From Pelagomonas calceolata (lineage: Eukaryota > Sar > Pelagophyceae > Pelagomonadales > Pelagomonadaceae), in contig CAKKNE010000003.1 in assembly GCA_918797485.1 (NCBI GenBank), forward strand, positions 930,001-994,000: a stretch of 64,000 bases of DNA, in the 5' to 3' direction. Below the pieces are notes generated by a model. That model saw only the letters and a list, made by a program, of their open reading frames with translations. It was not told where the DNA came from and ran no database searches. The position numbers and the translations under genes are program-made. This document shows positions 1 through 64,000 of this stretch, piece by piece. Within the stretch, counting starts at the first letter, position 1; every line of letters starts with the position of its first letter.

Positions 1-375
1 GTCATCTAGAAAGCGCCTAGCGACCCGTGTCGGCAAGTTCGTGACGGGGCAGACGAGATTGACGTTCGAGTAGTGAATCGACCGGGGCGCTTTCGTGGGT
101 GTTTTTACCTTATCTTCATCACCCTTCGAGTAGAGCATGCGATCGCCCACATTGACATCTTCGACGATCAACCTATTGGTCGATCGCAGCACTTTCTGTA
201 CGATACCCGACTGGCCCCGGTGCCTCCCGTTCACGACCACCACTTTGTCTCCCCGCAAGATGTTCCACCGGTTGATTTGTGGCGGCTGCTTGCTCTTCTT
301 GGGCCGGGCCCAGGGGTAGCTCCGCAGGGGCTTCTGTTCGAGGAAGGAAGCGAGTCTGCTCGCGCGCGACGCCAT
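1..375 (-). CDS. MRPL24: Mitochondrial ribosomal protein L24 (uL24m), partial
   Basis: Open frame reading leftward from ATG 375 off the window edge; 125 codons are visible and the 3' end is missing. It contains a KOW motif near residues 42-68 (WNILRGDKVVVVNGRHRGQ, then GIVQKVLRS) followed by NRLIVEDVN. This is the hallmark of the L24/uL24 family, which binds 23S-like rRNA early in large-subunit assembly. The N-terminus MASRASRLASFLEQKPLRSY is basic and lacks acidic residues until E14, which fits a mitochondrial presequence. Organellar rather than cytosolic identity is inferred from that and from the bacterial-type KOW. It is divergently paired with the GBP-like gene. Confidence 0.8.
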   Translation of the reverse strand, partial: MASRASRLASFLEQKPLRSYPWARPKKSKQPPQINRWNILRGDKVVVVNGRHRGQSGIVQKVLRSTNRLIVEDVNVGDRMLYSKGDEDKVKTPTKAPRSIHYSNVNLVCPVTNLPTRVARRFLDD

Positions 376-552
376 CGCTGCGACTGCGTGCGGTGGCAGC
401 ACAGGCTGCAAACAGGGCTAGCGGTGCGACGCGCGCCTTTTTCGAGCGCGGGGCCGAATCTGGTCGACTGTGGCCTTTTTCTGTTTAATTTACAGAGCAA
501 TGCAGTACACAGCGGCTTCACAAATTGCCCGTCCAAAGTAGGCTTGCCGCTT

Positions 553-575
553 GCTAGTGTCTTACAGCCGCTAGC
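553..575 (+). promoter_or_regulatory. Copy 1 of the dispersed CTAG palindrome
   Basis: Reads GCTAGTGTCTTACAG then CCGCTAGC. It lies in the divergent spacer between the L24 gene (start 375) and the GBP-like gene (start 897). The rest of this 520-bp spacer shows nothing recognisable. Confidence 0.55.
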
Positions 576-896
576 TAAACGGCAACGGAGGGCTCTCCAA
601 ACGCAAAACGACGTCTCTTTTCTTAGTCCGCTGTGACCAAGACCTCCGACGCGTCGCTCGCGGGTCCCTCACATTTCGAGCAAGCTTTGCGCGGCGCCGC
701 ATCACAGCTCGACCTCCTGCTGCCGAACCAGTGCGCAGAACTGCTCGGCGCACCACATTTATTCGTGAGTCATCAGCAATTGGTCGAAACGCAGCCGCAG
801 AGAGCCGCCTGTAGAGTTGTGGAGGCACCCCAGTTGGGAGCAGCTTAAAATCCCTTGGTGCGCGCGCGCATCACGAGCACTGCGGGGGCCGAAACG

Positions 897-3449
897 ATGA
901 CGACGATGCGCGACCAGCAGAACGGCAAGACGAACAAGGCCATTCCCTTGATCCTAGAAAACGAGGGCCGCTACGAGGTGAGCGAAGAGGCCACGAAGCT
1001 CCTAGATGATTTACCGGCGCCCCTCGCCGTCGTCTCCATCGCGGGGCTGTGGCGCACGGGCAAGAGTTACTTACTGAATCAACTGAGCGGCGCCACCTGT
1101 GATAATGACAAAACCGGCTTCCAGGTCGGCGCGTCGGTAAATGCCTGTACCAAAGGTTTGTGGCTCTGGGGCGAGCCCGTGCGGCTGCCGGACGGGCTGA
1201 CGGTGCTGTTCATCGACACGGAGGGTCTGGGATCGACCTCGAGAACACAGACGGAGGACTCGCAGATCTTTTCCCTAGCTTTACTATTATCCTCATTATT
1301 CGTCTGGAACAGCCGAGGCGTCATCGACGGCAACGCCCTCGAAGATTTTGCGCTAGTAGTCAACTTAACGAAGCACATCCACGTGAGATCAGAAGCGGCG
1401 AAGAAAGCCCTCGAGGCTCATGATGCTAAAGGTGCCGAGAAGCACTTCGTGCATAGTGGCGGCGGCTTGAGCGCGGGCGCGTCGGCGGGCGCGGGGTCCG
1501 CGGGCCACGAGCTCGACGAGCTGGCGCAGCACTTTCCCGGCTTCCTCTGGGTCGTCCGCGACTTCACTTTGAAACTCGAAGACAACGGGCGGAGGATCAA
1601 CGACCGGCAGTACCTAGAAAACGCGCTAAAGCCCCAGCGGTCCTTCACGAGCGAGGCGGCGAGTCGGAATCAGATCCGGACGTTGCTCGGGTCATTTTTC
1701 AGAGAGCGCGACTGTGTGACGCTCGTGCGGCCGGCCGAGGACGAAGCTACCTTAAAAAAGTTGTCTCAAGTACCCGTCAGTTCATTACGGCCGGAGTTTC
1801 AAAGAGGATTGGCCAACCTCAAGGACAAGGTGTATGCTCAAACTAGAGCGAAGTCTGTCAATGGAAGAGCTCTCAGTGGCGCGATGCTCGCGACGCTGGC
1901 GAAAACTTATGCTGATGCGTTAAATGCCGGAGGTGTCCCTACGATCTCGACGGCCTGGGACCGCGTCCTCCAATCCCAAGCGGCGGAAGCGGTCGGTAAG
2001 TGCCTCGAGGACTACGATAAGAGTGCCTGTTCGACGCATGAGCTGCCTGATGCTTCCGTGCTGTCCGCGAAGTCGTACGATGAGGACGCCATTTCTACCA
2101 TAGTGTCGCAGTCCAAACTCCCGCTGTCGAACGATGAAGTCAGAAAAGCCCATCAGGACCGCGTGCTGAAGAGCGAAAAAAAGTATGCGAAGGCGGTCTG
2201 GGCCGACTCCTCTCAAAACCCCGAGCAGGACCAATTATCCGCTCTCGATGATGCTCTTGACTCTCGCTTGAAGCGTGTGCTGGATCTCAACCGAGCGGCG
2301 TCGCAGCAACAGTGCGATGAACTCGCTGATTCGATATCAAAACAATTTGAGTCTGATATGAGTAAATTGATCCAGACGCCTGGTCGTTCAGCAAAAGGCG
2401 CGTCCTACGGTGAAGTGGTAAGGGAGGAGACCCTGCAAGATCGAAATGCGTTCATGAAGGACCTGGACGCGAGGAAAGCGTTCCTGCGGACGTGGCGTCC
2501 TAGTGCCGAGAAAGCGTCAAAACAATATTTCAAGGAAGCGAGAGGGCCCTGTTCCGGCGACGTCTATTGTAGTATCGTGGCTCCACGATTGTTAGCTACT
2601 ATTTCTACTTGGGCGACGACCCTCGGTGTCGAGCATCGCGCCGTACAAAAATTAGCAAGAGCGGACGCGTCGAAGGCCGAGGAGCAGGCCCAGGCGGCGC
2701 GTGGGAGGTTAGCGGCGTCCAAGACCGCCGCTGTGCGCGAGCGAGACGCTTTAGATCGAGCCGCGGATGCTGCTGAGCTTGAAGGCAAAGGGGCACTTAC
2801 TGCTTTGGAACGATTAGCTGACTCTCGAAGAAGTGAACTAGCACGCCACGAAGCCGCTTCCAAGAGATTGGAGGAGGCCTATCAATATGCATCATCGTGC
2901 CTCGACGGTCAAGCGGACGCCGTGAACAGTATTGGAGAACAGGCGAAGGAGGGCCTGACGACCGTAAGAACCAAAAGTAGGGCGGCCATCGAGGACTCGG
3001 CGAATGCGGCCTCGGAGAACGACGCCGCGGAGGCCTGGGACGCCCACGACCTCGGGTTCGAGCGTGACGAGCTCGCGGAGTTCGCGCCGTTGCGCTTAGA
3101 TGCGTTGCGGGACAGGATAGCCGAGGACGAGAAGGAGTTGGAGTTGATGCACGAGCACGCCGCGTTGACCATCGAACATGCGAAAGTGAAGAAGATGCTG
3201 CTCGCGGATAAAGATCATGAGCTAAGGGAGTATGAGTACCAGTGGGGCGTGGCCAAGGCGAACGTCGCGGCCTCGGAAGGCGAATTGATGGTCGTCGAGG
3301 AGGAGGTGGCTGTTCTGCGCGGTTTAGTGTTGCAGATGCACAAGCACCTGGCCGACGCTTCACGAAGTGGTCGCTTCCCGGCGGACGTCGCGCGGGGCCT
3401 GCCGCGGGACCAGAAGGCGCTGTTGGAGCAGCTGCTGGACGGGCGCTAG
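897..3449 (+). CDS. Guanylate-binding-protein-like large GTPase
   Basis: 850-residue member of the GBP/atlastin branch of dynamin-like GTPases, which hydrolyse GTP and self-assemble on membranes. Visible motifs are the P-loop GLWRTGKS (about residues 50-57), the G3 motif DTEG (107-110), the guanine-cap region NSRGVIDGNAL (138-148) and the RD nucleotide-base motif in VVRDF (219-223). The remaining ~550 residues are Glu/Lys/Ala-rich and helical, as in the GBP middle and effector domains. A Gly/Ala-rich loop (HSGGGLSAGASAGAG) interrupts the GTPase domain near residue 190. No C-terminal CaaX box or membrane segment is seen. The frame is open upstream, but 897 is the first in-frame ATG. It converges on the zinc-finger gene. 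Cellular role unknown. Confidence 0.85.
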   Translation: MTTMRDQQNGKTNKAIPLILENEGRYEVSEEATKLLDDLPAPLAVVSIAGLWRTGKSYLLNQLSGATCDNDKTGFQVGASVNACTKGLWLWGEPVRLPDGLTVLFIDTEGLGSTSRTQTEDSQIFSLALLLSSLFVWNSRGVIDGNALEDFALVVNLTKHIHVRSEAAKKALEAHDAKGAEKHFVHSGGGLSAGASAGAGSAGHELDELAQHFPGFLWVVRDFTLKLEDNGRRINDRQYLENALKPQRSFTSEAASRNQIRTLLGSFFRERDCVTLVRPAEDEATLKKLSQVPVSSLRPEFQRGLANLKDKVYAQTRAKSVNGRALSGAMLATLAKTYADALNAGGVPTISTAWDRVLQSQAAEAVGKCLEDYDKSACSTHELPDASVLSAKSYDEDAISTIVSQSKLPLSNDEVRKAHQDRVLKSEKKYAKAVWADSSQNPEQDQLSALDDALDSRLKRVLDLNRAASQQQCDELADSISKQFESDMSKLIQTPGRSAKGASYGEVVREETLQDRNAFMKDLDARKAFLRTWRPSAEKASKQYFKEARGPCSGDVYCSIVAPRLLATISTWATTLGVEHRAVQKLARADASKAEEQAQAARGRLAASKTAAVRERDALDRAADAAELEGKGALTALERLADSRRSELARHEAASKRLEEAYQYASSCLDGQADAVNSIGEQAKEGLTTVRTKSRAAIEDSANAASENDAAEAWDAHDLGFERDELAEFAPLRLDALRDRIAEDEKELELMHEHAALTIEHAKVKKMLLADKDHELREYEYQWGVAKANVAASEGELMVVEEEVAVLRGLVLQMHKHLADASRSGRFPADVARGLPRDQKALLEQLLDGR

Positions 3450-3650
3450 TTTTTTGGGGATAACTTTTCTTACACATACAGCATCTGGTGGTTCTTGCGT
3501 CGCGGCGATGGCGTTCGCCCGCCACGACGCCATCGCGGCCAGTGGGTAGAGCTCCCGCCACGAGCGCCATCGCCGCGATATAAGGGTGGGGCAGAACCAC
3601 TCCCGCCGTCAACACGCCATCGCCGCGACATGGACGCACGCACGTCCTAC
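3450..3650. repeat. Convergent spacer with four copies of the GCCATCGCCGCGA word
   Basis: The 200-bp spacer between two converging stop codons holds four copies of a 13-base word in both orientations, near 3503, 3525, 3564 and 3607 (GCGGCGATGGCG, GCCATCGCGGCC and GCCATCGCCGCGA twice). The same word recurs in introns and 3' spacers across the window. Confidence 0.5.
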
Positions 3651-4211
3651 TCATGTCTTTGATTCGAGTATCGCCATCAGAAGCTCGCGGGCAGCCGGGA
3701 AGCGCGTATCGTCACCCCAAAGCTCCTTGTACGCCTTCACCGCGGTCGTTACCGCGTCGGTGGCTTTCAGGAAATCATTTTCTGCCGTCGGCGCGGTGCC
3801 GAGCTCGAGCACCGGCGCGCCCGGGAAACTTGGGGGCTCGCCGAACTTCGCGAGGTGTAATGACGCGTAGGGCGCGCGCAGTTTGGGGATCGCGTAGACG
3901 TCGAGGTAGCAGTCCTGCCCAAAATCCCACACCGACAGGTCGGAGAGCGAAACCGCGATGTGATGATTGCTCTCCTCTGCGTGCTTTTTCGCACAACCGT
4001 TCTTGTAGCGCGAGCAGAGGGGCGCGTGGCACTGGAGGCAGATCCAGACCTCGTCCTCGCCACAACGGGCGCAGACTGCCGACAATGCCTTGGCGCCGTC
4101 GAGCGGATCCGTGCTGATGCAGTCGAGGTGCGGCGTGCTCTTCTTGGGATACACTTGGAACCCACCGCCGTCCGAGGCCAAGGCGAGTTCTTCTTCGTAG
4201 AGAGAGGTCAT
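3651..4211 (-). CDS. UBP-type zinc finger protein
   Basis: 186-residue protein from ATG 4211. The centre carries a ZnF-UBP signature: CARCGEDEVWICLQCHAP, then CSRY, an HAEESNHH histidine pair, and SLSDLSVWDF. This fold usually binds the free C-terminal glycines of ubiquitin, as in USP5 and HDAC6. No peptidase or deacetylase domain is attached. The C-terminal third is helical with no recognised domain. The open frame extends upstream to about 4430 without an ATG, so that stretch is probably 5' UTR. It is divergent from MYG1 with a CTAG palindrome between them. It could act as a ubiquitin reader; function is inferred from the domain only. Confidence 0.7.
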   Translation of the reverse strand: MTSLYEEELALASDGGGFQVYPKKSTPHLDCISTDPLDGAKALSAVCARCGEDEVWICLQCHAPLCSRYKNGCAKKHAEESNHHIAVSLSDLSVWDFGQDCYLDVYAIPKLRAPYASLHLAKFGEPPSFPGAPVLELGTAPTAENDFLKATDAVTTAVKAYKELWGDDTRFPAARELLMAILESKT

Positions 4212-4462
4212 TGCTTCACGGAGACTTTCCTTGGAGCTGCGTCTGCTCGATGGCGTGGAGGCCGACGAGTCGTACTTCTTGTCCGCGCGGATCACAAGCA
4301 CTGCACTGCTTTCAGAGCTGTGTGTGCGCCCGAACCAGGTGCCGCGAGCAACTTTTCGTTGCAGCGCCCAATAGTTGACGACAAATAACAGTCTCGGGGC
4401 GATGCTTGATGCACCCGAAGGCCACAGCACGCCCTGAATCTCAGGAAGCTTCCGGTGAGTTA

Positions 4463-4485
4463 GCTAGCGGCAGTAAGGCACTAGC
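4463..4485 (-). promoter_or_regulatory. Copy 2 of the dispersed CTAG palindrome
   Basis: Reads GCTAGCGGCAG then TAAGGCACTAGC on the + strand. It lies in the divergent spacer between the ZnF-UBP gene (start 4211) and MYG1 (start 4674). Confidence 0.55.
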
Positions 4486-4673
4486 AAGCACCAAGGCATG
4501 CTACAAAAGCTAGGAAGCCAAAGCGCTGCTCACGCAGTGCACCGGAGGTTTGCAAATTGCCGCACGACTGCTCTGGAAGCCGTCGCCGCACTGCGAGTCG
4601 CTTGAATCCACGGCTGTGCATCGCTGAGACAGCTGCACGCCATCATCGCCATCGTCGCTTCGTCGCTGCGTGC

Positions 4674-5765
4674 ATGCGACGCGTCGCCAGAGCAGCCCTG
4701 CCAGCGCTCGCAAGCGCTTTCGTTGCACCAACGGCGCAGCTAAAAAGAAAGATGAGCGCCCTCACAGTAACGATAGGCACGCACTCGGGCACCTTCCAGG
4801 CCGACGAGGCGTTAGGTGTGTGGCTCCTACGCCAGCTGCCGCAGTACGCGACCGCACCGTTAACGAGAAGCAGGGACCAATCAACGCTCGACGCCTTGAC
4901 GATTGTCATCGACGTGGGAGGTTCATATGATCACGCGAAGCTAAGATATGACCACCACCAGCGGGGCTTCTTCGAGACCATCGACGGGAAAGTTGGCGAG
5001 GCCCAGGGGCCCTCGGAAGCGACGGGGCGCTTCAAGACGAAGCTGTCGGCTTCTGGTCTCGTCTACAAGCACTACGGCCGGGACATCATCAAGGTCTTGC
5101 ATCCTAGTATTGAGCAAAATGCGTTAGAGTGGTGCTACGGCCAGCACTACAAGACCTTCATGGAGGCGCTGGATGCGATCGACAACGGCATTGAAATCGC
5201 ACCCGAGACGTTGTATAGCGACGGCTCCTCCCTACCAGCGCGCGTCCACCGTTTAAATAGACCGTGGAACGCGCCGCCCGACGTGGAACAAAATGATGAA
5301 AACGCGCGGTTCGAAGGAGCGGTCATGCTGTGCGGCATCGAGTTCGGCGACGCCCTCGCTCATACCATCACGGTCGAGTGGCCGGCGAGAGCGTTAGTAC
5401 AGAAGGCGCTGAGCGATTGTGGTCAGGTCGACGCATCGATGAAGATCATCGCCCTCGAGAGTGGCGGCTGCCCCTGGCGCACGCACTTGTACGAGCTCGA
5501 GAAAGAGGCAGGTATTGGTGATCGCACGAAGTTCGTACTGTATCCGGACGGCAAGGGCCTGTGGCGCGTCCAGGCGGTGACGGTCGAAGGGACCTTGTTC
5601 CAGAATAGACTGTCTTTGCCGGAGCCGTGGCGCGGGTTGCGAGGTTCCGACTTGGATGCGGTCGCGGGCATCGAAGGTTGTGGTTTTTGCCACGCCACGG
5701 GCTTTATTGGGGGGCACAAGACGAGGGAAGGCGCATTAGCGATGGCGCGCAAGGCTCTACTGTAA
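4674..5765 (+). CDS. MYG1: MYG1 family exonuclease (UPF0160)
   Basis: 363 residues from ATG 4674, close to the usual size of MYG1 proteins. Visible DHH-like motifs are TIGTHSGTFQADEALG near residue 32, DVGG plus YDHAKLRYDHHQRG near residue 80, and ALDAID further on. Family members are 3'-5' RNA exonucleases of mitochondria and nucleus/nucleolus. The N-terminal extension MRRVARAALPALASAFVAPT before a second Met (4752) looks like a mitochondrial presequence. Initiation at 4752 would give the non-mitochondrial form, so dual targeting by alternative starts is possible. The C-terminus keeps the family HATGFIGG stretch. Confidence 0.9.
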   Translation: MRRVARAALPALASAFVAPTAQLKRKMSALTVTIGTHSGTFQADEALGVWLLRQLPQYATAPLTRSRDQSTLDALTIVIDVGGSYDHAKLRYDHHQRGFFETIDGKVGEAQGPSEATGRFKTKLSASGLVYKHYGRDIIKVLHPSIEQNALEWCYGQHYKTFMEALDAIDNGIEIAPETLYSDGSSLPARVHRLNRPWNAPPDVEQNDENARFEGAVMLCGIEFGDALAHTITVEWPARALVQKALSDCGQVDASMKIIALESGGCPWRTHLYELEKEAGIGDRTKFVLYPDGKGLWRVQAVTVEGTLFQNRLSLPEPWRGLRGSDLDAVAGIEGCGFCHATGFIGGHKTREGALAMARKALL

Positions 5766-5781
5766 AAAAGTTAGGCACTCA

Positions 5782-6519
5782 CTAGGCGTCCTCGGCCAGG
5801 CCCGTGTAGTCGTCGTCCGAAAAGTCGTCGCCCTCGTTCATCGCCTCGTCAAAAAAGCCCTCCCGGATTTTAGCCGCACGGTACTCCTCAACCGAACCAT
5901 AAGTAGGCTGGCCGTCGTCGTACTCGTGCTTGGCCGCCTCGCCTTCGATGAGGCCGTGAATTTGTAAAACGGCGGCCATGATCTCGCAGTTGCACTGTTC
6001 GCCGCCTAATTCCGCGAGACCGCGGATGTGGTACGTGACTTTCCCTTCCTTGACCAAGAGTAGTGTCGGAATGACGACGTTGCCCTCGGGGTCGGCGAGG
6101 ATCTTATCACATAGATACGGACTCTTCTCAGCATCAAACGTACAAAATCTCGTTTCCCGATGCAAGGAAGCCATTTTAGCTAAATGACCGTTCAGCGCGA
6201 CGCAATGGTGAGAGGTAGGCCGCATGAAGTGGCAGACTAATCTTTTTGAGTTCTTCGACGCAGCGAAGAACTCCTTCGTCTCCGTGAGCTGCGTGAGATG
6301 CCCATGCCCATGGCGCGACCACTCGGCCTCCTCGAGTTTCCGTTCTTTGAGCTGCTTGACCCGCTCTTCCCGAATCTTCGCGAGGTCCTTTCCATCAAGG
6401 TTATCTAATTTGTGGATTTCCGCGTCGAGCATGTTCTCCTGCATCTCGGCGATCATGCCGACCGCCTCCAGGGCCTGGTTGCCCATCTGCTGGTTTTGTT
6501 GTCCAAAACCGAGGTCCAT
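5782..6519 (-). CDS. TXNDC9: Thioredoxin domain-containing protein 9 (phosducin-like PLP3)
   Basis: 245 residues; ATG 6519. The N-terminal helix (MQENMLDAEIHKLDNLDG and following) and KIREERVKQLKE match TXNDC9/PLP3, followed by a thioredoxin fold with VCHFMRPTSHHC, where the family lacks the CxxC pair. The acidic tail ends DDFSDDDYTGLAEDA. The family binds the CCT/TRiC chaperonin and modulates actin and tubulin folding in the cytosol. It ends 16 bp from the convergent MYG1 stop. No cleavable signal is present. The name is secure at family level. Confidence 0.9.
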   Translation of the reverse strand: MDLGFGQQNQQMGNQALEAVGMIAEMQENMLDAEIHKLDNLDGKDLAKIREERVKQLKERKLEEAEWSRHGHGHLTQLTETKEFFAASKNSKRLVCHFMRPTSHHCVALNGHLAKMASLHRETRFCTFDAEKSPYLCDKILADPEGNVVIPTLLLVKEGKVTYHIRGLAELGGEQCNCEIMAAVLQIHGLIEGEAAKHEYDDGQPTYGSVEEYRAAKIREGFFDEAMNEGDDFSDDDYTGLAEDA

Positions 6520-6817
6520 CTTTGCGGGTTATCTGTCTAGGCGCGCGGCGGCGGCGTAAGTACTGCTAAACGCGCGGCGGCGGCGTATGGGCTGCAGCTT
6601 GCTTAGGCTGAGCAGCTATGGGGGTGCTGGTCTAGCTGCTGTCGATTCGGCCTCGATACGAGCTAGGCTGTTTTTTTGCACGCTTGCGCTAGCTTATTGC
6701 ACTGCTTGTTGCTGCGGAGGCTACGAGCGCGCGATAACGATCGCCCTGCGCAAGCAACGGGTGCTGGCTATTGCGGGGACTGCCCTAGATTTTGTAAAAC
6801 GCCGCGAACCGGTCGGA

Positions 6818-6841
6818 GCTAGCGGCCAGTAAGACACTAGC
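6818..6841 (-). promoter_or_regulatory. Copy 3 of the dispersed CTAG palindrome
   Basis: Reads GCTAGCGGCCAG then TAAGACACTAGC. It is 300 bp upstream of TXNDC9, in the 400-bp tandem spacer after the SpoU gene. The rest of the spacer is GC-rich with CGGCGG runs and no gene. Confidence 0.5.
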
Positions 6842-6924
6842 AAGTTTTACAGGCGCGGTCTGCACCCACTATTCCTAGCCAAGAGCACCTAACAACAGAA
6901 AAGAAGAGAACGCCGCACACAGCA

Positions 6925-7626
6925 CTAGCTCTTAGGCCGCCACAGCGCGTGGAGCGGGTCCCGGACCGCGAACTTCGCCCCACTCCTTCGCTCCTCGGCA
7001 TAGCCGACGGCGTGCGCGAAGCACGACAACACGCACGCCGTCGCCGCGTTCACGTTTAGGGACGCCGTGGCGGCCGCATACTGCGGGACGTAAACGAGAG
7101 CATCGCACAACTCAATCTGCGCTTGACTGAGGCCGTCGCCCTCGTTTCCTGGCAATAGGCAGGTCGGTCGCACCGGCCAGGCTTCGGGGGAGAAGCAGCT
7201 CACCGCACTATCATCAATCTCGACGCCCACGACGCGACAACCTTGGGATTTAACCCACGCTATCAACTGAGCTAATGAAGCGAAGGCCCGCATGGGCACG
7301 CGCTTGTCCGAGCCGTGGGCGCCGAAGGTTCTGAGATTTTTCCGCATGCGTCTCGCGGTTCGTTCCGCAGAGACGACAAGGACTTCTTTCGCGCCGAACG
7401 CGCCGGCTGTCCGTATTAATTGTCCAACATTATCGGAGCTCTTGATGTTGTGGATGACCACATATAATGAAGGTGCCTGTCCCGTTTCCATCACTATAGA
7501 CTCGCCGGCGGGGCCCGTGCCGCCGCGCTGCAGCAGGACGCCGTCCGCCGGGATGGAATCGTCGTCATATTCTGCTGCGGCGTCGTCGTCGCAGGGTGGC
7601 AGCGCGTCGCTCGCCCAGGTGGCCAT
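6925..7626 (-). CDS. SpoU/TrmH-family RNA 2'-O-methyltransferase
   Basis: 233 residues from ATG 7626. The three SPOUT motifs are visible: HNIKSSDNVGQLIRTAGAFG (motif 1), CLLPGNEGDGLSQAQIELCD (motif 2) and YAAATASLNVNAATACVLSC (motif 3). These form the knotted SAM-binding site of TrmH-like enzymes that methylate ribose 2'-OH in tRNA or rRNA. There is no long N-terminal RNA-binding extension. Substrate cannot be told from sequence. An acidic N-terminus (DDDAAAEYDDDS) makes an organellar presequence unlikely, so nuclear or cytosolic action is inferred. Confidence 0.85.
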   Translation of the reverse strand: MATWASDALPPCDDDAAAEYDDDSIPADGVLLQRGGTGPAGESIVMETGQAPSLYVVIHNIKSSDNVGQLIRTAGAFGAKEVLVVSAERTARRMRKNLRTFGAHGSDKRVPMRAFASLAQLIAWVKSQGCRVVGVEIDDSAVSCFSPEAWPVRPTCLLPGNEGDGLSQAQIELCDALVYVPQYAAATASLNVNAATACVLSCFAHAVGYAEERRSGAKFAVRDPLHALWRPKS

Positions 7627-7920
7627 CGCTCGCCTTCAGCGCATGCAGTACAACAGAGCTGTGTGGCAGACTCTGCAGCGGCGTGACAAATGCCAATCAC
7701 AGCTCGTGCAGGAGCGTATTTAGCTGCGAAACGATTGCTGCAGGTTTCCTTTCTGATAGTTGTGGGCTAACGCGCGTATTTAGGCAATCAACTTGGAGGC
7801 TGCAGGCTGCATTCGCCGCTGTTTGAAGGCGACGCGCCGACAGCGCGCTAAACCCAGAGATTGTTACATCATAGAGAGCAATTGATTTCGAAGGTCGCAG
7901 AGCAACGCGGACCTTCAAGC

Positions 7921-10428
7921 ATGCCGCGTCGGCTGCTGCTCCTCACAGTTCAAACCACTGCTCTGCTCCACTCCCGAACGCCGGCGCTGCGGCGTACGAT
8001 ACGTCACGCCAGCGAAGAAGAACCTTCGCTCGCGCGGGAGCTGTCCCAGTCCGCCGTCGCCCTCGCCGCCGGCATCGACGGTCCTTTGAAGAAATACGAC
8101 CCGATCCGGAACGCGGCTTTGAAGAAGATACGCACGCGCTTCACTCCAAATGAATTGGCGGACGTCGTGAATGCCTACGCCGAGGCGGGCGTCAAGGCGC
8201 CCGATCTGTTCGAGACCGTCGCAAGCGCTCTACGGGAGCGTCTGTCGTCCTTTACTGCGGACGACGCCTGCGACGTGGCCTTCGCGTTAAGTAGAGCGAG
8301 GTGCGTCTCCGACGAGTTGTTAAATGACGTCTCTGCTCATGCGAACACGACAGCAACGTCGGCGGAGGCATTGGCGCGGCTGTGCTACGCGTTCGCGCGG
8401 AAAGGTATCAAAAGAGGTGAAGGCGCCTCAACAGCTGCGCGTAATGCGAGACAAGCCGTCATCAATGGTGGCACTCTATCACTGGATGCCTTGTCGCGGT
8501 GCTGCTGGGCTTCTGCCGCTCTCGAGGGCGAGGACGCCTCAGTACTATTTAATGAATGTACGAAGCGCGTCGCCCAACGCGCGAACGACTTCACGGGCAA
8601 GCAACTCGTGACCATCGCCTTCGCGGCCTCCAAGAAACGCACCGTCGACTCTGTACTTTTTGATGCGATAGCAGATGGCATCGCGGCCAAGACGGACGAA
8701 CTGAACCCGCAGGGGCTGTCGAACGCGGCCTTCGCCTACGCCACCGTGCGAAGAAGGGACCCCATCCTGTTTGCGGCCGTGGCGCGAGAAGCGCCTTCGA
8801 AATTGAAGAGCTTTGAACCTAGACATTCCGCGTCGCTGGCGTGGTCTTTTTCTAAAGCTGGTTTCAGGGCGCCGCAGCTGTACGACGCCCTTGCGCTGTC
8901 TTGCGCTTCTAGATTAAACGACTTCGACGCGAAGCAGATCAGTACGTTAGCGTGGGCCTACGCGCGGGCCGGCCGCTTGGACAGGGAGCCCCTACGGACA
9001 GCTCTCGTACAACAAGTCAACGAGCGGTGTATCTCACGCAGTTTCTCGGCGCAGTCTTTATCAAATATAGCGTGGTCGTTCGCGAAGCCGGAGCACAACG
9101 CGGCGCGCTGCGAGGACGTCCTTGATTCAGTAGCGGCGGCTGCTATGGAGCTTGGGCTTTCCGAGTTCACGGACCAGGGTCTGGCGAACCTGGCGTGGTC
9201 CTGCGCGCGGACGCCGCGGCGGGGCCCCGAGGCTGAACGGTTAGTTTCAAAAGTGACGCAAGCCTCATCTACGAGGTTGCACGAGTTCGGGCCCCAGGCT
9301 TGTGCCAATTTACTGTGGGCCGCGGCGACCTGCGATGCGGCCCAAGACTTGGATGTCTCTGCCGTCTCCTCATCTCTGGAAAGAAACGTCCCAAAGATGA
9401 CGGCCCAGCAGATCTCGATGGTCTGCTGGGCGGGGGCTGTCGCGGGCATCCAGCCTGATCCTCCTGCCTTAAGTGCGTTGTGGAGGACGGCGCGCTCTAG
9501 ACTAGATGAGTTCGGGCCGCGGGCGTTTTCTAACGTGGCCTGGTCGCTCGCGAAATCAACAGAGACGGATGACGAAGAGCGGAATGCTCTGTTGGACGCT
9601 TTGGCCGACGCTCTTGCGGATCGGAAACGGGTTGGGGCTCTCAGTGCACAAGCATTGGCCAATATAGCTTGGTCCTACAAGGGTCGGTACCAACCTGCCT
9701 TATATGAGTCTCTGGTCCGAGCTGGCTTGCGACGCATCCCGGACCAGGCGCCGCAAGAACTCGCCTCGACGGCCTATTCCTACGCTTCGGCCGGTGTCGA
9801 TGCTCCCTTGTTGTATGAGGCTGTGGCGCGTGCGGCAGCAAGGAAGATCGGTTCCTTTGGTTCAGTAGATTTACATATCATCGCGTGGTCTTTTTGTGTT
9901 GCTGGCGCTTTAGATGCGAGATTATTCGGCGCCATTGCCGGTGTTCTACCTTCTTATTTAGATGATCTATCCATGGAAGGCCGGGCGCAGCTCTACCAGG
10001 TCTACCTCTACCTGTCTCGAGAATTACCTGATTCGTTGCTGGTGCCCGTGCTCGGGGAGCACTCTCAACAGTTGAAGGAGGCCTTCGTTTCCCAAGATGT
10101 CGAGCCGTCGCAGACGCAAAACGAAGTTTCTCGCGTGTTGACAGGTTTAGGCTGGAATCACGACGAGGAGCACCGCACCGACGAAGGTTTGTCCTTGGAC
10201 ATGGCTAGACCATCGATGAAGGTCGCGGTCGAGTTCGACGGCCCCACCCACTACTTACTGGGCGGCGCCACTGGTTCTATACAATGCAACGGCGCGACGG
10301 CGTTCAAAAGAAGGCTTCTGAAGATACTAGGCTGGGAGGTCATCAGTATCCCCTACTTCGAGTGGAACGAGGTCCGCTCCTCCAAAGAGACGCGGGAGGC
10401 CTACCTCAAGACGAAATTAGCACTGTAA
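7921..10428 (+). CDS. RAP-domain organellar RNA-binding repeat protein
   Basis: 835 residues from ATG 7921. The N-terminus MPRRLLLLTVQTTALLHSRT is a plausible organelle presequence. The body consists of about 15 helical repeats with the recurring core SNIAWSFAK / ANLAWSCAR / ASLAWSFSK, spaced 35-45 residues apart, as in FASTK- and OPR-like proteins. The last ~75 residues form a RAP domain (MKVAVEFDGPTHYLLGG, then KRRLLKILGWEVISIPYFEW). RAP proteins bind mitochondrial or plastid RNA and act in processing, stability or translation. Organelle and target RNA are unknown. It is divergent from the SpoU gene; that spacer has no clear CTAG palindrome. Confidence 0.85.
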   Translation: MPRRLLLLTVQTTALLHSRTPALRRTIRHASEEEPSLARELSQSAVALAAGIDGPLKKYDPIRNAALKKIRTRFTPNELADVVNAYAEAGVKAPDLFETVASALRERLSSFTADDACDVAFALSRARCVSDELLNDVSAHANTTATSAEALARLCYAFARKGIKRGEGASTAARNARQAVINGGTLSLDALSRCCWASAALEGEDASVLFNECTKRVAQRANDFTGKQLVTIAFAASKKRTVDSVLFDAIADGIAAKTDELNPQGLSNAAFAYATVRRRDPILFAAVAREAPSKLKSFEPRHSASLAWSFSKAGFRAPQLYDALALSCASRLNDFDAKQISTLAWAYARAGRLDREPLRTALVQQVNERCISRSFSAQSLSNIAWSFAKPEHNAARCEDVLDSVAAAAMELGLSEFTDQGLANLAWSCARTPRRGPEAERLVSKVTQASSTRLHEFGPQACANLLWAAATCDAAQDLDVSAVSSSLERNVPKMTAQQISMVCWAGAVAGIQPDPPALSALWRTARSRLDEFGPRAFSNVAWSLAKSTETDDEERNALLDALADALADRKRVGALSAQALANIAWSYKGRYQPALYESLVRAGLRRIPDQAPQELASTAYSYASAGVDAPLLYEAVARAAARKIGSFGSVDLHIIAWSFCVAGALDARLFGAIAGVLPSYLDDLSMEGRAQLYQVYLYLSRELPDSLLVPVLGEHSQQLKEAFVSQDVEPSQTQNEVSRVLTGLGWNHDEEHRTDEGLSLDMARPSMKVAVEFDGPTHYLLGGATGSIQCNGATAFKRRLLKILGWEVISIPYFEWNEVRSSKETREAYLKTKLAL

Positions 10429-10444
10429 TATATTGTTGTCATTA

Positions 10445-13400
10445 CTACATAAACTCGCGCCAGTTCTCTTCGTTACGTAAGAAGCCGTTCTCCTCTCTGA
10501 ACGCGTGCCATTTCCCCCCGGCTTCTGCTACGCGCTGGCGCATGAGTTCACGATCAACGCGCGCTTGTTCTGCCTTCGCCTTGGCCTCGGCGCGCTGGCG
10601 CTCGAGCTCGGCCTTCTGCTCGGCGATTCGCTCCGCGCGGCTCTTGCCGCTCCGGCGACTGCCCAGGCTCCCTCGCGAGCCCAGGCTCCCTCGGCTGCCC
10701 ATGGTCTGTCGGCTGCCCACGGTTTCTCCGCCCACGGTTCCTCCGCCCTCGACCCACATCTCATCCTCCTCGTAGTCACTGTAAATATCGTCGGGAAAGT
10801 CGTACGAGAAGCCGCGCGTGCTGTTGTGTTGTTTCAACAAGGTCCTCGGCGTGAGTTCATCGTCGTAGGCCCCGGTCGCCGCGAAGAGCCGGTCCCACGA
10901 TGTTTTACCGGGCGGCGGCGGCGGCGCTTCGGCCGCGGGCGCCGGCGCCGGCGCCGGTGGTTCGGCTTCCGACGCAGTCTTCGCTTGGGACAGGCGCCAC
11001 ACCAGCCCTTTCTTCGCCAGCTGCGCGTTATGTTTCTTCAATAGTGATCGAGGGGACTCATCTCTCACAGTTTGACCGGCCGCCGCGAAGAAGTCGGCCC
11101 CGAAGCCCTTCCGTCCTGACATCGCCGCGAGGCGCTCGCCCGGTTTACGTGAAGGCGCCGGCGCCGGCGCCGGCGCCAACGCTTCAATGTCGTCGGGCAC
11201 GGCCTCTTCGAGCAGAGGTAGCGTCGGAATCGACGACCCCGGGCCAGATACAGGCAGCTCCCTTTGAAACAACCGGTCGATGGCCTGGACGCCATTTAAC
11301 GCTTGGAAATCATAGCCATCCACGTGGGCGTCTACTAACTGTTTATCGGAAGCATGTGGCGACGTCGACGCCAACGCGACGTTGGCCGCCTCCGTGTCGT
11401 CATCTAACGCTCGTAGCAGCAACCCGCCCGGCGAATCCTTCGAGCTTTCGTACCAAGGTCTAACACCATGGATACTCTCTTGCAGTCTCGTCCAGAACTC
11501 CAGGAACTGGTCCCCATCGAGACATCTTGATAAAATAATCTCAGAATCGCGATACCGGGCCCGTTCGCCCCACCTACTGACAGCATCAATCCGTTCCTCG
11601 ATCTCGACCTCACGAGCCATCTCGCAGAAATTCTCGGCGATGGCGCCTCTTCTCGTAAACCAGAACTGGGACCCGTACGCCTCGGCCACGGCGCAGAACG
11701 TGCCTCGTGAAAAGTCCACATACCCTATCTTCGTATCCGTATCGTCGTCATCCGACAGGTCGCCCTCGAATGCTCTAGCCTTCCATTGCTTTCGTTGTAA
11801 CATATCTAGTGAATCCAGATCGCCGCCTCGCTCGAGGAAATTCTTTCTTTTCTCTTCTATTTCTCGTAAAGCGTACGACGTGTTCTGGTTCAGCTCCAGT
11901 GATTTCTGCAAGCGCTTCACCTCGATGACGCCGGGCGGGAGCCACGGTTCTACTCGCGTCGAGACCGCTAGTTTCCCGTCTTTACGACGAGCATATTTCG
12001 CGAACAGTCTTTTACATTTTTTGAGCTCTGTAGAAGTGAGTGGTTCCAATTTCCAGTCGTTCCGCAACTCCTGCGCGGCGTTGCGCAAGGCCCAGTTGCA
12101 CAAGGATACGGAGCCCATCGCATCTATTAACCCTTGGTATTCTATGGCTTTGTATAGGATCTCCTGGGGCAATCGAGCTAAGGCACCAGCTCTTCGAATA
12201 ATACACCCTTGCAAGGCCCCGCAAGGCCCCCACTTCGTACTGCCTCGGCAGACCACACCTAGTCGCGGCGGCCTTGCGAGTCCAGTCACGTCCTCGCCCT
12301 CACCCCAAAACGTCACGATGGGGGCGGCTCCACCGATCGCACCCGCAACACAAACGTCGTTGTCCTTCGCGAGACGAGGGTCAAACGAGTCATCACACCC
12401 CTTTAAGGGCGGTGGCGGCAGGGGCGGCACCGGTTCCGCCCGTAATATGATCACGCAAGTAACTTTGTACGACGGCGCTCCCAGTACGACAGCTCGCCCG
12501 GGAATCTTCTTCCTTTGTTCTATTGCTGCCCTTACATCACCACCTACCGCCTCGGTCCAGTCGACATCATCCTTGACGTCCCCTACTACTAAATCTCCGT
12601 CGCGCGAGAACGCCACGGATCCGGGCTCCTTCAGTACGATCCCGTTCGACGCCTTGACTTCCTGGGCGTAGCGGTAGTTCGCTCTCCATAGAGCGAAGCG
12701 CTTGCAGGCGTACTGGAAGAGGGCTATTCGGTTATTCCCGGTGTCAGCGACGGCGATGGTCCTGTAAGGCCTAGCCCCCCAGGGATCGCCCCGCAACGGA
12801 TAGGACAGGTTGTGTTGTCTGCACAGCACTTCGAGGATCTCATCCAAGTCCACGACTTCCAACAGATAATCACCGTTGGCATCAATATTAGGAGGTCTTT
12901 CACCTGGTTGTGCCCTAGCTTTGTAGTATAACAAAGCTAGTTTGCCGTTGACCATGGACCGGAACGGTCCATCGACCCATTTGTGGGGGTTTACCGGTAA
13001 TATCGAATGCTGTAAGATCGTGTCGCCTTCCGGGCTCTTGTGACACAACACCAATTCCACTGTACGACGTTCTTCTACCCTAATACGCCACGCGCCCGGT
13101 TTCAAACTCATCAAGATGTCATTCGCCTCCTTCCTAGACATACTTCCAAGGTACCAGAACGGCGCGTCGCGCTCCCAGGCCCTTTTACACCGGCCCCGCT
13201 CCGAGAGACCCATCTTCCTCAACCCAACAGGCTGGTGGCGGACAGCGACGTCGTTCGGCTTGTTGAGGAGCCAGGGGCCCGTGACCTGTGTGTGTGTCAA
13301 ATCGTTGCGTCGCCCTCCACGCCATCGACGCTCGCGTCGACCTCCACGCCATCGACGCGATTGATTCCCACACGGCCAGCCACGGGCTTCTCCGGCGACG

Positions 13401-14385
13401 CCTTGGATTTCGTGGGCGACCCCGCCGTCGTCTCGTCGTCAGAATCTTCTTCCGAATCTTCTTCCGAAGAACCTGGTTCCCCATAATCCGCGATCTCCTG
13501 CAGGCGCGCGAGCTCCTTCCGTTCTTGTTCCGCTTCTGCCGCCGCCGCCGCCTTTTTCCTCTCAGCTTCCTCGGCCGCGTCTTGAGCTTTCTGCTCGTCG
13601 CTCCGGTCGTCGTGCTTCACGACGTAGCCTCGCTGGTACGGTTCTTGTGTGTTGAGAGTGAAGGCCTCGTTGTATGATGGTGCTGATAGTATGTCCACAA
13701 ATTCTTGCTTCTCTACACATCCCGTAAAGTCGCGACTAGAGAGACGGGCGGCCCGTTTGAGCTGCGCCAGGGACATGGTCGAGTAGTCCTCGGCTTCCTT
13801 TGTGGACATGCTAGGTAGATCAAAAACTTGGATGCGGTTGTTGCCCCAATCGGAAACATAGACCTGATCATCACTATCCCAGGCGCAGCCTCGCGGTAGA
13901 CAGAGCTCGTAGGGCTCGTGGCCGCTCTCCATCCTTCCTAATGTGTCTTTGTAAATCCAGTTATCGTTTTTACGTTCAAATAGGAAACAGGCGTGATGGC
14001 CCGCGTCCGAGACGCAGCACCTCTCGGGCATCTTCGCGGTTAAATGGGCTCGTGAACCGTACTTGCCCTTGGCCTTGGCGAACAGATCCAGTTCTTGCAC
14101 TTCTTCTTTGGGTTCTTTGTTTGGATCTTCTCTTAGTTGTCTGAGGCAGACAGCTGAAGGTTCATGGAAGGTATGTTCTTCGGGCAAGTCGTGGCCGAAG
14201 GTCTCGTCTAACTCATCGTTCAGGCCGCTCAAATCGACTAATCGGCCTATCTTATCTTTACCGACGACCGCGACGACGCCGCTGCCGTCGTCGGCGGCGC
14301 CCGCGGCGTTCGAGACGCATCTGACGGGGTCGGCTACGACATTTGCGGGCGCCGAGGCCACGCCGCGCCAGTCCCGCGCGAACAT
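10445..14385 (-). CDS. Large NHL-repeat and SH2-like domain protein, two exons
   Basis: Two in-frame exons, 13372..14385 and 10445..13285, join in phase 0 across an 86-bp introner-type intron to give about 1,284 residues. Exon 1 has NHL-type strands (CAWDSDDQVYVSDWGNNRIQ) and a SAP-like helix pair near MSLAQLKRAARLSSRD. Exon 2 begins with an SH2-like module (FWYLGSMSRKEANDILMSL, then GAWRIRVEERRTVELVLCH). Another NHL repeat follows (RTIAVADTGNNRIALF). The middle is mixed and unassigned; the C-terminus is disordered, with Pro/Ala runs, GSRGSLGSRGSLGSR repeats and a charged helix. NHL propellers bind protein or RNA and SH2 binds phosphotyrosine, so a scaffold role is inferred. The join is supported by frame and splice phase, not by a transcript. 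Confidence 0.7.
13286..13371 (-). mobile_element. Introner-type intron A (degenerate inverted ends)
   Basis: Intron of the NHL/SH2 gene. On the coding strand it starts GTGGGAATCAATCG and ends TTTGACACACACACAG, an eroded version of the inverted ends seen in elements B-F. The interior has two GCGTCGATGGCGTGGAGG units. No clear target duplication remains. Confidence 0.6.
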
Positions 14386-14569
14386 GGTCTCTCCTTGCTG
14401 CCGCGTCGATCGCGTCTGAGGCTGCCCTTTGTGGAACTAGCCTATGTGTCGATGGCGTCACGTGCTGGGCATCGCTCTATGGGCTGCCTCGGGGGGACTG
14501 CAGGCTGCCCGAGAACACGCCTAGCCTAGCCTAGCCTCGCTTAACCAAAACGCCGAGCACAGCGCTCTT

Positions 14570-14593
14570 GCTAGTGTGTTACAGGCCGCTAGC
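14570..14593 (+). promoter_or_regulatory. Copy 4 of the dispersed CTAG palindrome
   Basis: Reads GCTAGTGTGTTACAG then GCCGCTAGC. It lies in the divergent spacer between the NHL/SH2 gene and the Mpv17-family gene. About 30 bp upstream is a short CCTAG tandem run (14520-14538). Confidence 0.6.
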
Positions 14594-14764
14594 TACGCGC
14601 AGCGCTTCTCCTTTTGGCAGGCCTGTCGCAGCGCATAGCTCATATCAGTAGCCCAGAAGATTTGCTACAGCCATTTTGACAGCATGCCTAAGCGCTCCTG
14701 GCTTCCTCGGACCAGCACTGCGCCGGCGCCTCGCATACAGGACACTGCTCTGAAGGCATAAAAG

Positions 14765-15259
14765 ATGACAGCGCGACGCAAAGCGCTGGAGCTGGGCCGC
14801 AACATCGCCGTGGGAGGTACGCTGTGCACGGTTGGTGACGGCGCCGCACAGTACGCCTTCACCGACACGTTTGATGGGAGGCGCCTCGGGGCGATGATGA
14901 GCTACGGCAGCTGGTCGGCGATTATTTATCACTACTGGTACGCGTTTCTCGCGCGGCGGCTCCCGCCGAGCGCCTACGTGCAGAAGGCGGCGCTCGACTG
15001 TTTCGTGGTGACGCCGGGCTTCGAGATCCCGGCGCTCATGACCTGGACCGGTATCTTAGGGCGGCGACAGACGCTCGACGAGGCCCTATCCCAACTCCGG
15101 CGGGACTTCCCGACGGCGCTCGCGGTCGACGTCGCCATGTGGGGGCCCGCGTCGCTCGTCATGTTCCGCTACGTGCCCCTGCGCTTCCAGGTGCCGTACA
15201 TGTACGGCTTCGGCGCGTGCTGGGACTTTATCATGTCCTGGATCGCGTTCGATAAGTAA
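14765..15259 (+). CDS. Mpv17/PMP22-family membrane protein
   Basis: 164 residues from ATG 14765. Family landmarks are GDGAAQY near residue 24, IIYHYWYAFLARRLP near 55, KAALDCFVVTPGFEIPALM near 75, and the C-terminal VMFRYVPLRFQVPYMYGF then CWDFIMSWIA. There are four short hydrophobic segments. Family members sit in the inner mitochondrial or peroxisomal membrane and affect metabolite passage and mtDNA maintenance. The usual WN...NF box is replaced by WGPASLVMFRYVPL, so it is a divergent member. Location cannot be settled from sequence. Confidence 0.85.
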   Translation: MTARRKALELGRNIAVGGTLCTVGDGAAQYAFTDTFDGRRLGAMMSYGSWSAIIYHYWYAFLARRLPPSAYVQKAALDCFVVTPGFEIPALMTWTGILGRRQTLDEALSQLRRDFPTALAVDVAMWGPASLVMFRYVPLRFQVPYMYGFGACWDFIMSWIAFDK

Positions 15260-15271
15260 CTTGTTGTGAAC

Positions 15272-16602
15272 TTAGAACGCGCTAGGCTTCATATCAATGG
15301 GCGTGCAAGACGCGTCGTCCTGATAAATGAGGTCGAAGGGCGCACCATTGGCATCCAGGGACCTCCTCCCCGCTTCCAAAATAGCCGTCGCGCCGGCCGT
15401 CGACGCCATCGTCGGCAGGTCCCGGTCGCACCTGTCGAGAGTTAACTCACCAGAATTCACCGACGTAGCCGCATCCACGAAAGCCTCAAACGAGACATAA
15501 CCGTAGCAGGCCTGGCCGACGAATTTGCCGTCGGACGGCGTCGGCTTCCAGAAGAGCGGGTTCACGCTCCCATATCCACCGGAATCGGTACATACCGTAT
15601 ATCCCCTATGGGCCTGGTCGACGGTCACTTCCCCAGACTGGCCCATGTAGAACCACCGCTGTTGGCTGTGGACGTCGGCCTTGGGCGCGACCCAGCTCGA
15701 CGTGTACAACGCGTGGCCGAGGGCGTTCGTGGCTAGCGTGCGCCACTGGACGCTCAAGGTGATCGTGTCCTCGCAGGGCCGGCCTAATTTTGCTTGGGCG
15801 ACACCTGTTGACGATAGGGCTACCACTCGTTCCGGTCGCGCGTTCCCGGAACAGCACCACTCGTGGAAGTCGACGTGGTGCGAGTTTAGATAATAAGAAA
15901 TGTCCGAAGACTTGCCGGCCCAGGCCTGCGTCGTTTTTTTGTCTCGCGCGCGCCCCGACGCCGTCGACGCGACGCGCGGAACCGGACGCCGCATCATACC
16001 TTGAACGTCTCGAGCTGGTGCTTCGGCTGCGACATATAAGCCTGGAAGAAGCTAAACGCGCCGAGCTGCTGGATCCGGTCGCGCGCGTCCCGATATATCG
16101 GATCGTACCTTTTATGGACCTCGATGCAGCATAACACCCCCTGCTCTTTCGCCAATGCTGCGAGTTTATTATGTTCCTCTAAAGTTTTGACGGGAGGCTT
16201 CGTTATCATGACATGAATGCCGTTTTTGATGCAGTGCTCCGCAATCTGGAAGTGGGTGTCGTCGGGCGTGAAGATGATGGCGCAGTCGCCCTTCTTTAGC
16301 GTACTGATGGCTCCTTTGTAGGCCTCGCGGTCTACCACGTCGTCGGCGGGGAACGTCTTTACTACACCGGGATCGATGCCTTCATACGCTCCAAGCATCT
16401 TCCGCATGTGTTCTCGAATCTGCGGGAGCTTCGGGCCGCTCGTGCCGCACATCGCTAGGTTATTTATTTTGTTGCGGCGTTTCAGATCCAACATGACCAA
16501 CGCGACGACGCCCGTCGACTTGTCACTATCGGAAGCTTTGCCGACCCAGCCCGTCGTGTACTCACCCGTGCCGAGCATCAGTACGTTTGGTTTTTGTGCC
16601 AT
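15272..16602 (-). CDS. Gfo/Idh/MocA-family NAD(P)-dependent oxidoreductase, two exons
   Basis: Exons 16000..16602 and 15272..15925 flank a 74-bp GT-AG intron (15926..15999) and join in phase 0 to 418 residues. The N-terminal Rossmann half starts [17 protein letters not shown] and continues to [12 protein letters not shown] and [13 protein letters not shown], with the conserved K-P of the family active site. After the splice, [20 protein letters not shown] starts the C-terminal alpha/beta substrate domain. Family members oxidise or reduce sugars, inositols or related alcohols. The substrate is not evident. No targeting peptide, so cytosolic action is inferred. The 12-bp spacer to the convergent Mpv17-like gene is very short. 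Confidence 0.85.
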
Positions 16603-16884
16603 TTTCTTTTTTTTTGTAGTGCTTGCGGTGCGAAATGCGCTCGCTCGATCGATGCGCAGCAGCTGGCGGCCTTTTGTGTACGATTGGAGCAACGGTGCGC
16701 GCGTGTGCGCACGCTGTCAGCGCGTATTCAACTTGGTGCTCTCAGTATTTTACGCGCTCTGTGCTCGTTTGCGGTGCAAACTGAGCAGTGCGACGAGCGA
16801 TGACAGTGTTTGAGGAGCTTACGCCGTGCTCAGAGCAACCCAGCGTAACTTTTACGCCCGTGGTCTCGTGCTGCTTTGCATGCT

Positions 16885-16908
16885 TCTAGTGTGTTACAGG
16901 CCGCTAGG
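16885..16908 (+). promoter_or_regulatory. Copy 5 of the dispersed CTAG palindrome
   Basis: Reads TCTAGTGTGTTACAG then GCCGCTAGG. It lies in the divergent spacer between the oxidoreductase (start 16602) and the two-TM gene (start 17066). Confidence 0.55.
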
Positions 16909-17065
16909 GCGGATTATCCGGGAGCTCTGGAAGCTTTCGTCGTTTTCCGGAGTTAAGGACTTTGTTTGACGTACATCAAAAGCGGAATAAGGCCGTGAGA
17001 AGAATTAGCGCGCTTGCGCGTTTTCGGAGAGCCCAAATTGATTGGTGCAGCAGGGAGACCGAGCA

Positions 17066-17608
17066 ATGGCAGACGGCCTGTGTCATAGATGGGAAACGGT
17101 GCCGATGGACGTCGAGGGCGGCGCGTTCGTCGTGGTCGAGGGCGTGCAACGCGAATACAAATTGCGGGAGACGTTTTGGCGGCCGTCAGTGCTGTTAGGC
17201 TTAGCGTTGGCCACAGGCGTCATCATCGCGCTGCTGGTCTACCTGCTCCGCACGTACTGGCCCCTCATTTTCATCTGGGCTCCCTTCGTACTCATAGGAA
17301 TTGCGTCCGCCACCGTGACGCGTGTCGAGCGCACCGCGAAGGCGTTCATGATTTCGTCCGGCTTAAATGATGCCTGGCAGCTCGCCATCGCGGACGTCGT
17401 GCGCGCCGGCATCGTGACGGCGGGCCCGGGTCGGAGGTTTCGCATGGAGACGAGCGCCCGGGACAATTGTTATGGTACCAAAAATTACGAGTTCGACCTC
17501 GAGGATGTCGACGCCTTCGTGCAGGAAAACTTCCAGCCGTACGCGATGGCCGTCCCGCTGCCCGGACCCGTCGCCGCCGCGGCGCAGGCCGCGGAGCCCG
17601 TCGTGTAA
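17066..17608 (+). CDS. Hypothetical protein with two membrane segments
   Basis: 180 residues from ATG 17066. Two adjacent hydrophobic segments (VLLGLALATGVIIALLVYLL and PLIFIWAPFVLIGIASA) form a hairpin after a 40-residue polar N-terminus. The C-terminal half is soluble and ends with a Pro/Ala-rich tail. I recognise no family. The topology suggests a small membrane-anchored protein with a C-terminal domain on the same side as the N-terminus. Confidence 0.6.
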   Translation: MADGLCHRWETVPMDVEGGAFVVVEGVQREYKLRETFWRPSVLLGLALATGVIIALLVYLLRTYWPLIFIWAPFVLIGIASATVTRVERTAKAFMISSGLNDAWQLAIADVVRAGIVTAGPGRRFRMETSARDNCYGTKNYEFDLEDVDAFVQENFQPYAMAVPLPGPVAAAAQAAEPVV

Positions 17609-17808
17609 GCTGTTTCTTGTCCGTCGTTTTCGATCGCTCGGGGAGGACTCCTGCGTGGCGTATTCGCTCGGTTGCATGCGCGCTTCAATTTAAGCTCCCG
17701 ATCGGCTCGCTTGCGAGAGGCAGCTCTTGTCCTTTGCAGCGCGCGCCCGTGCTGCCCGCGGAGCCTCCTCCACAGCACCTCTGGGCTGCGTACGACCACA
17801 GGAAATTC

Positions 17809-17866
17809 ACGCCGTCGCCGCGAGGCTGCCTCCCAACCACGCCGTCGCCGCGAGGCTGCCTCCCCA
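17809..17866. repeat. Tandem pair of a 26-bp GC-rich unit
   Basis: The unit ACGCCGTCGCCGCGAGG plus CTGCCTCCC is present twice, separated by AACC, about 35 bp upstream of the coiled-coil gene start. Each unit contains a variant of the dispersed GCCATCGCCGCGA word (GCCGTCGCCGCGA). Confidence 0.6.
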
Positions 17867-17900
17867 TCACCACCAGTAAAAGGCTGCAGCAATCAAAGCC

Positions 17901-18989
17901 ATGTCCAATGAAATCCCCCCGGGCATGCCCCCTCATCCATTGAGAGGGCAGATCACGAACGTCCACGACCTCGCCTACGTGTCGAGCCTGGGAAACATCG
18001 ACCCGGTCGCCGATAGAGCACAGAACGCCGGGCGACGAGCCGCGAAACAAAAGCGACCGGAGGGCATGCAACCTACCAACATAAAAAAACTCGCCGCGGG
18101 CATCAAAGGAGAAGATGGGGAAAAGATCGACGAGGCCCAGAAGGCCGCGATCGTGAAGGCCATGGAGCAGATCGAGGCGCAGCAGATGGCCGCGTTCTTC
18201 CGGAGGGACGCTTGTTCTTTGAGGATCGCGAAGATCAGCGAAAAATTGAAGGACAAGAACACGGAACTAAGTGCCATCGAGCGCGACATGAGTCAGATGG
18301 AGGCTCGAGTCAATGCTATTAAAAAAGAAGTGAAAAAATCAGTACAGGCTCGGGAGAAGGAGGCCGAGGAGCTGGAGGTCATGCGCAGCGAGAACGAGAA
18401 CATCAAGAATGTAGCTTTAACTGATCTGGAGTTGAAGGCGAAGAACCTCAGGCAAGATGTGAAAGATATTGATCGAGCCATAAAAGCCGCGATCTGGAGT
18501 GCTGGTTCGAGTGATGGGTTTACTCAGATAGGTGTGGGTGCAGATACTCCACTACCAGAAATAGAACCGGTGGAGCCCATCATCATCCGGCCGAAGAAGG
18601 TTGTGGAAGATACTGGTAGTCTTGTTGGTTCCATCAGGGGAAGGCCTACCTCGCGAGCGCCTACGGCCGAGTCCTTCAGTGTCAAGAAGTACGAGATGAA
18701 CGCGTCCATGGGGTTGAAGGATCCTTCCGAGTTGTCTTATAAACAAGCGGCGCCGCTGGATATCCTGCGGGCGCATTCCACTGGAAGTACGAGAGGTACG
18801 GACGTGTTCGGCTCGCTCATAGCTAGGGAGTCGGATCTCATCGCGGCGGGCCAGCGGTCCGTGCTGGGCGAGGCGCTGCCGCCGGAGACGCTGCGGTCGT
18901 TGGTGCGGTCGCCGATTCCGCGGCGGCGGACGGCTTCTTCCGCGGGTACGACGCGGCCACGTTCGAGATTGGCGTCGCAGCGGCTCTAA
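17901..18989 (+). CDS. Hypothetical coiled-coil protein
   Basis: 362 residues. Residues ~65-200 are a continuous coiled coil rich in Glu/Lys/Ala heptads (IEAQQMAAFFRRDACSLR to LKAKNLRQDVKDIDRAIKAA). The flanks are disordered, with basic Ser/Arg/Thr-rich C-terminal sequence. No enzyme domain or targeting signal is visible. The next gene is centrin, but they converge and there is no evidence of shared function. A cytoskeletal or axonemal role would be a guess. Confidence 0.65.
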   Translation: MSNEIPPGMPPHPLRGQITNVHDLAYVSSLGNIDPVADRAQNAGRRAAKQKRPEGMQPTNIKKLAAGIKGEDGEKIDEAQKAAIVKAMEQIEAQQMAAFFRRDACSLRIAKISEKLKDKNTELSAIERDMSQMEARVNAIKKEVKKSVQAREKEAEELEVMRSENENIKNVALTDLELKAKNLRQDVKDIDRAIKAAIWSAGSSDGFTQIGVGADTPLPEIEPVEPIIIRPKKVVEDTGSLVGSIRGRPTSRAPTAESFSVKKYEMNASMGLKDPSELSYKQAAPLDILRAHSTGSTRGTDVFGSLIARESDLIAAGQRSVLGEALPPETLRSLVRSPIPRRRTASSAGTTRPRSRLASQRL

Positions 18990-19275
18990 GTTTTTTCTTC
19001 TTGCTTGTGTGGTGTCGCGGCGATGGCGTCCGCCGGGTTTGGGTCCCGTGCTGCTGCCCCACCAGCATTGATCGACAGGGCGAACATTGCCCACTGGCAC
19101 TGTTCGGGAGGCTCTGCTTAGAGACGTGAGTGCCCATGAAAGACAGGGTCCGCGGATGAATCGGCGACGCGCCCCCGCGTCCCGGGCTCCGCCCACTAGT
19201 CCTAGCACCGAACAGAACGCAACCACCGGCACGCCGCCGCCGCGCCCCCCCACAAAGAGAAAGTACAGTAAAAAC

Positions 19276-19728
19276 TTAGGCGCTCCGCATGATCGTCAGG
19301 AACTCCTCCTGGCTGATCTCGCCGTCCTGATCCCTATCAAATTCTTCGATCATCGCCTGCAGCTCCTCGTCCGCGAGGTCCTCCCCGAGCTCCGCGGCGA
19401 CGTGGCGCATGTTTTTGAGGGAAATTTTCCCGGAGCCGTCGTGGTCGAACAACTGGAACGCCTTCAGGATCTCCTCTTCCGGGTCCCTTAAGGCATACTT
19501 CTCGGCCATGATCTGCGCGTACAGCGAGAAGTCGACGTGGCCCTCGTTCTGCGGCTCAATGTCGTGGATGCACTTGACCACGTCGCGCTTTTTTACTTGG
19601 AATCCCAATGCGCGCATCAACACTTTTAATTCATGAATGTTTAATTTACCGGACTTCTCGTGGTCGAACAAGTCAAAGGCCTCCTTGAGCTCGGCCTGTT
19701 CCCGCTCGTTTAAAGTTTTGCCGGGCAT
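19276..19728 (-). CDS. Centrin (caltractin)
   Basis: 150 residues with four EF-hands. Loops 1, 3 and 4 keep calcium ligands (DHEKSGKLNIHE, DHDGSGKISLKN, DRDQDGEISQEE); loop 2 (EPQNEGHVDFSL) is degenerate. Start MPGKTLNEREQAELKEAFDL and the near-terminal IMRSA are typical of centrins rather than calmodulin. The degenerate second loop and the short N-terminus fit the centrin-3/CDC31 type best. Centrins act at basal bodies, centrosomes and in mRNA export complexes. Divergent from the downstream plastid-type membrane protein, with a CTAG palindrome between. Confidence 0.9.
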   Translation of the reverse strand: MPGKTLNEREQAELKEAFDLFDHEKSGKLNIHELKVLMRALGFQVKKRDVVKCIHDIEPQNEGHVDFSLYAQIMAEKYALRDPEEEILKAFQLFDHDGSGKISLKNMRHVAAELGEDLADEELQAMIEEFDRDQDGEISQEEFLTIMRSA

Positions 19729-19914
19729 CGTCTTTGTGCGGCGCTGCCTGGTGGTTTAAAGGGCCAGCGCGCTGCAGCGTCGAAAGCGCGTGGCCTCAGC
19801 CTTCGAACCGATCTATTCGTCGGCAGACGTACTGCTTGCGCCGATATTTGGCTGCCGTTGTGGCGTTTAGGCCGATGTACGGACGGCGTTGTGAATTTGG
19901 GCTATACCGGCCAG

Positions 19915-19938
19915 GCTAGCGGCATGTAAGACACTAGG
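19915..19938 (-). promoter_or_regulatory. Copy 6 of the dispersed CTAG palindrome
   Basis: Reads GCTAGCGGCATG then TAAGACACTAGG. It lies in the divergent spacer between centrin (start 19728) and the gene starting at 20044. Confidence 0.55.
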
Positions 19939-20043
19939 AATGCTAAGCATTATCTCCGATCGTGCTGAGCCGTTATCAACGGTAGTAATTGCACTTATTG
20001 ACACGCATTCGTCGACTCGCGACGCTCGGCGCCCACGAAACCG

Positions 20044-20733
20044 ATGGCTCTCATCAAAATTGCAAGTCTGGTCCTCCTAGGAGTCCTAGCTACAGGGTCG
20101 ACGACGGACGCGTTCGCGACGCCTCGAAGGGCGCGAGGACTCGTCGTGACACGCGGCGGCTCTGTCGACCTCCCGCCGACGAAGCCTAAACCGCTCGCGG
20201 TCGAGCTCGCCGTCGACGTCGGCGTCGTCGCCGCGACGCTGGGATTGTTCCGCCGCGTCGGGTGCATCCGCGCGCGGGACTGCGGCCTTCGCGTGGTCCT
20301 CGCCGCCCGGCTCTTCTTCGCCGTCGCAAATTCAATTCTGATCGCGCTGTACGCGTCCGCGCTCCGGTACGCCCGAAGGCTGCCGACGTCGCCCGTCGTG
20401 GTGCAGGACATCAGCTTCATGGAGGATAGAATGCGAAAGTCGCTCTTCAAGATCGCGGTCGTGCTGGGCCTGCACGTCACGTTTGGCCTGATGCCGCCGC
20501 TGATCGTCTTCAGCCTTGTTCATTGGGTCGCCCAGCCCCTGTGGTGGGACAAGGAGACGTCGTACTACCGGAAATACGGCCTCGGGCGAAACGGGGGGCC
20601 TCGGGCGTTCGGAGTGGCACGGAATATATGGATTTACACCAAGGAGTTTATGATGCCCAAGAAGTTGCCGCGAAGCGGGGGGCGGAGCGTTGGCCCAGAT
20701 GACACGACTTACATGTACGGACTTGAGAATTGA
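20044..20733 (+). CDS. Probable plastid-targeted membrane protein, unknown function
   Basis: 229 residues. The N-terminus MALIKIASLVLLGVLATG is a signal peptide. It is followed by TTDAFATPRRARGLVVTR, with F at the expected cleavage site and a basic Ser/Thr/Arg stretch: the bipartite targeting layout of secondary red plastids. Three hydrophobic segments follow, near residues 53-68, 85-105 and 138-165 (FKIAVVLGLHVTFGLMPPLI). A weak resemblance of the last two segments to the Pho88/SND3 family was noted but is not convincing. Function unknown. Confidence 0.6.
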   Translation: MALIKIASLVLLGVLATGSTTDAFATPRRARGLVVTRGGSVDLPPTKPKPLAVELAVDVGVVAATLGLFRRVGCIRARDCGLRVVLAARLFFAVANSILIALYASALRYARRLPTSPVVVQDISFMEDRMRKSLFKIAVVLGLHVTFGLMPPLIVFSLVHWVAQPLWWDKETSYYRKYGLGRNGGPRAFGVARNIWIYTKEFMMPKKLPRSGGRSVGPDDTTYMYGLEN

Positions 20734-20781
20734 TCGTCTCGTCGGCGAACTAGCACACTAACTGCTTAAAATCCTATATTC

Positions 20782-22552
20782 CTAGTCGCCGCCACACCCA
20801 CCCCCGCACGACGAGCACGACGAGTCCGACGAGTCCGACGAGCCCCAGCCCCACGAGCTGCCCGAGCCGCCGGTGTCCGACGAACTGTACCAGTAGTCCT
20901 CCGAGTCCGTCGCGGAGGCCGGCGCCGCCCACGGGTCCTCCGCGGCGTCGGCGGCCGGCGCGTCCGTCGCCCACAGCTCGGGCTCGGCCAGCCCGCCGTC
21001 GGCGTCGGACACTAGCCCGCCGTCGGCGTCGGAGTGTCCGTAGATGGCCTCGACCTGCGTCGCTTCGACCTCGCGGTGCCCGAGATTGCTATGAAAAAGT
21101 TCCTCGCCCCAGCCGCACCTGTGTGGAAATCAAAATTTTACGTCGCGTTCGTGCCGAATCGTCGCGTCGTCCTCCACGCCATCGACGCGACGTCTGCTCG
21201 ATGGCGTGGCGATGCCGGTTCCTCGCCGCTCGACCGTGCACCCGACGCACTGGTTGATTTCCACACAGAGCCGCACGAGCCGCAGAACGCGTAGTAGCGA
21301 TGGTCCACGTGGTTGGCGCGCCACACGTAGGGCGTGGCGTGCATCTCGGCCCACTTCCCCGACGTCGCCTCGAAGGCGCCGGCGAGCTCCTTATCACTTT
21401 TTTGATCGTCGTGCGTCAGCAGCCGCCCCAGCATCTGCTCACAATCGTCGCGGTAGTCGCGCGGCGAGAGCATGTGCACGTGCCAGATTAAATCAATGTC
21501 GAGCGTCGGCACGAGCGTCGCGCCGGGGTCCTTGCGCGCGAGCTCGAGGAACTGTCCGTAGCGCGTGATGGCCCGGTCGATCCAGGCGTCCGTAATGATG
21601 CGCGGGCCGAGGGCGAGGACGCGCCCGACGAAGCTCGCCTGCGACGCCACCGCGTCCGCCAGCTTCGCCGCCTTCGCCGGGCGGTCGGCGGTCTGCTTTT
21701 GCGGCGGCGTGATGCCGACCCGGGCTTGCAGGTCGGCCCACCAGGTCGCCCACGAGTGGAGCCGCTCGGGTTCGGTGGGCAACGTACCCGGCGGATGTCT
21801 GTACCTCGTGCCCGTGCTTCGTTCAAATGCGCGCGCCGTCGCGTCGTAGTCCGCCTGCCAGCTGGACAGCGCGAGGTCGCGCTCGCCCGCCGTCACGATG
21901 CCCGAGCCGTCGGCGTCGAAGCGGCGGAGGGCCGTCGTCGCCCGCGCGCCCTGCTCCGGCGTCCGCAGCCAGCCTCGCGCCTTCGTCGCCTGCTCGAACC
22001 GCGCGCCGCTCTGCAGTAGCCGGTGCTGCTGGTGGTCGTACCACGCCGTGCCTGCGTTTTTTGTGGCGTTCTTGGCCTGGCGTTGTTGCGGTTTCTTTCT
22101 CTCTACCCCACCACGCCGTCGCCGCGAAGGCAGAAAGGACGCTGGTCAAGAGTGCTGGGGGAGTAGGGCGCGCCGCGATGGTGCAAGCTGGGGTCCTCCA
22201 GGCGGCCGGCGATCGAACCCTGCGGCCGCAGCAGGTCCGCGCACCACACGACGGAGGTGTCGCGCGTCGGCACCGCCCGCGGCACGTCGCGGCGCAGCGC
22301 CCCCTTCCCCGAAAACAGGTCGGCGAACGTGAGGTGCCGCTCGGCGGCCGTCAGCAGCGCGCGGCGCGCTTGGTCGGCTTTGATCGGGTCGCGCGCGGCC
22401 TGCTTCGAGATGTGGCCCTGGAGCCAGCCCGAGCGCCGCGTGAGGCTCATGAAGTTGATGTAGATCTGCGCGCCGACGCGCAGCGCCTTGCGGCTGTCGG
22501 ACGTGCCGACGAGGCGGGCCAGGTGGCGCGCGGCGGGCAGCGACGTCGCCAT
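20782..22552 (-). CDS. GRDP-like (DUF1399) protein with C-terminal Ser/Gly-rich tail, three exons
   Basis: Proposed exons 22141..22552, 21277..22102 and 20782..21118 give 524 residues with all phases consistent. The exon 2 to 3 join is strong: the donor GT lies in the introner target duplication, and splicing restores CGSCGWGEE exactly. The first intron (22103..22140, only 38 bp) is tentative. Exon 2 contains ATLVPTLDIDLIWHVHMLS then PRDYRDDCEQMLGRLLTHDD, the DUF1399 signature of plant glycine-rich domain proteins, and an EF-hand-like RRFDADGSGIVTAGE. The tail is acidic and then Ser/Gly/Cys-rich (SSDSSDSSCSSCGGGCGGD). The exon 1 protein (MATSLPAARHLARLVGTSDS and on) is not recognised and could belong to a separate gene. 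Role unknown. Confidence 0.6.
21111..21276 (-). mobile_element. Introner B: intact inverted ends and perfect 8-bp target duplication
   Basis: The element spans 21119-21268 (150 bp). It begins CTGTGTGGAAATCAAAAT and ends GGTTGATTTCCACACAG, so the terminal 13-15 bp are inverted repeats. AGCCGCAC flanks both sides (21111-21118 and 21269-21276). On the coding (-) strand the duplication reads GTGCGGCT, and its GT serves as the 5' splice site. The element end CACACAG supplies the 3' site. The intron is 21119..21276, 158 bp. The interior holds copies of the GCCATCGACGCGAC word. Confidence 0.85.
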
Positions 22553-23373
22553 GGCTACTTTGTCTCACGCAACGCTTCTTTTATTCGCACGGTTTTTTGT
22601 GAGTATACGTTATATTTCTTCTGTTGTTTCTTTTGCGATTTTTTGCTATTCCTGTTAATGGTATCACCTTTCTTCGGCATCGTAGTGCCCGTTCACCGTC
22701 TTTTGGCTGGGAGGCAGCGAGCGCCGGAGCTTGGAAGCCGATTGCACGCCGCAGAAGAATTTTTGGCGCTTGGCGTGCGATTGTATGGCAGCCCCTCTCC
22801 CAGCAGCAGCTCGCAGGGATCATTTTGGCGTGCGGGGTTGGAGAATGTTCTGCGCATGTCGCCGACGCGCAGCCTTGAATATCCTAGGACGGGGTGCCGG
22901 AGCGGTGATCCGCCGTGTTTGGACCCCGACCTGCGATCGCGAGACGCGCCGGCCCCGGCCGCGCCGCGATGGCGCAAAACTCACTGGGGCCTGGTCTCCG
23001 CGCAATTAACGGTCCAGAGTTTGAGTCTCGCGCGGGAAAAGTGGCGGCGGCAGGCTCGATGTCCGTGCCCCAAAACAGGTTTCACAGGCAGAATTGAGTT
23101 GCGCCTGTGCTTATCTCAAATTCTGCACTTAACCTGCGTCTGAGAGTCTATCAAGAGATATAATGAGGCGAGCGCACAAGAGAATTGCACGCGAGCGGCC
23201 TAGACCTGAAAAACTTGAGTGCCTGGTACAGAATCGCGGATTTAATCGCGGATCCCGGGCCACGCGCGGCGGCGCCCTCACTCCTCGGGCGCCGCTTTCC
23301 ATCATAAATCGACGGGCACAACCTCGCGCAACGACGCGACGTACTCACGCCAGAGCCGCCTCGCAGGTCCGCC
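22553..23373. other. Spacer without a recognised gene
   Basis: About 800 bp between the start of the GRDP-like gene and a small + ORF. Reading frames here are short with no domain. A run of T-rich sequence (22590-22660) stands out from the GC-rich surroundings. I see no CTAG palindrome. Confidence 0.4.
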
Positions 23374-23598
23374 ATGGGTTTGGGCTTTAACCTCGGCTGG
23401 GAACGCCAAAAGCTGCGCGACGACGCGAGGGCGGATGCGGAGATTGATGCCAAGCCCGTGCCGGCCTTCCGATCCCGCGCGCCGTCGTTCCGCCGCGAGG
23501 AGCTCCGGCGCGAGCGCGCGACCGAAGCGGAGCCCGCTCCCTTGCTGCTGGAACGCTTCTTCATGGTGACGCCGGTCGCGGCGGCCCCTAAGGAGTAG
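23374..23598 (+). CDS. Candidate small protein of 74 residues
   Basis: ATG 23374 lies in a good GCCATGG context and opens 74 codons (MGLGFNLGWERQKLRDDARA and on), charged and probably helical, ending AAPKE. No family is recognised. CTCGCAG just upstream could be a splice acceptor, so this may be the last exon of something larger. It converges on NAPRT, 93 bp away. Kept at low confidence because GC-rich DNA yields such ORFs by chance. Confidence 0.3.
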   Translation: MGLGFNLGWERQKLRDDARADAEIDAKPVPAFRSRAPSFRREELRRERATEAEPAPLLLERFFMVTPVAAAPKE

Positions 23599-23691
23599 AC
23601 GCGGCCGCGGGACGATAACCTCCCGCCTCGCGCGGGAATCGCTCCACTCGGCCCGTGTGGCCTCGCAGTACACACGAGCTAGTAACACATC

Positions 23692-25718
23692 CTACGTTAG
23701 TTCCGTGATGGGCTGGTGCCGCTGGAGCGCGTCCTGCAGAAAGGAGAACAGCTCCGCGGACACCGACGTCTTGTACGGCGTCGGGTTCAGCGGCCGGAGC
23801 ACGTCCTCGCGGACCTCGCCGAGCTGGCGCTGGCAGTAGGCCCGCAGCTCCCGTAAATTTTCCGACGCGCCGACGCGGCGCCCGCCCTCGAAGACGGGCG
23901 CGTGGAGCTCGAGGACGCGGCTCGGCGTCACGTACGCGCGCTTCGACGAGTCGAAGGGGTGGCGGCAGAGCACGCGCTCGCCGACTTCCGGAGCTGCGTG
24001 GGCCGCCGGCACGAGCAAGTCGAGGAGCATCTGGCCCCGCGCGCCGACGAGGCGGTAGCAGGCCTTAGCGCCGGGGATCGTCGTCTTGCCGGGCTCCTGG
24101 CTGAGCTTGAGGCATGGCTCGCCCGAGATCTCCACGAGCTTGTAGACGCAGCCCAAGGCGGGCTGCGCCTGGCACGTCACGAGGTGGGTGCCGATGCCGT
24201 ACGCGTCGACCTTCGCGCCCTGGTCCCGCAACGATAACAAGACGCGTTCGTTGATGTCGTTCGACGCGACCACATAGCACTTCCGCAGGCTTTCGGCTAA
24301 TGAGCCGCGGCCGGCGCCGTACGTCCCCGCGTCGAGGTCGTCGGCGGTCCGGTCAAAAAGTTGTCGAGCCTCCTTCGAGAGGTAGGCGAGGTCGCCCGAG
24401 TCTATTCTGACACCCTTGGCCTCGAAGCCCGCCTCCTGTGTGTTTTTTTGTGAGTTTTGCATCCGTGCGTTTATCTCTCGGGTGCTCGCGTCGGTTCGAT
24501 GGCGTGTCCCCGAGGTTCGTCGCGCGCAATTTCACGCCGAGTCCGCACCGCCAGGGCCAGTGCCACGGTCACGAAGTTCCTGAGACCGGTATCGAGCACG
24601 CTATACGTATCGACCAACGCGACAAACGTTGTGGGGTTCGCGAGCGCGTAGGACACGAAGGCCGCGAACTCGCCCTCGTGCAGAGCCGCGCCCTCCTCGT
24701 AGCCGAGCTCGCCGCGCCACTGGAGCGCCGCTTCCGCGATGTCGACGCCATTTAAGATACAGTCGGCCTGTGTGGACATCAAATTTTACGACGCGTTCGT
24801 GCTGAATCGTCGCGTCGTCCTCCACGCCATCGACGCGACGCCTGCTCGATGACGTGGTGGTCCTCGTTCCTCACCGCTCGACGGAGCCAGCGCGGCCACG
24901 TCATCGCCGAGAAATGACTTAGTGAAGAATTGTCGGGTGCACCCGTCGCACTGGTTGATTTCCACACAGCAATTGCGGGGAGGTCCTCGCGCGATCGGTG
25001 CGCCTGGACGTAGCTGTGGCCGTGCGTGCCCGAGACCGGGAGATCCCTAAAAATCTTGCCCGCGAGGACGTTGGAGGTCCCGTCGAAGCCGCCCACAAAT
25101 GCATATCTCGAGGCCTGCGCGCGCGTCGCGTCATGACGCCATCGCCGCGATTCCACTATGACACGGAAGCCGCACGGACACGCCGCCGTCCGGCCCCTGG
25201 GCCCGTCGTAAACCGAACTCCAGCAGTCTGCAGTCGGGCCCCGCGGCCAATCTCATTCTAGCAGCGTTCGTCGTCACCAAGGAAGCGAAGTTCACGAGAT
25301 TTAGTAGGGAAGTCTCGAGCAGCTGCGCAAGACCAATAGGCCCGTGCACGCGCAGCAAGGGGCACTTCGGGAAGACGACGGTGCCCTCGCGGACCGCGTG
25401 CACGGTCACGTCCGACGCATCTAACGCGCGGAGCCAGTCGAAGAAGCCGGGCTCCGCTCTCGGTAATAGTGTTCGGAGGTACGCGATATCAGTGTCTGTT
25501 ACTCTGAACGACTCTAGATAACGAATGCACTCGTCGAGGCCAGCAAAAACCGTGAACTCGCCCCCAAACGGGTTCTGCCGGAAGTAGAGCTCGAAGACAC
25601 CTTCCACTTCATGTCTCTTATGCCGCCAGTACGAATAGGCCATACTGATCTGGTAAAAGTCCGTCAGGAGCGGGCCGACCAGAGGGTTGGTCGGCTGGCT
25701 CGTTGTCATGGCTGCCAT
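23692..25718 (-). CDS. NAPRT: Nicotinate phosphoribosyltransferase, four exons
   Basis: Exons 25176..25718, 24968..25114, 24549..24767 and 23692..24435 are each a multiple of three and join to 550 residues, close to the usual ~540. The enzyme makes nicotinic acid mononucleotide from nicotinate and PRPP in the Preiss-Handler NAD pathway. Visible are [15 protein letters not shown] at the N-terminus, [15 protein letters not shown] joined to [20 protein letters not shown] across intron 1, [28 protein letters not shown], and [18 protein letters not shown] then YGIGTHLVT. Introns are 25115..25175, 24768..24967 (introner C) and 24436..24548. No targeting peptide, so cytosolic. A half CTAG palindrome lies 200 bp upstream. 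Confidence 0.9.
24768..24967 (-). mobile_element. Introner C within NAPRT intron 2
   Basis: On the + strand it begins CTGTGTGGACATCAAATT and ends GGTTGATTTCCACACAG, with the same internal motifs as element B plus ~50 bp of extra sequence. The donor is GTGTGG and the acceptor CACACAG. Flanking 8-mers agree at only about half the positions, so the target duplication is eroded or was never exact. Confidence 0.75.
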
Positions 25719-25923
25719 ATTTGGTTTCTTTGGTCGCTGTGGCTTTGCGCCGCCTGTGGCTCTCCGGTGGCTACTGGTGCCAGACGCTGAGCTACTGGTG
25801 CAGACGGCTGCGCGCTGTCAACGAGCACACGGCTTCACGATCATACAGTTGCGCGAGGACCAGTGGTGTCGACGGGAGCGGGCTGCAGCCGAGCTTTTTG
25901 CGTCTATTATGCTGCGCTACCGT

Positions 25924-25939
25924 GGCGTAAGACACTAGC
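25924..25939 (-). promoter_or_regulatory. Copy 7 (half copy) of the dispersed CTAG palindrome
   Basis: Reads GGCGTAAGACACTAGC; the other CTAG arm is missing. It is 200 bp upstream of NAPRT. Confidence 0.4.
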
Positions 25940-25940
25940 A

Positions 25941-26201
25941 ATGCTTGAGTTCGGGGCTGAGAGCATTATTGTGCCTGTGCGCGCCGACGAAGAGAAGTTG
26001 TCGCCTGAGCCTTGGCGGCTGAGCTTCCTGTGCACCCTAGCGCCTGCAGCCGCGGATTTGGACAAATGTGATGCGGTGCAGCAGAGCGAGGTCTTGCGGA
26101 ACGACTGGCTGCCACGGTGGTCTTTGGCTGCGACCGACAAGGCGCGTTTCACGAATTTAGACGATCATCACAACGCTTGTCACGTACTGAAACCCTATTA
26201 A
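25941..26201 (+). CDS. Doubtful ORF of 86 codons
   Basis: ATG 25941 sits immediately after the half CTAG palindrome and opens 86 codons (MLEFGAESIIVPVRADEEKL and on) without low-complexity sequence. No domain is recognised and nothing nearby supports it. It may equally be part of the NAPRT promoter region. Listed because the palindrome elsewhere sits near real starts. Confidence 0.2.
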   Translation: MLEFGAESIIVPVRADEEKLSPEPWRLSFLCTLAPAAADLDKCDAVQQSEVLRNDWLPRWSLAATDKARFTNLDDHHNACHVLKPY

Positions 26202-26459
26202 CTTGTCGCATCGGCGCCAATCCGGATCTCGCGGGCGACCGTCGACCGCTCTCGCGACGCCGGGCGGTCTACGTGTACTGATGAACTTGTACGAGGCACG
26301 AGGAAGGCTTGAGATATGCGAGAAACACGGTCCAACGATCACGACGTCGCCTCGGCCCGATCGGCGCGACCCGAGGTCCGCCGGTCGGCATCGGTGGGTG
26401 GTCCAAGTGTTCCGATAAACATGTTTGAGTAGTGCAGAAGGATCTAGGCATGCCGCACA

Positions 26460-27620
26460 ACCTGTTGCGGGGTCGTAAGTCCCACCGCATCGTCACGTCA
26501 GCACCGTCGCGGCGGCGTTCGCCGGACGGCGCCCGCGCGCGATCGGAAGGCACCAATGAATCCGTTTGGCCGCCGACGAAGGATCAGGATATGCTGCACT
26601 ATTAGTAGCGGTGCTGTAGGTGACGAAACGATGTCACGTTGGCACTGTCGCAGCTGCGTTCGCCTTGGCCCCGTTCAGTGCGCGACGTCGAGACGACCCG
26701 CTGCGTCGTGATATAGTACGCGTTGGACTCGTGACCTCGCCTGAGGCGTCCTTCGGGCCTCCCTGGAAAGCGGAATAGAGCAGGGAACCGCGTCGATGCG
26801 AAACGGCCTTGACGTTGGCCCCGTTCAGTGCGCGACGTAGTGACGACCGCTTTGTTTCATGGAACAGTACTCGTTGGTGGCGTAACTTCGCCCTAGGCTG
26901 CTCCCGCATGCAGTGAGCAACTATAAGGAGCGGGAACGCGAAACGAAGTCAACGTGGCCTGTTATCGACGACGCCGTCGAGGCGAGCGCGCCGGCGGCGA
27001 TTATGGCGCCGTACGGCCAAACCGATCAGCGCCGAAGGGCAGGAGGGTCGCCCGCACTAGCGAGGCTCTGACGCACCGAGTGGCACACCTGGAAGGGTCT
27101 GTTTCCGCTCTCGAAGGCGCAGCGCGTGGCACCGAGCGCGCAGGCGGCGATTATGGCACGTAAGGTGCAGCTCGCGTACGTGCCGTCGTGCTCGCGAGCG
27201 CCTGGTTCTCGCTGCCATTGACGTGCAGCCGACAGCCGGTGCTGCTCCGTTTGCTCGACGGCACTTCAGTCGACGCTCCAGAGGCCGCGCTGCAGTCTCG
27301 ACGTCGCGTCGAGTACGGAACCACGGGCCAACGTCAAGGCAGTTTCGCCTCGACGCGGTGCGCCGCTTTACGCCGCTTTCCAGGGAGGCCCGAAGTACGC
27401 CTCTGGCGAGGTTACGCGGCCAACGCGTACTAGGTCGCGACGCCGCGGGGTCGTCTCGACGTCGCGTACGGAACCGGGCCAACGTTGGAGGCGTTTCGAG
27501 TTCTCTCCTTATTCCGCTTTGAGGCACCTTTGATCGGGACCTGGACTACTACTAGGCAAGATGACGCTGCCAAGGCGTACCGTTTAACGACGCCGGGCGG
27601 TCGTCTCGACTGCGCCGGCG
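26460..27620. repeat. Field of ~150-bp degenerate repeats with an inverted centre
   Basis: GGCCCCGTTCAGTGCGCGACG occurs at about 26668 and 26819 (period ~151). GCGCGCCGGCGGCGATTATGG near 26985 and GCGCGCAGGCGGCGATTATGG near 27135 are ~150 bp apart. GGAACCRCGGGCCAACGT-type blocks at about 27317 and 27470 are ~153 bp apart. The block 26660-26822 matches the reverse complement of 27325-27484 over ~160 bp at roughly four positions in five. No coding frame persists. It fills most of the 3.1-kb gap between NAPRT and SLBP (25719-28808). Read as a decayed tandem or inverted repeat array; family unknown. Confidence 0.65.
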
Positions 27621-27629
27621 AATAGGGAC

Positions 27630-28455
27630 GACGCTGGGCGGCGCCGCGTCGATGGTGCGCGGGGAGGGCCGCCGCTCATAGCCCGCACACCTCGGCAGCA
27701 TCGGCGCGCATCACGTGTCCGTACGGCGGACGACGTTGGAGTCGGCGGGCTCGGGTCGGCCGCTCGGCGGAATCGAAAGCAAAGCCAGGCTTCTCCGGGC
27801 GCTCGAAGCCAACAACCAAGCGCCACCTCTCCGCCTTGACCGTCCCCAGCCTCCCAGCACCTCGGCGTGGCCGCACAGGTACGATTCTGCCCGATTAAGA
27901 TCGAATTTTACTACTAATCTTACTTCTTTACATTATTTTTTGTAGGAAGCTGCGGCCGACTTTTTGTCCTGCCGAAAAAGCAACGTACCGCAGGCTACTC
28001 AAAGTGGCAGGCCCGTCGTGCTGCCCGAAAAGCAGCGTCAGGTGATCTGCCGTGTCTGGCTGCCCTGCTCTTTTGCTGCTCTGCTGCTGCTGAGCCTGGG
28101 CTGCAGGCTGCCCGTCGTCGTCGCGCGACGTTGCCTGCTCGATGGTGTGATGATGGAGCTGCACGGTGGCGTCGAAGACCGCAGCTGACTTTAGCGACGC
28201 GCAAGAGGCGACGTTGCGCGCGGGCCGTGTCTTGAGCGACGGCGCGAGAAGCGCAAGAGGGCGGACAAGGACGTGAGGCGCCTCGTGGCGTTGGATATCG
28301 ATGCTTGCCAGTTGGGTGCTCGTAGATAGCCGAGGCACGCTCGAACACTGTGCTCGTGCCGGTTTCGAGGCCACCGCGTACGCGACCCTGTCCCGTGCCC
28401 CCCAAAACCCCCTGTCGTTAGCAAATGGCGACGAGGCCCAAAAAAACAGCAAAAA
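27630..28455. other. Spacer without a recognised gene
   Basis: Between the repeat field and the tRNA-like sequence. Open frames on both strands lack ATG starts or recognisable domains. Local CTGCTGCTGAGCCTGGGCTG-type sequence is present but not clearly repeated. Nothing else is seen. Confidence 0.4.
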
Positions 28456-28545
28456 AAATTCCGAAGCGGGGACTCGAACCCCGGTCTAGTGCGTGAAGAG
28501 CCGAATTTTTTAAAATTCTGAGGCACCAATGCTAACAGCAGTAAA
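28456..28545 (-). other. tRNA-like 3' half with Pol III terminator
   Basis: On the - strand, CGGGGTTCGAGTCCCCG forms a perfect 5-bp T-arm with a canonical TTCGAGT loop and B box. CTTCGGA follows as an acceptor 3' strand, then a run of eight T. The expected partner TCCGAAG is absent within ~100 bp on either side. The upstream part carries TTAGCATTGGTGCC and a GAATT/AATTC stem. It is either an eroded tRNA gene, a tRNA-derived element, or an odd tRNA whose 5' half I cannot find. Confidence 0.4.
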
Positions 28546-28566
28546 ATCGGGTTTTCACGATTTTAC
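28541..28566. other. Perfect 9-bp hairpin
   Basis: GTAAAATCG, an 8-base loop, then CGATTTTAC. It directly abuts the tRNA-like sequence in an unusually AT-rich patch (28456-28800) upstream of SLBP. Function unknown. Confidence 0.5.
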
Positions 28567-28808
28567 ACCTATTATGGACGGCAAGTAAGACTTTACCGTT
28601 CACCACATCGGAATTTTATCGATAGACATCGATGGGACGAGATCGGTGATTTGTTGCAGAAGTACACTCTAGAGGAAAAACCCGCTTTCGCGAATTGACC
28701 CAGCCGAAGTGACCCGCTGTCGGCCCATGACCTAACACCTCCACAAAAAAAGCGCAAAGCAGCATAATTTCAAAAACTAACCAGACCTGAACCCTCCACC
28801 GCATCCAA

Positions 28809-29453
28809 ATGGAGCCCTACTACCTCGACCGCCAGCCCATGCAAAGGCGCTCCCGCAGCCGCTCGCGCTCGCGCGAGCGCAGCGCGGCATCACCGCGCGG
28901 CGCCGCCCGCAGCCGCCACGAACAGCCGCCGCAGCCGCGCGGCCCGCGCATGCAGCACAATGAAAGAGAGACGGACCCGCGCCGCCTCTCCCAGCGGCGA
29001 AAAGAAATAGCCTACGGAAAAAACACGCTAGGCTACGAGCGCTACCTACGACTGGTGCCGAAAGAGAAGCGGCGCCACCCCCGCGACCACCCGCCGACGC
29101 CCGACCCGACGCGCAAGTACTCGAAGCGCCAATTTGACGGGATCGTCCGCGCGTGGCGCCGCAAGCTCCACGACTGGGACCCTCCGAAATCAGAGCAGGA
29201 CCTGGGCCCCGCCGTCGCGCCGATGATCCCCACGCTCGCCGCGACGCCCGCGCCGGCGCCGCCCGCCGCGCCCGCGCCCGCGCCCGCGCCGCCCAAACCC
29301 GTCGACGACGACTTCGGACCGGACGTGTTCGCCGTCGACGTCGCCGCGCCGTCGTCGGAACCGCCGGTCGCTGCGGCCGAGCCGGTGCCGGCGGCTGATA
29401 CAACGCGGACCGCGCCGGCCCACGACGACGTGTCCGACGACGACCTACTCTAG
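28809..29453 (+). CDS. SLBP: Histone RNA stem-loop binding protein
   Basis: 214 residues from ATG 28809. The RNA-binding domain (residues ~55-125) is clear: TDPRRLSQRRKEIAYGKNT, GYERYLRLVPKEKR, HPPTPDPTRKYSKRQFDGIV and RAWRRKLHDWDPP match the SLBP core, including the YGKNT and TPD...KYS motifs. SLBP binds the 3' stem-loop of replication-dependent histone mRNAs and acts in their processing, export and translation. The N-terminus is RS-rich (RRSRSRSRSRERS) and the C-terminus is Ala/Pro-rich and acidic. The last ~25 codons and the start of the 3' UTR are duplicated at the end of the next gene. Confidence 0.92.
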   Translation: MEPYYLDRQPMQRRSRSRSRSRERSAASPRGAARSRHEQPPQPRGPRMQHNERETDPRRLSQRRKEIAYGKNTLGYERYLRLVPKEKRRHPRDHPPTPDPTRKYSKRQFDGIVRAWRRKLHDWDPPKSEQDLGPAVAPMIPTLAATPAPAPPAAPAPAPAPPKPVDDDFGPDVFAVDVAAPSSEPPVAAAEPVPAADTTRTAPAHDDVSDDDLL

Positions 29454-29470
29454 CTTGTGTTGTTAAGTGA
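29382..29470 (+). repeat. SLBP tail, source or copy of an ~80-bp direct repeat
   Basis: Encodes ADTTRTAPAHDDVSDDDLL, the stop and CTTGTGTT. It is nearly identical to 30590-30680, which encodes ADTTRTAPADDDVSDDDLL, the stop and CTTGTGTTAAGTGA at the end of the next gene. Confidence 0.85.
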
Positions 29471-29728
29471 GCCGAAATAGGACGCGTCCACAGGTCCCAC
29501 GGCATTCCGCATTTCCTGGCTGAGCGAAGCCCGGCGAGAGGCTCTCTGCCAGGGCTGGGCTGGGGCTGGCAGGCAGGCATCCAGGCTGGGGAGCGGTGAG
29601 CGGAGCCTGTAACAATCTCTGCGGCATTTCTGGACGTCGCAGCAGTCGTCACGACGACACGTCACAGCGCCGTGAGCAGACTGCTGCGTCGCGGGCTTTG
29701 GACAAGGTCATTTGAGCCCAATCCACTC

Positions 29729-30667
29729 ATGAAGCACACAACCCTAGCAAGCACCCACCACGCGCTCGAACACGCCGGCGCTTTTTTGACGCCCGGGGAC
29801 TACCCTTCACTGAAGGCGGTCGGTCGAACCTTCGTGCAGAAGGCGGGCGTGACGGTCGGCTTGCTGCGGAGCATCCCGAAATATAACAAGAAGGGCAAGC
29901 GACGACTCGCGGCGTTGGAGCTGCAGGCGCGATTGCTCGGCAGCGCCGCGGAGCCCTACCTGTTGCTCGCTCTACGCGAGGACTCGTCGCAAGGCGTCCG
30001 AGGAACGGCGGCGCGGTGGCTCGCTCGCATCGCGCTGCACAGCGAAGAAGACGTGCGGACGCGGCTCTACGGCGTCCTCGTGGAGCGCTACGACGCCGAG
30101 GCACGTATGATGGACGTGCGCGCGGCCCTGACGGAAAGCTTATCTCACGACGCGCTCGAGCTCCAACGGCTATTCCCGGGTCGCGCCCTCACAACCGCAG
30201 CACTGGAGTCATCTGCCAAGCGTGCCCGCGATGCCCAGCTTGCGCCAGCGCGCCGCGCGCGGAGCGAGGCGGCGCGCGCTGCGGCTGATGCCCGGAGCGA
30301 GGCGGCGCGCGCTGCGGCTGATGCCGAACTGCAGGAGAAACAGGCGCGAGACAAGCGGGGCCAATTATTAGACTTCCTCTATTGCTCGATGGAGCGACAT
30401 CGACAGCGGCGTCGGGACCCCGGCACCACGCTGGACGATCTCTACGAGGCTACCTTATGTATCGAGGGTTCGTTACTAGAGACACGGCGCGTTTTCGGTT
30501 GTTCGCACCGAATCACAATGAAGATTGAGGACGAATTGCGAGACGCGCGAGCGGCGTTCCGCGCCGGAGCGAGGCGGCGCGCGCTGCGGCTTATGCCGGC
30601 GCCGGCGGCTGATACAACGCGGACCGCGCCGGCCGACGACGACGTGTCCGACGACGACCTGCTCTAG
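29729..30667 (+). CDS. HEAT-like helical protein with SLBP-derived tail
   Basis: 312 residues from ATG 29729. Residues ~35-150 look like HEAT-type helix pairs (RLAALELQARLLGSAAEPYL, LREDSSQGVRGTAARWLAR). A repeat RSEAARAAADA occurs twice in tandem near 200-222. A short TPR-tail-like segment DDLYEATLCIEGSLLETRR then VFGCSHRITMKIEDELR follows. The final PAPAADTTRTAPADDDVSDD is the copied SLBP tail. Role unknown. The frame starts earlier with a non-ATG codon; 29729 is the first ATG. Confidence 0.6.
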   Translation: MKHTTLASTHHALEHAGAFLTPGDYPSLKAVGRTFVQKAGVTVGLLRSIPKYNKKGKRRLAALELQARLLGSAAEPYLLLALREDSSQGVRGTAARWLARIALHSEEDVRTRLYGVLVERYDAEARMMDVRAALTESLSHDALELQRLFPGRALTTAALESSAKRARDAQLAPARRARSEAARAAADARSEAARAAADAELQEKQARDKRGQLLDFLYCSMERHRQRRRDPGTTLDDLYEATLCIEGSLLETRRVFGCSHRITMKIEDELRDARAAFRAGARRRALRLMPAPAADTTRTAPADDDVSDDDLL

Positions 30668-30680
30668 CTTGTGTTAAGTG
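30590..30680 (+). repeat. Second copy of the SLBP tail repeat
   Basis: See 29382-29470. The match covers the last ~25 codons, the stop and about 15 bp beyond. A local gene-end duplication or conversion is likely, because the genes are tandem neighbours. Confidence 0.85.
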
Positions 30681-30695
30681 AACGTGAACAAAAAT

Positions 30696-31718
30696 TTACT
30701 CCTCGTCACTGGTGACGTCCATACCCAGCTCCACGCGCAGGGCTTTCGCCTGGGAAACGTAGCCCGAGTACCCCTCGCCAATTTTCTCCTCCATCTCCGC
30801 AAGGTCCGCCGCCAGCCTCTGCAAATCGCCCCAGCCCATTTCCCGCTCGGCCTCCACGAGCAAGCTCTCGATTCTCGCCAAGACAAATGCGCGCGCGGTG
30901 GGGTTGTGAATCCCGGCGAGATAGGTGAGCAAGTATTGAAATAGAGACTCATCGCAGGGGCCGATGTCGTCGGCCTCCATCGCTCCGTGCGTGTCAACAT
31001 GATGCTCTGGTCTGAGCTCGAGTCCATTCACATATCCGTCTTGTGTGACAGAGAGAAGCGCATCCAATTGCAAGTTAGACCGTGCGGATGCAGCCAACCC
31101 CCTTATTACACCGAAAACACTGAAACCGTATATTCTTTCTCGACCGTGGGCAGCATAGCATATGTTCAAGTGGCTGAGTGAGACCATCGCCTGGTCGTGG
31201 TCTCGAACCGCGACCAGGGCAATTTTGACATGCTCTTGCTGCAGCTCATCAGCCCTGCCCATCCATTTCAAGTTCGCGTGGCGCGGAGAAAGATGCAACA
31301 CTAGTCCCTCTTCATCAGATTGGTGGCTCACGTGGCTCACACCGAAGTCACCCTCGAAAATCAAACGCTCGCCGTCCGTGAAGCGCAGGAAGAACGTGAA
31401 ATCAGATAGTTCATTTGGAGTATACGCGACGGGCGCCGGCGCCGGCCGCGATAGAGCTTCCAGCAGCGTCACGCCCTCGAGGACGCGTCGCGTCGACGGC
31501 TCAGCCTTCGCGAGCAAGCGCCGGCGGGCGTGCGACCGGACGCGCGCGAGCGCGTCAGCCTCGTCGCGCGGTTTCGGCGGCTGCAGCTGTGCTCGCGCGA
31601 GCAGCCCCCACGGCTTGGCGTCCCGCACGTCGCTGCGCAGGGTCTTGCAGGTGCAGCTCAATCGGCACACCGATTGGGGCTCCGCAAACTCGAATAGCTC
31701 TGGGCGTAGCGGGATCAT
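30696..31718 (-). CDS. F-box-like hypothetical protein
   Basis: 340 residues from ATG 31718. The N-terminus LRPELFEFAEPQSVCRLSCT then CKTLRSDVRD resembles an F-box, which recruits substrates to SCF ubiquitin ligases. The rest has a beta-rich middle (DFTFFLRFTDGERLIFEGDF and on) and an acidic helical C-terminus. No LRR, kelch or WD repeats are attached. F-box assignment is moderate; substrate unknown. It converges on the HEAT-like gene with a 28-bp gap. Confidence 0.55.
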   Translation of the reverse strand: MIPLRPELFEFAEPQSVCRLSCTCKTLRSDVRDAKPWGLLARAQLQPPKPRDEADALARVRSHARRRLLAKAEPSTRRVLEGVTLLEALSRPAPAPVAYTPNELSDFTFFLRFTDGERLIFEGDFGVSHVSHQSDEEGLVLHLSPRHANLKWMGRADELQQEHVKIALVAVRDHDQAMVSLSHLNICYAAHGRERIYGFSVFGVIRGLAASARSNLQLDALLSVTQDGYVNGLELRPEHHVDTHGAMEADDIGPCDESLFQYLLTYLAGIHNPTARAFVLARIESLLVEAEREMGWGDLQRLAADLAEMEEKIGEGYSGYVSQAKALRVELGMDVTSDEE

Positions 31719-31986
31719 CGCGATACAAAATGACGCGGCCGCGGCACGCGTGTGGTCTTTACGGCTGTGCGCTCAGCTGCTTTAGCCTGAGCACTGTGAG
31801 TGCAGACACCCGACGGGTTCGCGCTATTAGAGTCCAGCGGGCCAAACCGATCATTTAACAACCGCAGCGCTCGATATAATCTCCAAACAGATCGCACGCA
31901 TCGAGCTACAGCAGCAGTTCGCCGCCAAAGCCCAGCCCACACAAAGGCACTGCCACACTGCCATCAAAGATCGCATTACGCCTGGA

Positions 31987-33040
31987 ATGATTCGCCACGT
32001 CTGCATCATCATCGCAGCAGTCTTGCAGCGCTGCGCCAGCCTCGCCCCAAAAACCGTCGAGCGGAGGAGCGCCCTCGCCGCGCTCGCGTCGCTCGCCGCG
32101 CCGGCCAATGCCAAGTCCTACCAGAGCGGTCTGGTCTTCGAGGGCGGCGCCGGCGGCCTTACGAAAACGAAGCCAAACACGGGCGTCAAAACCGCGGCCG
32201 GCGCCGTCGACGACGAGCGACCGAAGACGACGCCCGCGGGCCCCGTCGCGGCGCGCCTCGCGGGGCGCAAGGGCCTGCCCGTCGACGTGGCCTTCGACGC
32301 GCCCTTTCCCACGACGCCCGGTCTGGTGTCGCGCCGTGTCTGTCGCGGCGATGGCGTTCAGCTTGCGTGGCGGCGATGGCGTCCGCGGGGAGAGTTGGGA
32401 CAGCCCAGGCGGCGATGGCGTAGGGGGTTGGATCGTCTCGTCCGCACGCCGTCGACGCGGCGATGACGCAGGTCTCGCGCGACTACCAAACCGGCGACGG
32501 CGCCTACGTCCTCGTCGCTGCCGCGAAGGGTCCGCTCAAGAAGGTCGTCTCGGACAAAATCTTCGCCGCCGACGGCAAGTACGGCTCCTACGGGGCGCCG
32601 GCCGACGTGCGCCTCGCGAAGTCCGAAAACCGCGGCGACGGCGACGAGGTCTTCGAGTACACCTTCGTGGCGCTGACGCCGGCGCGGCGCGGCGTCCGCA
32701 CTTGAACGCGACGCGGCCGTCGCGTCGACGGCGTCGAGGCGGTGCCGCATCGCGTCGATGGCGTCGAGGCGGGGCCGCGTCGCGTCGACGGCGTCGAGAC
32801 GAGAAACGCGAGAAGACCGCGAATACGACGCAGGCGATGCGCGAGGTCGCACGACGGGTACGCGCGCGCGCGATCCAGGTCGGCGGCGACGACGTCTTCA
32901 TCTTGGTCGCCGGGAGCACGGCCGCGCGGTGGCGGGTGGCCGAGCCCGCTCTCTGCAAAGCCGTCGACTCGTTTTCGGCACGGCCGGCGCCGGAGTTCTC
33001 CGCGGAGATGGTTGCTTTTCGGAAAAAGGGGGGTAAGTAA
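31987..33040 (+). CDS. PsbP-like thylakoid lumen protein, three exons
   Basis: Exons 31987..32325, 32472..32693 and 32834..33040 join in phase 0 to 255 residues. The N-terminus MIRHVCIIIAAVLQRCASLA is a signal peptide, followed by a stretch ending VERRSALAALASLAAPANAK. The twin-arginine, hydrophobic core and ANA cleavage site suggest Tat export into the thylakoid lumen. PsbP-type features are FDAPFPTTPGL, SRDYQTGDGAYVLVAA, SDKIFAADGKYGSYGAP, EYTFVAL and the C-terminal AARWRVAEPALCKAVDSF. PsbP-family proteins assist photosystem II or other thylakoid complexes; which member this is cannot be told. The end of exon 2 (donor 32694) is the least certain join. Confidence 0.75.
32326..32479 (+). mobile_element. 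Intron of PsbP-like gene with a near-perfect 8-bp duplication
   Basis: The donor-side 8-mer GTGTCGCG (32326-32333) recurs as GTCTCGCG just after the acceptor (32472-32479), 7 of 8 matching. The intron starts in the duplication, as in introner B, and ends ATGACGCAG. It lacks the TTGATTTCCACACAG end, so it may be a second introner type. The interior has three GGCGATGGCGT-like words. Confidence 0.45.
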
Positions 33041-33096
33041 TGTACGCGTACATAGAGCTAGCTTCGATACAACTACACAAACTAGGGATCGCGGTC

Positions 33097-33177
33097 CGTG
33101 CGCCAGAGCTCGAGGATCTTCCAGAACAGGACGTCCGGGAGGTTCGACCGCCAGGGTTCCAATCCTGGCCGGCGCGG
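33097..33177 (+). other. Doubtful tRNA-like sequence
   Basis: CCAGGGTTCCAATCCTGG has a B box (GGTTCCAATCC) and a T-arm-like hairpin. GCGCCAG upstream pairs at 6 of 7 positions with the following CCGGCGC. D and anticodon arms cannot be drawn convincingly. Confidence 0.2.
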
Positions 33178-33827
33178 ACGTCCCGCGGCGCCTTGTCTTG
33201 TGAGCGTTTATAAATCTGTAGTAGTATGTCAATTCGGGGTTTCGGGCGGGAAACTAGAGAAGTTCAGAGGAACCATTACGAGACGAGCGCCGGAGGGTCA
33301 AGGGCGTATAGAGGTTGCTAGTGTCGTAAGGCCACTAGCAAAGTTTTTGGAAAAACCAAACGCGCGCTCGACTACACGCGACCAACGAGCCAAGCCAAGC
33401 GGAGGTCAAGATGCGCGCAGGCCGCGTCCGTATCCAAACTACTCGAGAGCGCTCATCAAAATAGCGGCTCGCCACAAAACAAATGAGAGCGCCGCCCCAG
33501 CGCGGTGCCAGACCGGCCCCCAGCGGCCGGCGAGGCCACGCGCACAGCGCGCAAGCCTCCGCCGCGCCAACAGACCAAGCTCGTCAACCGCTTACGCGCG
33601 CGCCCTAGCCACGGCTCTGATCTCCTTGCTACTGCAGGTCTGCCCAGCCTCAGCAGCACCACGCGAACGGCGTCGCCGCGGCGCCCGCCGCGCCGCCGGC
33701 GCCCGCCGCGCCGCCGGCGTCGGCAGCCAACGAGGCCTGCTCGGCGCGCCCGCGCGTGTTAAGCGACGACAATCGGTGGGCGGAGGGCGTCTACGAGCTC
33801 CTCCATCCGTACAGCGTCCAAGCCGCG
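33178..33827. other. Spacer with CTAG palindrome and possible upstream exon
   Basis: Holds copy 8 of the palindrome (33317-33339). Nearer the next gene, an in-frame Ala/Pro-rich stretch (33655-33827) follows a possible acceptor CTACTGCAG. The gene at 33828 may therefore extend upstream through an unseen intron. Confidence 0.4.
33317..33339 (+). promoter_or_regulatory. Copy 8 of the dispersed CTAG palindrome
   Basis: Reads GCTAGTGTCGTAAG then GCCACTAGC. It is upstream of the + gene at 33828 and 277 bp after the PsbP-like stop. Confidence 0.5.
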
Positions 33828-34712
33828 ATGTTCCCGCCGAAGTCGATCCGCCGCACTGGGCCCAAGTTCCTTTTCTGCCTCGTCTTGCTGCGGTGGCTTG
33901 CTGGCTCGTTCATGGCTGCCGGAGTGGCGTCTCTTCTGGGTGTTGCGGGGCTTCGCGTTTTAAATAAGGTCAATCCTGCGCCGAGGCTCGATCTGACTTA
34001 CACGCAGCTTATGGAGGTACTCGAAAGGTCACTGTTGCTGCATGAAGCCATGCCCGATATTGTATCGGGGGATAGCGTGTTCAAGCGTGATAGGAATAAA
34101 GTGGCCCAGCGTATGGACCATGGTATCTTTGGACGGAGTTTGCGAACTATTTACGACATCGGCGGCGGCGGCAAACCCAGGCCGGGCCTCGGAAGACGGC
34201 AGTGCTGTTGGGAAGCGGTCCAGGAGCTCGCCAAAACAGATGGTAATGCTCAGAAGCTCGTCGCTTTTGTCGAAGAGCTCCGGGCTTACATCTCGCGGCG
34301 CTGCGGCCGCGAGGTCGAGGTCAGTGGCGCGACTGCGATCAGCACGCTCAACGACGGCGATACCGCCCTGCACGGCGACGGGGCGCGCTTCGATTTGCGG
34401 ACGATCACATGTCTCATGTTGGCATACGGGACGCCCGCATACGTGCCGAAGTGCGTCTCTTTTGGGCTGGTCCGTGACAGGGAGTGGGAAACGCGGGGCT
34501 TGGGCCGCGGCTCTTTCCATGGTTTGGAGGGGATGAAGGCTGCCTGGGATTACCTGGGCGACATCGTGGTGCACCATGGCGAGACGTACGGCGGCGACGT
34601 CTATGCCATGGGCGGCTGGGCCATCGGCCGCTTCCTCGCCGTGGCGCACCGGGTCAACCCGACCGTCGGGTGCCATTGGTCCATCGTGATCGACTGGAAG
34701 TTTGTCGAGTAA
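33828..34712 (+). CDS. Hypothetical protein, possible 2-oxoglutarate/Fe(II)-oxygenase-like fold
   Basis: 294 residues from ATG 33828, with likely upstream extension in frame. One hydrophobic segment (FLFCLVLLRWLAGSFMAAGV then ASLLGV) near the N-terminus suggests a membrane anchor. The C-terminal half has HGDGARFD near residue 180, RTITCLMLAYG, and HRVNPTVGCHWSIVIDW near the end. The HxD and later H...R spacing recalls prolyl-4-hydroxylase-type oxygenases, but the strands between do not fit clearly. Treat the enzyme idea as weak; the gene itself is better supported than its function. Confidence 0.5.
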   Translation: MFPPKSIRRTGPKFLFCLVLLRWLAGSFMAAGVASLLGVAGLRVLNKVNPAPRLDLTYTQLMEVLERSLLLHEAMPDIVSGDSVFKRDRNKVAQRMDHGIFGRSLRTIYDIGGGGKPRPGLGRRQCCWEAVQELAKTDGNAQKLVAFVEELRAYISRRCGREVEVSGATAISTLNDGDTALHGDGARFDLRTITCLMLAYGTPAYVPKCVSFGLVRDREWETRGLGRGSFHGLEGMKAAWDYLGDIVVHHGETYGGDVYAMGGWAIGRFLAVAHRVNPTVGCHWSIVIDWKFVE

Positions 34713-34905
34713 GTTAGGTGTTTTGTTTTAAGTGTGGAGTTGGAGAGTGGAGTTTAGAATGATGCTCACACCTCACTAGCCTGCTTGTCGAAACCCGCGC
34801 ACAACGTTGGAAACCCGCCATATAGAGCTCGGTTTCCGACGACGACCCTTCGCTCGGGCCGGCCACGCGCTGGTGGACCTCAGCCTGTGCCTAGCGGAGT
34901 GGGAG

Positions 34906-34937
34906 AAACCAAAATGAGCAACGCCGCATTTTGGTTT
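34906..34937. other. 11-bp perfect hairpin in a spacer
   Basis: AAACCAAAATG, a 10-base loop, then CATTTTGGTTT. It lies ~190 bp after the stop at 34712 in a 500-bp spacer that otherwise shows nothing. Could be a 3' UTR structure. Confidence 0.5.
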
Positions 34938-35214
34938 TTGAGAGCTTAAAACGGGCCGTGTGCGCAACGCCAGGCTGTAATAATTGATCAGTGCTCTAGC
35001 ACGACTGTGAACTCACTCTGGAAACAACGACGCCGTCTCTCGGCAGCGCTACTGCGCCATCTCACTGCCGCACTGTCTAGGCTGCTTTGCCCAGGCGTGC
35101 TGTTGAAAGCCTCCGCGGAGCAACAGCGCTGCCGCCGTAGTAGCGGCACCACACGTAGACGCTAAGTCGCACGCGTCGCCGTCGTCGCGAGCTCCCGACG
35201 CCTTGCACGCGCCC

Positions 35215-36831
35215 ATGGCCACGGCCGCGCCCGCGCCGATCCAGGCGGAGTCGACCGAAGATAGGCTGACGGAGCGGGTCACGCAGCTCCACGACAGCGA
35301 CAGCGACGAGGACGCCGAGGCCGTCATTGACGAGGCAGTTGCCGAGGAAGACGACTCGGACGATGACTTCTCGGTAGAAGACAGCGACGAGGACGACGAG
35401 GCCGATGATGCCGCCGACGAGGCCGACGACGAGGACGACGCACCGACGGCCATCGACACGGGCGGCTACGACGCCGACGACGAGGACGACGTGCCGAAGG
35501 CCATCGCACCGATGGCCATCAACGCGGGCTACGACGCCGACGACGAGGACGATGCGCCGAGGGCCATCGACGTGGGCAAGCGGAAGAAAAGGTCGCTCCT
35601 AGTGCAGGACCCCGTGTCTATGTTGTACAATCTAGGCGAAGCTTTGGTTGCTGTGGTCCAAGGGGCTCCTTTCGATGCGGACACGCACAAAATACTCAAC
35701 TACTTAGCATTTGACCTCGAAAAACGCAACGTCGATACAACCGTTTCCGACCTCCTGAGCCGCGACTGCATAGAGCCGGAAAAACCACCGGATGGTTTGG
35801 TGATCAACTTCAGCCCTCACGTGCTGGACGCAGCCACATTAGCGTGGCGGGAAGTGCATTTTGGGGAGCAGCCGACGAGCTTTGAGGGCTGGAGCGCTCT
35901 GGAGTGGATTCTTTATAGTAGATCTAAAACGATACCCTGGTATCCGCGCGGGATGCACCGGTTCAAATGTAGAGGTTCGGGCGGCGGCCGCAGACGTCGA
36001 AGGCGCCGAAGCCGGGCTGCCAAGGACTCGGTATATAAGACGCGCCAGTTCTGGACGGCCGACGAGGAGCAGGCCGTCAAGCGCGGCGTCCGGCGCTACG
36101 GCCGCGAGTGGGCCGTGATCCGCGACAACTGTCCCACGCTCAAGGAGAGCGGGCGCTCGGACGGCGACATCCGCGACAAGTGGCGCAACATGGTGGAGAA
36201 GGACCCGACGCTCGTCGAGTCGGTCCGCGCGCCGGTCCCCGCAGCGCCGCCGGCGCCGGCGCCCGCCACACCGGCGGAGGAGGAGGAGGATGACGAGGTG
36301 GCGCCGCCCGTGCCGAAGCGCAGCCGCATCGCCTCCCAGTACGGGAGCCCTCTTGTCCGAGGCGCGGCGCGGCGCGGCCGGACCTTCCCCGTCCATTCCT
36401 TAGCGGAGTGCCTCGCCTCGGACAAATTCAGTATACTAGAAAAGTGGACCTTGGAACATGCGTCAAAACCGTATCCGACGTCGCAAGAAAAGCAGAACCT
36501 CGCGGAACAGTGCGGCCTCGAGCGCGGTTCCGTGGACCACTGGTTTAGGAATATGCGCAAGCGCAAGTTCTTCCACCTCGAGAGAGGGTCAAGACCCCCA
36601 GAAGACGCCTTCGAGACGCAGCTCCTCGCGTTCATGAGGGCCGAGGGTATGAAGCCGCCGGCCGTCCCCGTCGTCGCCGCGGCGCCGGAGCGCGCGCGGC
36701 GCGTGGTCACGCCGGAGCCCGTCGCGCCGCCGGCGCCCGCGGCGGCGCCGTCGTCCGAGCCGGCGTCAGACGAGGAGGTGCCCGAGATCTGCATCCCGTA
36801 CAGTGTCGGGGGGAAAAGGGTACGGAGATAA
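35215..36831 (+). CDS. Myb/SANT plus TALE-like homeodomain transcription factor
   Basis: 538 residues from ATG 35215. The acidic N-terminus has GYDADDEDD repeats (three units around residues 85-118). Near residues 278-325 is a Myb/SANT domain (FWTADEEQAVKRGVRRYGRE then WAVIRDN, DIRDKWRNMV) resembling telobox-type Myb. Near residues 395-460 is a homeodomain (ILEKWTLEHASKPYPTSQEK, LAEQCGLERGSVDHWFRNMR, KRKF), with the WF.N.RKR recognition helix and YP loop typical of TALE proteins. Both are DNA-binding modules. The linker is Pro/Ala-rich, with a basic RRRRRRSRAAK stretch that could serve as a nuclear signal. Targets unknown. Confidence 0.85.
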   Translation: MATAAPAPIQAESTEDRLTERVTQLHDSDSDEDAEAVIDEAVAEEDDSDDDFSVEDSDEDDEADDAADEADDEDDAPTAIDTGGYDADDEDDVPKAIAPMAINAGYDADDEDDAPRAIDVGKRKKRSLLVQDPVSMLYNLGEALVAVVQGAPFDADTHKILNYLAFDLEKRNVDTTVSDLLSRDCIEPEKPPDGLVINFSPHVLDAATLAWREVHFGEQPTSFEGWSALEWILYSRSKTIPWYPRGMHRFKCRGSGGGRRRRRRRSRAAKDSVYKTRQFWTADEEQAVKRGVRRYGREWAVIRDNCPTLKESGRSDGDIRDKWRNMVEKDPTLVESVRAPVPAAPPAPAPATPAEEEEDDEVAPPVPKRSRIASQYGSPLVRGAARRGRTFPVHSLAECLASDKFSILEKWTLEHASKPYPTSQEKQNLAEQCGLERGSVDHWFRNMRKRKFFHLERGSRPPEDAFETQLLAFMRAEGMKPPAVPVVAAAPERARRVVTPEPVAPPAPAAAPSSEPASDEEVPEICIPYSVGGKRVRR

Positions 36832-36926
36832 GTGTAAACATGTTTGTCACAATGTCATATATATATCACTCTTAGTACCCCCACCAACACGGAAGGCGAA
36901 GGGAAGGCCAAACGGCGCGCTAGAAA

Positions 36927-39499
36927 TCAGGAGAAGTCCAGCTCCGCCCACGGCTCCTTCGAGTAGCAGTACAGGAACGCCGCCTCCTTGAGCGCGTCCA
37001 GCGACGAGAACTTCTCGAGGTCGTGGACGCAGGCCGACTTGTTTTCGATCTCGCGGTCGTAAGCTTTGGAAGCGGCCGGGAAGTCCGCCTCCTCCAATAG
37101 CGAGGCCGGGTGTCCGGCCGGGACGAAGACGGGCGCGCCGGTGCCGTTGTCCCTATAGAGACCCACCAAGTTCTTGGCGCCGTCGTAGGCCGGATAACCG
37201 AGTGACGTCGTGCCGCGCGCCGGCCGGAAGCGCTTCGCGAGGATGACGCGGACTTTTGGCTCCTCGGCGAGTGACTCGGGCGTCGCCGAAAAGGGCGGCA
37301 GCACGCCGGAGTCCTCGAAACCAGAACCGTCGCCCGTGGGCCCGCCCGTGTAGAGCGACGAGACGCCTCGCTGGACGACGGGCGGTTGTAAGCCGGCGCT
37401 CAACCTGCGTCGAACGACGCCGTCGCGTTACGAGACTCTCTGGCCGCCACGTCGATGGCGTCGAGGCGACGTCTGACAGTCACGTCGACGGCGTGGGGGC
37501 GACGTCTGACAGCCACGTCGACGGCGTCGAGGCGGCGTGGTCTCATGAAGACGCCATCGACGCGACCACGTCACGTTCAAGTTCATCTTCTGCTCCGAGC
37601 CACCGACCCGAGCTCGTCCGCGCCCGGGAACGGCGCGACCACACCTCTCTCGGCAGCATCTAAGGCATCCAGCGTCAAACCGGCCGACGTGCCTGCGCGC
37701 GGCGACGGCGTCGACGTCGTGCCGATGGCGGCGTGGCCTTCGTCCGGTAGCGCCACGAGCAGCGAGCGCCGCGACGGGATCGCGCGCGCGAGCGGCTGCT
37801 TCGCTTCGGCAGCGCGGCGCGGACACGGGCGCTGCGGGCGCCATGAACCAAGACGCGGGACGCGCACGCGCGCGCGACATGGGCGGCTTCGCGACGTGGC
37901 CGGCCGGCGCCTGGAGCGAGACCTTGCGCTTCTTGCGCCCGGCGGCGCCGGGGCCGAGGTGCGGGGCCTGCGCGCGTTGTTGGCGTCGCGTCGACAGCAT
38001 CGCGTGGACTCACGCCATCGACGCGAAGGAAACGCGGGCCACCTCGACGCCACCAACGCGGCAAGCATCCACTCGGACAGGAACGAAGAAAAAAAGAAGG
38101 ACGCCGAAACACGAACCACGTCGCTCTCGTAGCGCCGCTCGAGCTTCGCGATCAAAGCGTTTGGATTAATAAGCTGCTGCATGTCCGGCGCCCACTTCAT
38201 CTGGTCCAGACCCTCCATGACCTGTGTGGAAATCAACCAGTGCGTCGAGTGCGGAACGCGCCGTAAAATTTTGATTTCCACACAGACAAATGACGCTCTC
38301 GATCCAGCCCGCGACGCCGGGAGCATGTGCAAATGAATTGGTAGTCGTCACGGGCGGAGGAGTGCGAGACCGAGCCGGCGAGGTAGGCTGCCTTCTTCTC
38401 TTATTTCTTTTGGATCGCACGTTCACTGCCCTACTAAACACGGGCGCGACATCACAATCGGTCGGCGACTCGTCAATATCAGCCATCACCTCGATCTTGA
38501 ACGACTGGCCCTGGTGGTTCTTCGACACGTCCTCCACTCGAGCTTTTATAGCCAGAGACCCTTTGTAGAGCTTGATGGACGGTTTTTTATCATGAGAATC
38601 CGTCCAGATGCGCAACACGTTTTGATTGGTGACGGGCATGCCGCTCTCGGCATATCTCAACAAACACTTCAGTTGCACGGGCCGGTCCTTGATCTTGGAG
38701 CCCGACCCGTCCTCCAACGACACGTTCAACAGGATGCACTTCTCGCGGCCGCCCTCGTCCTTGTACCAGACCTGCGTTTGTATGAAGCGTCGATGGCGTC
38801 GATGGCGTCTCTCGGTGTCGTCGCGGCGCCGCGTCGATGGCGTCGCGGCGGCGCGTTGACGGTGCCGTCGCGTCGACTGGCGTGCCGCGGCCGCGCCACA
38901 AGGGCGAACGACACGCAACGGCGCCGTTCCCGGGAGACGCTCCAGTGCTCCGCGACGCCATCGACGCGGTCCGAACGGCCCCGAATTCGAAAGAAAAACC
39001 ACCCACGCCATCCTGAGACGGAGCCGAGTCGTTTCAATGAAGTGAAAGACGCCGGAAGACGCGCCGCCGCCGCGTCCTTCATCTTCTTCGTCTCGGCCTC
39101 GTCGTGCTCTAAGATACCTCCTTCGTCTATCACGAGGCGGTAGCGCATCACCCTCAAAGGCTCGGACCAGACTTCGAGCTTACTGCCGTTCTTCATCTTC
39201 GCACTGGCTTTCAGCACGAATCTCCGATTATCCAACTCCATGCTCGACTTCGTGATATGGAGCTTACAAGTGCACATGCCGTTCTTCGTGATCTTTGGAC
39301 TCTTGGAACCTTCCACTTCAAACACGCCCTTGCTGACCTGTTTATCCTTTTCCTCGTAGTACAATTCTAGCGACAGGGGCAGCTCGATGCCTCCGTGGAT
39401 TTCGTGGTCGCCGTCGATGAGCGTGAGTTGCACGGGGAAGAACTCTCCCACAAAAGGGTGGTCCGGCGGCGCCTGGCTGAAGGCGAGGGAGAAGGCCAT
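36927..39499 (-). CDS. Five-exon probable nuclear protein with two related beta domains
   Basis: Proposed exons 39020..39499, 38295..38771, 38120..38221, 37567..37967 and 36927..37404. Every junction keeps phase and gives 645 residues. Exon 1 and exon 2 each encode a similar ~120-residue beta-rich unit: VQLTLIDGDHEIHGGIELPL to SSMELDNRRFVLKASA, and LLNVSLEDGSGSKIKDRPVQ to VSKNHQGQSFKIEVMAD. A basic cluster RSKRNKRRR follows, then an exon-3 helix (APDMQQLINPNALIAKLERR) and GRKKRKV in exon 4; both clusters look like nuclear signals. The C-terminal exon has YDGAKNLVGLYRDNGTGAPV. I cannot name the fold; a transcription regulator is a guess. The 3' end of exon 1 is the least certain. Confidence 0.55.
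37405..37566 (-). repeat. Intron built of short GC-rich direct repeats
   Basis: Fourth intron of the nuclear-protein gene. On the + strand, units of the type ACGTCTGACAGYCACGTCGA plus YGGCGTSGRGGCG are arrayed about three times. Donor GTCGCGTCG, acceptor GACGCAG. Confidence 0.6.
38222..38294 (-). mobile_element. Introner D, short form
   Basis: A 64-bp element with ends CTGTGTGGAAATCAACCAG and TTTTGATTTCCACACAG (38222-38285) carries little interior. On the coding strand GTCAT begins both the donor side (GTCATTTG) and the sequence after the acceptor (GTCATGGA). Splicing at the GT of this partial duplication keeps frame, as in element B. Confidence 0.75.
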
Positions 39500-39687
39500 C
39501 TTATCGGCGGCGCGTGCTGCTCTGATAGCCTTCTAAGGATGTTTAGTTTTTTTGCGTTACGTCGGCGGCGTAATGCAACGCGGCAGCGCGTGTGGTTTCG
39601 GTGCGCTGCGGCGACGCTCTGACAATTCGCTGGTGCTTGCGCAGCGCGTGGCGGAGCAAAATAAGGCAGCGTCGGAGGTCGAGACTT

Positions 39688-39712
39688 GCTAGCGAGGCAT
39701 AGAGACACTAGC
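39688..39712 (-). promoter_or_regulatory. Copy 9 of the dispersed CTAG palindrome (divergent)
   Basis: Reads GCTAGCGAGGCAT then AGAGACACTAGC. It is 190 bp upstream of the five-exon gene. Confidence 0.45.
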
Positions 39713-39948
39713 CAGCAGGTTGAGAGTACAAAGTCGAAACGGCGACTAGACGGGCTTCATCTACCCGCACCGATGGCAAAATACCCGCCCGCGCGCCCGT
39801 TGCCGATGACTTGGCTGCTTCGGGCAGCCCGCGGCGCGGGAATCTGGAATCAAGTTGGAGAATTAAGTCAGTTCCGAGAAGCCGTCCCCTTGACGCCGTC
39901 GACGACGACACGACGACGACGGGAGAAAACGGACACAGGGGGACAGAA

Positions 39949-40350
39949 TCAGGCCGTGAAGTCGTCGGCCGTGAACTTGGCCACCTTCTGCGAGACCACG
40001 CCGCCGCCGGCCTTGAAGTCCGCCCACGCTTTATAATGGGGCAGCGTCTTGTGCACGGCCATGGCGTCGTTATCTTTGTAGATCTCGTAGAAGTGCCACG
40101 TGTTCGCCTGTTCCGAGTCCTTGAGGAGATCGAACCTCAAACAGCCCTCCTCCTCCCTGCTACCGGCCGCGTCCACTTTTAAAGCTTCGAGGAAGGCGGG
40201 CACCCTACTCTCTTCGATCTCGACGGTGACCATGACACCGATCGGCGCGGCGCTCATTTTGGTGAAGGCTCTTCGCTGGACGGCGAGCGGGGCGAAGGCT
40301 CGGGCGCCGGCGAGCAGCGTGCCGGTCCGCACCAGGTTCTTGAGGAGCAT
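39949..40350 (-). CDS. ABM-domain (YgiN-like) protein, probably plastid-targeted
   Basis: 133 residues from ATG 40350. The N-terminus MLLKNLVRTGTLLAGARA then FAPLAVQRRAF is a signal peptide ending at an AFAP motif with basic residues behind it, the secondary-plastid import signature. The mature part is an antibiotic-biosynthesis-monooxygenase ferredoxin-like fold: VMVTVEIEESRVPAFLEALK, GCLRFDLLKDSEQANTWHFY, HKTLPHYKAWAD. ABM proteins are small dimers, some acting as quinol or haem monooxygenases; many have no known substrate. A longer frame begins at ATG 40446 but would place 32 basic residues before the signal peptide, so 40350 is preferred. Confidence 0.8.
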   Translation of the reverse strand: MLLKNLVRTGTLLAGARAFAPLAVQRRAFTKMSAAPIGVMVTVEIEESRVPAFLEALKVDAAGSREEEGCLRFDLLKDSEQANTWHFYEIYKDNDAMAVHKTLPHYKAWADFKAGGGVVSQKVAKFTADDFTA

Positions 40351-40428
40351 CGGGGCCTGCGTTGTTGTGCGAGTTGTGATGCATCGAACGGCGTTGGTTT
40401 TTGATACCGATGTTTGACGGTCGCGGCG

Positions 40429-40674
40429 ATGGCGTGCCGGTGGCATCTGTCTCCGCCTCCACGCCCCGAGGGCGCTTTACTGTGCATCCACAGCTGCGAG
40501 GAGGCTGAGAGCCTGATGCGCGTCCTCGAGCTACGCTTCACGGACGAGGACTTGGCCAAGGCCAAAGAACACGTGGACATGCAGACGACGCGAAGGCCAA
40601 GGGGCAAGCCGTCGCCGCGGCGCGACGCGCTTTTTCCGCGGATGAGAGCTGGCTGGCTGAGAGAGGCTCTCTGA
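40429..40674 (+). CDS. Doubtful ORF of 81 codons
   Basis: From ATG 40429: MACRWHLSPPPRPEGALLCI, then a charged helical stretch EEAESLMRVLELRFTDEDLA. No family recognised. It is divergent from the ABM gene, with only 78 bp between starts, and could be chance. Confidence 0.2.
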   Translation: MACRWHLSPPPRPEGALLCIHSCEEAESLMRVLELRFTDEDLAKAKEHVDMQTTRRPRGKPSPRRDALFPRMRAGWLREAL

Positions 40675-40818
40675 GGGGTTTGCTCAAATGACTGCAGGAC
40701 TCGCCCAGTTGCTCGCGCTGTCGCCTCGGCAGCGCGCGCGAGGGCAAATTGACAACTCGGACGCTGGAGACGTGCAGCGTGGACAACGCTGCGGCTGTGC
40801 TTGACCGAGGCTGCGATT

Positions 40819-40842
40819 GCTAGTGTGTTACAGGCCGCTAGC
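40819..40842 (+). promoter_or_regulatory. Copy 10 of the dispersed CTAG palindrome
   Basis: Reads GCTAGTGTGTTACAG then GCCGCTAGC, identical to copy 4. It is 470 bp upstream of the ABM gene, at the left edge of the gap element. Confidence 0.55.
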
Positions 40843-40870
40843 TAGCTTGTGCGCGGGCTCTAGTACCTCA

Positions 40871-41965
40871 CGGGGTTTTCATGGTCTCTCCCGGGGTTTT
40901 GGGGTTTTACGCAGCCCCTATGGTGCGCACCGCCACAAAAGCTGTTGGGATGACCTCTCGCATGGTCCGGCCTGCCGCTGCAGCAATTTTTTCGTTGGCA
41001 ATTTCGTCGCGGCGCCGGACATAGCCCCAAAATCCAGCAGCCCCCGCACGATCGCGTTTCGCACGATACCCGGCGCTGCGTACGCCCGCGGCGCTTCGGC
41101 GGCGTCCACGCCATGCCCGTCGACGCTTCCGAGCCGCCCACCTTGTTGTGGTGACCGTTTATGCACATGCGCCCGCGCCGCGACGGACGCGAACTAAAGT
41201 TGCCGGGAGAAAGACGGCGGACGGCGCACGAAATTTGGGCGAGAAGGAGCGGGCACTTTTCAATGCCCGCGACCGCTTTACATAGGTCGGAATCTTACCT
41301 ATCCCGTCCCGTGGCACCTTTCAATGCCGCGGGCCGGGCCCTGGAAAGGCCCCACGGCACGGTCCCTCGTGCCGCATGACCGGGTTAGGGACGCGTCAAC
41401 AGGGTTAGACCGGGGGTAGGGTGGGGGTTTGGGTAAACAGCCCGTAGACAGCTCCTTCCTGCTAAAGCCACTAAACGGGTTTTACGTAAAACCCGTTTAG
41501 TAGAATTGATTAATTGGCCATAATTGGCCATAACTTACGTTTTCGCAGCCTAGGAAGCGCTTCGACGGTCGATCCTCGTCCACGACATACCCGTCGCCCA
41601 CGCGGACGGCGGTGGCTACGTCGGGCAGCCGGTTGTCACATTTTCGACATGGTCGCGTCGACGGCGTCGTCGTCCAAGGGATGAAGTCCCGATGTACTTT
41701 CCACCACGGCTTGTCAGGAAGTCGGTAGGGACCCGCGGTACCCGTGGTAGCTCGGCGCGCGCCGGCGGCCGCCGTAGCGGCGCGTAATCTAGTCGACGAG
41801 CATGGTGGCCAGTATTTTAAGGCTGCGGATGCGGCGCGGATCAAAAATAATGTCGTCCGCGGGCTCGGGGCAGCCTGTGGACGTCGTGCGGACCTCCTGC
41901 GGGCAATACCTAGCGAGGACGACCACGTATTCTCCAAAACCCCGGGAGAGACCACGAAAACCCCG
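40871..41965. mobile_element. 1.1-kb segment bounded by 32-bp inverted repeats
   Basis: The sequence at 40871-40902 and the reverse complement of 41934-41965 match at 31 of 32 positions (core CCCCGGGAGAGACCA). Inside are a 30-bp perfect palindrome (41471-41500), paired CCTTTCAATGCC-type words near 41260-41330, and open frames without recognisable domains. No transposase is seen. This could be a non-autonomous DNA element. It accounts for most of the 1.9-kb gap between the ABM and RRM genes; the remainder shows nothing. Confidence 0.45.
41471..41500. repeat. Perfect 30-bp palindrome
   Basis: CTAAACGGGTTTTAC followed directly by GTAAAACCCGTTTAG, a 15-bp perfect inverted repeat with no loop. 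AATTGGCCATAATTGGCCAT, a tandem 10-mer, follows 14 bp later. Confidence 0.85.
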
Positions 41966-42225
41966 GGAGACACTCTAGCCTTGTGCCGCGGCGCCGCGAG
42001 CTCGCGCGACGCTGCTGCCTACGCATTTATCCGACAGCGAGCGATTCGTTATCTGCTCTGCGCTGCGCCAAGGCTAAAGGGCCAGCTCAAAGCGCGCCGC
42101 TAGTGCACCTGACAAAAGAGCTCCCTTGAGCGCACGCGCCTCGCCACCCGAACGCGCCGTCGAGGCGCCGCGGCTACCAAGTGCTCGCCGAGCAGCAACG
42201 CACGTCGCTCGACGACACAACCACC

Positions 42226-43224
42226 ATGATCGCCTTCGAGGACACCGTCGTCGATAGGGAATCGGAGCTCGACTGGGAGACGTTGGTGACGTCGACGACA
42301 GCCGTTGCGAACGAGCCCGCGCCCGTCCCGGGGGCCGTCTCGAGCGGCGTGCCCATCGTCAACGCTATTGGGAGGGGCACGGCGGCCGTCGGCGGCGCGG
42401 CGTGGCAGTCGCAAGTGACGTTCGGCACGCAACAAAGGCCCGTAGATCCAAGAGCTCCAGTCGTGCAAGACGGGCGCGAAGGCAAGTTGTTCCTGGGGGG
42501 CATCACGTGGGCTACCGATGAAGATGCTATTAGGGAGTACTTTGGTAGATTTGGCGAAGTCACTGATGCCGCGGTCATGCGCAATAAAACTACGGGAGTG
42601 TCGCGGGGTTTCGGCTTCGTTACTTTTAGGGATGCGGCGACGGCCGACAGTGTGGTCGCGGGCATCCACACGATTGATGGCAGAAGGGTAGATATCAAAC
42701 CAGCAGTGCCCCAGGGCAACGCGCCGCCGCCCTTGGTAAATACGGCGGACGGCGCGATTGATGGGAGAGGCCCACCAACACTACCGAACCAGCCCCTGCC
42801 TCTACCCGTCGGTGGAGCACCCAAGGCGCCGGGCGCCGAGTATGGTGGGGGAGGTAGGGTCTCGCGGAAGTTCTTCGTCGGCGGCCTGCCCTCGTCTTTG
42901 GGGGATGCGGACTTCCGCGCGCATTTTGAAAGATTCGGTCCTGTCAGTGACGCGGTCGTCATGGTCGACCGGTCGACCCAACGATCTAGAGGTTTTGGCT
43001 TCGTGACGTTCGTGGAGGAATCGAGCGCCAGGGCGTGCGCGGCCACGAGGCATGAATTACATGGCAAGTTCGTCGACTGCAAACAAGCGCAGCCGGGCCC
43101 GAACGAGGGCGGCGCGCAGCCGCCTCCTCTCCCATCCGTGCCGCCCGCCGGTGGTGGATTAGGTGGCCACTACGGGCCGCCCGCGGGCGGCGGGTTCGGG
43201 GCGCCGGCATTCCGGCCGTTCTAG
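42226..43224 (+). CDS. Two-RRM RNA-binding protein (hnRNP A/Musashi/DAZAP type)
   Basis: 332 residues from ATG 42226. RRM1 (~residues 85-160) has RNP2 KLFLGGI and RNP1 RGFGFVTF; RRM2 (~residues 213-290) has RNP2 KFFVGGL and RNP1 RGFGFVTF. The pair, a short Gly/Pro linker and a Gly/Pro-rich C-terminus (PPAGGGLGGHYGPPAGGG) match hnRNP A/B, Musashi and DAZAP1 proteins. These bind single-stranded RNA in splicing, transport or translational control. An upstream non-ATG extension of the frame exists but adds nothing conserved. RNA targets unknown. Confidence 0.9.
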   Translation: MIAFEDTVVDRESELDWETLVTSTTAVANEPAPVPGAVSSGVPIVNAIGRGTAAVGGAAWQSQVTFGTQQRPVDPRAPVVQDGREGKLFLGGITWATDEDAIREYFGRFGEVTDAAVMRNKTTGVSRGFGFVTFRDAATADSVVAGIHTIDGRRVDIKPAVPQGNAPPPLVNTADGAIDGRGPPTLPNQPLPLPVGGAPKAPGAEYGGGGRVSRKFFVGGLPSSLGDADFRAHFERFGPVSDAVVMVDRSTQRSRGFGFVTFVEESSARACAATRHELHGKFVDCKQAQPGPNEGGAQPPPLPSVPPAGGGLGGHYGPPAGGGFGAPAFRPF

Positions 43225-43259
43225 TCTTTTGAGAGCGCGTTTAAGATAGTCTTTAGGAC

Positions 43260-44512
43260 TTAGACGCTCCCCGGCGGCGTTTCTTTGGAGTCGCGCGCTG
43301 CTCGCGCTTTTTGCAGTGCGTCCTCAATTCTCGCGGTGAGCGGGTGCGCGCCACCGAGCACGCGCCGTGCGGTCCGTGCCGTCTCTTCGAGCGTCATCAC
43401 GGCCTCGTGGAGGTCATCGAGGGTGGCGGCGGGGTCTCTGTAGAGCGCGGTCGCGTAAAGCCTCCTCATACCGAGCGCGGACCCATGCGAGTCTCCGAGA
43501 ACGCGCCGCACCGCGGGAATCGTTTTGCGCATAATTACCTTGACTTCTTCGAAGCGCTGTAGACCAATAAGGGACGCAGCGTAGTTGTTGGCCGCCACGA
43601 GGGTATGTTCATGTTCTTCGCCGTTGAGCTTCACCCGCCCGGAGTATACGTCTCGATTCAATCGCAGGGCCTCTTCCTTCCGCCCGAGCATATCATACGT
43701 ATTCGCAATATTGCCCTGCACGACGAGCAAATCTCCTCTTGATGCGCCAACGCGCCGCTTCACAGACAACTCGGCCTCTTTTACGGACAACGCTTCCTCG
43801 TGGTGGTCTACAACGGTTAAACCGTTCCCTAGTACGGTCATTGACTCTCTCCGAATCCAGTCAGTCTCCGGCCTCCCCAAGTACGTCTTCCAGCAGCGCG
43901 CACGCCATCAATGACTTCCACAATTGACTTCCACAATTTGGCCAGTTTCGCCCATTTCGCCCATCGTAGCTCGTACTCTCTATACCTCTCGGCACAGTCC
44001 CGCGCCCTGACCTCGAAAGTTTCACCCCGAACTTCTTTAGCCGCGAGGTCGACGCCGGCGATATAGAACATGCGAAGGATGCGATGATCAGTTAAGGGAC
44101 CCGTGCTCTGAGATGGCGTCATCCATTGGAATGTATTCTTGTCGGCGCCGAGATCGAGTAATAATTGAGCCGTTTCTGGGCGGCCGTGTGTCAAAGACAA
44201 CGATAGAGCGCTTTGAGTCTCGCCGACACTTTCGTGTAAATCAGAGTCTAATACTGGGGGCCGAGTGATGTTGACATCGGCACCCGCCTGGACTAGCATC
44301 CGGATCACGTCTAATCTTCCCGCCATCGCTGCGACCATGAGTGGCGTCTCGCCTTCGTGGTAGTCAGCACCCGACGGAGTCCTCACGGTCCCTCTGCATG
44401 CTGAATTCGGGTCGCCGCCGCCGTCGATCCAGCGTTGGACGCAATCGACGTCTCCATCGTCAATAGCGCTCAGGACCTCGCTCAGGGTCGTGTTTGTCGT
44501 CGTTGTGGCCAT
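43260..44512 (-). CDS. Ankyrin-repeat protein with kinesin-light-chain-type TPR tail, frame interrupted
   Basis: ATG 44512 opens an ankyrin part (GETPLMVAAMAGRLDVIRML then VQAGADVN; ALSLSLTHGRPETAQLLLDL) to about 43890. The TPR part continues in another frame from about 43886 to stop 43260 (NIANTYDMLGRKEEALRLNR; NNYAASLIGLQRFEEVKVIM; LDDLHEAVMTLEETARTARR, VLGGAHPLTARIEDAL). A GT-AG intron of only 31-40 bp (acceptor CTGGAAG) would join them in phase; a real frameshift is the alternative. The break lies at a tandem TGACTTCCACAAT repeat (43912-43936). The tail resembles a large protein family I recall from Aureococcus. Likely a protein-interaction scaffold. Confidence 0.6.
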
Positions 44513-44680
44513 GATCAACTCCCACTGCGAGTCAAGATTAGTCAACCCGTTCTATGCTTCATTGGTCGCGCCGTGCCGCGTCGCCGCCGAGTGTCTCTCG
44601 CGGCCACAAACGTGGCCAAAACGGGTTTTCCCAGGATCAATCGCGTCGTCCTGTACTAGTACGCAGTACAAAAACAACAC

Positions 44681-46588
44681 TTACAAATCAAACGCCACGA
44701 CAACCCCCTCCGCGTCCCCGACGACGAGCACGTCACTAGAAAGCGCGACGGATGCGACGCCAGCTTCGGACGCCTCGACGCTTCGGAGCGGCGCGAGCGT
44801 CGCCGCGTCCAGGAGCCACACCTCGCCGTTGGTCAACCCGACGGCGACCGTTGCTTCGAAGGAGGCGAAGGCCGCTATTTTGGCCGGCGCGCGCCACTCG
44901 GCCGCGTCTGACGTCCAAAAGCGCTTGACGGCTGCCGCGTCGCAGGCCACGACCGCACCGTCCTCGAACACGGCGACGCCGACGGCCCTATTTACTAGAG
45001 CATTTGGTAATACGTCCATCGCCCAGTCTTCGGTCGACCAGCGCCTCAGACTGCCGTCAACCAAACCAGCGACCACATAAGTGGAGGAAGAACCCAGCGC
45101 GCAGATGTCGTGCCGTCTCCACTCTTCCTCGTCGCTCGTCGTCGGACCCGCGTCGAGCGTTCTGACGACGACGCCGTCTTTTACGAGCACGGCGGCCTCG
45201 CACGCTACCTGAACTAAAGCACCATTCAGCACGGTCAGGGCGCGCGCCCAGCCCGACAGCGGCGGCCCCGTCCAGTCCTCACAGCGCACCCGCCGGTCGA
45301 AGCAACCCGCGTAGACATGAACGTCATCCGCCGCGAGCGCCAGCACCGGCGACGCACAATCCCACGGCAGGCGCGTGGGCCGCCCGTCTTTCACGGAAAA
45401 GGCCTCTACGCTTGACTCGAAGGAGGCGCAGACGTCATCACCTAAAATGGAGACGGCGCGTACGCTTCTCGACTGCTCGTCGACGACACGCCACCTACAC
45501 ACCTCATCGACAAAGGCCACGAGGTCCGCCCTTGATGAATAGTCGCCGTCTTCCCGGTTCGCCGCGCCGGCCCACCGATTGGAGCGCCAGAAGACCTGGG
45601 ACCACGCGCCCGGCTTCTTCACTGGTTCCGAAACGGGCTGCCATGTCAAACCGGGCAGGTACTTTTCTGTACGTTTCGTGATGAGGCCGTGGACCGCGTC
45701 GCGCAGGTGGGGGCCGTGCTCGAGGGCGTACGTGCCTTTCGTCAAAATTGACGCCCCGCCGCGCGACGCCGGCCTGTGTGGAAATCAACAAGTGTGTCGG
45801 GTGCAACCGATAATTCTGTCGAGCAATGAGCAACCGGCACCGCCACGCCATCGAGCAGGAGTCGATGGCAAGGCGCCGTGAACTTTTGATTTCCACACAG
45901 CAACAGGCGCCGGATGCAACACGTGCTCCATGCATGTGCCCCCTTCTGGTAGGTGGGGGAACACGGACTCGTCGTACCATCTTCTTGTACTAAAGTGCGT
46001 CTGGTCGGCGTAGCCCCCGTCGAGAGACACGGCGGCCGCGAGGCCCCGTTGCAAACGCTGCGCCCCGTCAAACTCTCGTGGAGAGGCATAGAACCAGTCC
46101 ACGAAGCGCGGCGCGCCGTCGGCGTCTCTGGAAAGAAGCACGTAGTCCACATCCTTTTGTTTGAGTAGCTCGCAGACGTCCTCGACGGGCGGCGCCCTCG
46201 ACAGCGCCAGGTCGTGCTGCGTTATTAACACAACGTCGTCCGCATCGCATTTTAGATTGTCGAAGCCCGCGCGCACGGAGCCCACGAGGTGCCCGAACGT
46301 CGCCTGACGGAGCAATCTGGTAGCGGGCCGCGCGTCGCACAGTGTTTGCAGGTCGTGTAAATAAGTATCGTAGGCCTCCGCCTTCTCTTCATATAGTTGG
46401 CGCCACTTGTCTCCATCTAGCGGCGACAGCGCCTCCGCTTCCCGTTCTGATGGCAACGCGTCGGCAACGACGAGCGTCTCCGCGGCGTCGAGGCACTCCA
46501 GCGACTGGAGCGTCGCGCGGATGGGGTCGAGCGACGGCGTCCAGTCCGCAATAGACGTCGTGACGAGGACCGCGCGGAGCAGCTGCAT
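44681..46588 (-). CDS. Glycosyltransferase-like plus WD-like propeller protein, two exons
   Basis: Exons 45897..46588 and 44681..45773 join in phase across introner E to 594 residues. The N-terminal half starts MQLLRAVLVTTSIADWTPSL and continues with DDVVLITQHDLALSRAPPVE and VDYVLLSRDADGAPRFVDWF, like the nucleotide-sugar domains of small glycosyltransferases. There is no DxD at the usual site, so activity is doubtful. The C-terminal half has about five WD/PQQ-type blades (CASPVLALAADDVHVYAGCF, YVVAGLVDGSLRRWSTEDWA, VASVALSSDVLVVGDAEGVV). Such a fusion is unusual. No signal peptide is clear. Function unknown. Confidence 0.6.
45774..45900 (-). mobile_element. Introner E
   Basis: + strand ends are CTGTGTGGAAATCAACAAG and CTTTTGATTTCCACACAG (45774-45900). 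The phase-consistent donor is GTGGAAATC inside the element and the acceptor is CACACAG, giving intron 45774..45896. Flanking 8-mers do not match, so no target duplication is visible. Confidence 0.75.
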
Positions 46589-46813
46589 CGCTGTGATGCT
46601 GCGGCAGGGCTTTGGGGCCAATGTGCAGCAGTGGTTTGCTGCGACGCGCGTCAGGCTGCACGCAAATGCTTCTTCGATCTATAAAGGAGCTCTTGCGTGC
46701 AACTCGCAGGCGTTTTTAAGAAATCACGCTCCGTGCGCCCGCGCCAGCCATCGAGAGCAGTTTGATGTTGTGCGAGAGGCTTGCGTTGCAAACAGTGTAG
46801 CACTGCTCACACC

Positions 46814-47569
46814 ATGCGGTTTCACGCTATACTGCTCCTCGCCGCTGCACACACTGCAGAAAGTCTCCTGCGCGCCGCGCTGGTGTCGCCGGGCAAGGCT
46901 GTGTCGGTATCAATTGAGTACAGCGGTGCTGCGGACGCCATCGACGAGCTGTCGCAGGAGCTGCGAAAAGCAAAAGCCGCGGCCATCTGGTGCGACGACG
47001 TTGATGCGGTGAAATGCTTCGCCAATGAGCAGGCGACGGCCAAGGGTGATTTCCCGGGCCCGCTGCCAGTCGTGTACACCGGCGCGGACCGACAAGCCGC
47101 CACGGATGCCGGCGCCGCGGCGGTGGTCGCCGACGCGGGCGAGGACGTGAGCGTCGCTCCGGTGATCTGGCGCGTCACCGCCGATAATGCTGCCGGCGCG
47201 GCCGCCGCCGCGGGTGAGGGAGACGCGTTCCTGTTCGACGCCGACGCGACGGCCGCCGTCGTCGCCGCGCTGCCGGCCAAGGCCGTCGCCGTCGCGTCAC
47301 TGAATGCGATGCAGGAGGACGAGGCCGAGGTCGAGGCGGGCCGAGCGTGCCGCGACGCCGGCGCCGCCGGCGTGCTGTTACGGCGGGCGTGCGTCGGCGA
47401 CGACGAGGACATAAAATACGCGCGGCACGCCGTGGGCCTCCTCCGGTCGAAGCGGTCGTCGAGCTTCGCCATGGACGGCTTCACGGGCTCGACGAACGGC
47501 CACTTCGGGACTTCCTACGGCGGTGCCGACAAGCCGAAGGCCTGGAAGCGGCAACAGGTCGCTGCCTAA
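46814..47569 (+). CDS. Hypothetical secreted or plastid protein, possible TIM-barrel-like
   Basis: 251 residues from ATG 46814. The N-terminus MRFHAILLLAAAHTAESLLR is a signal peptide; the residues behind it only loosely fit a plastid transit sequence. The body alternates hydrophobic strands and Ala-rich helices (AAAIWCDDVDAVKCFANE, PLPVVYTGADRQAATDAGAA, GDAFLFDADATAAVVAALPA, GAAGVLLRRACVGDDEDIKY), suggestive of a (beta/alpha) barrel such as synthase or epimerase folds. Active-site residues are not recognisable. The C-terminus FAMDGFTGSTNGHFGTSYGG is distinctive. Confidence 0.55.
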   Translation: MRFHAILLLAAAHTAESLLRAALVSPGKAVSVSIEYSGAADAIDELSQELRKAKAAAIWCDDVDAVKCFANEQATAKGDFPGPLPVVYTGADRQAATDAGAAAVVADAGEDVSVAPVIWRVTADNAAGAAAAAGEGDAFLFDADATAAVVAALPAKAVAVASLNAMQEDEAEVEAGRACRDAGAAGVLLRRACVGDDEDIKYARHAVGLLRSKRSSSFAMDGFTGSTNGHFGTSYGGADKPKAWKRQQVAA

Positions 47570-47584
47570 GCATATATGTTAAGT

Positions 47585-49410
47585 TTAAGCGTCGTAGCCG
47601 CCGCGGTCCTGGATGGCGCCCTCCTCGTCCTCGTCGTCGTAGTCGCGAGCCGGTCGCCGGTCGTAGTCGCGGGGCCGCTCGTACGACCGCTCGCGCGACC
47701 GTGAGCGCCGCCGCCGCTCGCGCCGCGCGTCGTAGGCGTCGTCGTCGCGGCGGCGCCGGCCGCCCCCGCGCCGCCGCTCCCGCGAGCGCGAGCGGTCCCG
47801 CCGGTCGCGCCGGCTACGATCGTAGTCGTCGCGCCGGCTCCGCTCGTAGCGCGCGTCGTCATCGCGCCGGCTCCGCGGCCTAGAATCGTCGTCGTCGCGG
47901 CGCCCCTCGCGGGTATACCTAGCCCGCGATGGCTTCTCCTCGCCGTGCCGCGCGCGCTCGCGCTCCAATCTATCAGACGCGTGGTCCATCTTCAACGCTA
48001 AAGTTTCTTTGTATCCTTTCGGCCTAGAATAAGTGAACTTGTCCGGCGCCGCCTGCGACTGCTGCGACTGGGCCACTTTCAGTTTTTTGCCCTTTAGGAG
48101 CGACTCGCCGTTCGAATCATTATTTCGAGTGTCGAGGTCGCCGAGCCGCACCAGGGCCCCATGCCCGTAGTCCGGAAATTGGACCTGGAACCGCACCCTT
48201 TCTTTCCCCGCATCGTCCGTGTCCTTCTCGATGGACTCGACGACCGCGTCGTACCAGGCCGGCTCGTTTTTACTGTCGCCGTAGATCGCTCTGACTTGAC
48301 ACCCCGGCTCGAAGCGGTCCAAGTACCTCGCGTTGTCCGAGGCCCGCTCTCGACTTTCGTCGACCAGAGCGACGCGCGCTCGTATGTCTCGATCGATCTT
48401 CGTCGGGATGCGCGGTAGTTGCGTCCCGTGGTACTGCTGCGACGTGAGGACGCCTCGTAACCATTCTCCTAATGTTTCTTTTCGCCCTTCTTCTAGAATT
48501 GCCCTTCCGTCATCGATGAAGACGTCCTCGCAGTACCTCCATAGCAATTCCGGTTTCAAAACGTATCGTAAGTACAAGAATCCTACCGCCCTGACGAGGG
48601 GCCGGTCCTTCTGCGCGAGGAGTTTGGTCATGTGCGCTTCGGTCAGGCCGAGCTGAAATAATCTAACGAGGATACAGAACGCGGTCGACGGCGTACGCTG
48701 CGTGCCGCGCTGCCACGGCTCGACATGTTTTATCTTCTCTCTAGCCTCCTGCAGCAAGGGCCCAAAGGCCTCGCCCATCTCCCACAATATCCTGGAGTAC
48801 TCGTGGTTCAGGACGCAGTTCGCCTATGCGTTGCGTGTTATCAAGACGCAGTATAGACGCTGAAAACGCGCCAGCAGCGGGTTGAGGTTGAACGTCTCCG
48901 AGCCGTGCGTCGGGAGCTTGGGCGAGAGCGAGTAGTCCTCCGCCGATCTTTGTGTAGACGCGGCGGCGCCCTCGGCCAGCGCGCGCGCGTAGTTCTCGCG
49001 CGCGCCGGGGACCTACATGATACAAAATGTCACGAAGAGTACGAGAAAGAAGGCCGGTACCTGGACTCCGTCCAAAGAACAGCTGCCAAACCCGGCGGCA
49101 GGTTTAAATGAGGCGACTGGTGGAGCGGCGCGAGCACGGGCGCGCCCGAGGCCGCCGCCGCCTGCGCCGCCATGGCGGCGAGGACGCGCGGGTCCGGCAG
49201 CGGCAGCGCGGGGAAGCCCGGCGGCGGCGCGAAGCCCGGCGGCGGCGCGAGCGGGAACGCCGGCGGCGGCAGGCGCGCGGCGGCTGCGGCAAAAGCGAGA
49301 TTCGGCGTCGGCACCGGCGGCGGCGGGGGCCGGCTGCGCGTCGCGGCGTCGAGGGCCGCGGCGCGCTGGGCCGCGCGCAGCTCCGCCAAGTGTTCGGAGG
49401 CGCGGCTCAT
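47585..49410 (-). CDS. PRPF38B: PRP38-like pre-mRNA splicing factor with inserted Tudor-like domain, three exons
   Basis: Proposed exons 49081..49410, 48872..49012 and 47585..48823, 569 residues. The N-terminus is Pro/Ala-rich. The PRP38 core begins ETFNLNPL at the end of exon 2 and continues in exon 3 with REKIKHVEPWQRGTQRTPST, AFCILVRLFQLGLTE and RAVGFLYLRYVLKPELLWRY. PRP38 is a spliceosomal protein needed for activation. A Tudor/SMN-like segment follows (CQVRAIYGDSKNEPAWYDAV then VESIEKD, QFPDYGHGALVRLGDL). The C-terminus is a long RS/RD domain. To keep frame, the second intron (48824..48871) needs a GC donor (CTG|GCGCGTTTTC); a GT 4 bp downstream breaks it. The first intron's donor is uncertain. 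Confidence 0.75.
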
Positions 49411-49579
49411 GTCTACGGCTTGCTCGTGCGGCAGTGTGATGCTATCGAGAGGCGCAGATGTTGCGGTGACAGCGATGATGGCAGCAGCGGTCGCAGCGAT
49501 GAATAATTATATGTGCGATGGCGCGGCGCCGCGATCAATGCGGCCAAAATCGTGTCGCGCCTGCTTGCTTTTTTTGCCT

Positions 49580-49600
49580 CTAGTGTCTTACAGCGCTAGC
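49580..49600 (+). promoter_or_regulatory. Copy 11 of the dispersed CTAG palindrome
   Basis: Reads CTAGTGTCTTACAGCGCTAGC. It is 170 bp upstream of the PRP38-like gene in the 300-bp tandem spacer after the SDR-like gene. Confidence 0.5.
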
Positions 49601-49709
49601 TCATGACCATGCGTCCGCGGTCCCCCCGCGACGCCGTCGACGCGACCGGGAGGAATCTCCAAAAAGGTCATGCGCTTACCGCGTAAGACGTGTAAGAAGA
49701 AATTGAAGC

Positions 49710-50807
49710 TTAGGATTCAGGCGACGAGGCCGCGTCCGCAACAGCGCAGAGCGCCTCCGCCGCGTCCCACGACCGGCGCGCGGCCTCTTGATTCATGTCG
49801 TTCGCGTCGACGTCGAGGCGCGACTTCCGCGAGCCGCGCCGCACGAGGGACCCGCTCGGTAGTTTCGTGGTCGGCTGGCGCGCCGCGAGGACGATGAGCT
49901 CCGCGGCCCGCTCCTCTGCAGACTCCGGCGGCGGCCCGCGGCAGAGGCCCCAACCCTTTTTTGAGCGCGTCTCGAGCGACACGACGACGGCCACGGCCGA
50001 CGCGTGCTCCAAGGCAAAGTCCGCAAGCCCCCGCGCGTCAAGCGGCTGGAGGACCGACGCGCGGACGTCGTCCTTTGACGCGCGGTCGTCGACGCACGCG
50101 TGGACGCACCGGCCCGCGGTCCGCTCGAGCAAAGGCGCGAGCTCCCTCGCGAGCAAGTGCGGCGCGAGGTGCGCGACAACCAGCCGCCGGTCGAGCCCCT
50201 CGCCCGTCGTCTCCGTCGCGAGCCGCTCGCAGGCCCCGCAGTTCACCAAGACGTCCAACCGCCCGAAGCGGCTCCGGATGTCCTTCGCGAGGCGGCGCAT
50301 CTCCGCGAGCAGCCCGAGATCGAACCCTTGAACGCCGATGACCTCGGACGCGTCCAACACACTCTCGCCCCCCGACGTCGTGAGCACGACCGCCGTGTCC
50401 GGCTCCCTCGCCAAGAGTTCCACAACGCGCCGCGCCACGGCATTGCCGCCGACGACCAAGCACACGCGCCCCTCCGGGAGCCGCGCAACACTAGAAGACC
50501 GGATGGAGTTGCCTCGCTTCAAAGCGGGCGGCGCCGGGCAGTCGGGCGACGGCGTGACGTTCTTCGCCTTGACGCGCGGCGGCGTCTTGACGTCGAGGTG
50601 TGAAAGGGCTTGCTCGGTGGGCTTCGGCGGCGTCGGGCCGAGCGGCGTCTCGGGCACTTTGCGGTGCGCGGGCGTGGCGAAGGCCTTGTTCGCGGGCTCG
50701 CCGCGCGTCGGCGGCGTCGCCGGCGCTTCATCTTCAAAGCTTACGCTCGACATCGTTTGCGTCCGGCTGGCGATTAATGAAGGCGGGTTGGGAAGGGTGG
50801 TTGACAT
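49710..50807 (-). CDS. SDR-like Rossmann protein with disordered N-terminus
   Basis: 365 residues from ATG 50807. Residues 1-105 are disordered with many Thr-Pro sites (PATPPTRGEP, PETPLGPTPPKPTEQ), suggestive of proline-directed kinase targets. From ~112 a Rossmann-type unit follows: VCLVVGGNAVARRVVELLA, FGRLDVLVNCGACERL, LAPHLLARELAPLLERTAGR. The glycine loop is reduced (GGNAVARR), and no YxxxK catalytic pair is seen where an active SDR should have it. It may therefore be a non-catalytic SDR homologue or a cofactor-binding regulator. The C-terminus is helical. Confidence 0.65.
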   Translation of the reverse strand: MSTTLPNPPSLIASRTQTMSSVSFEDEAPATPPTRGEPANKAFATPAHRKVPETPLGPTPPKPTEQALSHLDVKTPPRVKAKNVTPSPDCPAPPALKRGNSIRSSSVARLPEGRVCLVVGGNAVARRVVELLAREPDTAVVLTTSGGESVLDASEVIGVQGFDLGLLAEMRRLAKDIRSRFGRLDVLVNCGACERLATETTGEGLDRRLVVAHLAPHLLARELAPLLERTAGRCVHACVDDRASKDDVRASVLQPLDARGLADFALEHASAVAVVVSLETRSKKGWGLCRGPPPESAEERAAELIVLAARQPTTKLPSGSLVRRGSRKSRLDVDANDMNQEAARRSWDAAEALCAVADAASSPES

Positions 50808-50992
50808 CGCGGCGCGCGGTCTTGCCAGCTCTGATACAAAATATTTCCAAATGCCAAAATCTAAGCCTCCGCGCGCGAGTCGGGAGCTCGGCGCTCTGTC
50901 GGGTGGTTCCGACGAGTCAGGTACGAGTCGAGAATGAGCGGAGACTAGCGAGATACGAGAGCTTTGCCGATATAAAATGCGAGCTCTGGCAT

Positions 50993-51016
50993 GCTAGTGT
51001 CTTACGGCCCGCTAGC
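50993..51016 (+). promoter_or_regulatory. Copy 12 of the dispersed CTAG palindrome
   Basis: Reads GCTAGTGTCTTACGG then CCCGCTAGC. It lies in the divergent spacer between the SDR-like gene (start 50807) and the FYVE-lipase gene (start 51263). Confidence 0.6.
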
Positions 51017-51029
51017 TAAAGCCGCACCG

Positions 51030-51260
51030 GAGCCGAGAACAAAACGGCGCTGCGTGAGCCATTTGATAACAAGAAACAGCCTCGAGCGACGCTGGCACGC
51101 CATACAACGCTGGCACGCCGCCGAGCCAGTAACGCAAGCCATCTCTGGGGCACAAATTAAAAATCAGCCTAAGCCGAAGAACAAAACGCAGCGCTACGTG
51201 AGCCATTAGATAACAAGAGACACAGTCGAGACGACACTGGTTCGGCAGACGACGCTGGCA
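51030..51260. repeat. Direct repeat of ~65 bp upstream of the FYVE-lipase gene
   Basis: The block starting GAGCCGAGAACAAAACG near 51030 (with GTGAGCCATTTGATAACAAG) recurs near 51170 as AGCCGAAGAACAAAACGC (with GTGAGCCATTAGATAACAAG). ACGCTGGCAC follows in both and again at 51109. The second copy ends at the start codon. Confidence 0.7.
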
Positions 51261-51262
51261 CA

Positions 51263-54163
51263 ATGGCGTCCGAGCTGGCCCTGGAGGCGCAGAACGAAGA
51301 GGTCGACGTCAAGGCCAAACCGATGACCGCGCAAGAGATGGCCCAGCACGCCCACGAGTCGTTAAGGACCATGGCGCAGCGGTTACAAACAACGGCCGCC
51401 GCGGCCGCGCGGTCGCCGGCCGGCCGGTTCCTCGGAGGCGCCGCGGCCGAGGCGGCGCGGCACTGCGGGGATAGGGCAAGGACGGCCCTCGTTAAGCTTT
51501 CTAGAGGAGACGACGAAGATAGGTGGCGCCACGCCGACGCTATTACAAGAGGCGAGCGGTGGCTCACGCTGACCTGGTACGAAAAAGCATTGGTCGAGGA
51601 GGACAAAAAAAATGATAATGTATTAAATGGCGACGAGGCCGCCTATGCTGCCGCTAGGCTGGCCGCCAAGGCGCCGCAGCCGTGGCAACTTTCAGATTCC
51701 TGCGCATTGTGTGACGAGAAGTTCCACGCGGCCCTACGACGTCACCACTGTAGACTTTGCGGTAGATCTATATGCCGCCACCACGGCTCTAAAAAAAGAC
51801 CATTACCGGCGCTCGCCGCTCACTTAGGAGGAGATCCTTTGCGGGTCTGCGACGCGTGTGACGCGGAGCTCGACGAACTCGAGAGGAGAGAACGTTCGGA
51901 GTGGCGCACGTACCGCGCGCAGCGATTCTTGGGCGATGAGCGAGTCGTGGCGTACTTCGATCTCCCGAAAGGGCTCAGTGCAACGTCAAAAGCGCGACGG
52001 TGTTTGACCGCAGCCCAGACTCTAGCGAGGAGTTGCCCACTGGTGGCACCGGCGACGTTATACGTGGCCGTCGAGGTCCTCGAGATACTGTGCAGGTACG
52101 GCCCCGCCGGTTTAGCTACGTTGGTCCTGAGGCGCGAGTTTGTGGAAGCGGCAGAATTGCTAAGGAAGGTCGCGGGCGTCGACGAGGGCTGGCCGCGGTC
52201 GGCCCACGAATTGACGGCGGCCATTTATTATCTACTGGCTCTCAACAGGGGTGAGCGGGGCAACGACCCCGATTCTGTATTAAGGGAGTTCCGCGACGAA
52301 CCGTCAGTCGATGATGCCGATTTGAAAAAGCTCGTAGCGGCGGCTAGATGCGCTTTGTGGTGCTACGAAGCGTCGCCGACGTGCGTGCAACTCGTCGCGA
52401 AGCAGCAGGGCCTCACACTGTTGTTCGCGAGGGGCTTCCCGGAAGGCCCGGATGCCAGAGAACCAGTTGTAGACGAGCCGGCCTTCTTTTGTGCTGCGTC
52501 ATCCGTTCAGAAGGAGGTCGTCCTAGCTGTCAGAGGCACGTCGACGGTCCAGGACGTCGCCACGGACGTTCGAGCGGCGCCGGCCCCGTTTCCGCCCTCG
52601 TCCGATGAGGAGTGGGTCCTCGACGGCGACGCCTTCGCGTTTGCGGGCATGGCTCGAGCTGCGGAGTATGTGTATCGGGAGTCGTACGACGCTCTCAAAG
52701 CGCTGCACGATGCTGGATTCTCGATAGTGCTCACGGGCCACTCGCTTGGTGCCGGCGTCGCTTCGTTAACGGCAGTACTCTTGAAAAGGAGTCTGGAGAG
52801 AATACATTGCGTCGCGTTCGCGGCGCCGGCTTGTGTGGATGGGCGTTTGGCGGCGGCGATGAGGCCCTTTGTCACTTCCGTAGTCTTGGGTGACGACGTC
52901 GTGCCTCGTTTGACAGCTAGAGCGCTGCGGCGTTTAGTTCAAAAGTTGTTACACGAGCGCCAGTCGTGCATGACGCACTGGCGCGCGGATTTGGACGCGG
53001 CCTGGGGGCGGCTGCGCGACGGCCTCTGGGCGCCGCGCGTCCGCGACTCGCTCGTGCGCGCGGCCGGCGCGCCGCCGGCCCTGACGGCGCCGCCGGCGCC
53101 CGTCGTGGCGCCGGCACCGGCGCCGGAACCCGTCGTGGCGCCGCCGCCCGCGCCTGAGCCGCCCGTGGCCGACTCCGATGACGACTCCGACGTCGATAGC
53201 GACGACGACTCCGAGAGCGATGAGAACGACGACGACGACGACGCGGCCGCGCGCGCCGAGGCCGAGGCCCGCGCCGCGCGGCGCGTCCGCCGCGCCGCGC
53301 TCTCCGCCGCGCGGCTGGCGGGCGTCGCCGTCACTGCTTCTGAGGCCGCCGCCTCCGAGGCGAGCACCGATAGCGACGACGACGCCGCGTCGACGTCGTC
53401 GGCGTCGTTCTACGACTGCCTCAACGGCGCTGACGGCGACGCGGGCGACGCGACCGCGACCGCGTCCTCGTCTGGCAATGATGAAGACGACGACGACGCG
53501 TCGTCCGGCGCCAACGAGGGAGACGGCTGGGGCGGCGAGTCGAGCATCCTCCTCTCGTCGGCGTCCGAGGCCGAGGAGCCGCCGCCGAAAGTCGTCGTCG
53601 TCGTCGCCGAGCCGCGCGAGCCCGCGCCGCCGCCGCCGCCTCCCCAGCAACAAAGCTCGCCCGAGGAGTCCTACGACCTCACTGATAGTATAGATCTGCC
53701 CGAGTTGTTCGTGCCTGGGGCGGTGGTGCACCTGTACCGGTGGCGCGGCACGCACCGAGCGGCGCGCATCGACCGGAAGCACGCCGTTTTAAGTGACGTC
53801 GTCGTGAGCGCGGCGATGCTGTCGGACCACGGCATGCGGCCGTACTTCGAGGCCCTGGGCGAGGTGCGCGCCGTCAACGCATCAACGGAGGACCCGCCGC
53901 CGTGGCAGCCCTTCGGCGCGTCGGAGACGTGCGCCTGCTGCCACTCGCGTTTTACGTGGCACTGCACGTCGCGGAGCGAGACGACGGCGTACCGCGAGAA
54001 GCATCATTGTAGAGCGTGCGGCGCGCTCGTCTGCGACCCGTGCTCGCGGCACCGCCTGGCGCTGCCGCAGATAGGCCTGCTGTCGCCGCGGCGCGTCTGC
54101 GACCGGTGCTTCTACGCGGGCGGCGTCTCGTCCTCCTCTCAGGCTGGGGGTATGTGTTTTTAA
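51263..54163 (+). CDS. FYVE - class 3 lipase - FYVE protein
   Basis: 966 residues from ATG 51263, no intron. FYVE-type zinc finger 1 at ~140-205 has CALCDEKF, RRHHCRLCG and VCDACD, matching the R(R/K)HHCR motif that binds PI3P on endosomes. A class 3 (fungal/DAGL-type) lipase domain at ~370-560 has VRGTST before the oxyanion site, the nucleophile elbow TGHSLGAG (Ser ~494) and LGDDVVPR with the likely acid. A long acidic Ser/Asp-rich linker (~650-840) follows. FYVE-type finger 2 at ~915-962 has CACCHSRF, REKHHCRACG, VCDPCSRH and RVCDRCF. Expected role: membrane-lipid hydrolysis at PI3P-marked membranes. The linker contains Pro runs and PVVAPAP repeats. Confidence 0.88.
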   Translation: MASELALEAQNEEVDVKAKPMTAQEMAQHAHESLRTMAQRLQTTAAAAARSPAGRFLGGAAAEAARHCGDRARTALVKLSRGDDEDRWRHADAITRGERWLTLTWYEKALVEEDKKNDNVLNGDEAAYAAARLAAKAPQPWQLSDSCALCDEKFHAALRRHHCRLCGRSICRHHGSKKRPLPALAAHLGGDPLRVCDACDAELDELERRERSEWRTYRAQRFLGDERVVAYFDLPKGLSATSKARRCLTAAQTLARSCPLVAPATLYVAVEVLEILCRYGPAGLATLVLRREFVEAAELLRKVAGVDEGWPRSAHELTAAIYYLLALNRGERGNDPDSVLREFRDEPSVDDADLKKLVAAARCALWCYEASPTCVQLVAKQQGLTLLFARGFPEGPDAREPVVDEPAFFCAASSVQKEVVLAVRGTSTVQDVATDVRAAPAPFPPSSDEEWVLDGDAFAFAGMARAAEYVYRESYDALKALHDAGFSIVLTGHSLGAGVASLTAVLLKRSLERIHCVAFAAPACVDGRLAAAMRPFVTSVVLGDDVVPRLTARALRRLVQKLLHERQSCMTHWRADLDAAWGRLRDGLWAPRVRDSLVRAAGAPPALTAPPAPVVAPAPAPEPVVAPPPAPEPPVADSDDDSDVDSDDDSESDENDDDDDAAARAEAEARAARRVRRAALSAARLAGVAVTASEAAASEASTDSDDDAASTSSASFYDCLNGADGDAGDATATASSSGNDEDDDDASSGANEGDGWGGESSILLSSASEAEEPPPKVVVVVAEPREPAPPPPPPQQQSSPEESYDLTDSIDLPELFVPGAVVHLYRWRGTHRAARIDRKHAVLSDVVVSAAMLSDHGMRPYFEALGEVRAVNASTEDPPPWQPFGASETCACCHSRFTWHCTSRSETTAYREKHHCRACGALVCDPCSRHRLALPQIGLLSPRRVCDRCFYAGGVSSSSQAGGMCF

Positions 54164-54199
54164 GAAGTGTTCATATTACATAGCACATACTTACATAGT

Positions 54200-55504
54200 T
54201 CATTCACTCGCCGCGATGCGACGTGCTGCCTCCGCGGCGGCCGCGTGCGCGACGGCTTCCTCGGCTTCCTCGGCGCGGAGGACCTGCTGGTCCTCGATGA
54301 ACTGCTTCGCAGCCGCCGCCGCCGTCGCGGCCGCGGCGGCTTGCGCCCGGAGGCCCACAGGGTGCTCGTCGTAGGGCATGACATCGATCACCCCACCGTC
54401 TTTGAGACCTATATCGTCGCACGACTGATCACCCTCGATCAGTACCTCTGGAGAACCGGGCAGACTGAACGCCCACTGGGTGATGTAGGGGCGCTGAGAA
54501 CCTCCTCTGTGTTTCGCGTAGTTCCTAAATACCTTCATGAGAATCGTTGTGGAGAGAACCTTGTAATATAATGCATTGGTGCCGTCTTCCGCCCGTCGAA
54601 CGCAAATGTTGAGTGGTGTGCCGCGCGGCGGCACAGGAGGCGGCGGCAGGTACGACATGACGCGTCGGAACAGGCCGCGTTCACCAGTACGGGCGAGGAA
54701 ATTTAAGACGCCGTCGCGCGTCGTCGCGCGGTCGTGAATCGCCAGATGTCGCACCAACGCGCACGTGCGGCGCTGCTCGATCACGTAGCTGCGGTAGCTG
54801 CCGGCCGCGCGGACCTGGCGCACGAGGGCCTTGAACGCTAGGTAGTTCGCGTTGTTGGCCAGCGAAGGCTCCAGCCGTTCTTTCTCGCCCAGGACCCATT
54901 CGATCGGCTCGGATCGACCAGTTGATTGCGCGTCTCCCTGCGCATCTCTGACCACTGACGAGTAGGCCGAGTCCAGACTCTCTCCATTGCGCAACAGTGC
55001 ATGGGCGACCTCCAGGTGTTGTTTTGTGAAGATGTGGGGCCCACACTCGGCATTGAGAATCATATAAGCAAGATGAGAGTAGCACTGAATTTTCTTTCGG
55101 CCGTCTGATAGCGATTGAGTCACTAGAGATTGACGTCGTATTGGGGTTGCCCCTGCGCCCCATCTTATCAGCAGGTCGATTACGCGGGGGGCTGAATAGG
55201 GAGCTTCCAACGAGACCGCGGACAGTACGCCGCTTGACATAGTGTTCGCCGGGATCTGTGGGTCATGCCCCACATGGAACAACTGATCTGGGTTCGCGCC
55301 GCTAGCCAGGGCCAGGCGGAGAAAGCGAAGCATTGACTCGGCATTGGATGGGCGAATGCATGTCGCAGCGTACCACATCACCACAATCAAGCTCTTTTGA
55401 GAGTGATGCTTGGACGCGAGCCACTGGCGGGCTTCCTCGACATGCTCAGGGCCCCCATATTTCAAGTAATCCACAACATTTGAGGGAACGTCAGGCTGCG
55501 ACAT
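54200..55504 (-). CDS. Ankyrin-like protein with C-terminal SUMO-like domain
   Basis: 434 residues from ATG 55504. The first ~280 residues contain ankyrin-like helix pairs (SMLRFLRLALASGANPDQLF; APRVIDLLIRWGAGATPIRR; KQHLEVAHALLRNGESLDSA). Residues ~330-410 resemble SUMO/Rad60: PLNICVRRAEDGTNALYYKV, STTILMKVFRNYAKHRG, then DDIGLKDGGVIDVMPYDEH, matching the GDVIDV end of SUMO folds. No GG terminus follows; instead an Ala/Glu-rich helix ends the protein, so it is a built-in ubiquitin-like domain and not a modifier. The open frame continues upstream through a tandem repeat, but without an ATG. Confidence 0.7.
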   Translation of the reverse strand: MSQPDVPSNVVDYLKYGGPEHVEEARQWLASKHHSQKSLIVVMWYAATCIRPSNAESMLRFLRLALASGANPDQLFHVGHDPQIPANTMSSGVLSAVSLEAPYSAPRVIDLLIRWGAGATPIRRQSLVTQSLSDGRKKIQCYSHLAYMILNAECGPHIFTKQHLEVAHALLRNGESLDSAYSSVVRDAQGDAQSTGRSEPIEWVLGEKERLEPSLANNANYLAFKALVRQVRAAGSYRSYVIEQRRTCALVRHLAIHDRATTRDGVLNFLARTGERGLFRRVMSYLPPPPVPPRGTPLNICVRRAEDGTNALYYKVLSTTILMKVFRNYAKHRGGSQRPYITQWAFSLPGSPEVLIEGDQSCDDIGLKDGGVIDVMPYDEHPVGLRAQAAAAATAAAAAKQFIEDQQVLRAEEAEEAVAHAAAAEAARRIAASE

Positions 55505-55509
55505 AGTCC

Positions 55510-55622
55510 AGATCGGCAGTGAGCTTGACACAGCGGTAAAAAGCAGCTTTGCTTGCTCGATTGTCCAGGCCGGCAGCAGTGAGCTTGACACAGCGGCAAA
55601 AAAATAGCTTTGCTTGCTCGCC
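55510..55622. repeat. Tandem duplication of ~55 bp upstream of the ankyrin-SUMO gene
   Basis: GGCAGTGAGCTTGACACAGC with GCTTTGCTTGCTCG occurs twice (55514 and 55571 onward), differing in the A-run between. It lies immediately 5' of the ATG at 55504, probably in the 5' UTR. Confidence 0.75.
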
Positions 55623-55651
55623 GCACCGGTGCAAAGACGCGCAAAAACGGG

Positions 55652-55675
55652 GCTAGCGTCCTGTAACACACTAGC
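55652..55675 (-). promoter_or_regulatory. Copy 13 of the dispersed CTAG palindrome
   Basis: Reads GCTAGCGTCCTG then TAACACACTAGC. It lies in the divergent spacer between the ankyrin-SUMO gene (start 55504) and the SNARE gene (start 55890). Confidence 0.6.
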
Positions 55676-55889
55676 AAGCGCCTCACTATTAATCGGCTTG
55701 CAAGCAAGCAAGCTGGACCCACGGCCGTCTAGGGGCACCTTGGATCGCCCACAAGCGCTGCGTTCAAGACCTAAAGGAGTGGCAGCAGTGGAGCGCCACG
55801 CGTGCGGCACTGCCACACTCTAGAGCTCTCTAACACAGCCACTGCTCCTGTCGCGCCGGCGGCCGCAGCAGGGATACGCAACCGCAGCG

Positions 55890-56255
55890 ATGGCGTCGCC
55901 GCCGCGAAGCTACGGCGCGACATCAACCGACACGCGACCAGTGAATACAGCCGAGTACGAACGACTCCTGGGCGACGCCGTCTCGGGCATTGAGCGAACG
56001 GAGGCGTTGGGACATACGACGCTGGGGAAGATCCGGCGGCAGCACGAGACAATTGGTTATGCCGCGCGACGCTCCGACGACACGCGGCGCATCACGCAAG
56101 ACGCAAAAAAGAGTTTGCGAGCGTTGTATTGCAGACTGCTTCGCGAGAAGCTGTGCTTGTCGACGACGATCGCGATACTGTTTACGGTCGACGTGTTCCT
56201 GTTCTACCTGCTCCTGCGGCACGGCGGCAAGTTCCGGAGCGACGACGACTCGTAG
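55890..56255 (+). CDS. Qb-type SNARE (Vti1/Bos1-like)
   Basis: 121 residues from ATG 55890. A SNARE motif runs through residues ~22-84 (LLGDAVSGIERTEALGHTTL then GKIRRQHETIGYAARRSDDT, with a central Gln in RRQHE). A single C-terminal membrane anchor follows (LSTTIAILFTVDVFLFYLLL). The lack of an N-terminal Habc domain makes it shorter than typical Vti1. It would act in vesicle fusion at Golgi or endosome membranes. Assignment to Qb rather than another class is tentative. Confidence 0.75.
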   Translation: MASPPRSYGATSTDTRPVNTAEYERLLGDAVSGIERTEALGHTTLGKIRRQHETIGYAARRSDDTRRITQDAKKSLRALYCRLLREKLCLSTTIAILFTVDVFLFYLLLRHGGKFRSDDDS

Positions 56256-56363
56256 AGCACGCCATCGCTGCGATCGTTGCTTTGCTTAGAGCTAGGCCGC
56301 CTAGCCGCGGAGCCGACGCCTCCCCTGCGTGACCGCACGCCCGCCCCGCCCCCGCCCCTCATA

Positions 56364-56403
56364 CGCCGTCGCCCCGAGTGTTAGCTCGGAGGCGACGACG
56401 GCG
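56364..56403. terminator. Strong GC hairpin in a convergent spacer
   Basis: CGCCGTCGCC then CCGAG, loop TGTTAG, CTCGG and GGCGACGACGGCG form a long stem with small bulges. It sits ~110 bp after the SNARE stop and ~140 bp before the stop of the convergent glycosyltransferase gene. A 3'-end structure is possible. Confidence 0.35.
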
Positions 56404-56545
56404 AGGGGGGAGCAGGCAGGACGCCGAAAATCACCCCAAGGCCGCGCCGGTGGCGCATCGGGGGCCGCCTCGGGAAAGCTAAATGTAGTGTGCTTGTATT
56501 TACAATAAATTTAGGTCACTAGGGAGGAGGGAGAAGTATGCAAAG

Positions 56546-58162
56546 TCAGGAGTTCTCGGAGAGCCGCCGCCGGAAGCGCGCCGCGGACGTCGCCGGCAGC
56601 GTGAGCGTCGCCGCCGTCTCGCGCAGGCCCTCTAATTTAACCACGTCGCACTCGACGTAGTCCTCGAAAGGGTTGGAGGGGACGAGGTTGATGGGCAGCG
56701 GGTCGACCTCGGCCAGGTCGAAGCGTCTTATGGATGCGAGGTTCTGGCGAAAAACAATGCACCCGCGTCCCACGAGCGAGCCGGCCCAGCGCACGCGCCG
56801 CGCGGGTGGTCTCAGCCACGACATCAACCGTCCCGACGAGCACTTTACGATGTTCGACAGACCCCGTAAATAAAGAGCGTAGACCTCAACAAATAAACGG
56901 AGCACGCACCCCACGAAAAGAGCCAGCAGCAACAGTATATAGGAAGGCCTTCTCCCATCGTCGCACGAGACGGTCTCGACGAGCTCGGAAATCGTCGCAC
57001 CCTGTCTTTCAGCGTCGAGAGCTGCCCTCCTAACTCGCTCGGGGTCGCGCCGCAGCGGCTCCAATGCTCTGACCGCCGTCTGAACTAACGCCGCAGCATC
57101 ATTGGAGGCGTAATCCAATAACGCGCCCCGGTCCGAACAGTACAACGCTGGACTATCTTCCTCCTTCGAATCTTCTCCAGATAAAGAAGACCAGCGCGGG
57201 CTCGCCGAGACCTGATCGACGAAGCCCGGCCCGCGCTGGACCAGGGCCGGCGTGCCGACGGCCGCCGCCTCGGCGCAGGTGTTCCCGAACGTTTCAAAAT
57301 CAGAAGCCGAGGCCAGGAAATCTGCCGCGGCATACGAGCACGCTAATTCCCTTCCCCGTCTTCTCATGCCCCGCACCACATGCACACCTTTATGGGGGTC
57401 GTGCCACTGTTGTATTTCCCTCGCTATGGACTCGTCGGCGGCGTCTCCTATCAATGATAACGACACGTCGGGCAGTTGTCTCACGCATCGTACGAGCAAC
57501 CCAATGCGCTTCTCGGCGGACCAGCGGCCCGCGTACAATAACAACACTGTGGCACCGTGACCGTCCGTGAGGCGCCGCCTTTCAGCCGCGATCTCGTCCT
57601 CCGTTAAATCGATGCGCAGGTCGGAAGTATGAGGAGGCCGGTACGTCCACACGTTCTTGGCGGCTCTAATAACGCCGCGATCAGCTAGAATTCGAGCGAA
57701 GGACGGCGACGTCGTCGCGCAGGCCGCCGATAAATAGGCCGTGCACGCCTGGGACGCGGAAGCTAAGGAAGGCACCCCTCCTGGTAATTTGGAACCGTCC
57801 GTATGAATCGAATACAGTAAAGGCACGCGCGCCGCCCGGCATAGCAGCGCAATATTAACATCGTTAAATAAATCCGTCACGACGACGCAGCGCGGCCTCT
57901 TCTCCGACCGCAGCCGCCGCCAGAGCCGCATCGTCCACAGCGATGACGGCGCGTCGGTAAGTGTCCGCGGGAAGAAGGGGTGGACGACGCGCGGGATGCG
58001 CTGGCCTTCGTCTTGCGCGTCGACGGTCCACACGTCGACGAGCCAGCCGCTCCTTCGCAATTCGTTGACGTAGTTCGCCCAGCGCGGCGCGACGCCGCCG
58101 GCGCCGACGACGTCGGTCGTCGAGGGGACGGCCACTAAGACGCGGCGTTGCGTTGCGTCCAT
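56546..58162 (-). CDS. GT4-family glycosyltransferase (SQD2-like)
   Basis: 538 residues from ATG 58162. The N-terminal domain has STTDVVGAGGVAPRWANYVN and YSIHTDGS. The C-terminal Rossmann half has LLLYAGRWSAEKRIGLLVRC, LSLIGDA, and the donor-site motif DFETFGNTCAEAAAVGTPAL with the E-x7-E spacing of GT4. The order and motifs resemble sulfoquinovosyl-/UDP-sugar:diacylglycerol transferases (SQD2), but no plastid signal is seen. A hydrophobic segment near residue 410 (SYILLLLALFVGCVLRLF) followed by ~110 extra residues is unusual for the family and suggests membrane attachment. Acceptor unknown. Confidence 0.8.
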   Translation of the reverse strand: MDATQRRVLVAVPSTTDVVGAGGVAPRWANYVNELRRSGWLVDVWTVDAQDEGQRIPRVVHPFFPRTLTDAPSSLWTMRLWRRLRSEKRPRCVVVTDLFNDVNIALLCRAARVPLLYSIHTDGSKLPGGVPSLASASQACTAYLSAACATTSPSFARILADRGVIRAAKNVWTYRPPHTSDLRIDLTEDEIAAERRRLTDGHGATVLLLYAGRWSAEKRIGLLVRCVRQLPDVSLSLIGDAADESIAREIQQWHDPHKGVHVVRGMRRRGRELACSYAAADFLASASDFETFGNTCAEAAAVGTPALVQRGPGFVDQVSASPRWSSLSGEDSKEEDSPALYCSDRGALLDYASNDAAALVQTAVRALEPLRRDPERVRRAALDAERQGATISELVETVSCDDGRRPSYILLLLALFVGCVLRLFVEVYALYLRGLSNIVKCSSGRLMSWLRPPARRVRWAGSLVGRGCIVFRQNLASIRRFDLAEVDPLPINLVPSNPFEDYVECDVVKLEGLRETAATLTLPATSAARFRRRLSENS

Positions 58163-58369
58163 GGCGTTGCGCTCGACGACTCACACTGAGTGTGGTCACT
58201 CTCAGAGTTGGAGCGGTTATGCGCTATCGCTGCGAACTTTCGGGCTGCCGCAGCGAGCGAGACGGCTGTCGAAGTCAGACGAGCAGCCGAAACCGAGCGC
58301 TGGCGCAACACGCGCGTATTGCGAGATGCAAATGTGGTTCCGCCCGAGCTCGTGATGCTAGTACCTTTA

Positions 58370-58455
58370 CATTCAAGGAATCGAACCGGATCTCAGGGCT
58401 GAAGTGAGCTATTGAGCTCCCGCCCTCCGAGCTAGGCCATACAAGAGCTAGGGTG
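58370..58455 (-). other. tRNA-like sequence with perfect A and B boxes
   Basis: On the - strand TGGCCTAGCTCGG fits the Pol III A box and GGTTCGATTCC the B box, ~50 bp apart. A GAGC/GCTC anticodon-like stem and a CTCA/TGAG variable-arm-like stem lie between. T-arm and acceptor stems do not pair, so a tRNA pseudogene or tRNA-derived element is more likely than an active tRNA. It lies in the 310-bp spacer between two - strand genes, which otherwise shows nothing. Confidence 0.45.
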
Positions 58456-58471
58456 ATGTATAAACACATAC

Positions 58472-60553
58472 TTAGAGCGCCGCCAGCGCCTCCACCACCT
58501 CGCCCGGCGCCGCCGGCCGCCCGCTGAAGTGGACGACCCTATCACCAACTCCGAAGGCGACGGGCACCGCGGGGCAGGGTTCTAGAATAGGACTCGTCGC
58601 CGTCGCGGCCCCGCCACACGTATATAAACGAATATCGGTGAAGACGTCTCGCTCCTCGAGCGCCCACTGTCGGACGACGGGCTCGACGCCGGCGATGAGG
58701 GGCGCGACGTGTGCCGCGGCGGCGTGGTCCGACCCGAGGAACAGCTCTAAATACGTCGTGACGCGGCTCGGCACCTTCAGTAGAGACGCCATTTTCGCGA
58801 GCACATCTCCCACCCAGTTGCGCGACTTGAAGGTCGGCAGGTTGACGTAGCACTCGCAGCCGCCGTGGCCGCCGTGGCCGTGGCCGTGGCCGTGGTCGTG
58901 CGCATGGGCCTCACTCGCGCCATGGTCGTGCGCGTGTGCCTCGCCGTGCTCGTGGTGCGAGTGGCAGTCGCCGTCGTGGCAGTGCTCGCCTGAACCTTTC
59001 TCGACCGCGACGCCGCACAAATCCCGCGGGAACTGGCCCGGCCCGTCGCCCAGGACGACGTCGCACGTGAACGGCGACGCGAACACCATCGTGGCGAAGG
59101 GCATGTACTCCAAAGGTAGATCGGCCTCGAGCGCCGGCAGCCAGCTCTTTCCTACCTGAGGTAACAGGTCGGAGGCCGTCGCGTTCTTCCGCACCGTGTC
59201 TAATACGGCGTTCCTCGCCGTGAGACGCGTCGCGTTCACCTCCAGTGTAGTGAGCGTCCCTCCGTCGATGGCCTCCAATACCTCGACATAGGCTCTATCA
59301 TCATACCTATTGTAGCCGGCCATCTGGAAGAAAGCTAAAAATAACTGCAGCTGGTACTTCATAGGTAACTTTTCTAAGTGAGAATAGGTATGGCTCTCGA
59401 CGATCGTATACTTGATGTAGGTCCAGAAGCCCGTGTTCGGGAACTGCGCGCGCCATTTTCGGGATAAGTAGTCTCTAGTACCATGACAAGTCGCCTCCGA
59501 TCTTTTATACATGAAGTAGGGCACGTCGCGCCACGAGAACTCGGCTATTCTGAACTCGAGGCGCGCCGTCGGCACGAAGACGACCCTTCTATTTTGAGCT
59601 TTCAGCGATAGGATCATGTCCAGGTACTCCAAGGTATAAGCAGCGTGGGGATCGACCAGATCGCCGATCGCGGCCGTTCGCACCACAAAGCCGTGGTCTT
59701 CCAGGAAATCAGTTTGATCGCCTTCCGGGAAGTCTCGTCCTCTGTTTAGTGCTCTCGCAATAGAATGGTCGTGCCGCACGTACCCGTCCTGCCACCTGAG
59801 TTTCGTTTGCGTGGCGTGTGCTGCTAGGGAGCCGTCTGATTTAGATTCGTAGAGCATCGGCGCGGCGACGACGTACGTAGAATCTCGCGCTTGGAGCGCT
59901 CCCACGAGTTCACAAGCGAAGTGCGGGTCGAGGGCGTAGCCGTCGTTGTCTGCGCGGGAGTACTATTATTGCGGGAACGCGTCGATGGCGTCAGAGGCGC
60001 TCTCGCCGCGACGCGGTGACGAGTTCGTGCCCCCCCACGCCATCGCCGCGACGCAGAAATCGGACGCCGACAAGCGACGCAAAAGCAACGCGAACTCCGT
60101 CTTGATGAGACCGACCGAATCGGACCAGCCGCGCATCGGTGATGACGAAGGCGGTAAGGGTACCGTCGTGACGTCGCGCCACGGCGCCAAATCCACCTGC
60201 AAACCAGAAGGATCGCAGGCCGTCAGGTTTGGATAAGTCAGTATTAATGATGTACTAGTACCGACGACGGGCTCCAATGCTTTCACGAAGCCCGGCATCT
60301 GGCTACACGCGTCCTTGACGGTCACTACTACTGTTAGTTTTTCTGCTAAATCGTCGCAGGCGTACTTCGGCGGCAGCGGGGCCGGCGTGCTTGAGGAAAA
60401 GAGGTTGCGGCCTACTTTAAGTAGGGGCAGGTCCAGCGACGTGAGCAAAAGTTGAAACGCGACGGCGGCCAGGACTGCGAGGACGACTTTGGCGCGCGAG
60501 ATTTGGCTCTTTTGGCTAGCAGTTGCGCGCCGCGCGCTGCGGGTGGCAACCAT
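58472..60553 (-). CDS. Type II membrane glycosyltransferase-like protein with His-rich insert, two exons
   Basis: Exons 60079..60553 and 58472..59949 join in phase across a 129-bp intron (59950..60078) to 650 residues. The N-terminus has one anchor (AKVVLAVLAAVAFQLLLTSL). A GT2-like nucleotide-sugar domain follows (LTVVVTVKDACSQMPGFVKA). The splice creates EFALLLHNDGYALDPHFACE, a normal donor-binding turn, which supports the join. Later come LDMILSLKAQNRRVVFVPTA and SWRDVPYFMYKRSEATCHGT. Residues ~455-500 hold a histidine cluster (HCHDGDCHSHHEHGE, AHAHDHGHGHGHGGHGGCEC), then a C-terminal domain of unknown fold. The cluster probably binds metal. Golgi location inferred. Confidence 0.65.
59950..60078 (-). 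repeat. Intron with inverted GCGTCGCGGCGATGGCG words
   Basis: Contains GTCGCGGCGATGGCGTGG, CGCGTCGCGGCGAGAGCG and GACGCCATCGACGCG. This is the same composition as other non-introner introns here. No inverted ends of the CTGTGTGG type. Confidence 0.5.
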
Positions 60554-60833
60554 TGCAGCGATGGCGTGAGCGCGGCGCTTTTTGCTGCTGCAAAACAAGC
60601 TCAGCTGTAAAATTCAAAATACGTCGCGGATTCGCAGAGTTAGCGGCTCTGGCTGAGCACGGGCAAAGATTGGTGTACTGCCGAACTTCTGACCGTAGCT
60701 GACGATCAATGCGTACGCGCGCGCAGCTTAATGCTGCGCTGAATCTGCAGGGGCGGGTGCGGGTTTTAGTCGTCCGTGCGCGCGACTTTTGAATTCCGAT
60801 TTTTTTGGTGCTGTTTCAGTACTTACATACATA
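60554..60833. other. Spacer without a recognised gene
   Basis: 280 bp between two - strand genes. GTTAGCGGCTCTGGCTGAGC near 60640 may be a decayed CTAG palindrome; nothing else is seen. Confidence 0.35.
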
Positions 60834-61844
60834 TCACACAACCTCCCCGCCCTCCGCGCCGACGGGAACGTGAGGCCTCCGCGTCGTCGTCTCGCGCGAG
60901 GCGACGACGACCGCCGCTCCGACGAGCACGGTGGCGCCGGCTTCCCGCCAGCCGAACCCGCCCAGCCCGAAGCAAACGGCGATCAGCGCGGTGAGGGGCG
61001 GCTGGACGGCGTTGTATAGCACCAGCGTCGCCGAGTCGACGAAGCGGTTCGCATACGCGCGCAGTGAGTAGCCCACCGTCGAGCTGAGTATAGTAGCGTA
61101 CGCCAACGCAGCTAGCGCGTCCGGCCGCGACAGGCGCCGCCGCTGCGCCGCCCCGAACGGCTTTTCGACGCCAAGTAATGTGTCGACCACCGCCGCGACT
61201 GCGAGGACGCTCGCGGCGACGGGAAGCGCGTGTGCGGTGACCGTGATCGGGCCCCACGGTTCGTCTCGGGAACGTCGTTCGTCGAGGAACGGCGGTTCGT
61301 CCGAGGCGTCGCCGCCGCGCACGAGCGTCCGCTGCAGGAGGCAGTAAGCGGCGATGCCGACGCCCTGGCAGAAAAGGAGCGCGCAGCCCAGCAGATTTGG
61401 CCGCACGCCACCGCTCGCTTCGAGAAGCAGAACGCCGGCGCCCGCGAGGAGCGCGGCGGCGGCGCGGCGCCGCGTCATGGGCTCGAGGCCCAGCGCGGCA
61501 CCCATAATCGCTGCGGTGGTCGGCTCGACGGCCTGGAAGATGCCAGCCGTCGTCGCCGAGGTGAGCGCCACGCCCGTCGCGAAACAGAGCTGATACGCGC
61601 CGAGGACCAACCCGAGCGCGACCAATCGAGCCCGCTCGTGTTTTGTCGAGGGCAGCCGAATCCCACCTTCGAGGTGAGCAGCCCACGCGTACGTCAGCGG
61701 GATCGCCGCCAGCTCTCGACACAGACTGAACGCGACGGGGCTTAGCGACGCGAGCGCTCGGGCCAAGAGCACATTGTAGCCGCTGTAAATCAGTGCAGCG
61801 GCGAGGAGGGCCGCGTGCGCGCGCCGACGCGATGTCGTGAGCAT
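60834..61844 (-). CDS. EamA/DMT-superfamily transporter
   Basis: 336 residues from ATG 61844 with about ten hydrophobic segments in two EamA halves: AALLAAALIYSGYNVLLARA, GVALTSATTAGIFQAVEPTT, then LAYATILSSTVGYSLRAYAN and LYNAVQPPLTALIAVCFGLG. The pattern A..a.f....P....l at each half is typical of drug/metabolite transporters. A polar insert with GGDASDEPPFLDERRSRDEP separates the halves. Substrate and membrane are unknown. It ends in the spacer after the His-rich glycosyltransferase start and is divergent from the methyltransferase. Confidence 0.88.
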   Translation of the reverse strand: MLTTSRRRAHAALLAAALIYSGYNVLLARALASLSPVAFSLCRELAAIPLTYAWAAHLEGGIRLPSTKHERARLVALGLVLGAYQLCFATGVALTSATTAGIFQAVEPTTAAIMGAALGLEPMTRRRAAAALLAGAGVLLLEASGGVRPNLLGCALLFCQGVGIAAYCLLQRTLVRGGDASDEPPFLDERRSRDEPWGPITVTAHALPVAASVLAVAAVVDTLLGVEKPFGAAQRRRLSRPDALAALAYATILSSTVGYSLRAYANRFVDSATLVLYNAVQPPLTALIAVCFGLGGFGWREAGATVLVGAAVVVASRETTTRRPHVPVGAEGGEVV

Positions 61845-62020
61845 TTATGCGACGACGCGGCAGCGTCGAGCGCTCCAATCTGTGGATCAGTTTCTAAACT
61901 GGCAGCAACGCAAGGACCAACGCTGCGCAGCGGTGAGCTGCTGTCTAGAGATGTGTTTCACGTCCGAGGACGCTACGTGTTCAGCCGGCAGCTCAAACCC
62001 CCAAAGTTGGGAAGAGCAGA

Positions 62021-62044
62021 GCTAGCGTCGTGTAAGGCACTAGC
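62021..62044 (-). promoter_or_regulatory. Copy 14 of the dispersed CTAG palindrome
   Basis: Reads GCTAGCGTCGTG then TAAGGCACTAGC. It lies in the divergent spacer between the transporter (start 61844) and the methyltransferase (start 62094), only 50 bp from the latter. Confidence 0.6.
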
Positions 62045-62093
62045 AAGCTCTGCGCGATTGGGAGGCTGCCCAACAGACGCCATCGACGCGAGA

Positions 62094-62900
62094 ATGGAGC
62101 CCTCGAAATCATTAAGAGAAGCCGTCGCCGCCATGGCCGGGCCGGGAGCCGAATTGAGGTACGAGGAGGCGCCGCGCCAGGCCATGCAGCGCCCGATGCC
62201 CAAGGACTGCTGGGCCGTCAACGCGTGCGCGCGGCCGGCGGGCCACTGGGGCGATAGCGAGTGGTACGATTTGCAACTCGAAAGGAGGCTGCCTCTCGTC
62301 GGACCCATGTTGAATGAAGTGGTCTGCGCGCTGCCTCCTCTCGGAAATGGCCGGGTCTGTGATGTGGGATGCGGCACTGGACGGTGCGCCGTTGAGATCA
62401 GGAAGGCCTATCTCCGCTGTACCTTGTGTTTATTGGATGCGGATAAGGACAGGGTCGAGACAGCCAAAAACAGAGTGGCAGAACCGGTAGAGGTGATAGT
62501 GGAGCCGTTCGTGGTCGGAGCACCATCCTTACCGGGGGCGCCCTACGACTGCGTCACTTTAGTGTTAGCGCTGAGGCATTCGACAAGACCGGCGCCGCAC
62601 TACGCCGAAAGGCTAGGATTGCCATTACATACGGGCACCGTCGAGGAGAGCTATCGCGCCGCTCTGACGACAATCTTCTGCTCGCTGCGGCCGGGCGGCA
62701 CGTTGTTGATTGGAGACCAGGTCGCGGCGGGCCACCCGTCGGTGTACAACCAATGTAAATTACTGGAGGACTGCGGCTTCGAGCACGTTGATATTGCCTG
62801 GCGCGACCGCGACTTTTTCGTGATTGGGGCCGCGGCGCCGGCGGACGACCCGGAGCCGAGTTGGTTTCGCGGGGAGGGCGGGCCGCGGTTGCCGGCGTAA
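62094..62900 (+). CDS. SAM-dependent methyltransferase
   Basis: 268 residues from ATG 62094. Motif I GRVCDVGCGTGRCAVEI, then LCLLDADKDRVETAKNRV (acidic loop after beta 2), YDCVTLVLALRH (motif IV region) and LRPGGTLLIGDQVAAGHPSV (motif VI) are those of class I methyltransferases. The C-terminus ends FFVIGAAAPADDPEPSWF. The substrate cannot be read from sequence. The open frame upstream to 61815 lacks an ATG nearer than 62094 that would fit; the CTAG palindrome lies inside that upstream stretch, which supports the later start. Confidence 0.85.
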   Translation: MEPSKSLREAVAAMAGPGAELRYEEAPRQAMQRPMPKDCWAVNACARPAGHWGDSEWYDLQLERRLPLVGPMLNEVVCALPPLGNGRVCDVGCGTGRCAVEIRKAYLRCTLCLLDADKDRVETAKNRVAEPVEVIVEPFVVGAPSLPGAPYDCVTLVLALRHSTRPAPHYAERLGLPLHTGTVEESYRAALTTIFCSLRPGGTLLIGDQVAAGHPSVYNQCKLLEDCGFEHVDIAWRDRDFFVIGAAAPADDPEPSWFRGEGGPRLPA

Positions 62901-62976
62901 GTTGTTTTCGTCATTTGCGGTTTAAGAGAAGCGATTCTCTACAGCGATTCGAGCCGTAAGGACTGGATCCCTTATT

Positions 62977-62995
62977 TCTAGTGTGTCACGCTAGA
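62977..62995 (+). promoter_or_regulatory. Copy 15 (shortened) of the dispersed CTAG palindrome
   Basis: Reads TCTAGTGTGTCACGCTAGA. It is 130-145 bp upstream of the DUF1995-like gene, in the tandem spacer after the methyltransferase. Confidence 0.45.
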
Positions 62996-63124
62996 TCATT
63001 ATGATAGCAGATTTGCAGAGCAACGAGGTGAAAAGAAGTGCACGTTGAACGAGCAGATCTTGGATAATAGTCAAGAGAAAGATTGTTCTCACTGCTGCTT
63101 GCTGCTGCGAGCCCGACGCCATCG

Positions 63125-64000
63125 ATGCGACCCTCAGCCATGCAGCTCGCGCTGCTCTGCCTCGGCGCCTCGGCGCTGGTCCCGCCGACGCAACGGAGAC
63201 CACCGACCGCGCTACGAGCGAAGGCCGAGGCCTTTGTCACAGAAAACGCCCCGGACCTCCTCAAGGAGATCGTCATGAAAAGAACAAGTTTGGGCGAGGA
63301 CGCGCGGCGGAACAACGCGCGCACGGGCGGATCTGTAAAACTAGAGCACGTGACGCTCGACAAGATCGATGGAAATGGCCTCGCGTTCACGTGCTCCGTG
63401 AAAAGAAGAGCGGGCGGCTTCGGCGGGGGGTTTAGTACAGAAGACGAAACGACCACCGCGAATTGGGGCGACTTACTAGAATGCGGCTGGGAGGCGGACC
63501 AGTGCGAGGTCGATCCCGACGGCGCGACGGCGCAAAGGAGATTGATGCAGGTCGCCTGTTCTCTGGGGTTGAATGGGGATGCCGCTAGGTTGCTCTCGAC
63601 GGAATTTCCGGGCGGGTTGGGCGACGCGGGCGCGCTCCCGGACAACCTGTGGTTGAACAACATTCCCGCGTCGAAGGAAGCACGAAGTCACTTGGGAGAT
63701 GCGGTCTGCGACGCTGTCGTACAAGCGATCCTCGAGGACGCGCCGACGCTCCAAGTCACGGTGAAGCCGCCCGAGCGCGGCCCTGCGTGGCAATCAACCT
63801 GTGAGTCGGGAGCTTTTCGCGTCGATGGCGTGAGCGCCGCGAAATTTGATTTCCACGCAGGCTCGACCCGGAGATGGACACTTATAGAATAGGCACGTTA
63901 CTGGAGCTCGCCCGCCACCTGGCTTTTAGGGTTATCGAGGGCACGGGCCGAAAAGTGAGGATATGCGTGCAGGCGCCGATGGGCGAGGGCATCTTCAGCG
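63125..64000 (+). CDS. DUF1995-like plastid protein, partial, two exons visible
   Basis: Exon 1 63125..63786 (or ATG 63140), exon 2 from 63861 past the right edge. The N-terminus MQLALLCLGASALVPPTQRR then PPTALRAKA is signal peptide plus transit-like sequence. The splice joins VKPPERGPA to LDPEMDTYRIGTLLELARHL then AFRVIEGTG and RICVQAPMGEGIFS, a DUF1995-like segment. The unspliced frame would stop at 63892, but the phase-shifted exon 2 stays open to the edge, which supports the intron. Family members are plastid proteins of uncertain function. Incomplete at the 3' end. Confidence 0.65.
63785..63860 (+). mobile_element. Introner F
   Basis: Ends are CTGCGTGGCAATCAA and TTGATTTCCACGCAG, inverted repeats with one mismatch in 15; element 63783-63860. 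The donor GTGGCAATC is inside the left end and the acceptor is CACGCAG. Flanking 8-mers GCGCGGCC and GCTCGACC match at 6 of 8, consistent with an ageing target duplication. The interior has GCGTCGATGGCGTG. Confidence 0.75.

Follow-up and report, generated by a model that had tools for sequence, protein, structure and literature searches.

The 64-kb window analysed here, the whole stretch of DNA under study, comes from Pelagomonas calceolata, a very abundant ocean alga that is among the ocean's most numerous algae, and it raises the question of what a short CTAG-bearing sequence does that recurs between its genes. A sequence-only reading had described fifteen full or partial copies of a palindrome that occurs in most head-to-head spacers, and had offered for it the roles of a core or bidirectional promoter motif, a transcription factor site or a tiny mobile repeat.

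Sequence of the element and its copies in the window

The element has the consensus TTGCTAGTGTSTTAC-N4-CGCTAGC and is about 24 bp long, with inverted GCTAGYG arms that flank an asymmetric TSTTAC core and an inner spacer of mostly 3-4 bases. The arms GCTAGTG and CGCTAGC bear out the proposed palindrome, but the core is asymmetric, so that the element is only partly palindromic. The inner spacer is variable.

By our count the window likewise holds 15 copies, among which all nine positions previously named are present. The supposed half copy at 25924 is real, but by alignment it is a 24-base copy at 25916 with four mismatches. The copies are given below with strand, inner spacer, weight-matrix (PWM) score and gene neighbours, for which the starts were taken from HMM gene models and the families from Pfam, whose coverage comprised 30 segments out of 27 of the 34 gene models in the window.

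553..575, plus, spacer 3, 43.5 bits: between an L24-like KOW gene (minus, start 375) and a GBP gene (plus, start 897)
4463..4485, minus, spacer 3, 39.2 bits: between a zf-UBP gene (minus, start 4211) and a MYG1 gene (plus, start 4752)
6818..6841, minus, spacer 4, 42.7 bits: between a SpoU-methylase segment (minus, 6967-7626) and a weakly thioredoxin-like segment (minus, 5782-6489)
14570..14593, plus, spacer 4, 43.0 bits: between an NHL gene (minus, start 14385) and an Mpv17 gene (plus, start 14765)
16885..16908, plus, spacer 4, 27.5 bits: between a GFO_IDH gene (minus, start 16578) and a gene without Pfam match (plus, start 17066)
19915..19938, minus, spacer 4, 34.6 bits: between an EF-hand gene (minus, start 19728) and a gene without Pfam match (plus, start 20044)
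25916..25939, minus, spacer 4, right arm CGGTAGC, 32.9 bits: 218 bp upstream of an NAPRTase gene (minus, start 25709), the nearest predicted plus-strand gene being 3 kb off
33317..33339, plus, spacer 3, weaker, 27.7 bits: within an 'intron' of the HMM model, ahead of exon 33657-34712 (plus), without Pfam match
39688..39712, minus, spacer 5, 21.2 bits: in a tandem spacer, 201 bp upstream of a minus-strand gene (start 39499)
40819..40842, plus, spacer 4, 42.9 bits: between an ABM gene (minus, start 40350; 480 bp) and an RRM gene (plus, start 42226; 1395 bp)
49579..49600, plus, spacer 2, 31.6 bits: between a weakly SDR-like segment (minus, 49728-50753) and a PRP38 segment (minus, 47585-48823)
50993..51016, plus, spacer 4, 42.3 bits: between the weakly SDR-like gene (minus, start 50753) and an FYVE-lipase gene (plus, start 51263)
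55652..55675, minus, spacer 4, 40.4 bits: between genes starting at 55504 (minus) and 55890 (plus), both without Pfam match
62021..62044, minus, spacer 4, 40.0 bits: between an EamA gene (minus, start 61505) and a methyltransferase gene (plus, start 62094)
62977..62994, plus, compact copy, spacer -1, left block 20.5 bits: in a tandem spacer, 153 bp upstream of a plus-strand gene (start 63140); added by hand

The SpoU-methylase and weakly thioredoxin-like segments, which the HMM joined via an intron holding copy 6818, are read here as two tandem genes, and so are the weakly SDR-like and PRP38 segments joined around copy 49579; in the two 'intron' cases tested by Pfam, one neighbour in each pair had only a below-cut-off match.

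Copy number and sharpness of the sequence class

The element forms a sharply defined sequence class of several thousand copies. In the 32.4-Mb genome, 3,467 matches were found against 10 for reversed patterns (spacers 3-4, at most 3 mismatches), a total that sums the spacer-3 and spacer-4 matches with the overlap between both left unchecked. The exact two-block pattern alone gave 2,385 matches and its reversal none, and the reversed-pattern controls ranged from 0 to 6 matches genome-wide against thousands for the element. Another chromosome carried 9 copies in 40 kb, with none in the control.

A contiguous region of 264 kb, in which the element is about 1.5 times as dense as the genome average, was scanned with a two-block weight matrix. 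At 12 bits or more, 44 copies were recovered and none in the sequence read backwards; at 8 bits or more the figures were 47 and 1. The scores were bimodal and few copies were decayed, since 44 scored at least 10 bits and 47 at least 8. Isolated left blocks were also few, with six at 12 bits or more, two of which were compact copies, against two in the control. The relative entropies of the blocks amounted to 25.2 and 12.4 bits, an information content inflated to some degree by training the matrix on copies chosen by consensus.

The set retained from this region comprised 46 copies. It started from 45 matches with at most 5 mismatches, from which R 15,799 (a 4-mismatch match inside CDS) and R 173,482 were dropped as judged chance; R 96,299 (14.5 bits) was added via the matrix and the compact copies R 81,150 and R 162,977 by hand, and five 6-mismatch matches were left unused. 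Successive copies lie 953-15,444 bp apart, with a median of 3,479 bp.

Other origins of the sequence were considered. A single match among viral contigs, in a contig with apparently phage-like ORFs and a GC of 0.48-0.57, was dismissed as being about chance by estimate; bases 2600-6600 of this contig had no match to the Pelagomonas genome. No tRNA or other known structured RNA was found in the 64-kb window, with no Rfam match at gathering thresholds. In print, one of five 13-14-mers of the element turned up, in a single paper where it forms part of a primer for tagging yeast DPH1; it was set aside as chance. Among the matches listed for literature on Pelagomonas, Aureococcus, pelagophyte or stramenopile promoters and motifs, titles and abstract openings named no such element, and the main text of the genome paper (PMC9481584) has no use of motif, palindrom or intergenic. 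Both words, promoter and motif, do appear in two papers that deal with Aureococcus and its virus.

Position and orientation relative to genes

The copies are confined to non-coding DNA on the promoter side of genes, some 200 bp before the ATG. None of the 46 lies in predicted CDS although the region is 75% coding, in agreement with the remark that no copy sat in a confident coding exon. The distance to the ATG had a median of 218 bp (IQR 184-262, n=62) and was loose, ranging over 60-530 bp. With unsplit gene models, the element was held by 25 of 46 divergent, 12 of 33 tandem and 0 of 47 convergent spacers in the 264 kb; on the other chromosome (40 kb) the corresponding fractions were 4/9, 1/5 and 0/9. 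Nine copies fell in 'introns' of the gene models, which come from an HMM made for this analysis. When these nine apparently mis-merged models were split, tandem spacers with the element rose to 21 of 42 and the element stood within 600 bp of 68 of 136 genes, against a mean of 14.3 and a maximum of 29 in 1,000 circular shifts, both figures being raised by a splitting at motif-holding 'introns' that favours the promoter reading. Roughly one in two of the promoters examined has no copy.

It was proposed that most head-to-head spacers carry the element, which is the case in the window (10 of 14) but in only 25 of 46 over 264 kb, where tandem promoters carry it too. A site specific to head-to-head promoters that coordinates both genes would account for these divergent spacers and for the tendency of the element towards the spacer middle, where its position has an s.d. 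of 0.18 of the spacer length against 0.289 if uniform. However, a place merely ~200 bp from each ATG would by itself give this central position, and tandem spacers hold the element whether models are split or not. Hence such specificity is unlikely, and the element is better regarded as a general promoter element, the implied tie to head-to-head promoters being non-specific.

The element is found in both orientations, whether the promoter is divergent or tandem. Once the models were split, tandem spacers had 11 copies oriented like the gene and 10 oriented against it. A hairpin of the 5′-UTR RNA was rejected because this orientation is random and thus not bound to the transcript strand. The same counts bear on the idea of a core-promoter element of the initiator or downstream-element type, placed where transcription starts, for which the wide and promoter-restricted occurrence would speak, as would the lineage-specific core elements reported in oomycetes (PMC3599244). 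Core motifs in that report have forward/reverse ratios of 1.8-5.9, whereas the orientation of the element looks random and its ATG distance is loose, which makes this option, also raised beforehand, improbable.

AT content is modestly raised near the element, and the AT skew mostly flips sign across it. As to gene classes, the element was found at 10 of 20 proteasome genes and 1 of 10 light-harvesting genes (Fisher p 0.049), a difference that is only a hint; the windows were unequal (700 bp each for 20 of 27 proteasome matches, 550 bp each for 10 of 93 light-harvesting matches) and the choice of genes was non-random. Another sequence, ACGCCATCGACG, was rejected as a second promoter motif: 232 of its 318 matches (at most 2 mismatches) lie within gene bodies, so that it may correspond to miscalled N-termini.

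Conservation in relatives

Pelagomonas-like DNA was found in four marine MAG contigs. The element was filled at 5 of 5 orthologous sites in the window's genome, with scores of 23.8-37.9 bits, in a set where four of the five elements came from contigs picked for the exact pattern and presence was scored in the window's genome only. In the most diverged relative (L069), whose synteny is 80-87% identical, 21/24 and 21/23 bases of the two elements are retained, while in the 60-base flanks 30/73 to 47/64 columns match. Of the five differences within these elements, two hit the usually invariant core. For L067, strong matches covered bases 2043-3615 out of 8 kb, the remainder being unplaced.

These sites are relevant to the proposal of a tiny palindromic mobile repeat inserting into open promoter chromatin. 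Its inverted GCTAG ends and a sequence information far above the need for a few thousand sites would suit such a repeat. However, exact flanking duplicates occurred in 4 of 43 copies at 2 bp and in 0 of 43 at each of the lengths 3, 4, 5, 6, 8 and 9 bp, which gives no target-site duplication signal (best z 2.5 across 16 offsets x 7 lengths tried), and flank homology ends within about 4 bases. Moreover, decayed copies and isolated left blocks are few, the latter also leading to the rejection of transposon ends, and none of the five orthologous sites is empty. A mobile repeat is therefore quite unlikely.

Proposed function

Since it stands ~200 bp before about half of the genes examined and is kept in relatives, the element most likely serves as a landing site for a promoter-opening protein and is not a jumping repeat. 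In the pelagophyte Pelagomonas it is probably a general promoter element, the binding site of a putative sequence-specific factor that would work as Abf1 and Reb1 do in yeast or ZNF143 in human cells. Among the roles first offered, that of a transcription factor site or promoter motif is strongly supported by the position upstream of ATGs, the absence from CDS and convergent spacers and the retention at orthologous sites.

Protein binding, nucleosome clearing and help with initiation are what we infer for this element. The putative factor, probably a dimer or a multi-domain protein, would read the two inverted arms together with the core while tolerating the flexible spacer; once bound, it may keep the promoter centre nucleosome-free and assist initiation on one side or on both, in the manner of general regulatory factors. 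That such factors act in both directions cannot be taken for granted, as yeast Abf1 and Reb1 reportedly restrain non-coding transcription in the divergent direction (PMC9481977). Profile searches of the genome with RFX and C2H2 did not find a candidate factor: the RFX DNA-binding domain PF02257 had no match, control genomes likewise giving none, and only two C2H2 matches exceeded the cut-off, so that a zinc-finger array is not evident.

A chromatin boundary, insulator or replication-origin site at promoters, a reading not fully separable from that of a general promoter element, appears very unlikely. The location between genes in either orientation would fit a boundary, and in yeast an insulating role between divergent genes is reported for Tbf1 and Mcm1 (PMC9481977), but a median spacing of 3,479 bp is dense for origins.

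Returning to the general promoter element, its site of more than 30 bits holds more than twice the information needed for a few thousand addresses in 32 Mb, which raises the question of why such a site should hold so much more information than its specificity demands. On a bolder and less likely reading, a third to a half of all promoters would be marked by a pioneer factor that is specific to pelagophytes and may represent a new DNA-binding type. The over-specified, bipartite and spacing-tolerant site would then be the main organiser of promoter chromatin in this lineage, especially at housekeeping genes. Unique, easy to recognise and present at roughly every second promoter examined, the element offers a handle to fish out the general promoter factor of this lineage. 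It is also usable for promoter mapping from sequence only and for building expression tools, and it can correct gene models, as here it exposed probably mis-merged tandem genes.

Comparison with known systems

The yeast sites of Abf1, Reb1 and Rap1 also lie in promoters upstream of the start, and sites of the Abf1/Reb1 type likewise occur in either orientation. The Abf1 site consists of two blocks with a spacer, as does the element, whose sequence is unlike the Abf1, Reb1 and Rap1 motifs. The Pelagomonas element differs from these sites in being much longer, in its unrelated sequence and in its flexible spacer. The RFX X-box, with its half-site GTTGCYA, inverted arms and variable gap, resembles the TTGCTAG half-site and the arrangement of the element, but the TSTTAC core and the CGCTAGC arm do not fit it.

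In human cells, ZNF143 has a 29-base motif and 4,682 ChIP peaks, its loss lowers chromatin accessibility, and bidirectional promoters are reported to be enriched for ZNF143-type and other initiation-factor motifs (PMC11118474). Like this motif the element is long, whereas the TGGGA core of the ZNF143 motif, absent from the element consensus, its different sequence and its marked degeneracy set it apart. In Phytophthora, INR, FPR and DPEP are reported as short, oriented core elements near the TSS, with DPEP tending to housekeeping genes (PMC3599244). Their patterns are unrelated to the element, and the word CTAG has no occurrence in the main text of that paper; nevertheless, both cases represent promoter elements specific to a stramenopile lineage.

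Sequence and abundance of the element

The window (C3:930001-994000, in an assembly of 32,445,274 bases and 8 contigs) was scanned together with 100 kb on either side, that is, 264 contiguous kb. With a two-block weight matrix, 44 copies scoring at least 12 bits were found; the reversed sequence gave none. The scores were bimodal: 39 copies reached at least 25 bits, and just three extra matches fell between 8 and 12 bits, a range in which the reversed control gave a single match; two compact copies, identified from their left block, bring the total to 46. All nine positions given by the sequence-only reading were recovered in the window, as was its number of 15 copies.

Alignment of 43 copies gave the consensus gcTTGCTAGTGT(C/G)TTAC-aggc-CGCTAGCT, in which CTAGTGT, TTAC and CGCTAGC hardly vary, the spacer between the blocks is loosely constrained, and information falls to background by about 4 bases beyond the edges. 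The arms GCTAGTG and CGCTAGC form an inverted GCTAGYG around an asymmetric core. The scored spacer lengths of the 46 copies were 4 (29 copies), 3 (9), 2 (4), 5 (2) and -1 (2), and the copy at position 59,907 of the region, scored with spacer 4, is better read with spacer 0. The relative entropies of the blocks were 25.2 and 12.4 bits, both inflated to some degree by the selection of copies, and are higher than the approximately 14 bits that, by our own arithmetic, would suffice to address 4,000 sites among 65 million strand positions. This excess could come from a large recognition surface, from two proteins, or from descent from a dispersed repeat.

Across the genome, 1,203 forward and 1,182 reverse exact two-block matches with spacer 0-6 were found (reversed control 0); with up to three mismatches, there were 2,442 matches for spacer 4 (control 4) and 1,025 for spacer 3 (control 6). 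The 264-kb region lies above the average, with 30 exact copies (114/Mb vs 74/Mb genome-wide), and the genome is estimated to hold about 3,500-4,500 copies. Two exact copies in the same orientation, 37 bp apart, were observed at C1:575888-575946, on a second chromosome.

Position relative to genes

The P. calceolata RCC100 genome paper (PMC9481584) describes a 32.4-Mb assembly of six nuclear contigs, a plastid and a mitochondrion, with 16,667 genes averaging 0.45 intron each. Our gene models, predicted by a coding HMM trained on long ORFs, gave 127-128 genes and 51-53 introns in 264 kb, close to what that paper reports in gene density and intron number. Under the unsplit models, none of the 46 copies lay within predicted CDS, though CDS makes up 75% of the bases; 37 copies were intergenic and 9 were in HMM "introns". 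Copies were held by 25 of 46 divergent, 12 of 33 tandem and none of 47 convergent spacers, the last being short (6.5 kb together; 4.6 copies expected, P ~0.007). The median distance from element to ATG was 218 bp (IQR 184-262, n=62).

The nine "intron" copies had long exons on both sides, and the first in-frame ATG was 113-310 bp downstream in eight and 499 bp in the ninth. Two of them, both in the window, were examined with Pfam:

Copy at 6818: neighbours are a SpoU-methylase segment (94.5 bits) and one resembling thioredoxin (21.8 bits, below the cut-off of 23.5)
Copy at 49579: neighbours are a PRP38 segment (98.1 bits) and one resembling SDR (23.8 bits, below the cut-off of 27)

These segments are read as separate tandem genes wrongly fused by the HMM. 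When the models were split at all nine "introns", 21 of 42 tandem spacers held a copy, and 68 of 136 genes had one within 600 bp, 54 of these at 100-300 bp; the corresponding means over 1,000 circular shifts were 14.3 (maximum 29) and 4.8 (maximum 17). Extrapolation from 68 genes per 46 copies would put the element at about 5,200-6,700 genes, at least one third of the 16,667.

Since tandem spacers hold copies as well, the element is not specific to divergent pairs. In the tandem spacers of the split models, 11 copies pointed in the direction of the gene and 10 against it, on which ground both an RNA element and a classical core motif were rejected. The suggestion of a mobile repeat was not borne out either: on present evidence the element is not one, because there was no TSD signal, the flanks were not homologous, and decayed or isolated parts were few.

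The placement pattern repeats in 40 kb of C1, which held 9 copies (control 0), in 4 of 9 divergent, 1 of 5 tandem and 0 of 9 convergent spacers, the remaining four being between predicted exons inside HMM gene spans. Copies with an extra core base (CTTTAC, CTTAAC) were seen at C1:2039676 and 2041057; there the HMM joins three successive coding blocks of the minus strand, perhaps tandem genes, and each of the two copies precedes one of these blocks.

Two other motifs were noticed in the 264 kb. GGGCTGCCC (e.g., window 39822-39830), a candidate second promoter motif, had 17 matches, 14 of which fall outside gene bodies, for the most part 5′ of a gene, and its reversed word had 2, with 1 outside. 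ACGCCATCGACG (e.g., window 62077-62088) was enriched directly 5′ of called start codons, on the strand of the gene, and in gene bodies too; it may be a YY1-like site or reflect miscalled N-termini.

Regarding gene classes, the element was upstream of 10 of 20 proteasome genes (185-393 bp from the domain start) vs 1 of 10 light-harvesting genes (Fisher p 0.049, with small numbers and upstream windows of unequal length), which only hints at use at housekeeping genes. The neighbours in the window (L24-like, PRP38, SpoU, NAPRTase, EF-hand, MYG1 and Mpv17), judged without a control set, fit this hint.

Orthologous sites in relatives

In a prokaryote genome collection, the exact spacer-4 pattern was found in four contigs, all from marine MAGs labelled Spirochaeta or proteobacterium; this total is near chance expectation, and the weight rests on the identity of the contigs:

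L066 (NZGT01000041.1): pieces match C6 at 90%
L067 (CAJWEZ010000013.1): 90-96% identity to C1 across 1.6 kb
L068 (CAJWOS010000634.1): pieces match C6 at 89%
L069 (NZGT01000054.1): syntenic with C6:2669048-2678806, 80-87% identity over ~10 kb

Given this synteny and identity (80-96% in the matching parts), the contigs evidently hold Pelagomonas-like eukaryote DNA mis-binned in prokaryote MAGs. The element was present in the genome of the window at all five orthologous sites (34.9, 37.9, 23.8, 33.2 and 36.3 bits), four of which were chosen via the pattern itself and the fifth, L069:2685, independently of it.

In L069, the most diverged relative, two elements kept 21/24 and 21/23 bases, and their 60-base flanks had 47/64, 46/111, 30/73 and 50/78 matching columns. 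Three of the five differences fell where variation is tolerated (at the C/G position, in the spacer and at the outermost G); the other two affect the usually invariant core of the second element, as the same variants do in a few other copies. In L066, where the downstream gene is not visible, flank alignment was lost beyond the stop of the upstream gene; a copy in the same orientation nevertheless stood 74 and 17 bases past the stop in the two genomes by manual count, the global alignment leaving the two unpaired (18/46 columns). L067 and L068 are near-identical to the genome throughout and inform on little more than presence.

Segments L069:1424-1556, 2251-2406 and 5864-5998 matched dozens of places in the P. 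calceolata genome at ~70-100%, the first two hitting the same places on opposite strands. They may be the ~210-bp introner elements that PMC9481584 mentions, shared with the relative. A match in the phage-like viral-collection contig L011 (IMGVR_UViG_3300023103_000002, 4580-4604, GCTAGTGTTTTACGGCACCGCTAGC), immediately upstream of the minus-strand ORF 3624-4559, was set aside as chance-level.

A predicted protein-binding site

The position of the element, its orientation independence, its set tolerated positions, its sharing by two divergent genes and its conservation in place are features typical of a site 5′ of the start to which a protein would bind. AT content was 0.40-0.45 within 100 bp of the element vs 0.32-0.40 past 200 bp, and 0.54 in the bin containing part of the element itself; AT skew was mostly negative on the left and positive on the right, a switch partly expected because the genes are divergent. 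A sequence-specific factor at the element may keep the promoter centre open and could aid initiation on one side or both. A PF00096 search of the genome for a candidate C2H2 factor gave two matches above the cut-off and did not find the factor of the element; PF02257 had no match in this genome or in any control genome.

No earlier report of the element was found in the literature-search listings, nor, for the words tested, in the main text of PMC9481584, to which that search was confined. The kind is that of a promoter factor site, as predicted; for its sequence, length and lineage no precedent was seen. Its putative factor may act as yeast Abf1/Reb1 or human ZNF143 (PMC11118474) do, with the promoter centre held open; Abf1/Reb1, as PMC9481977 emphasises, additionally limit divergent non-coding transcription.
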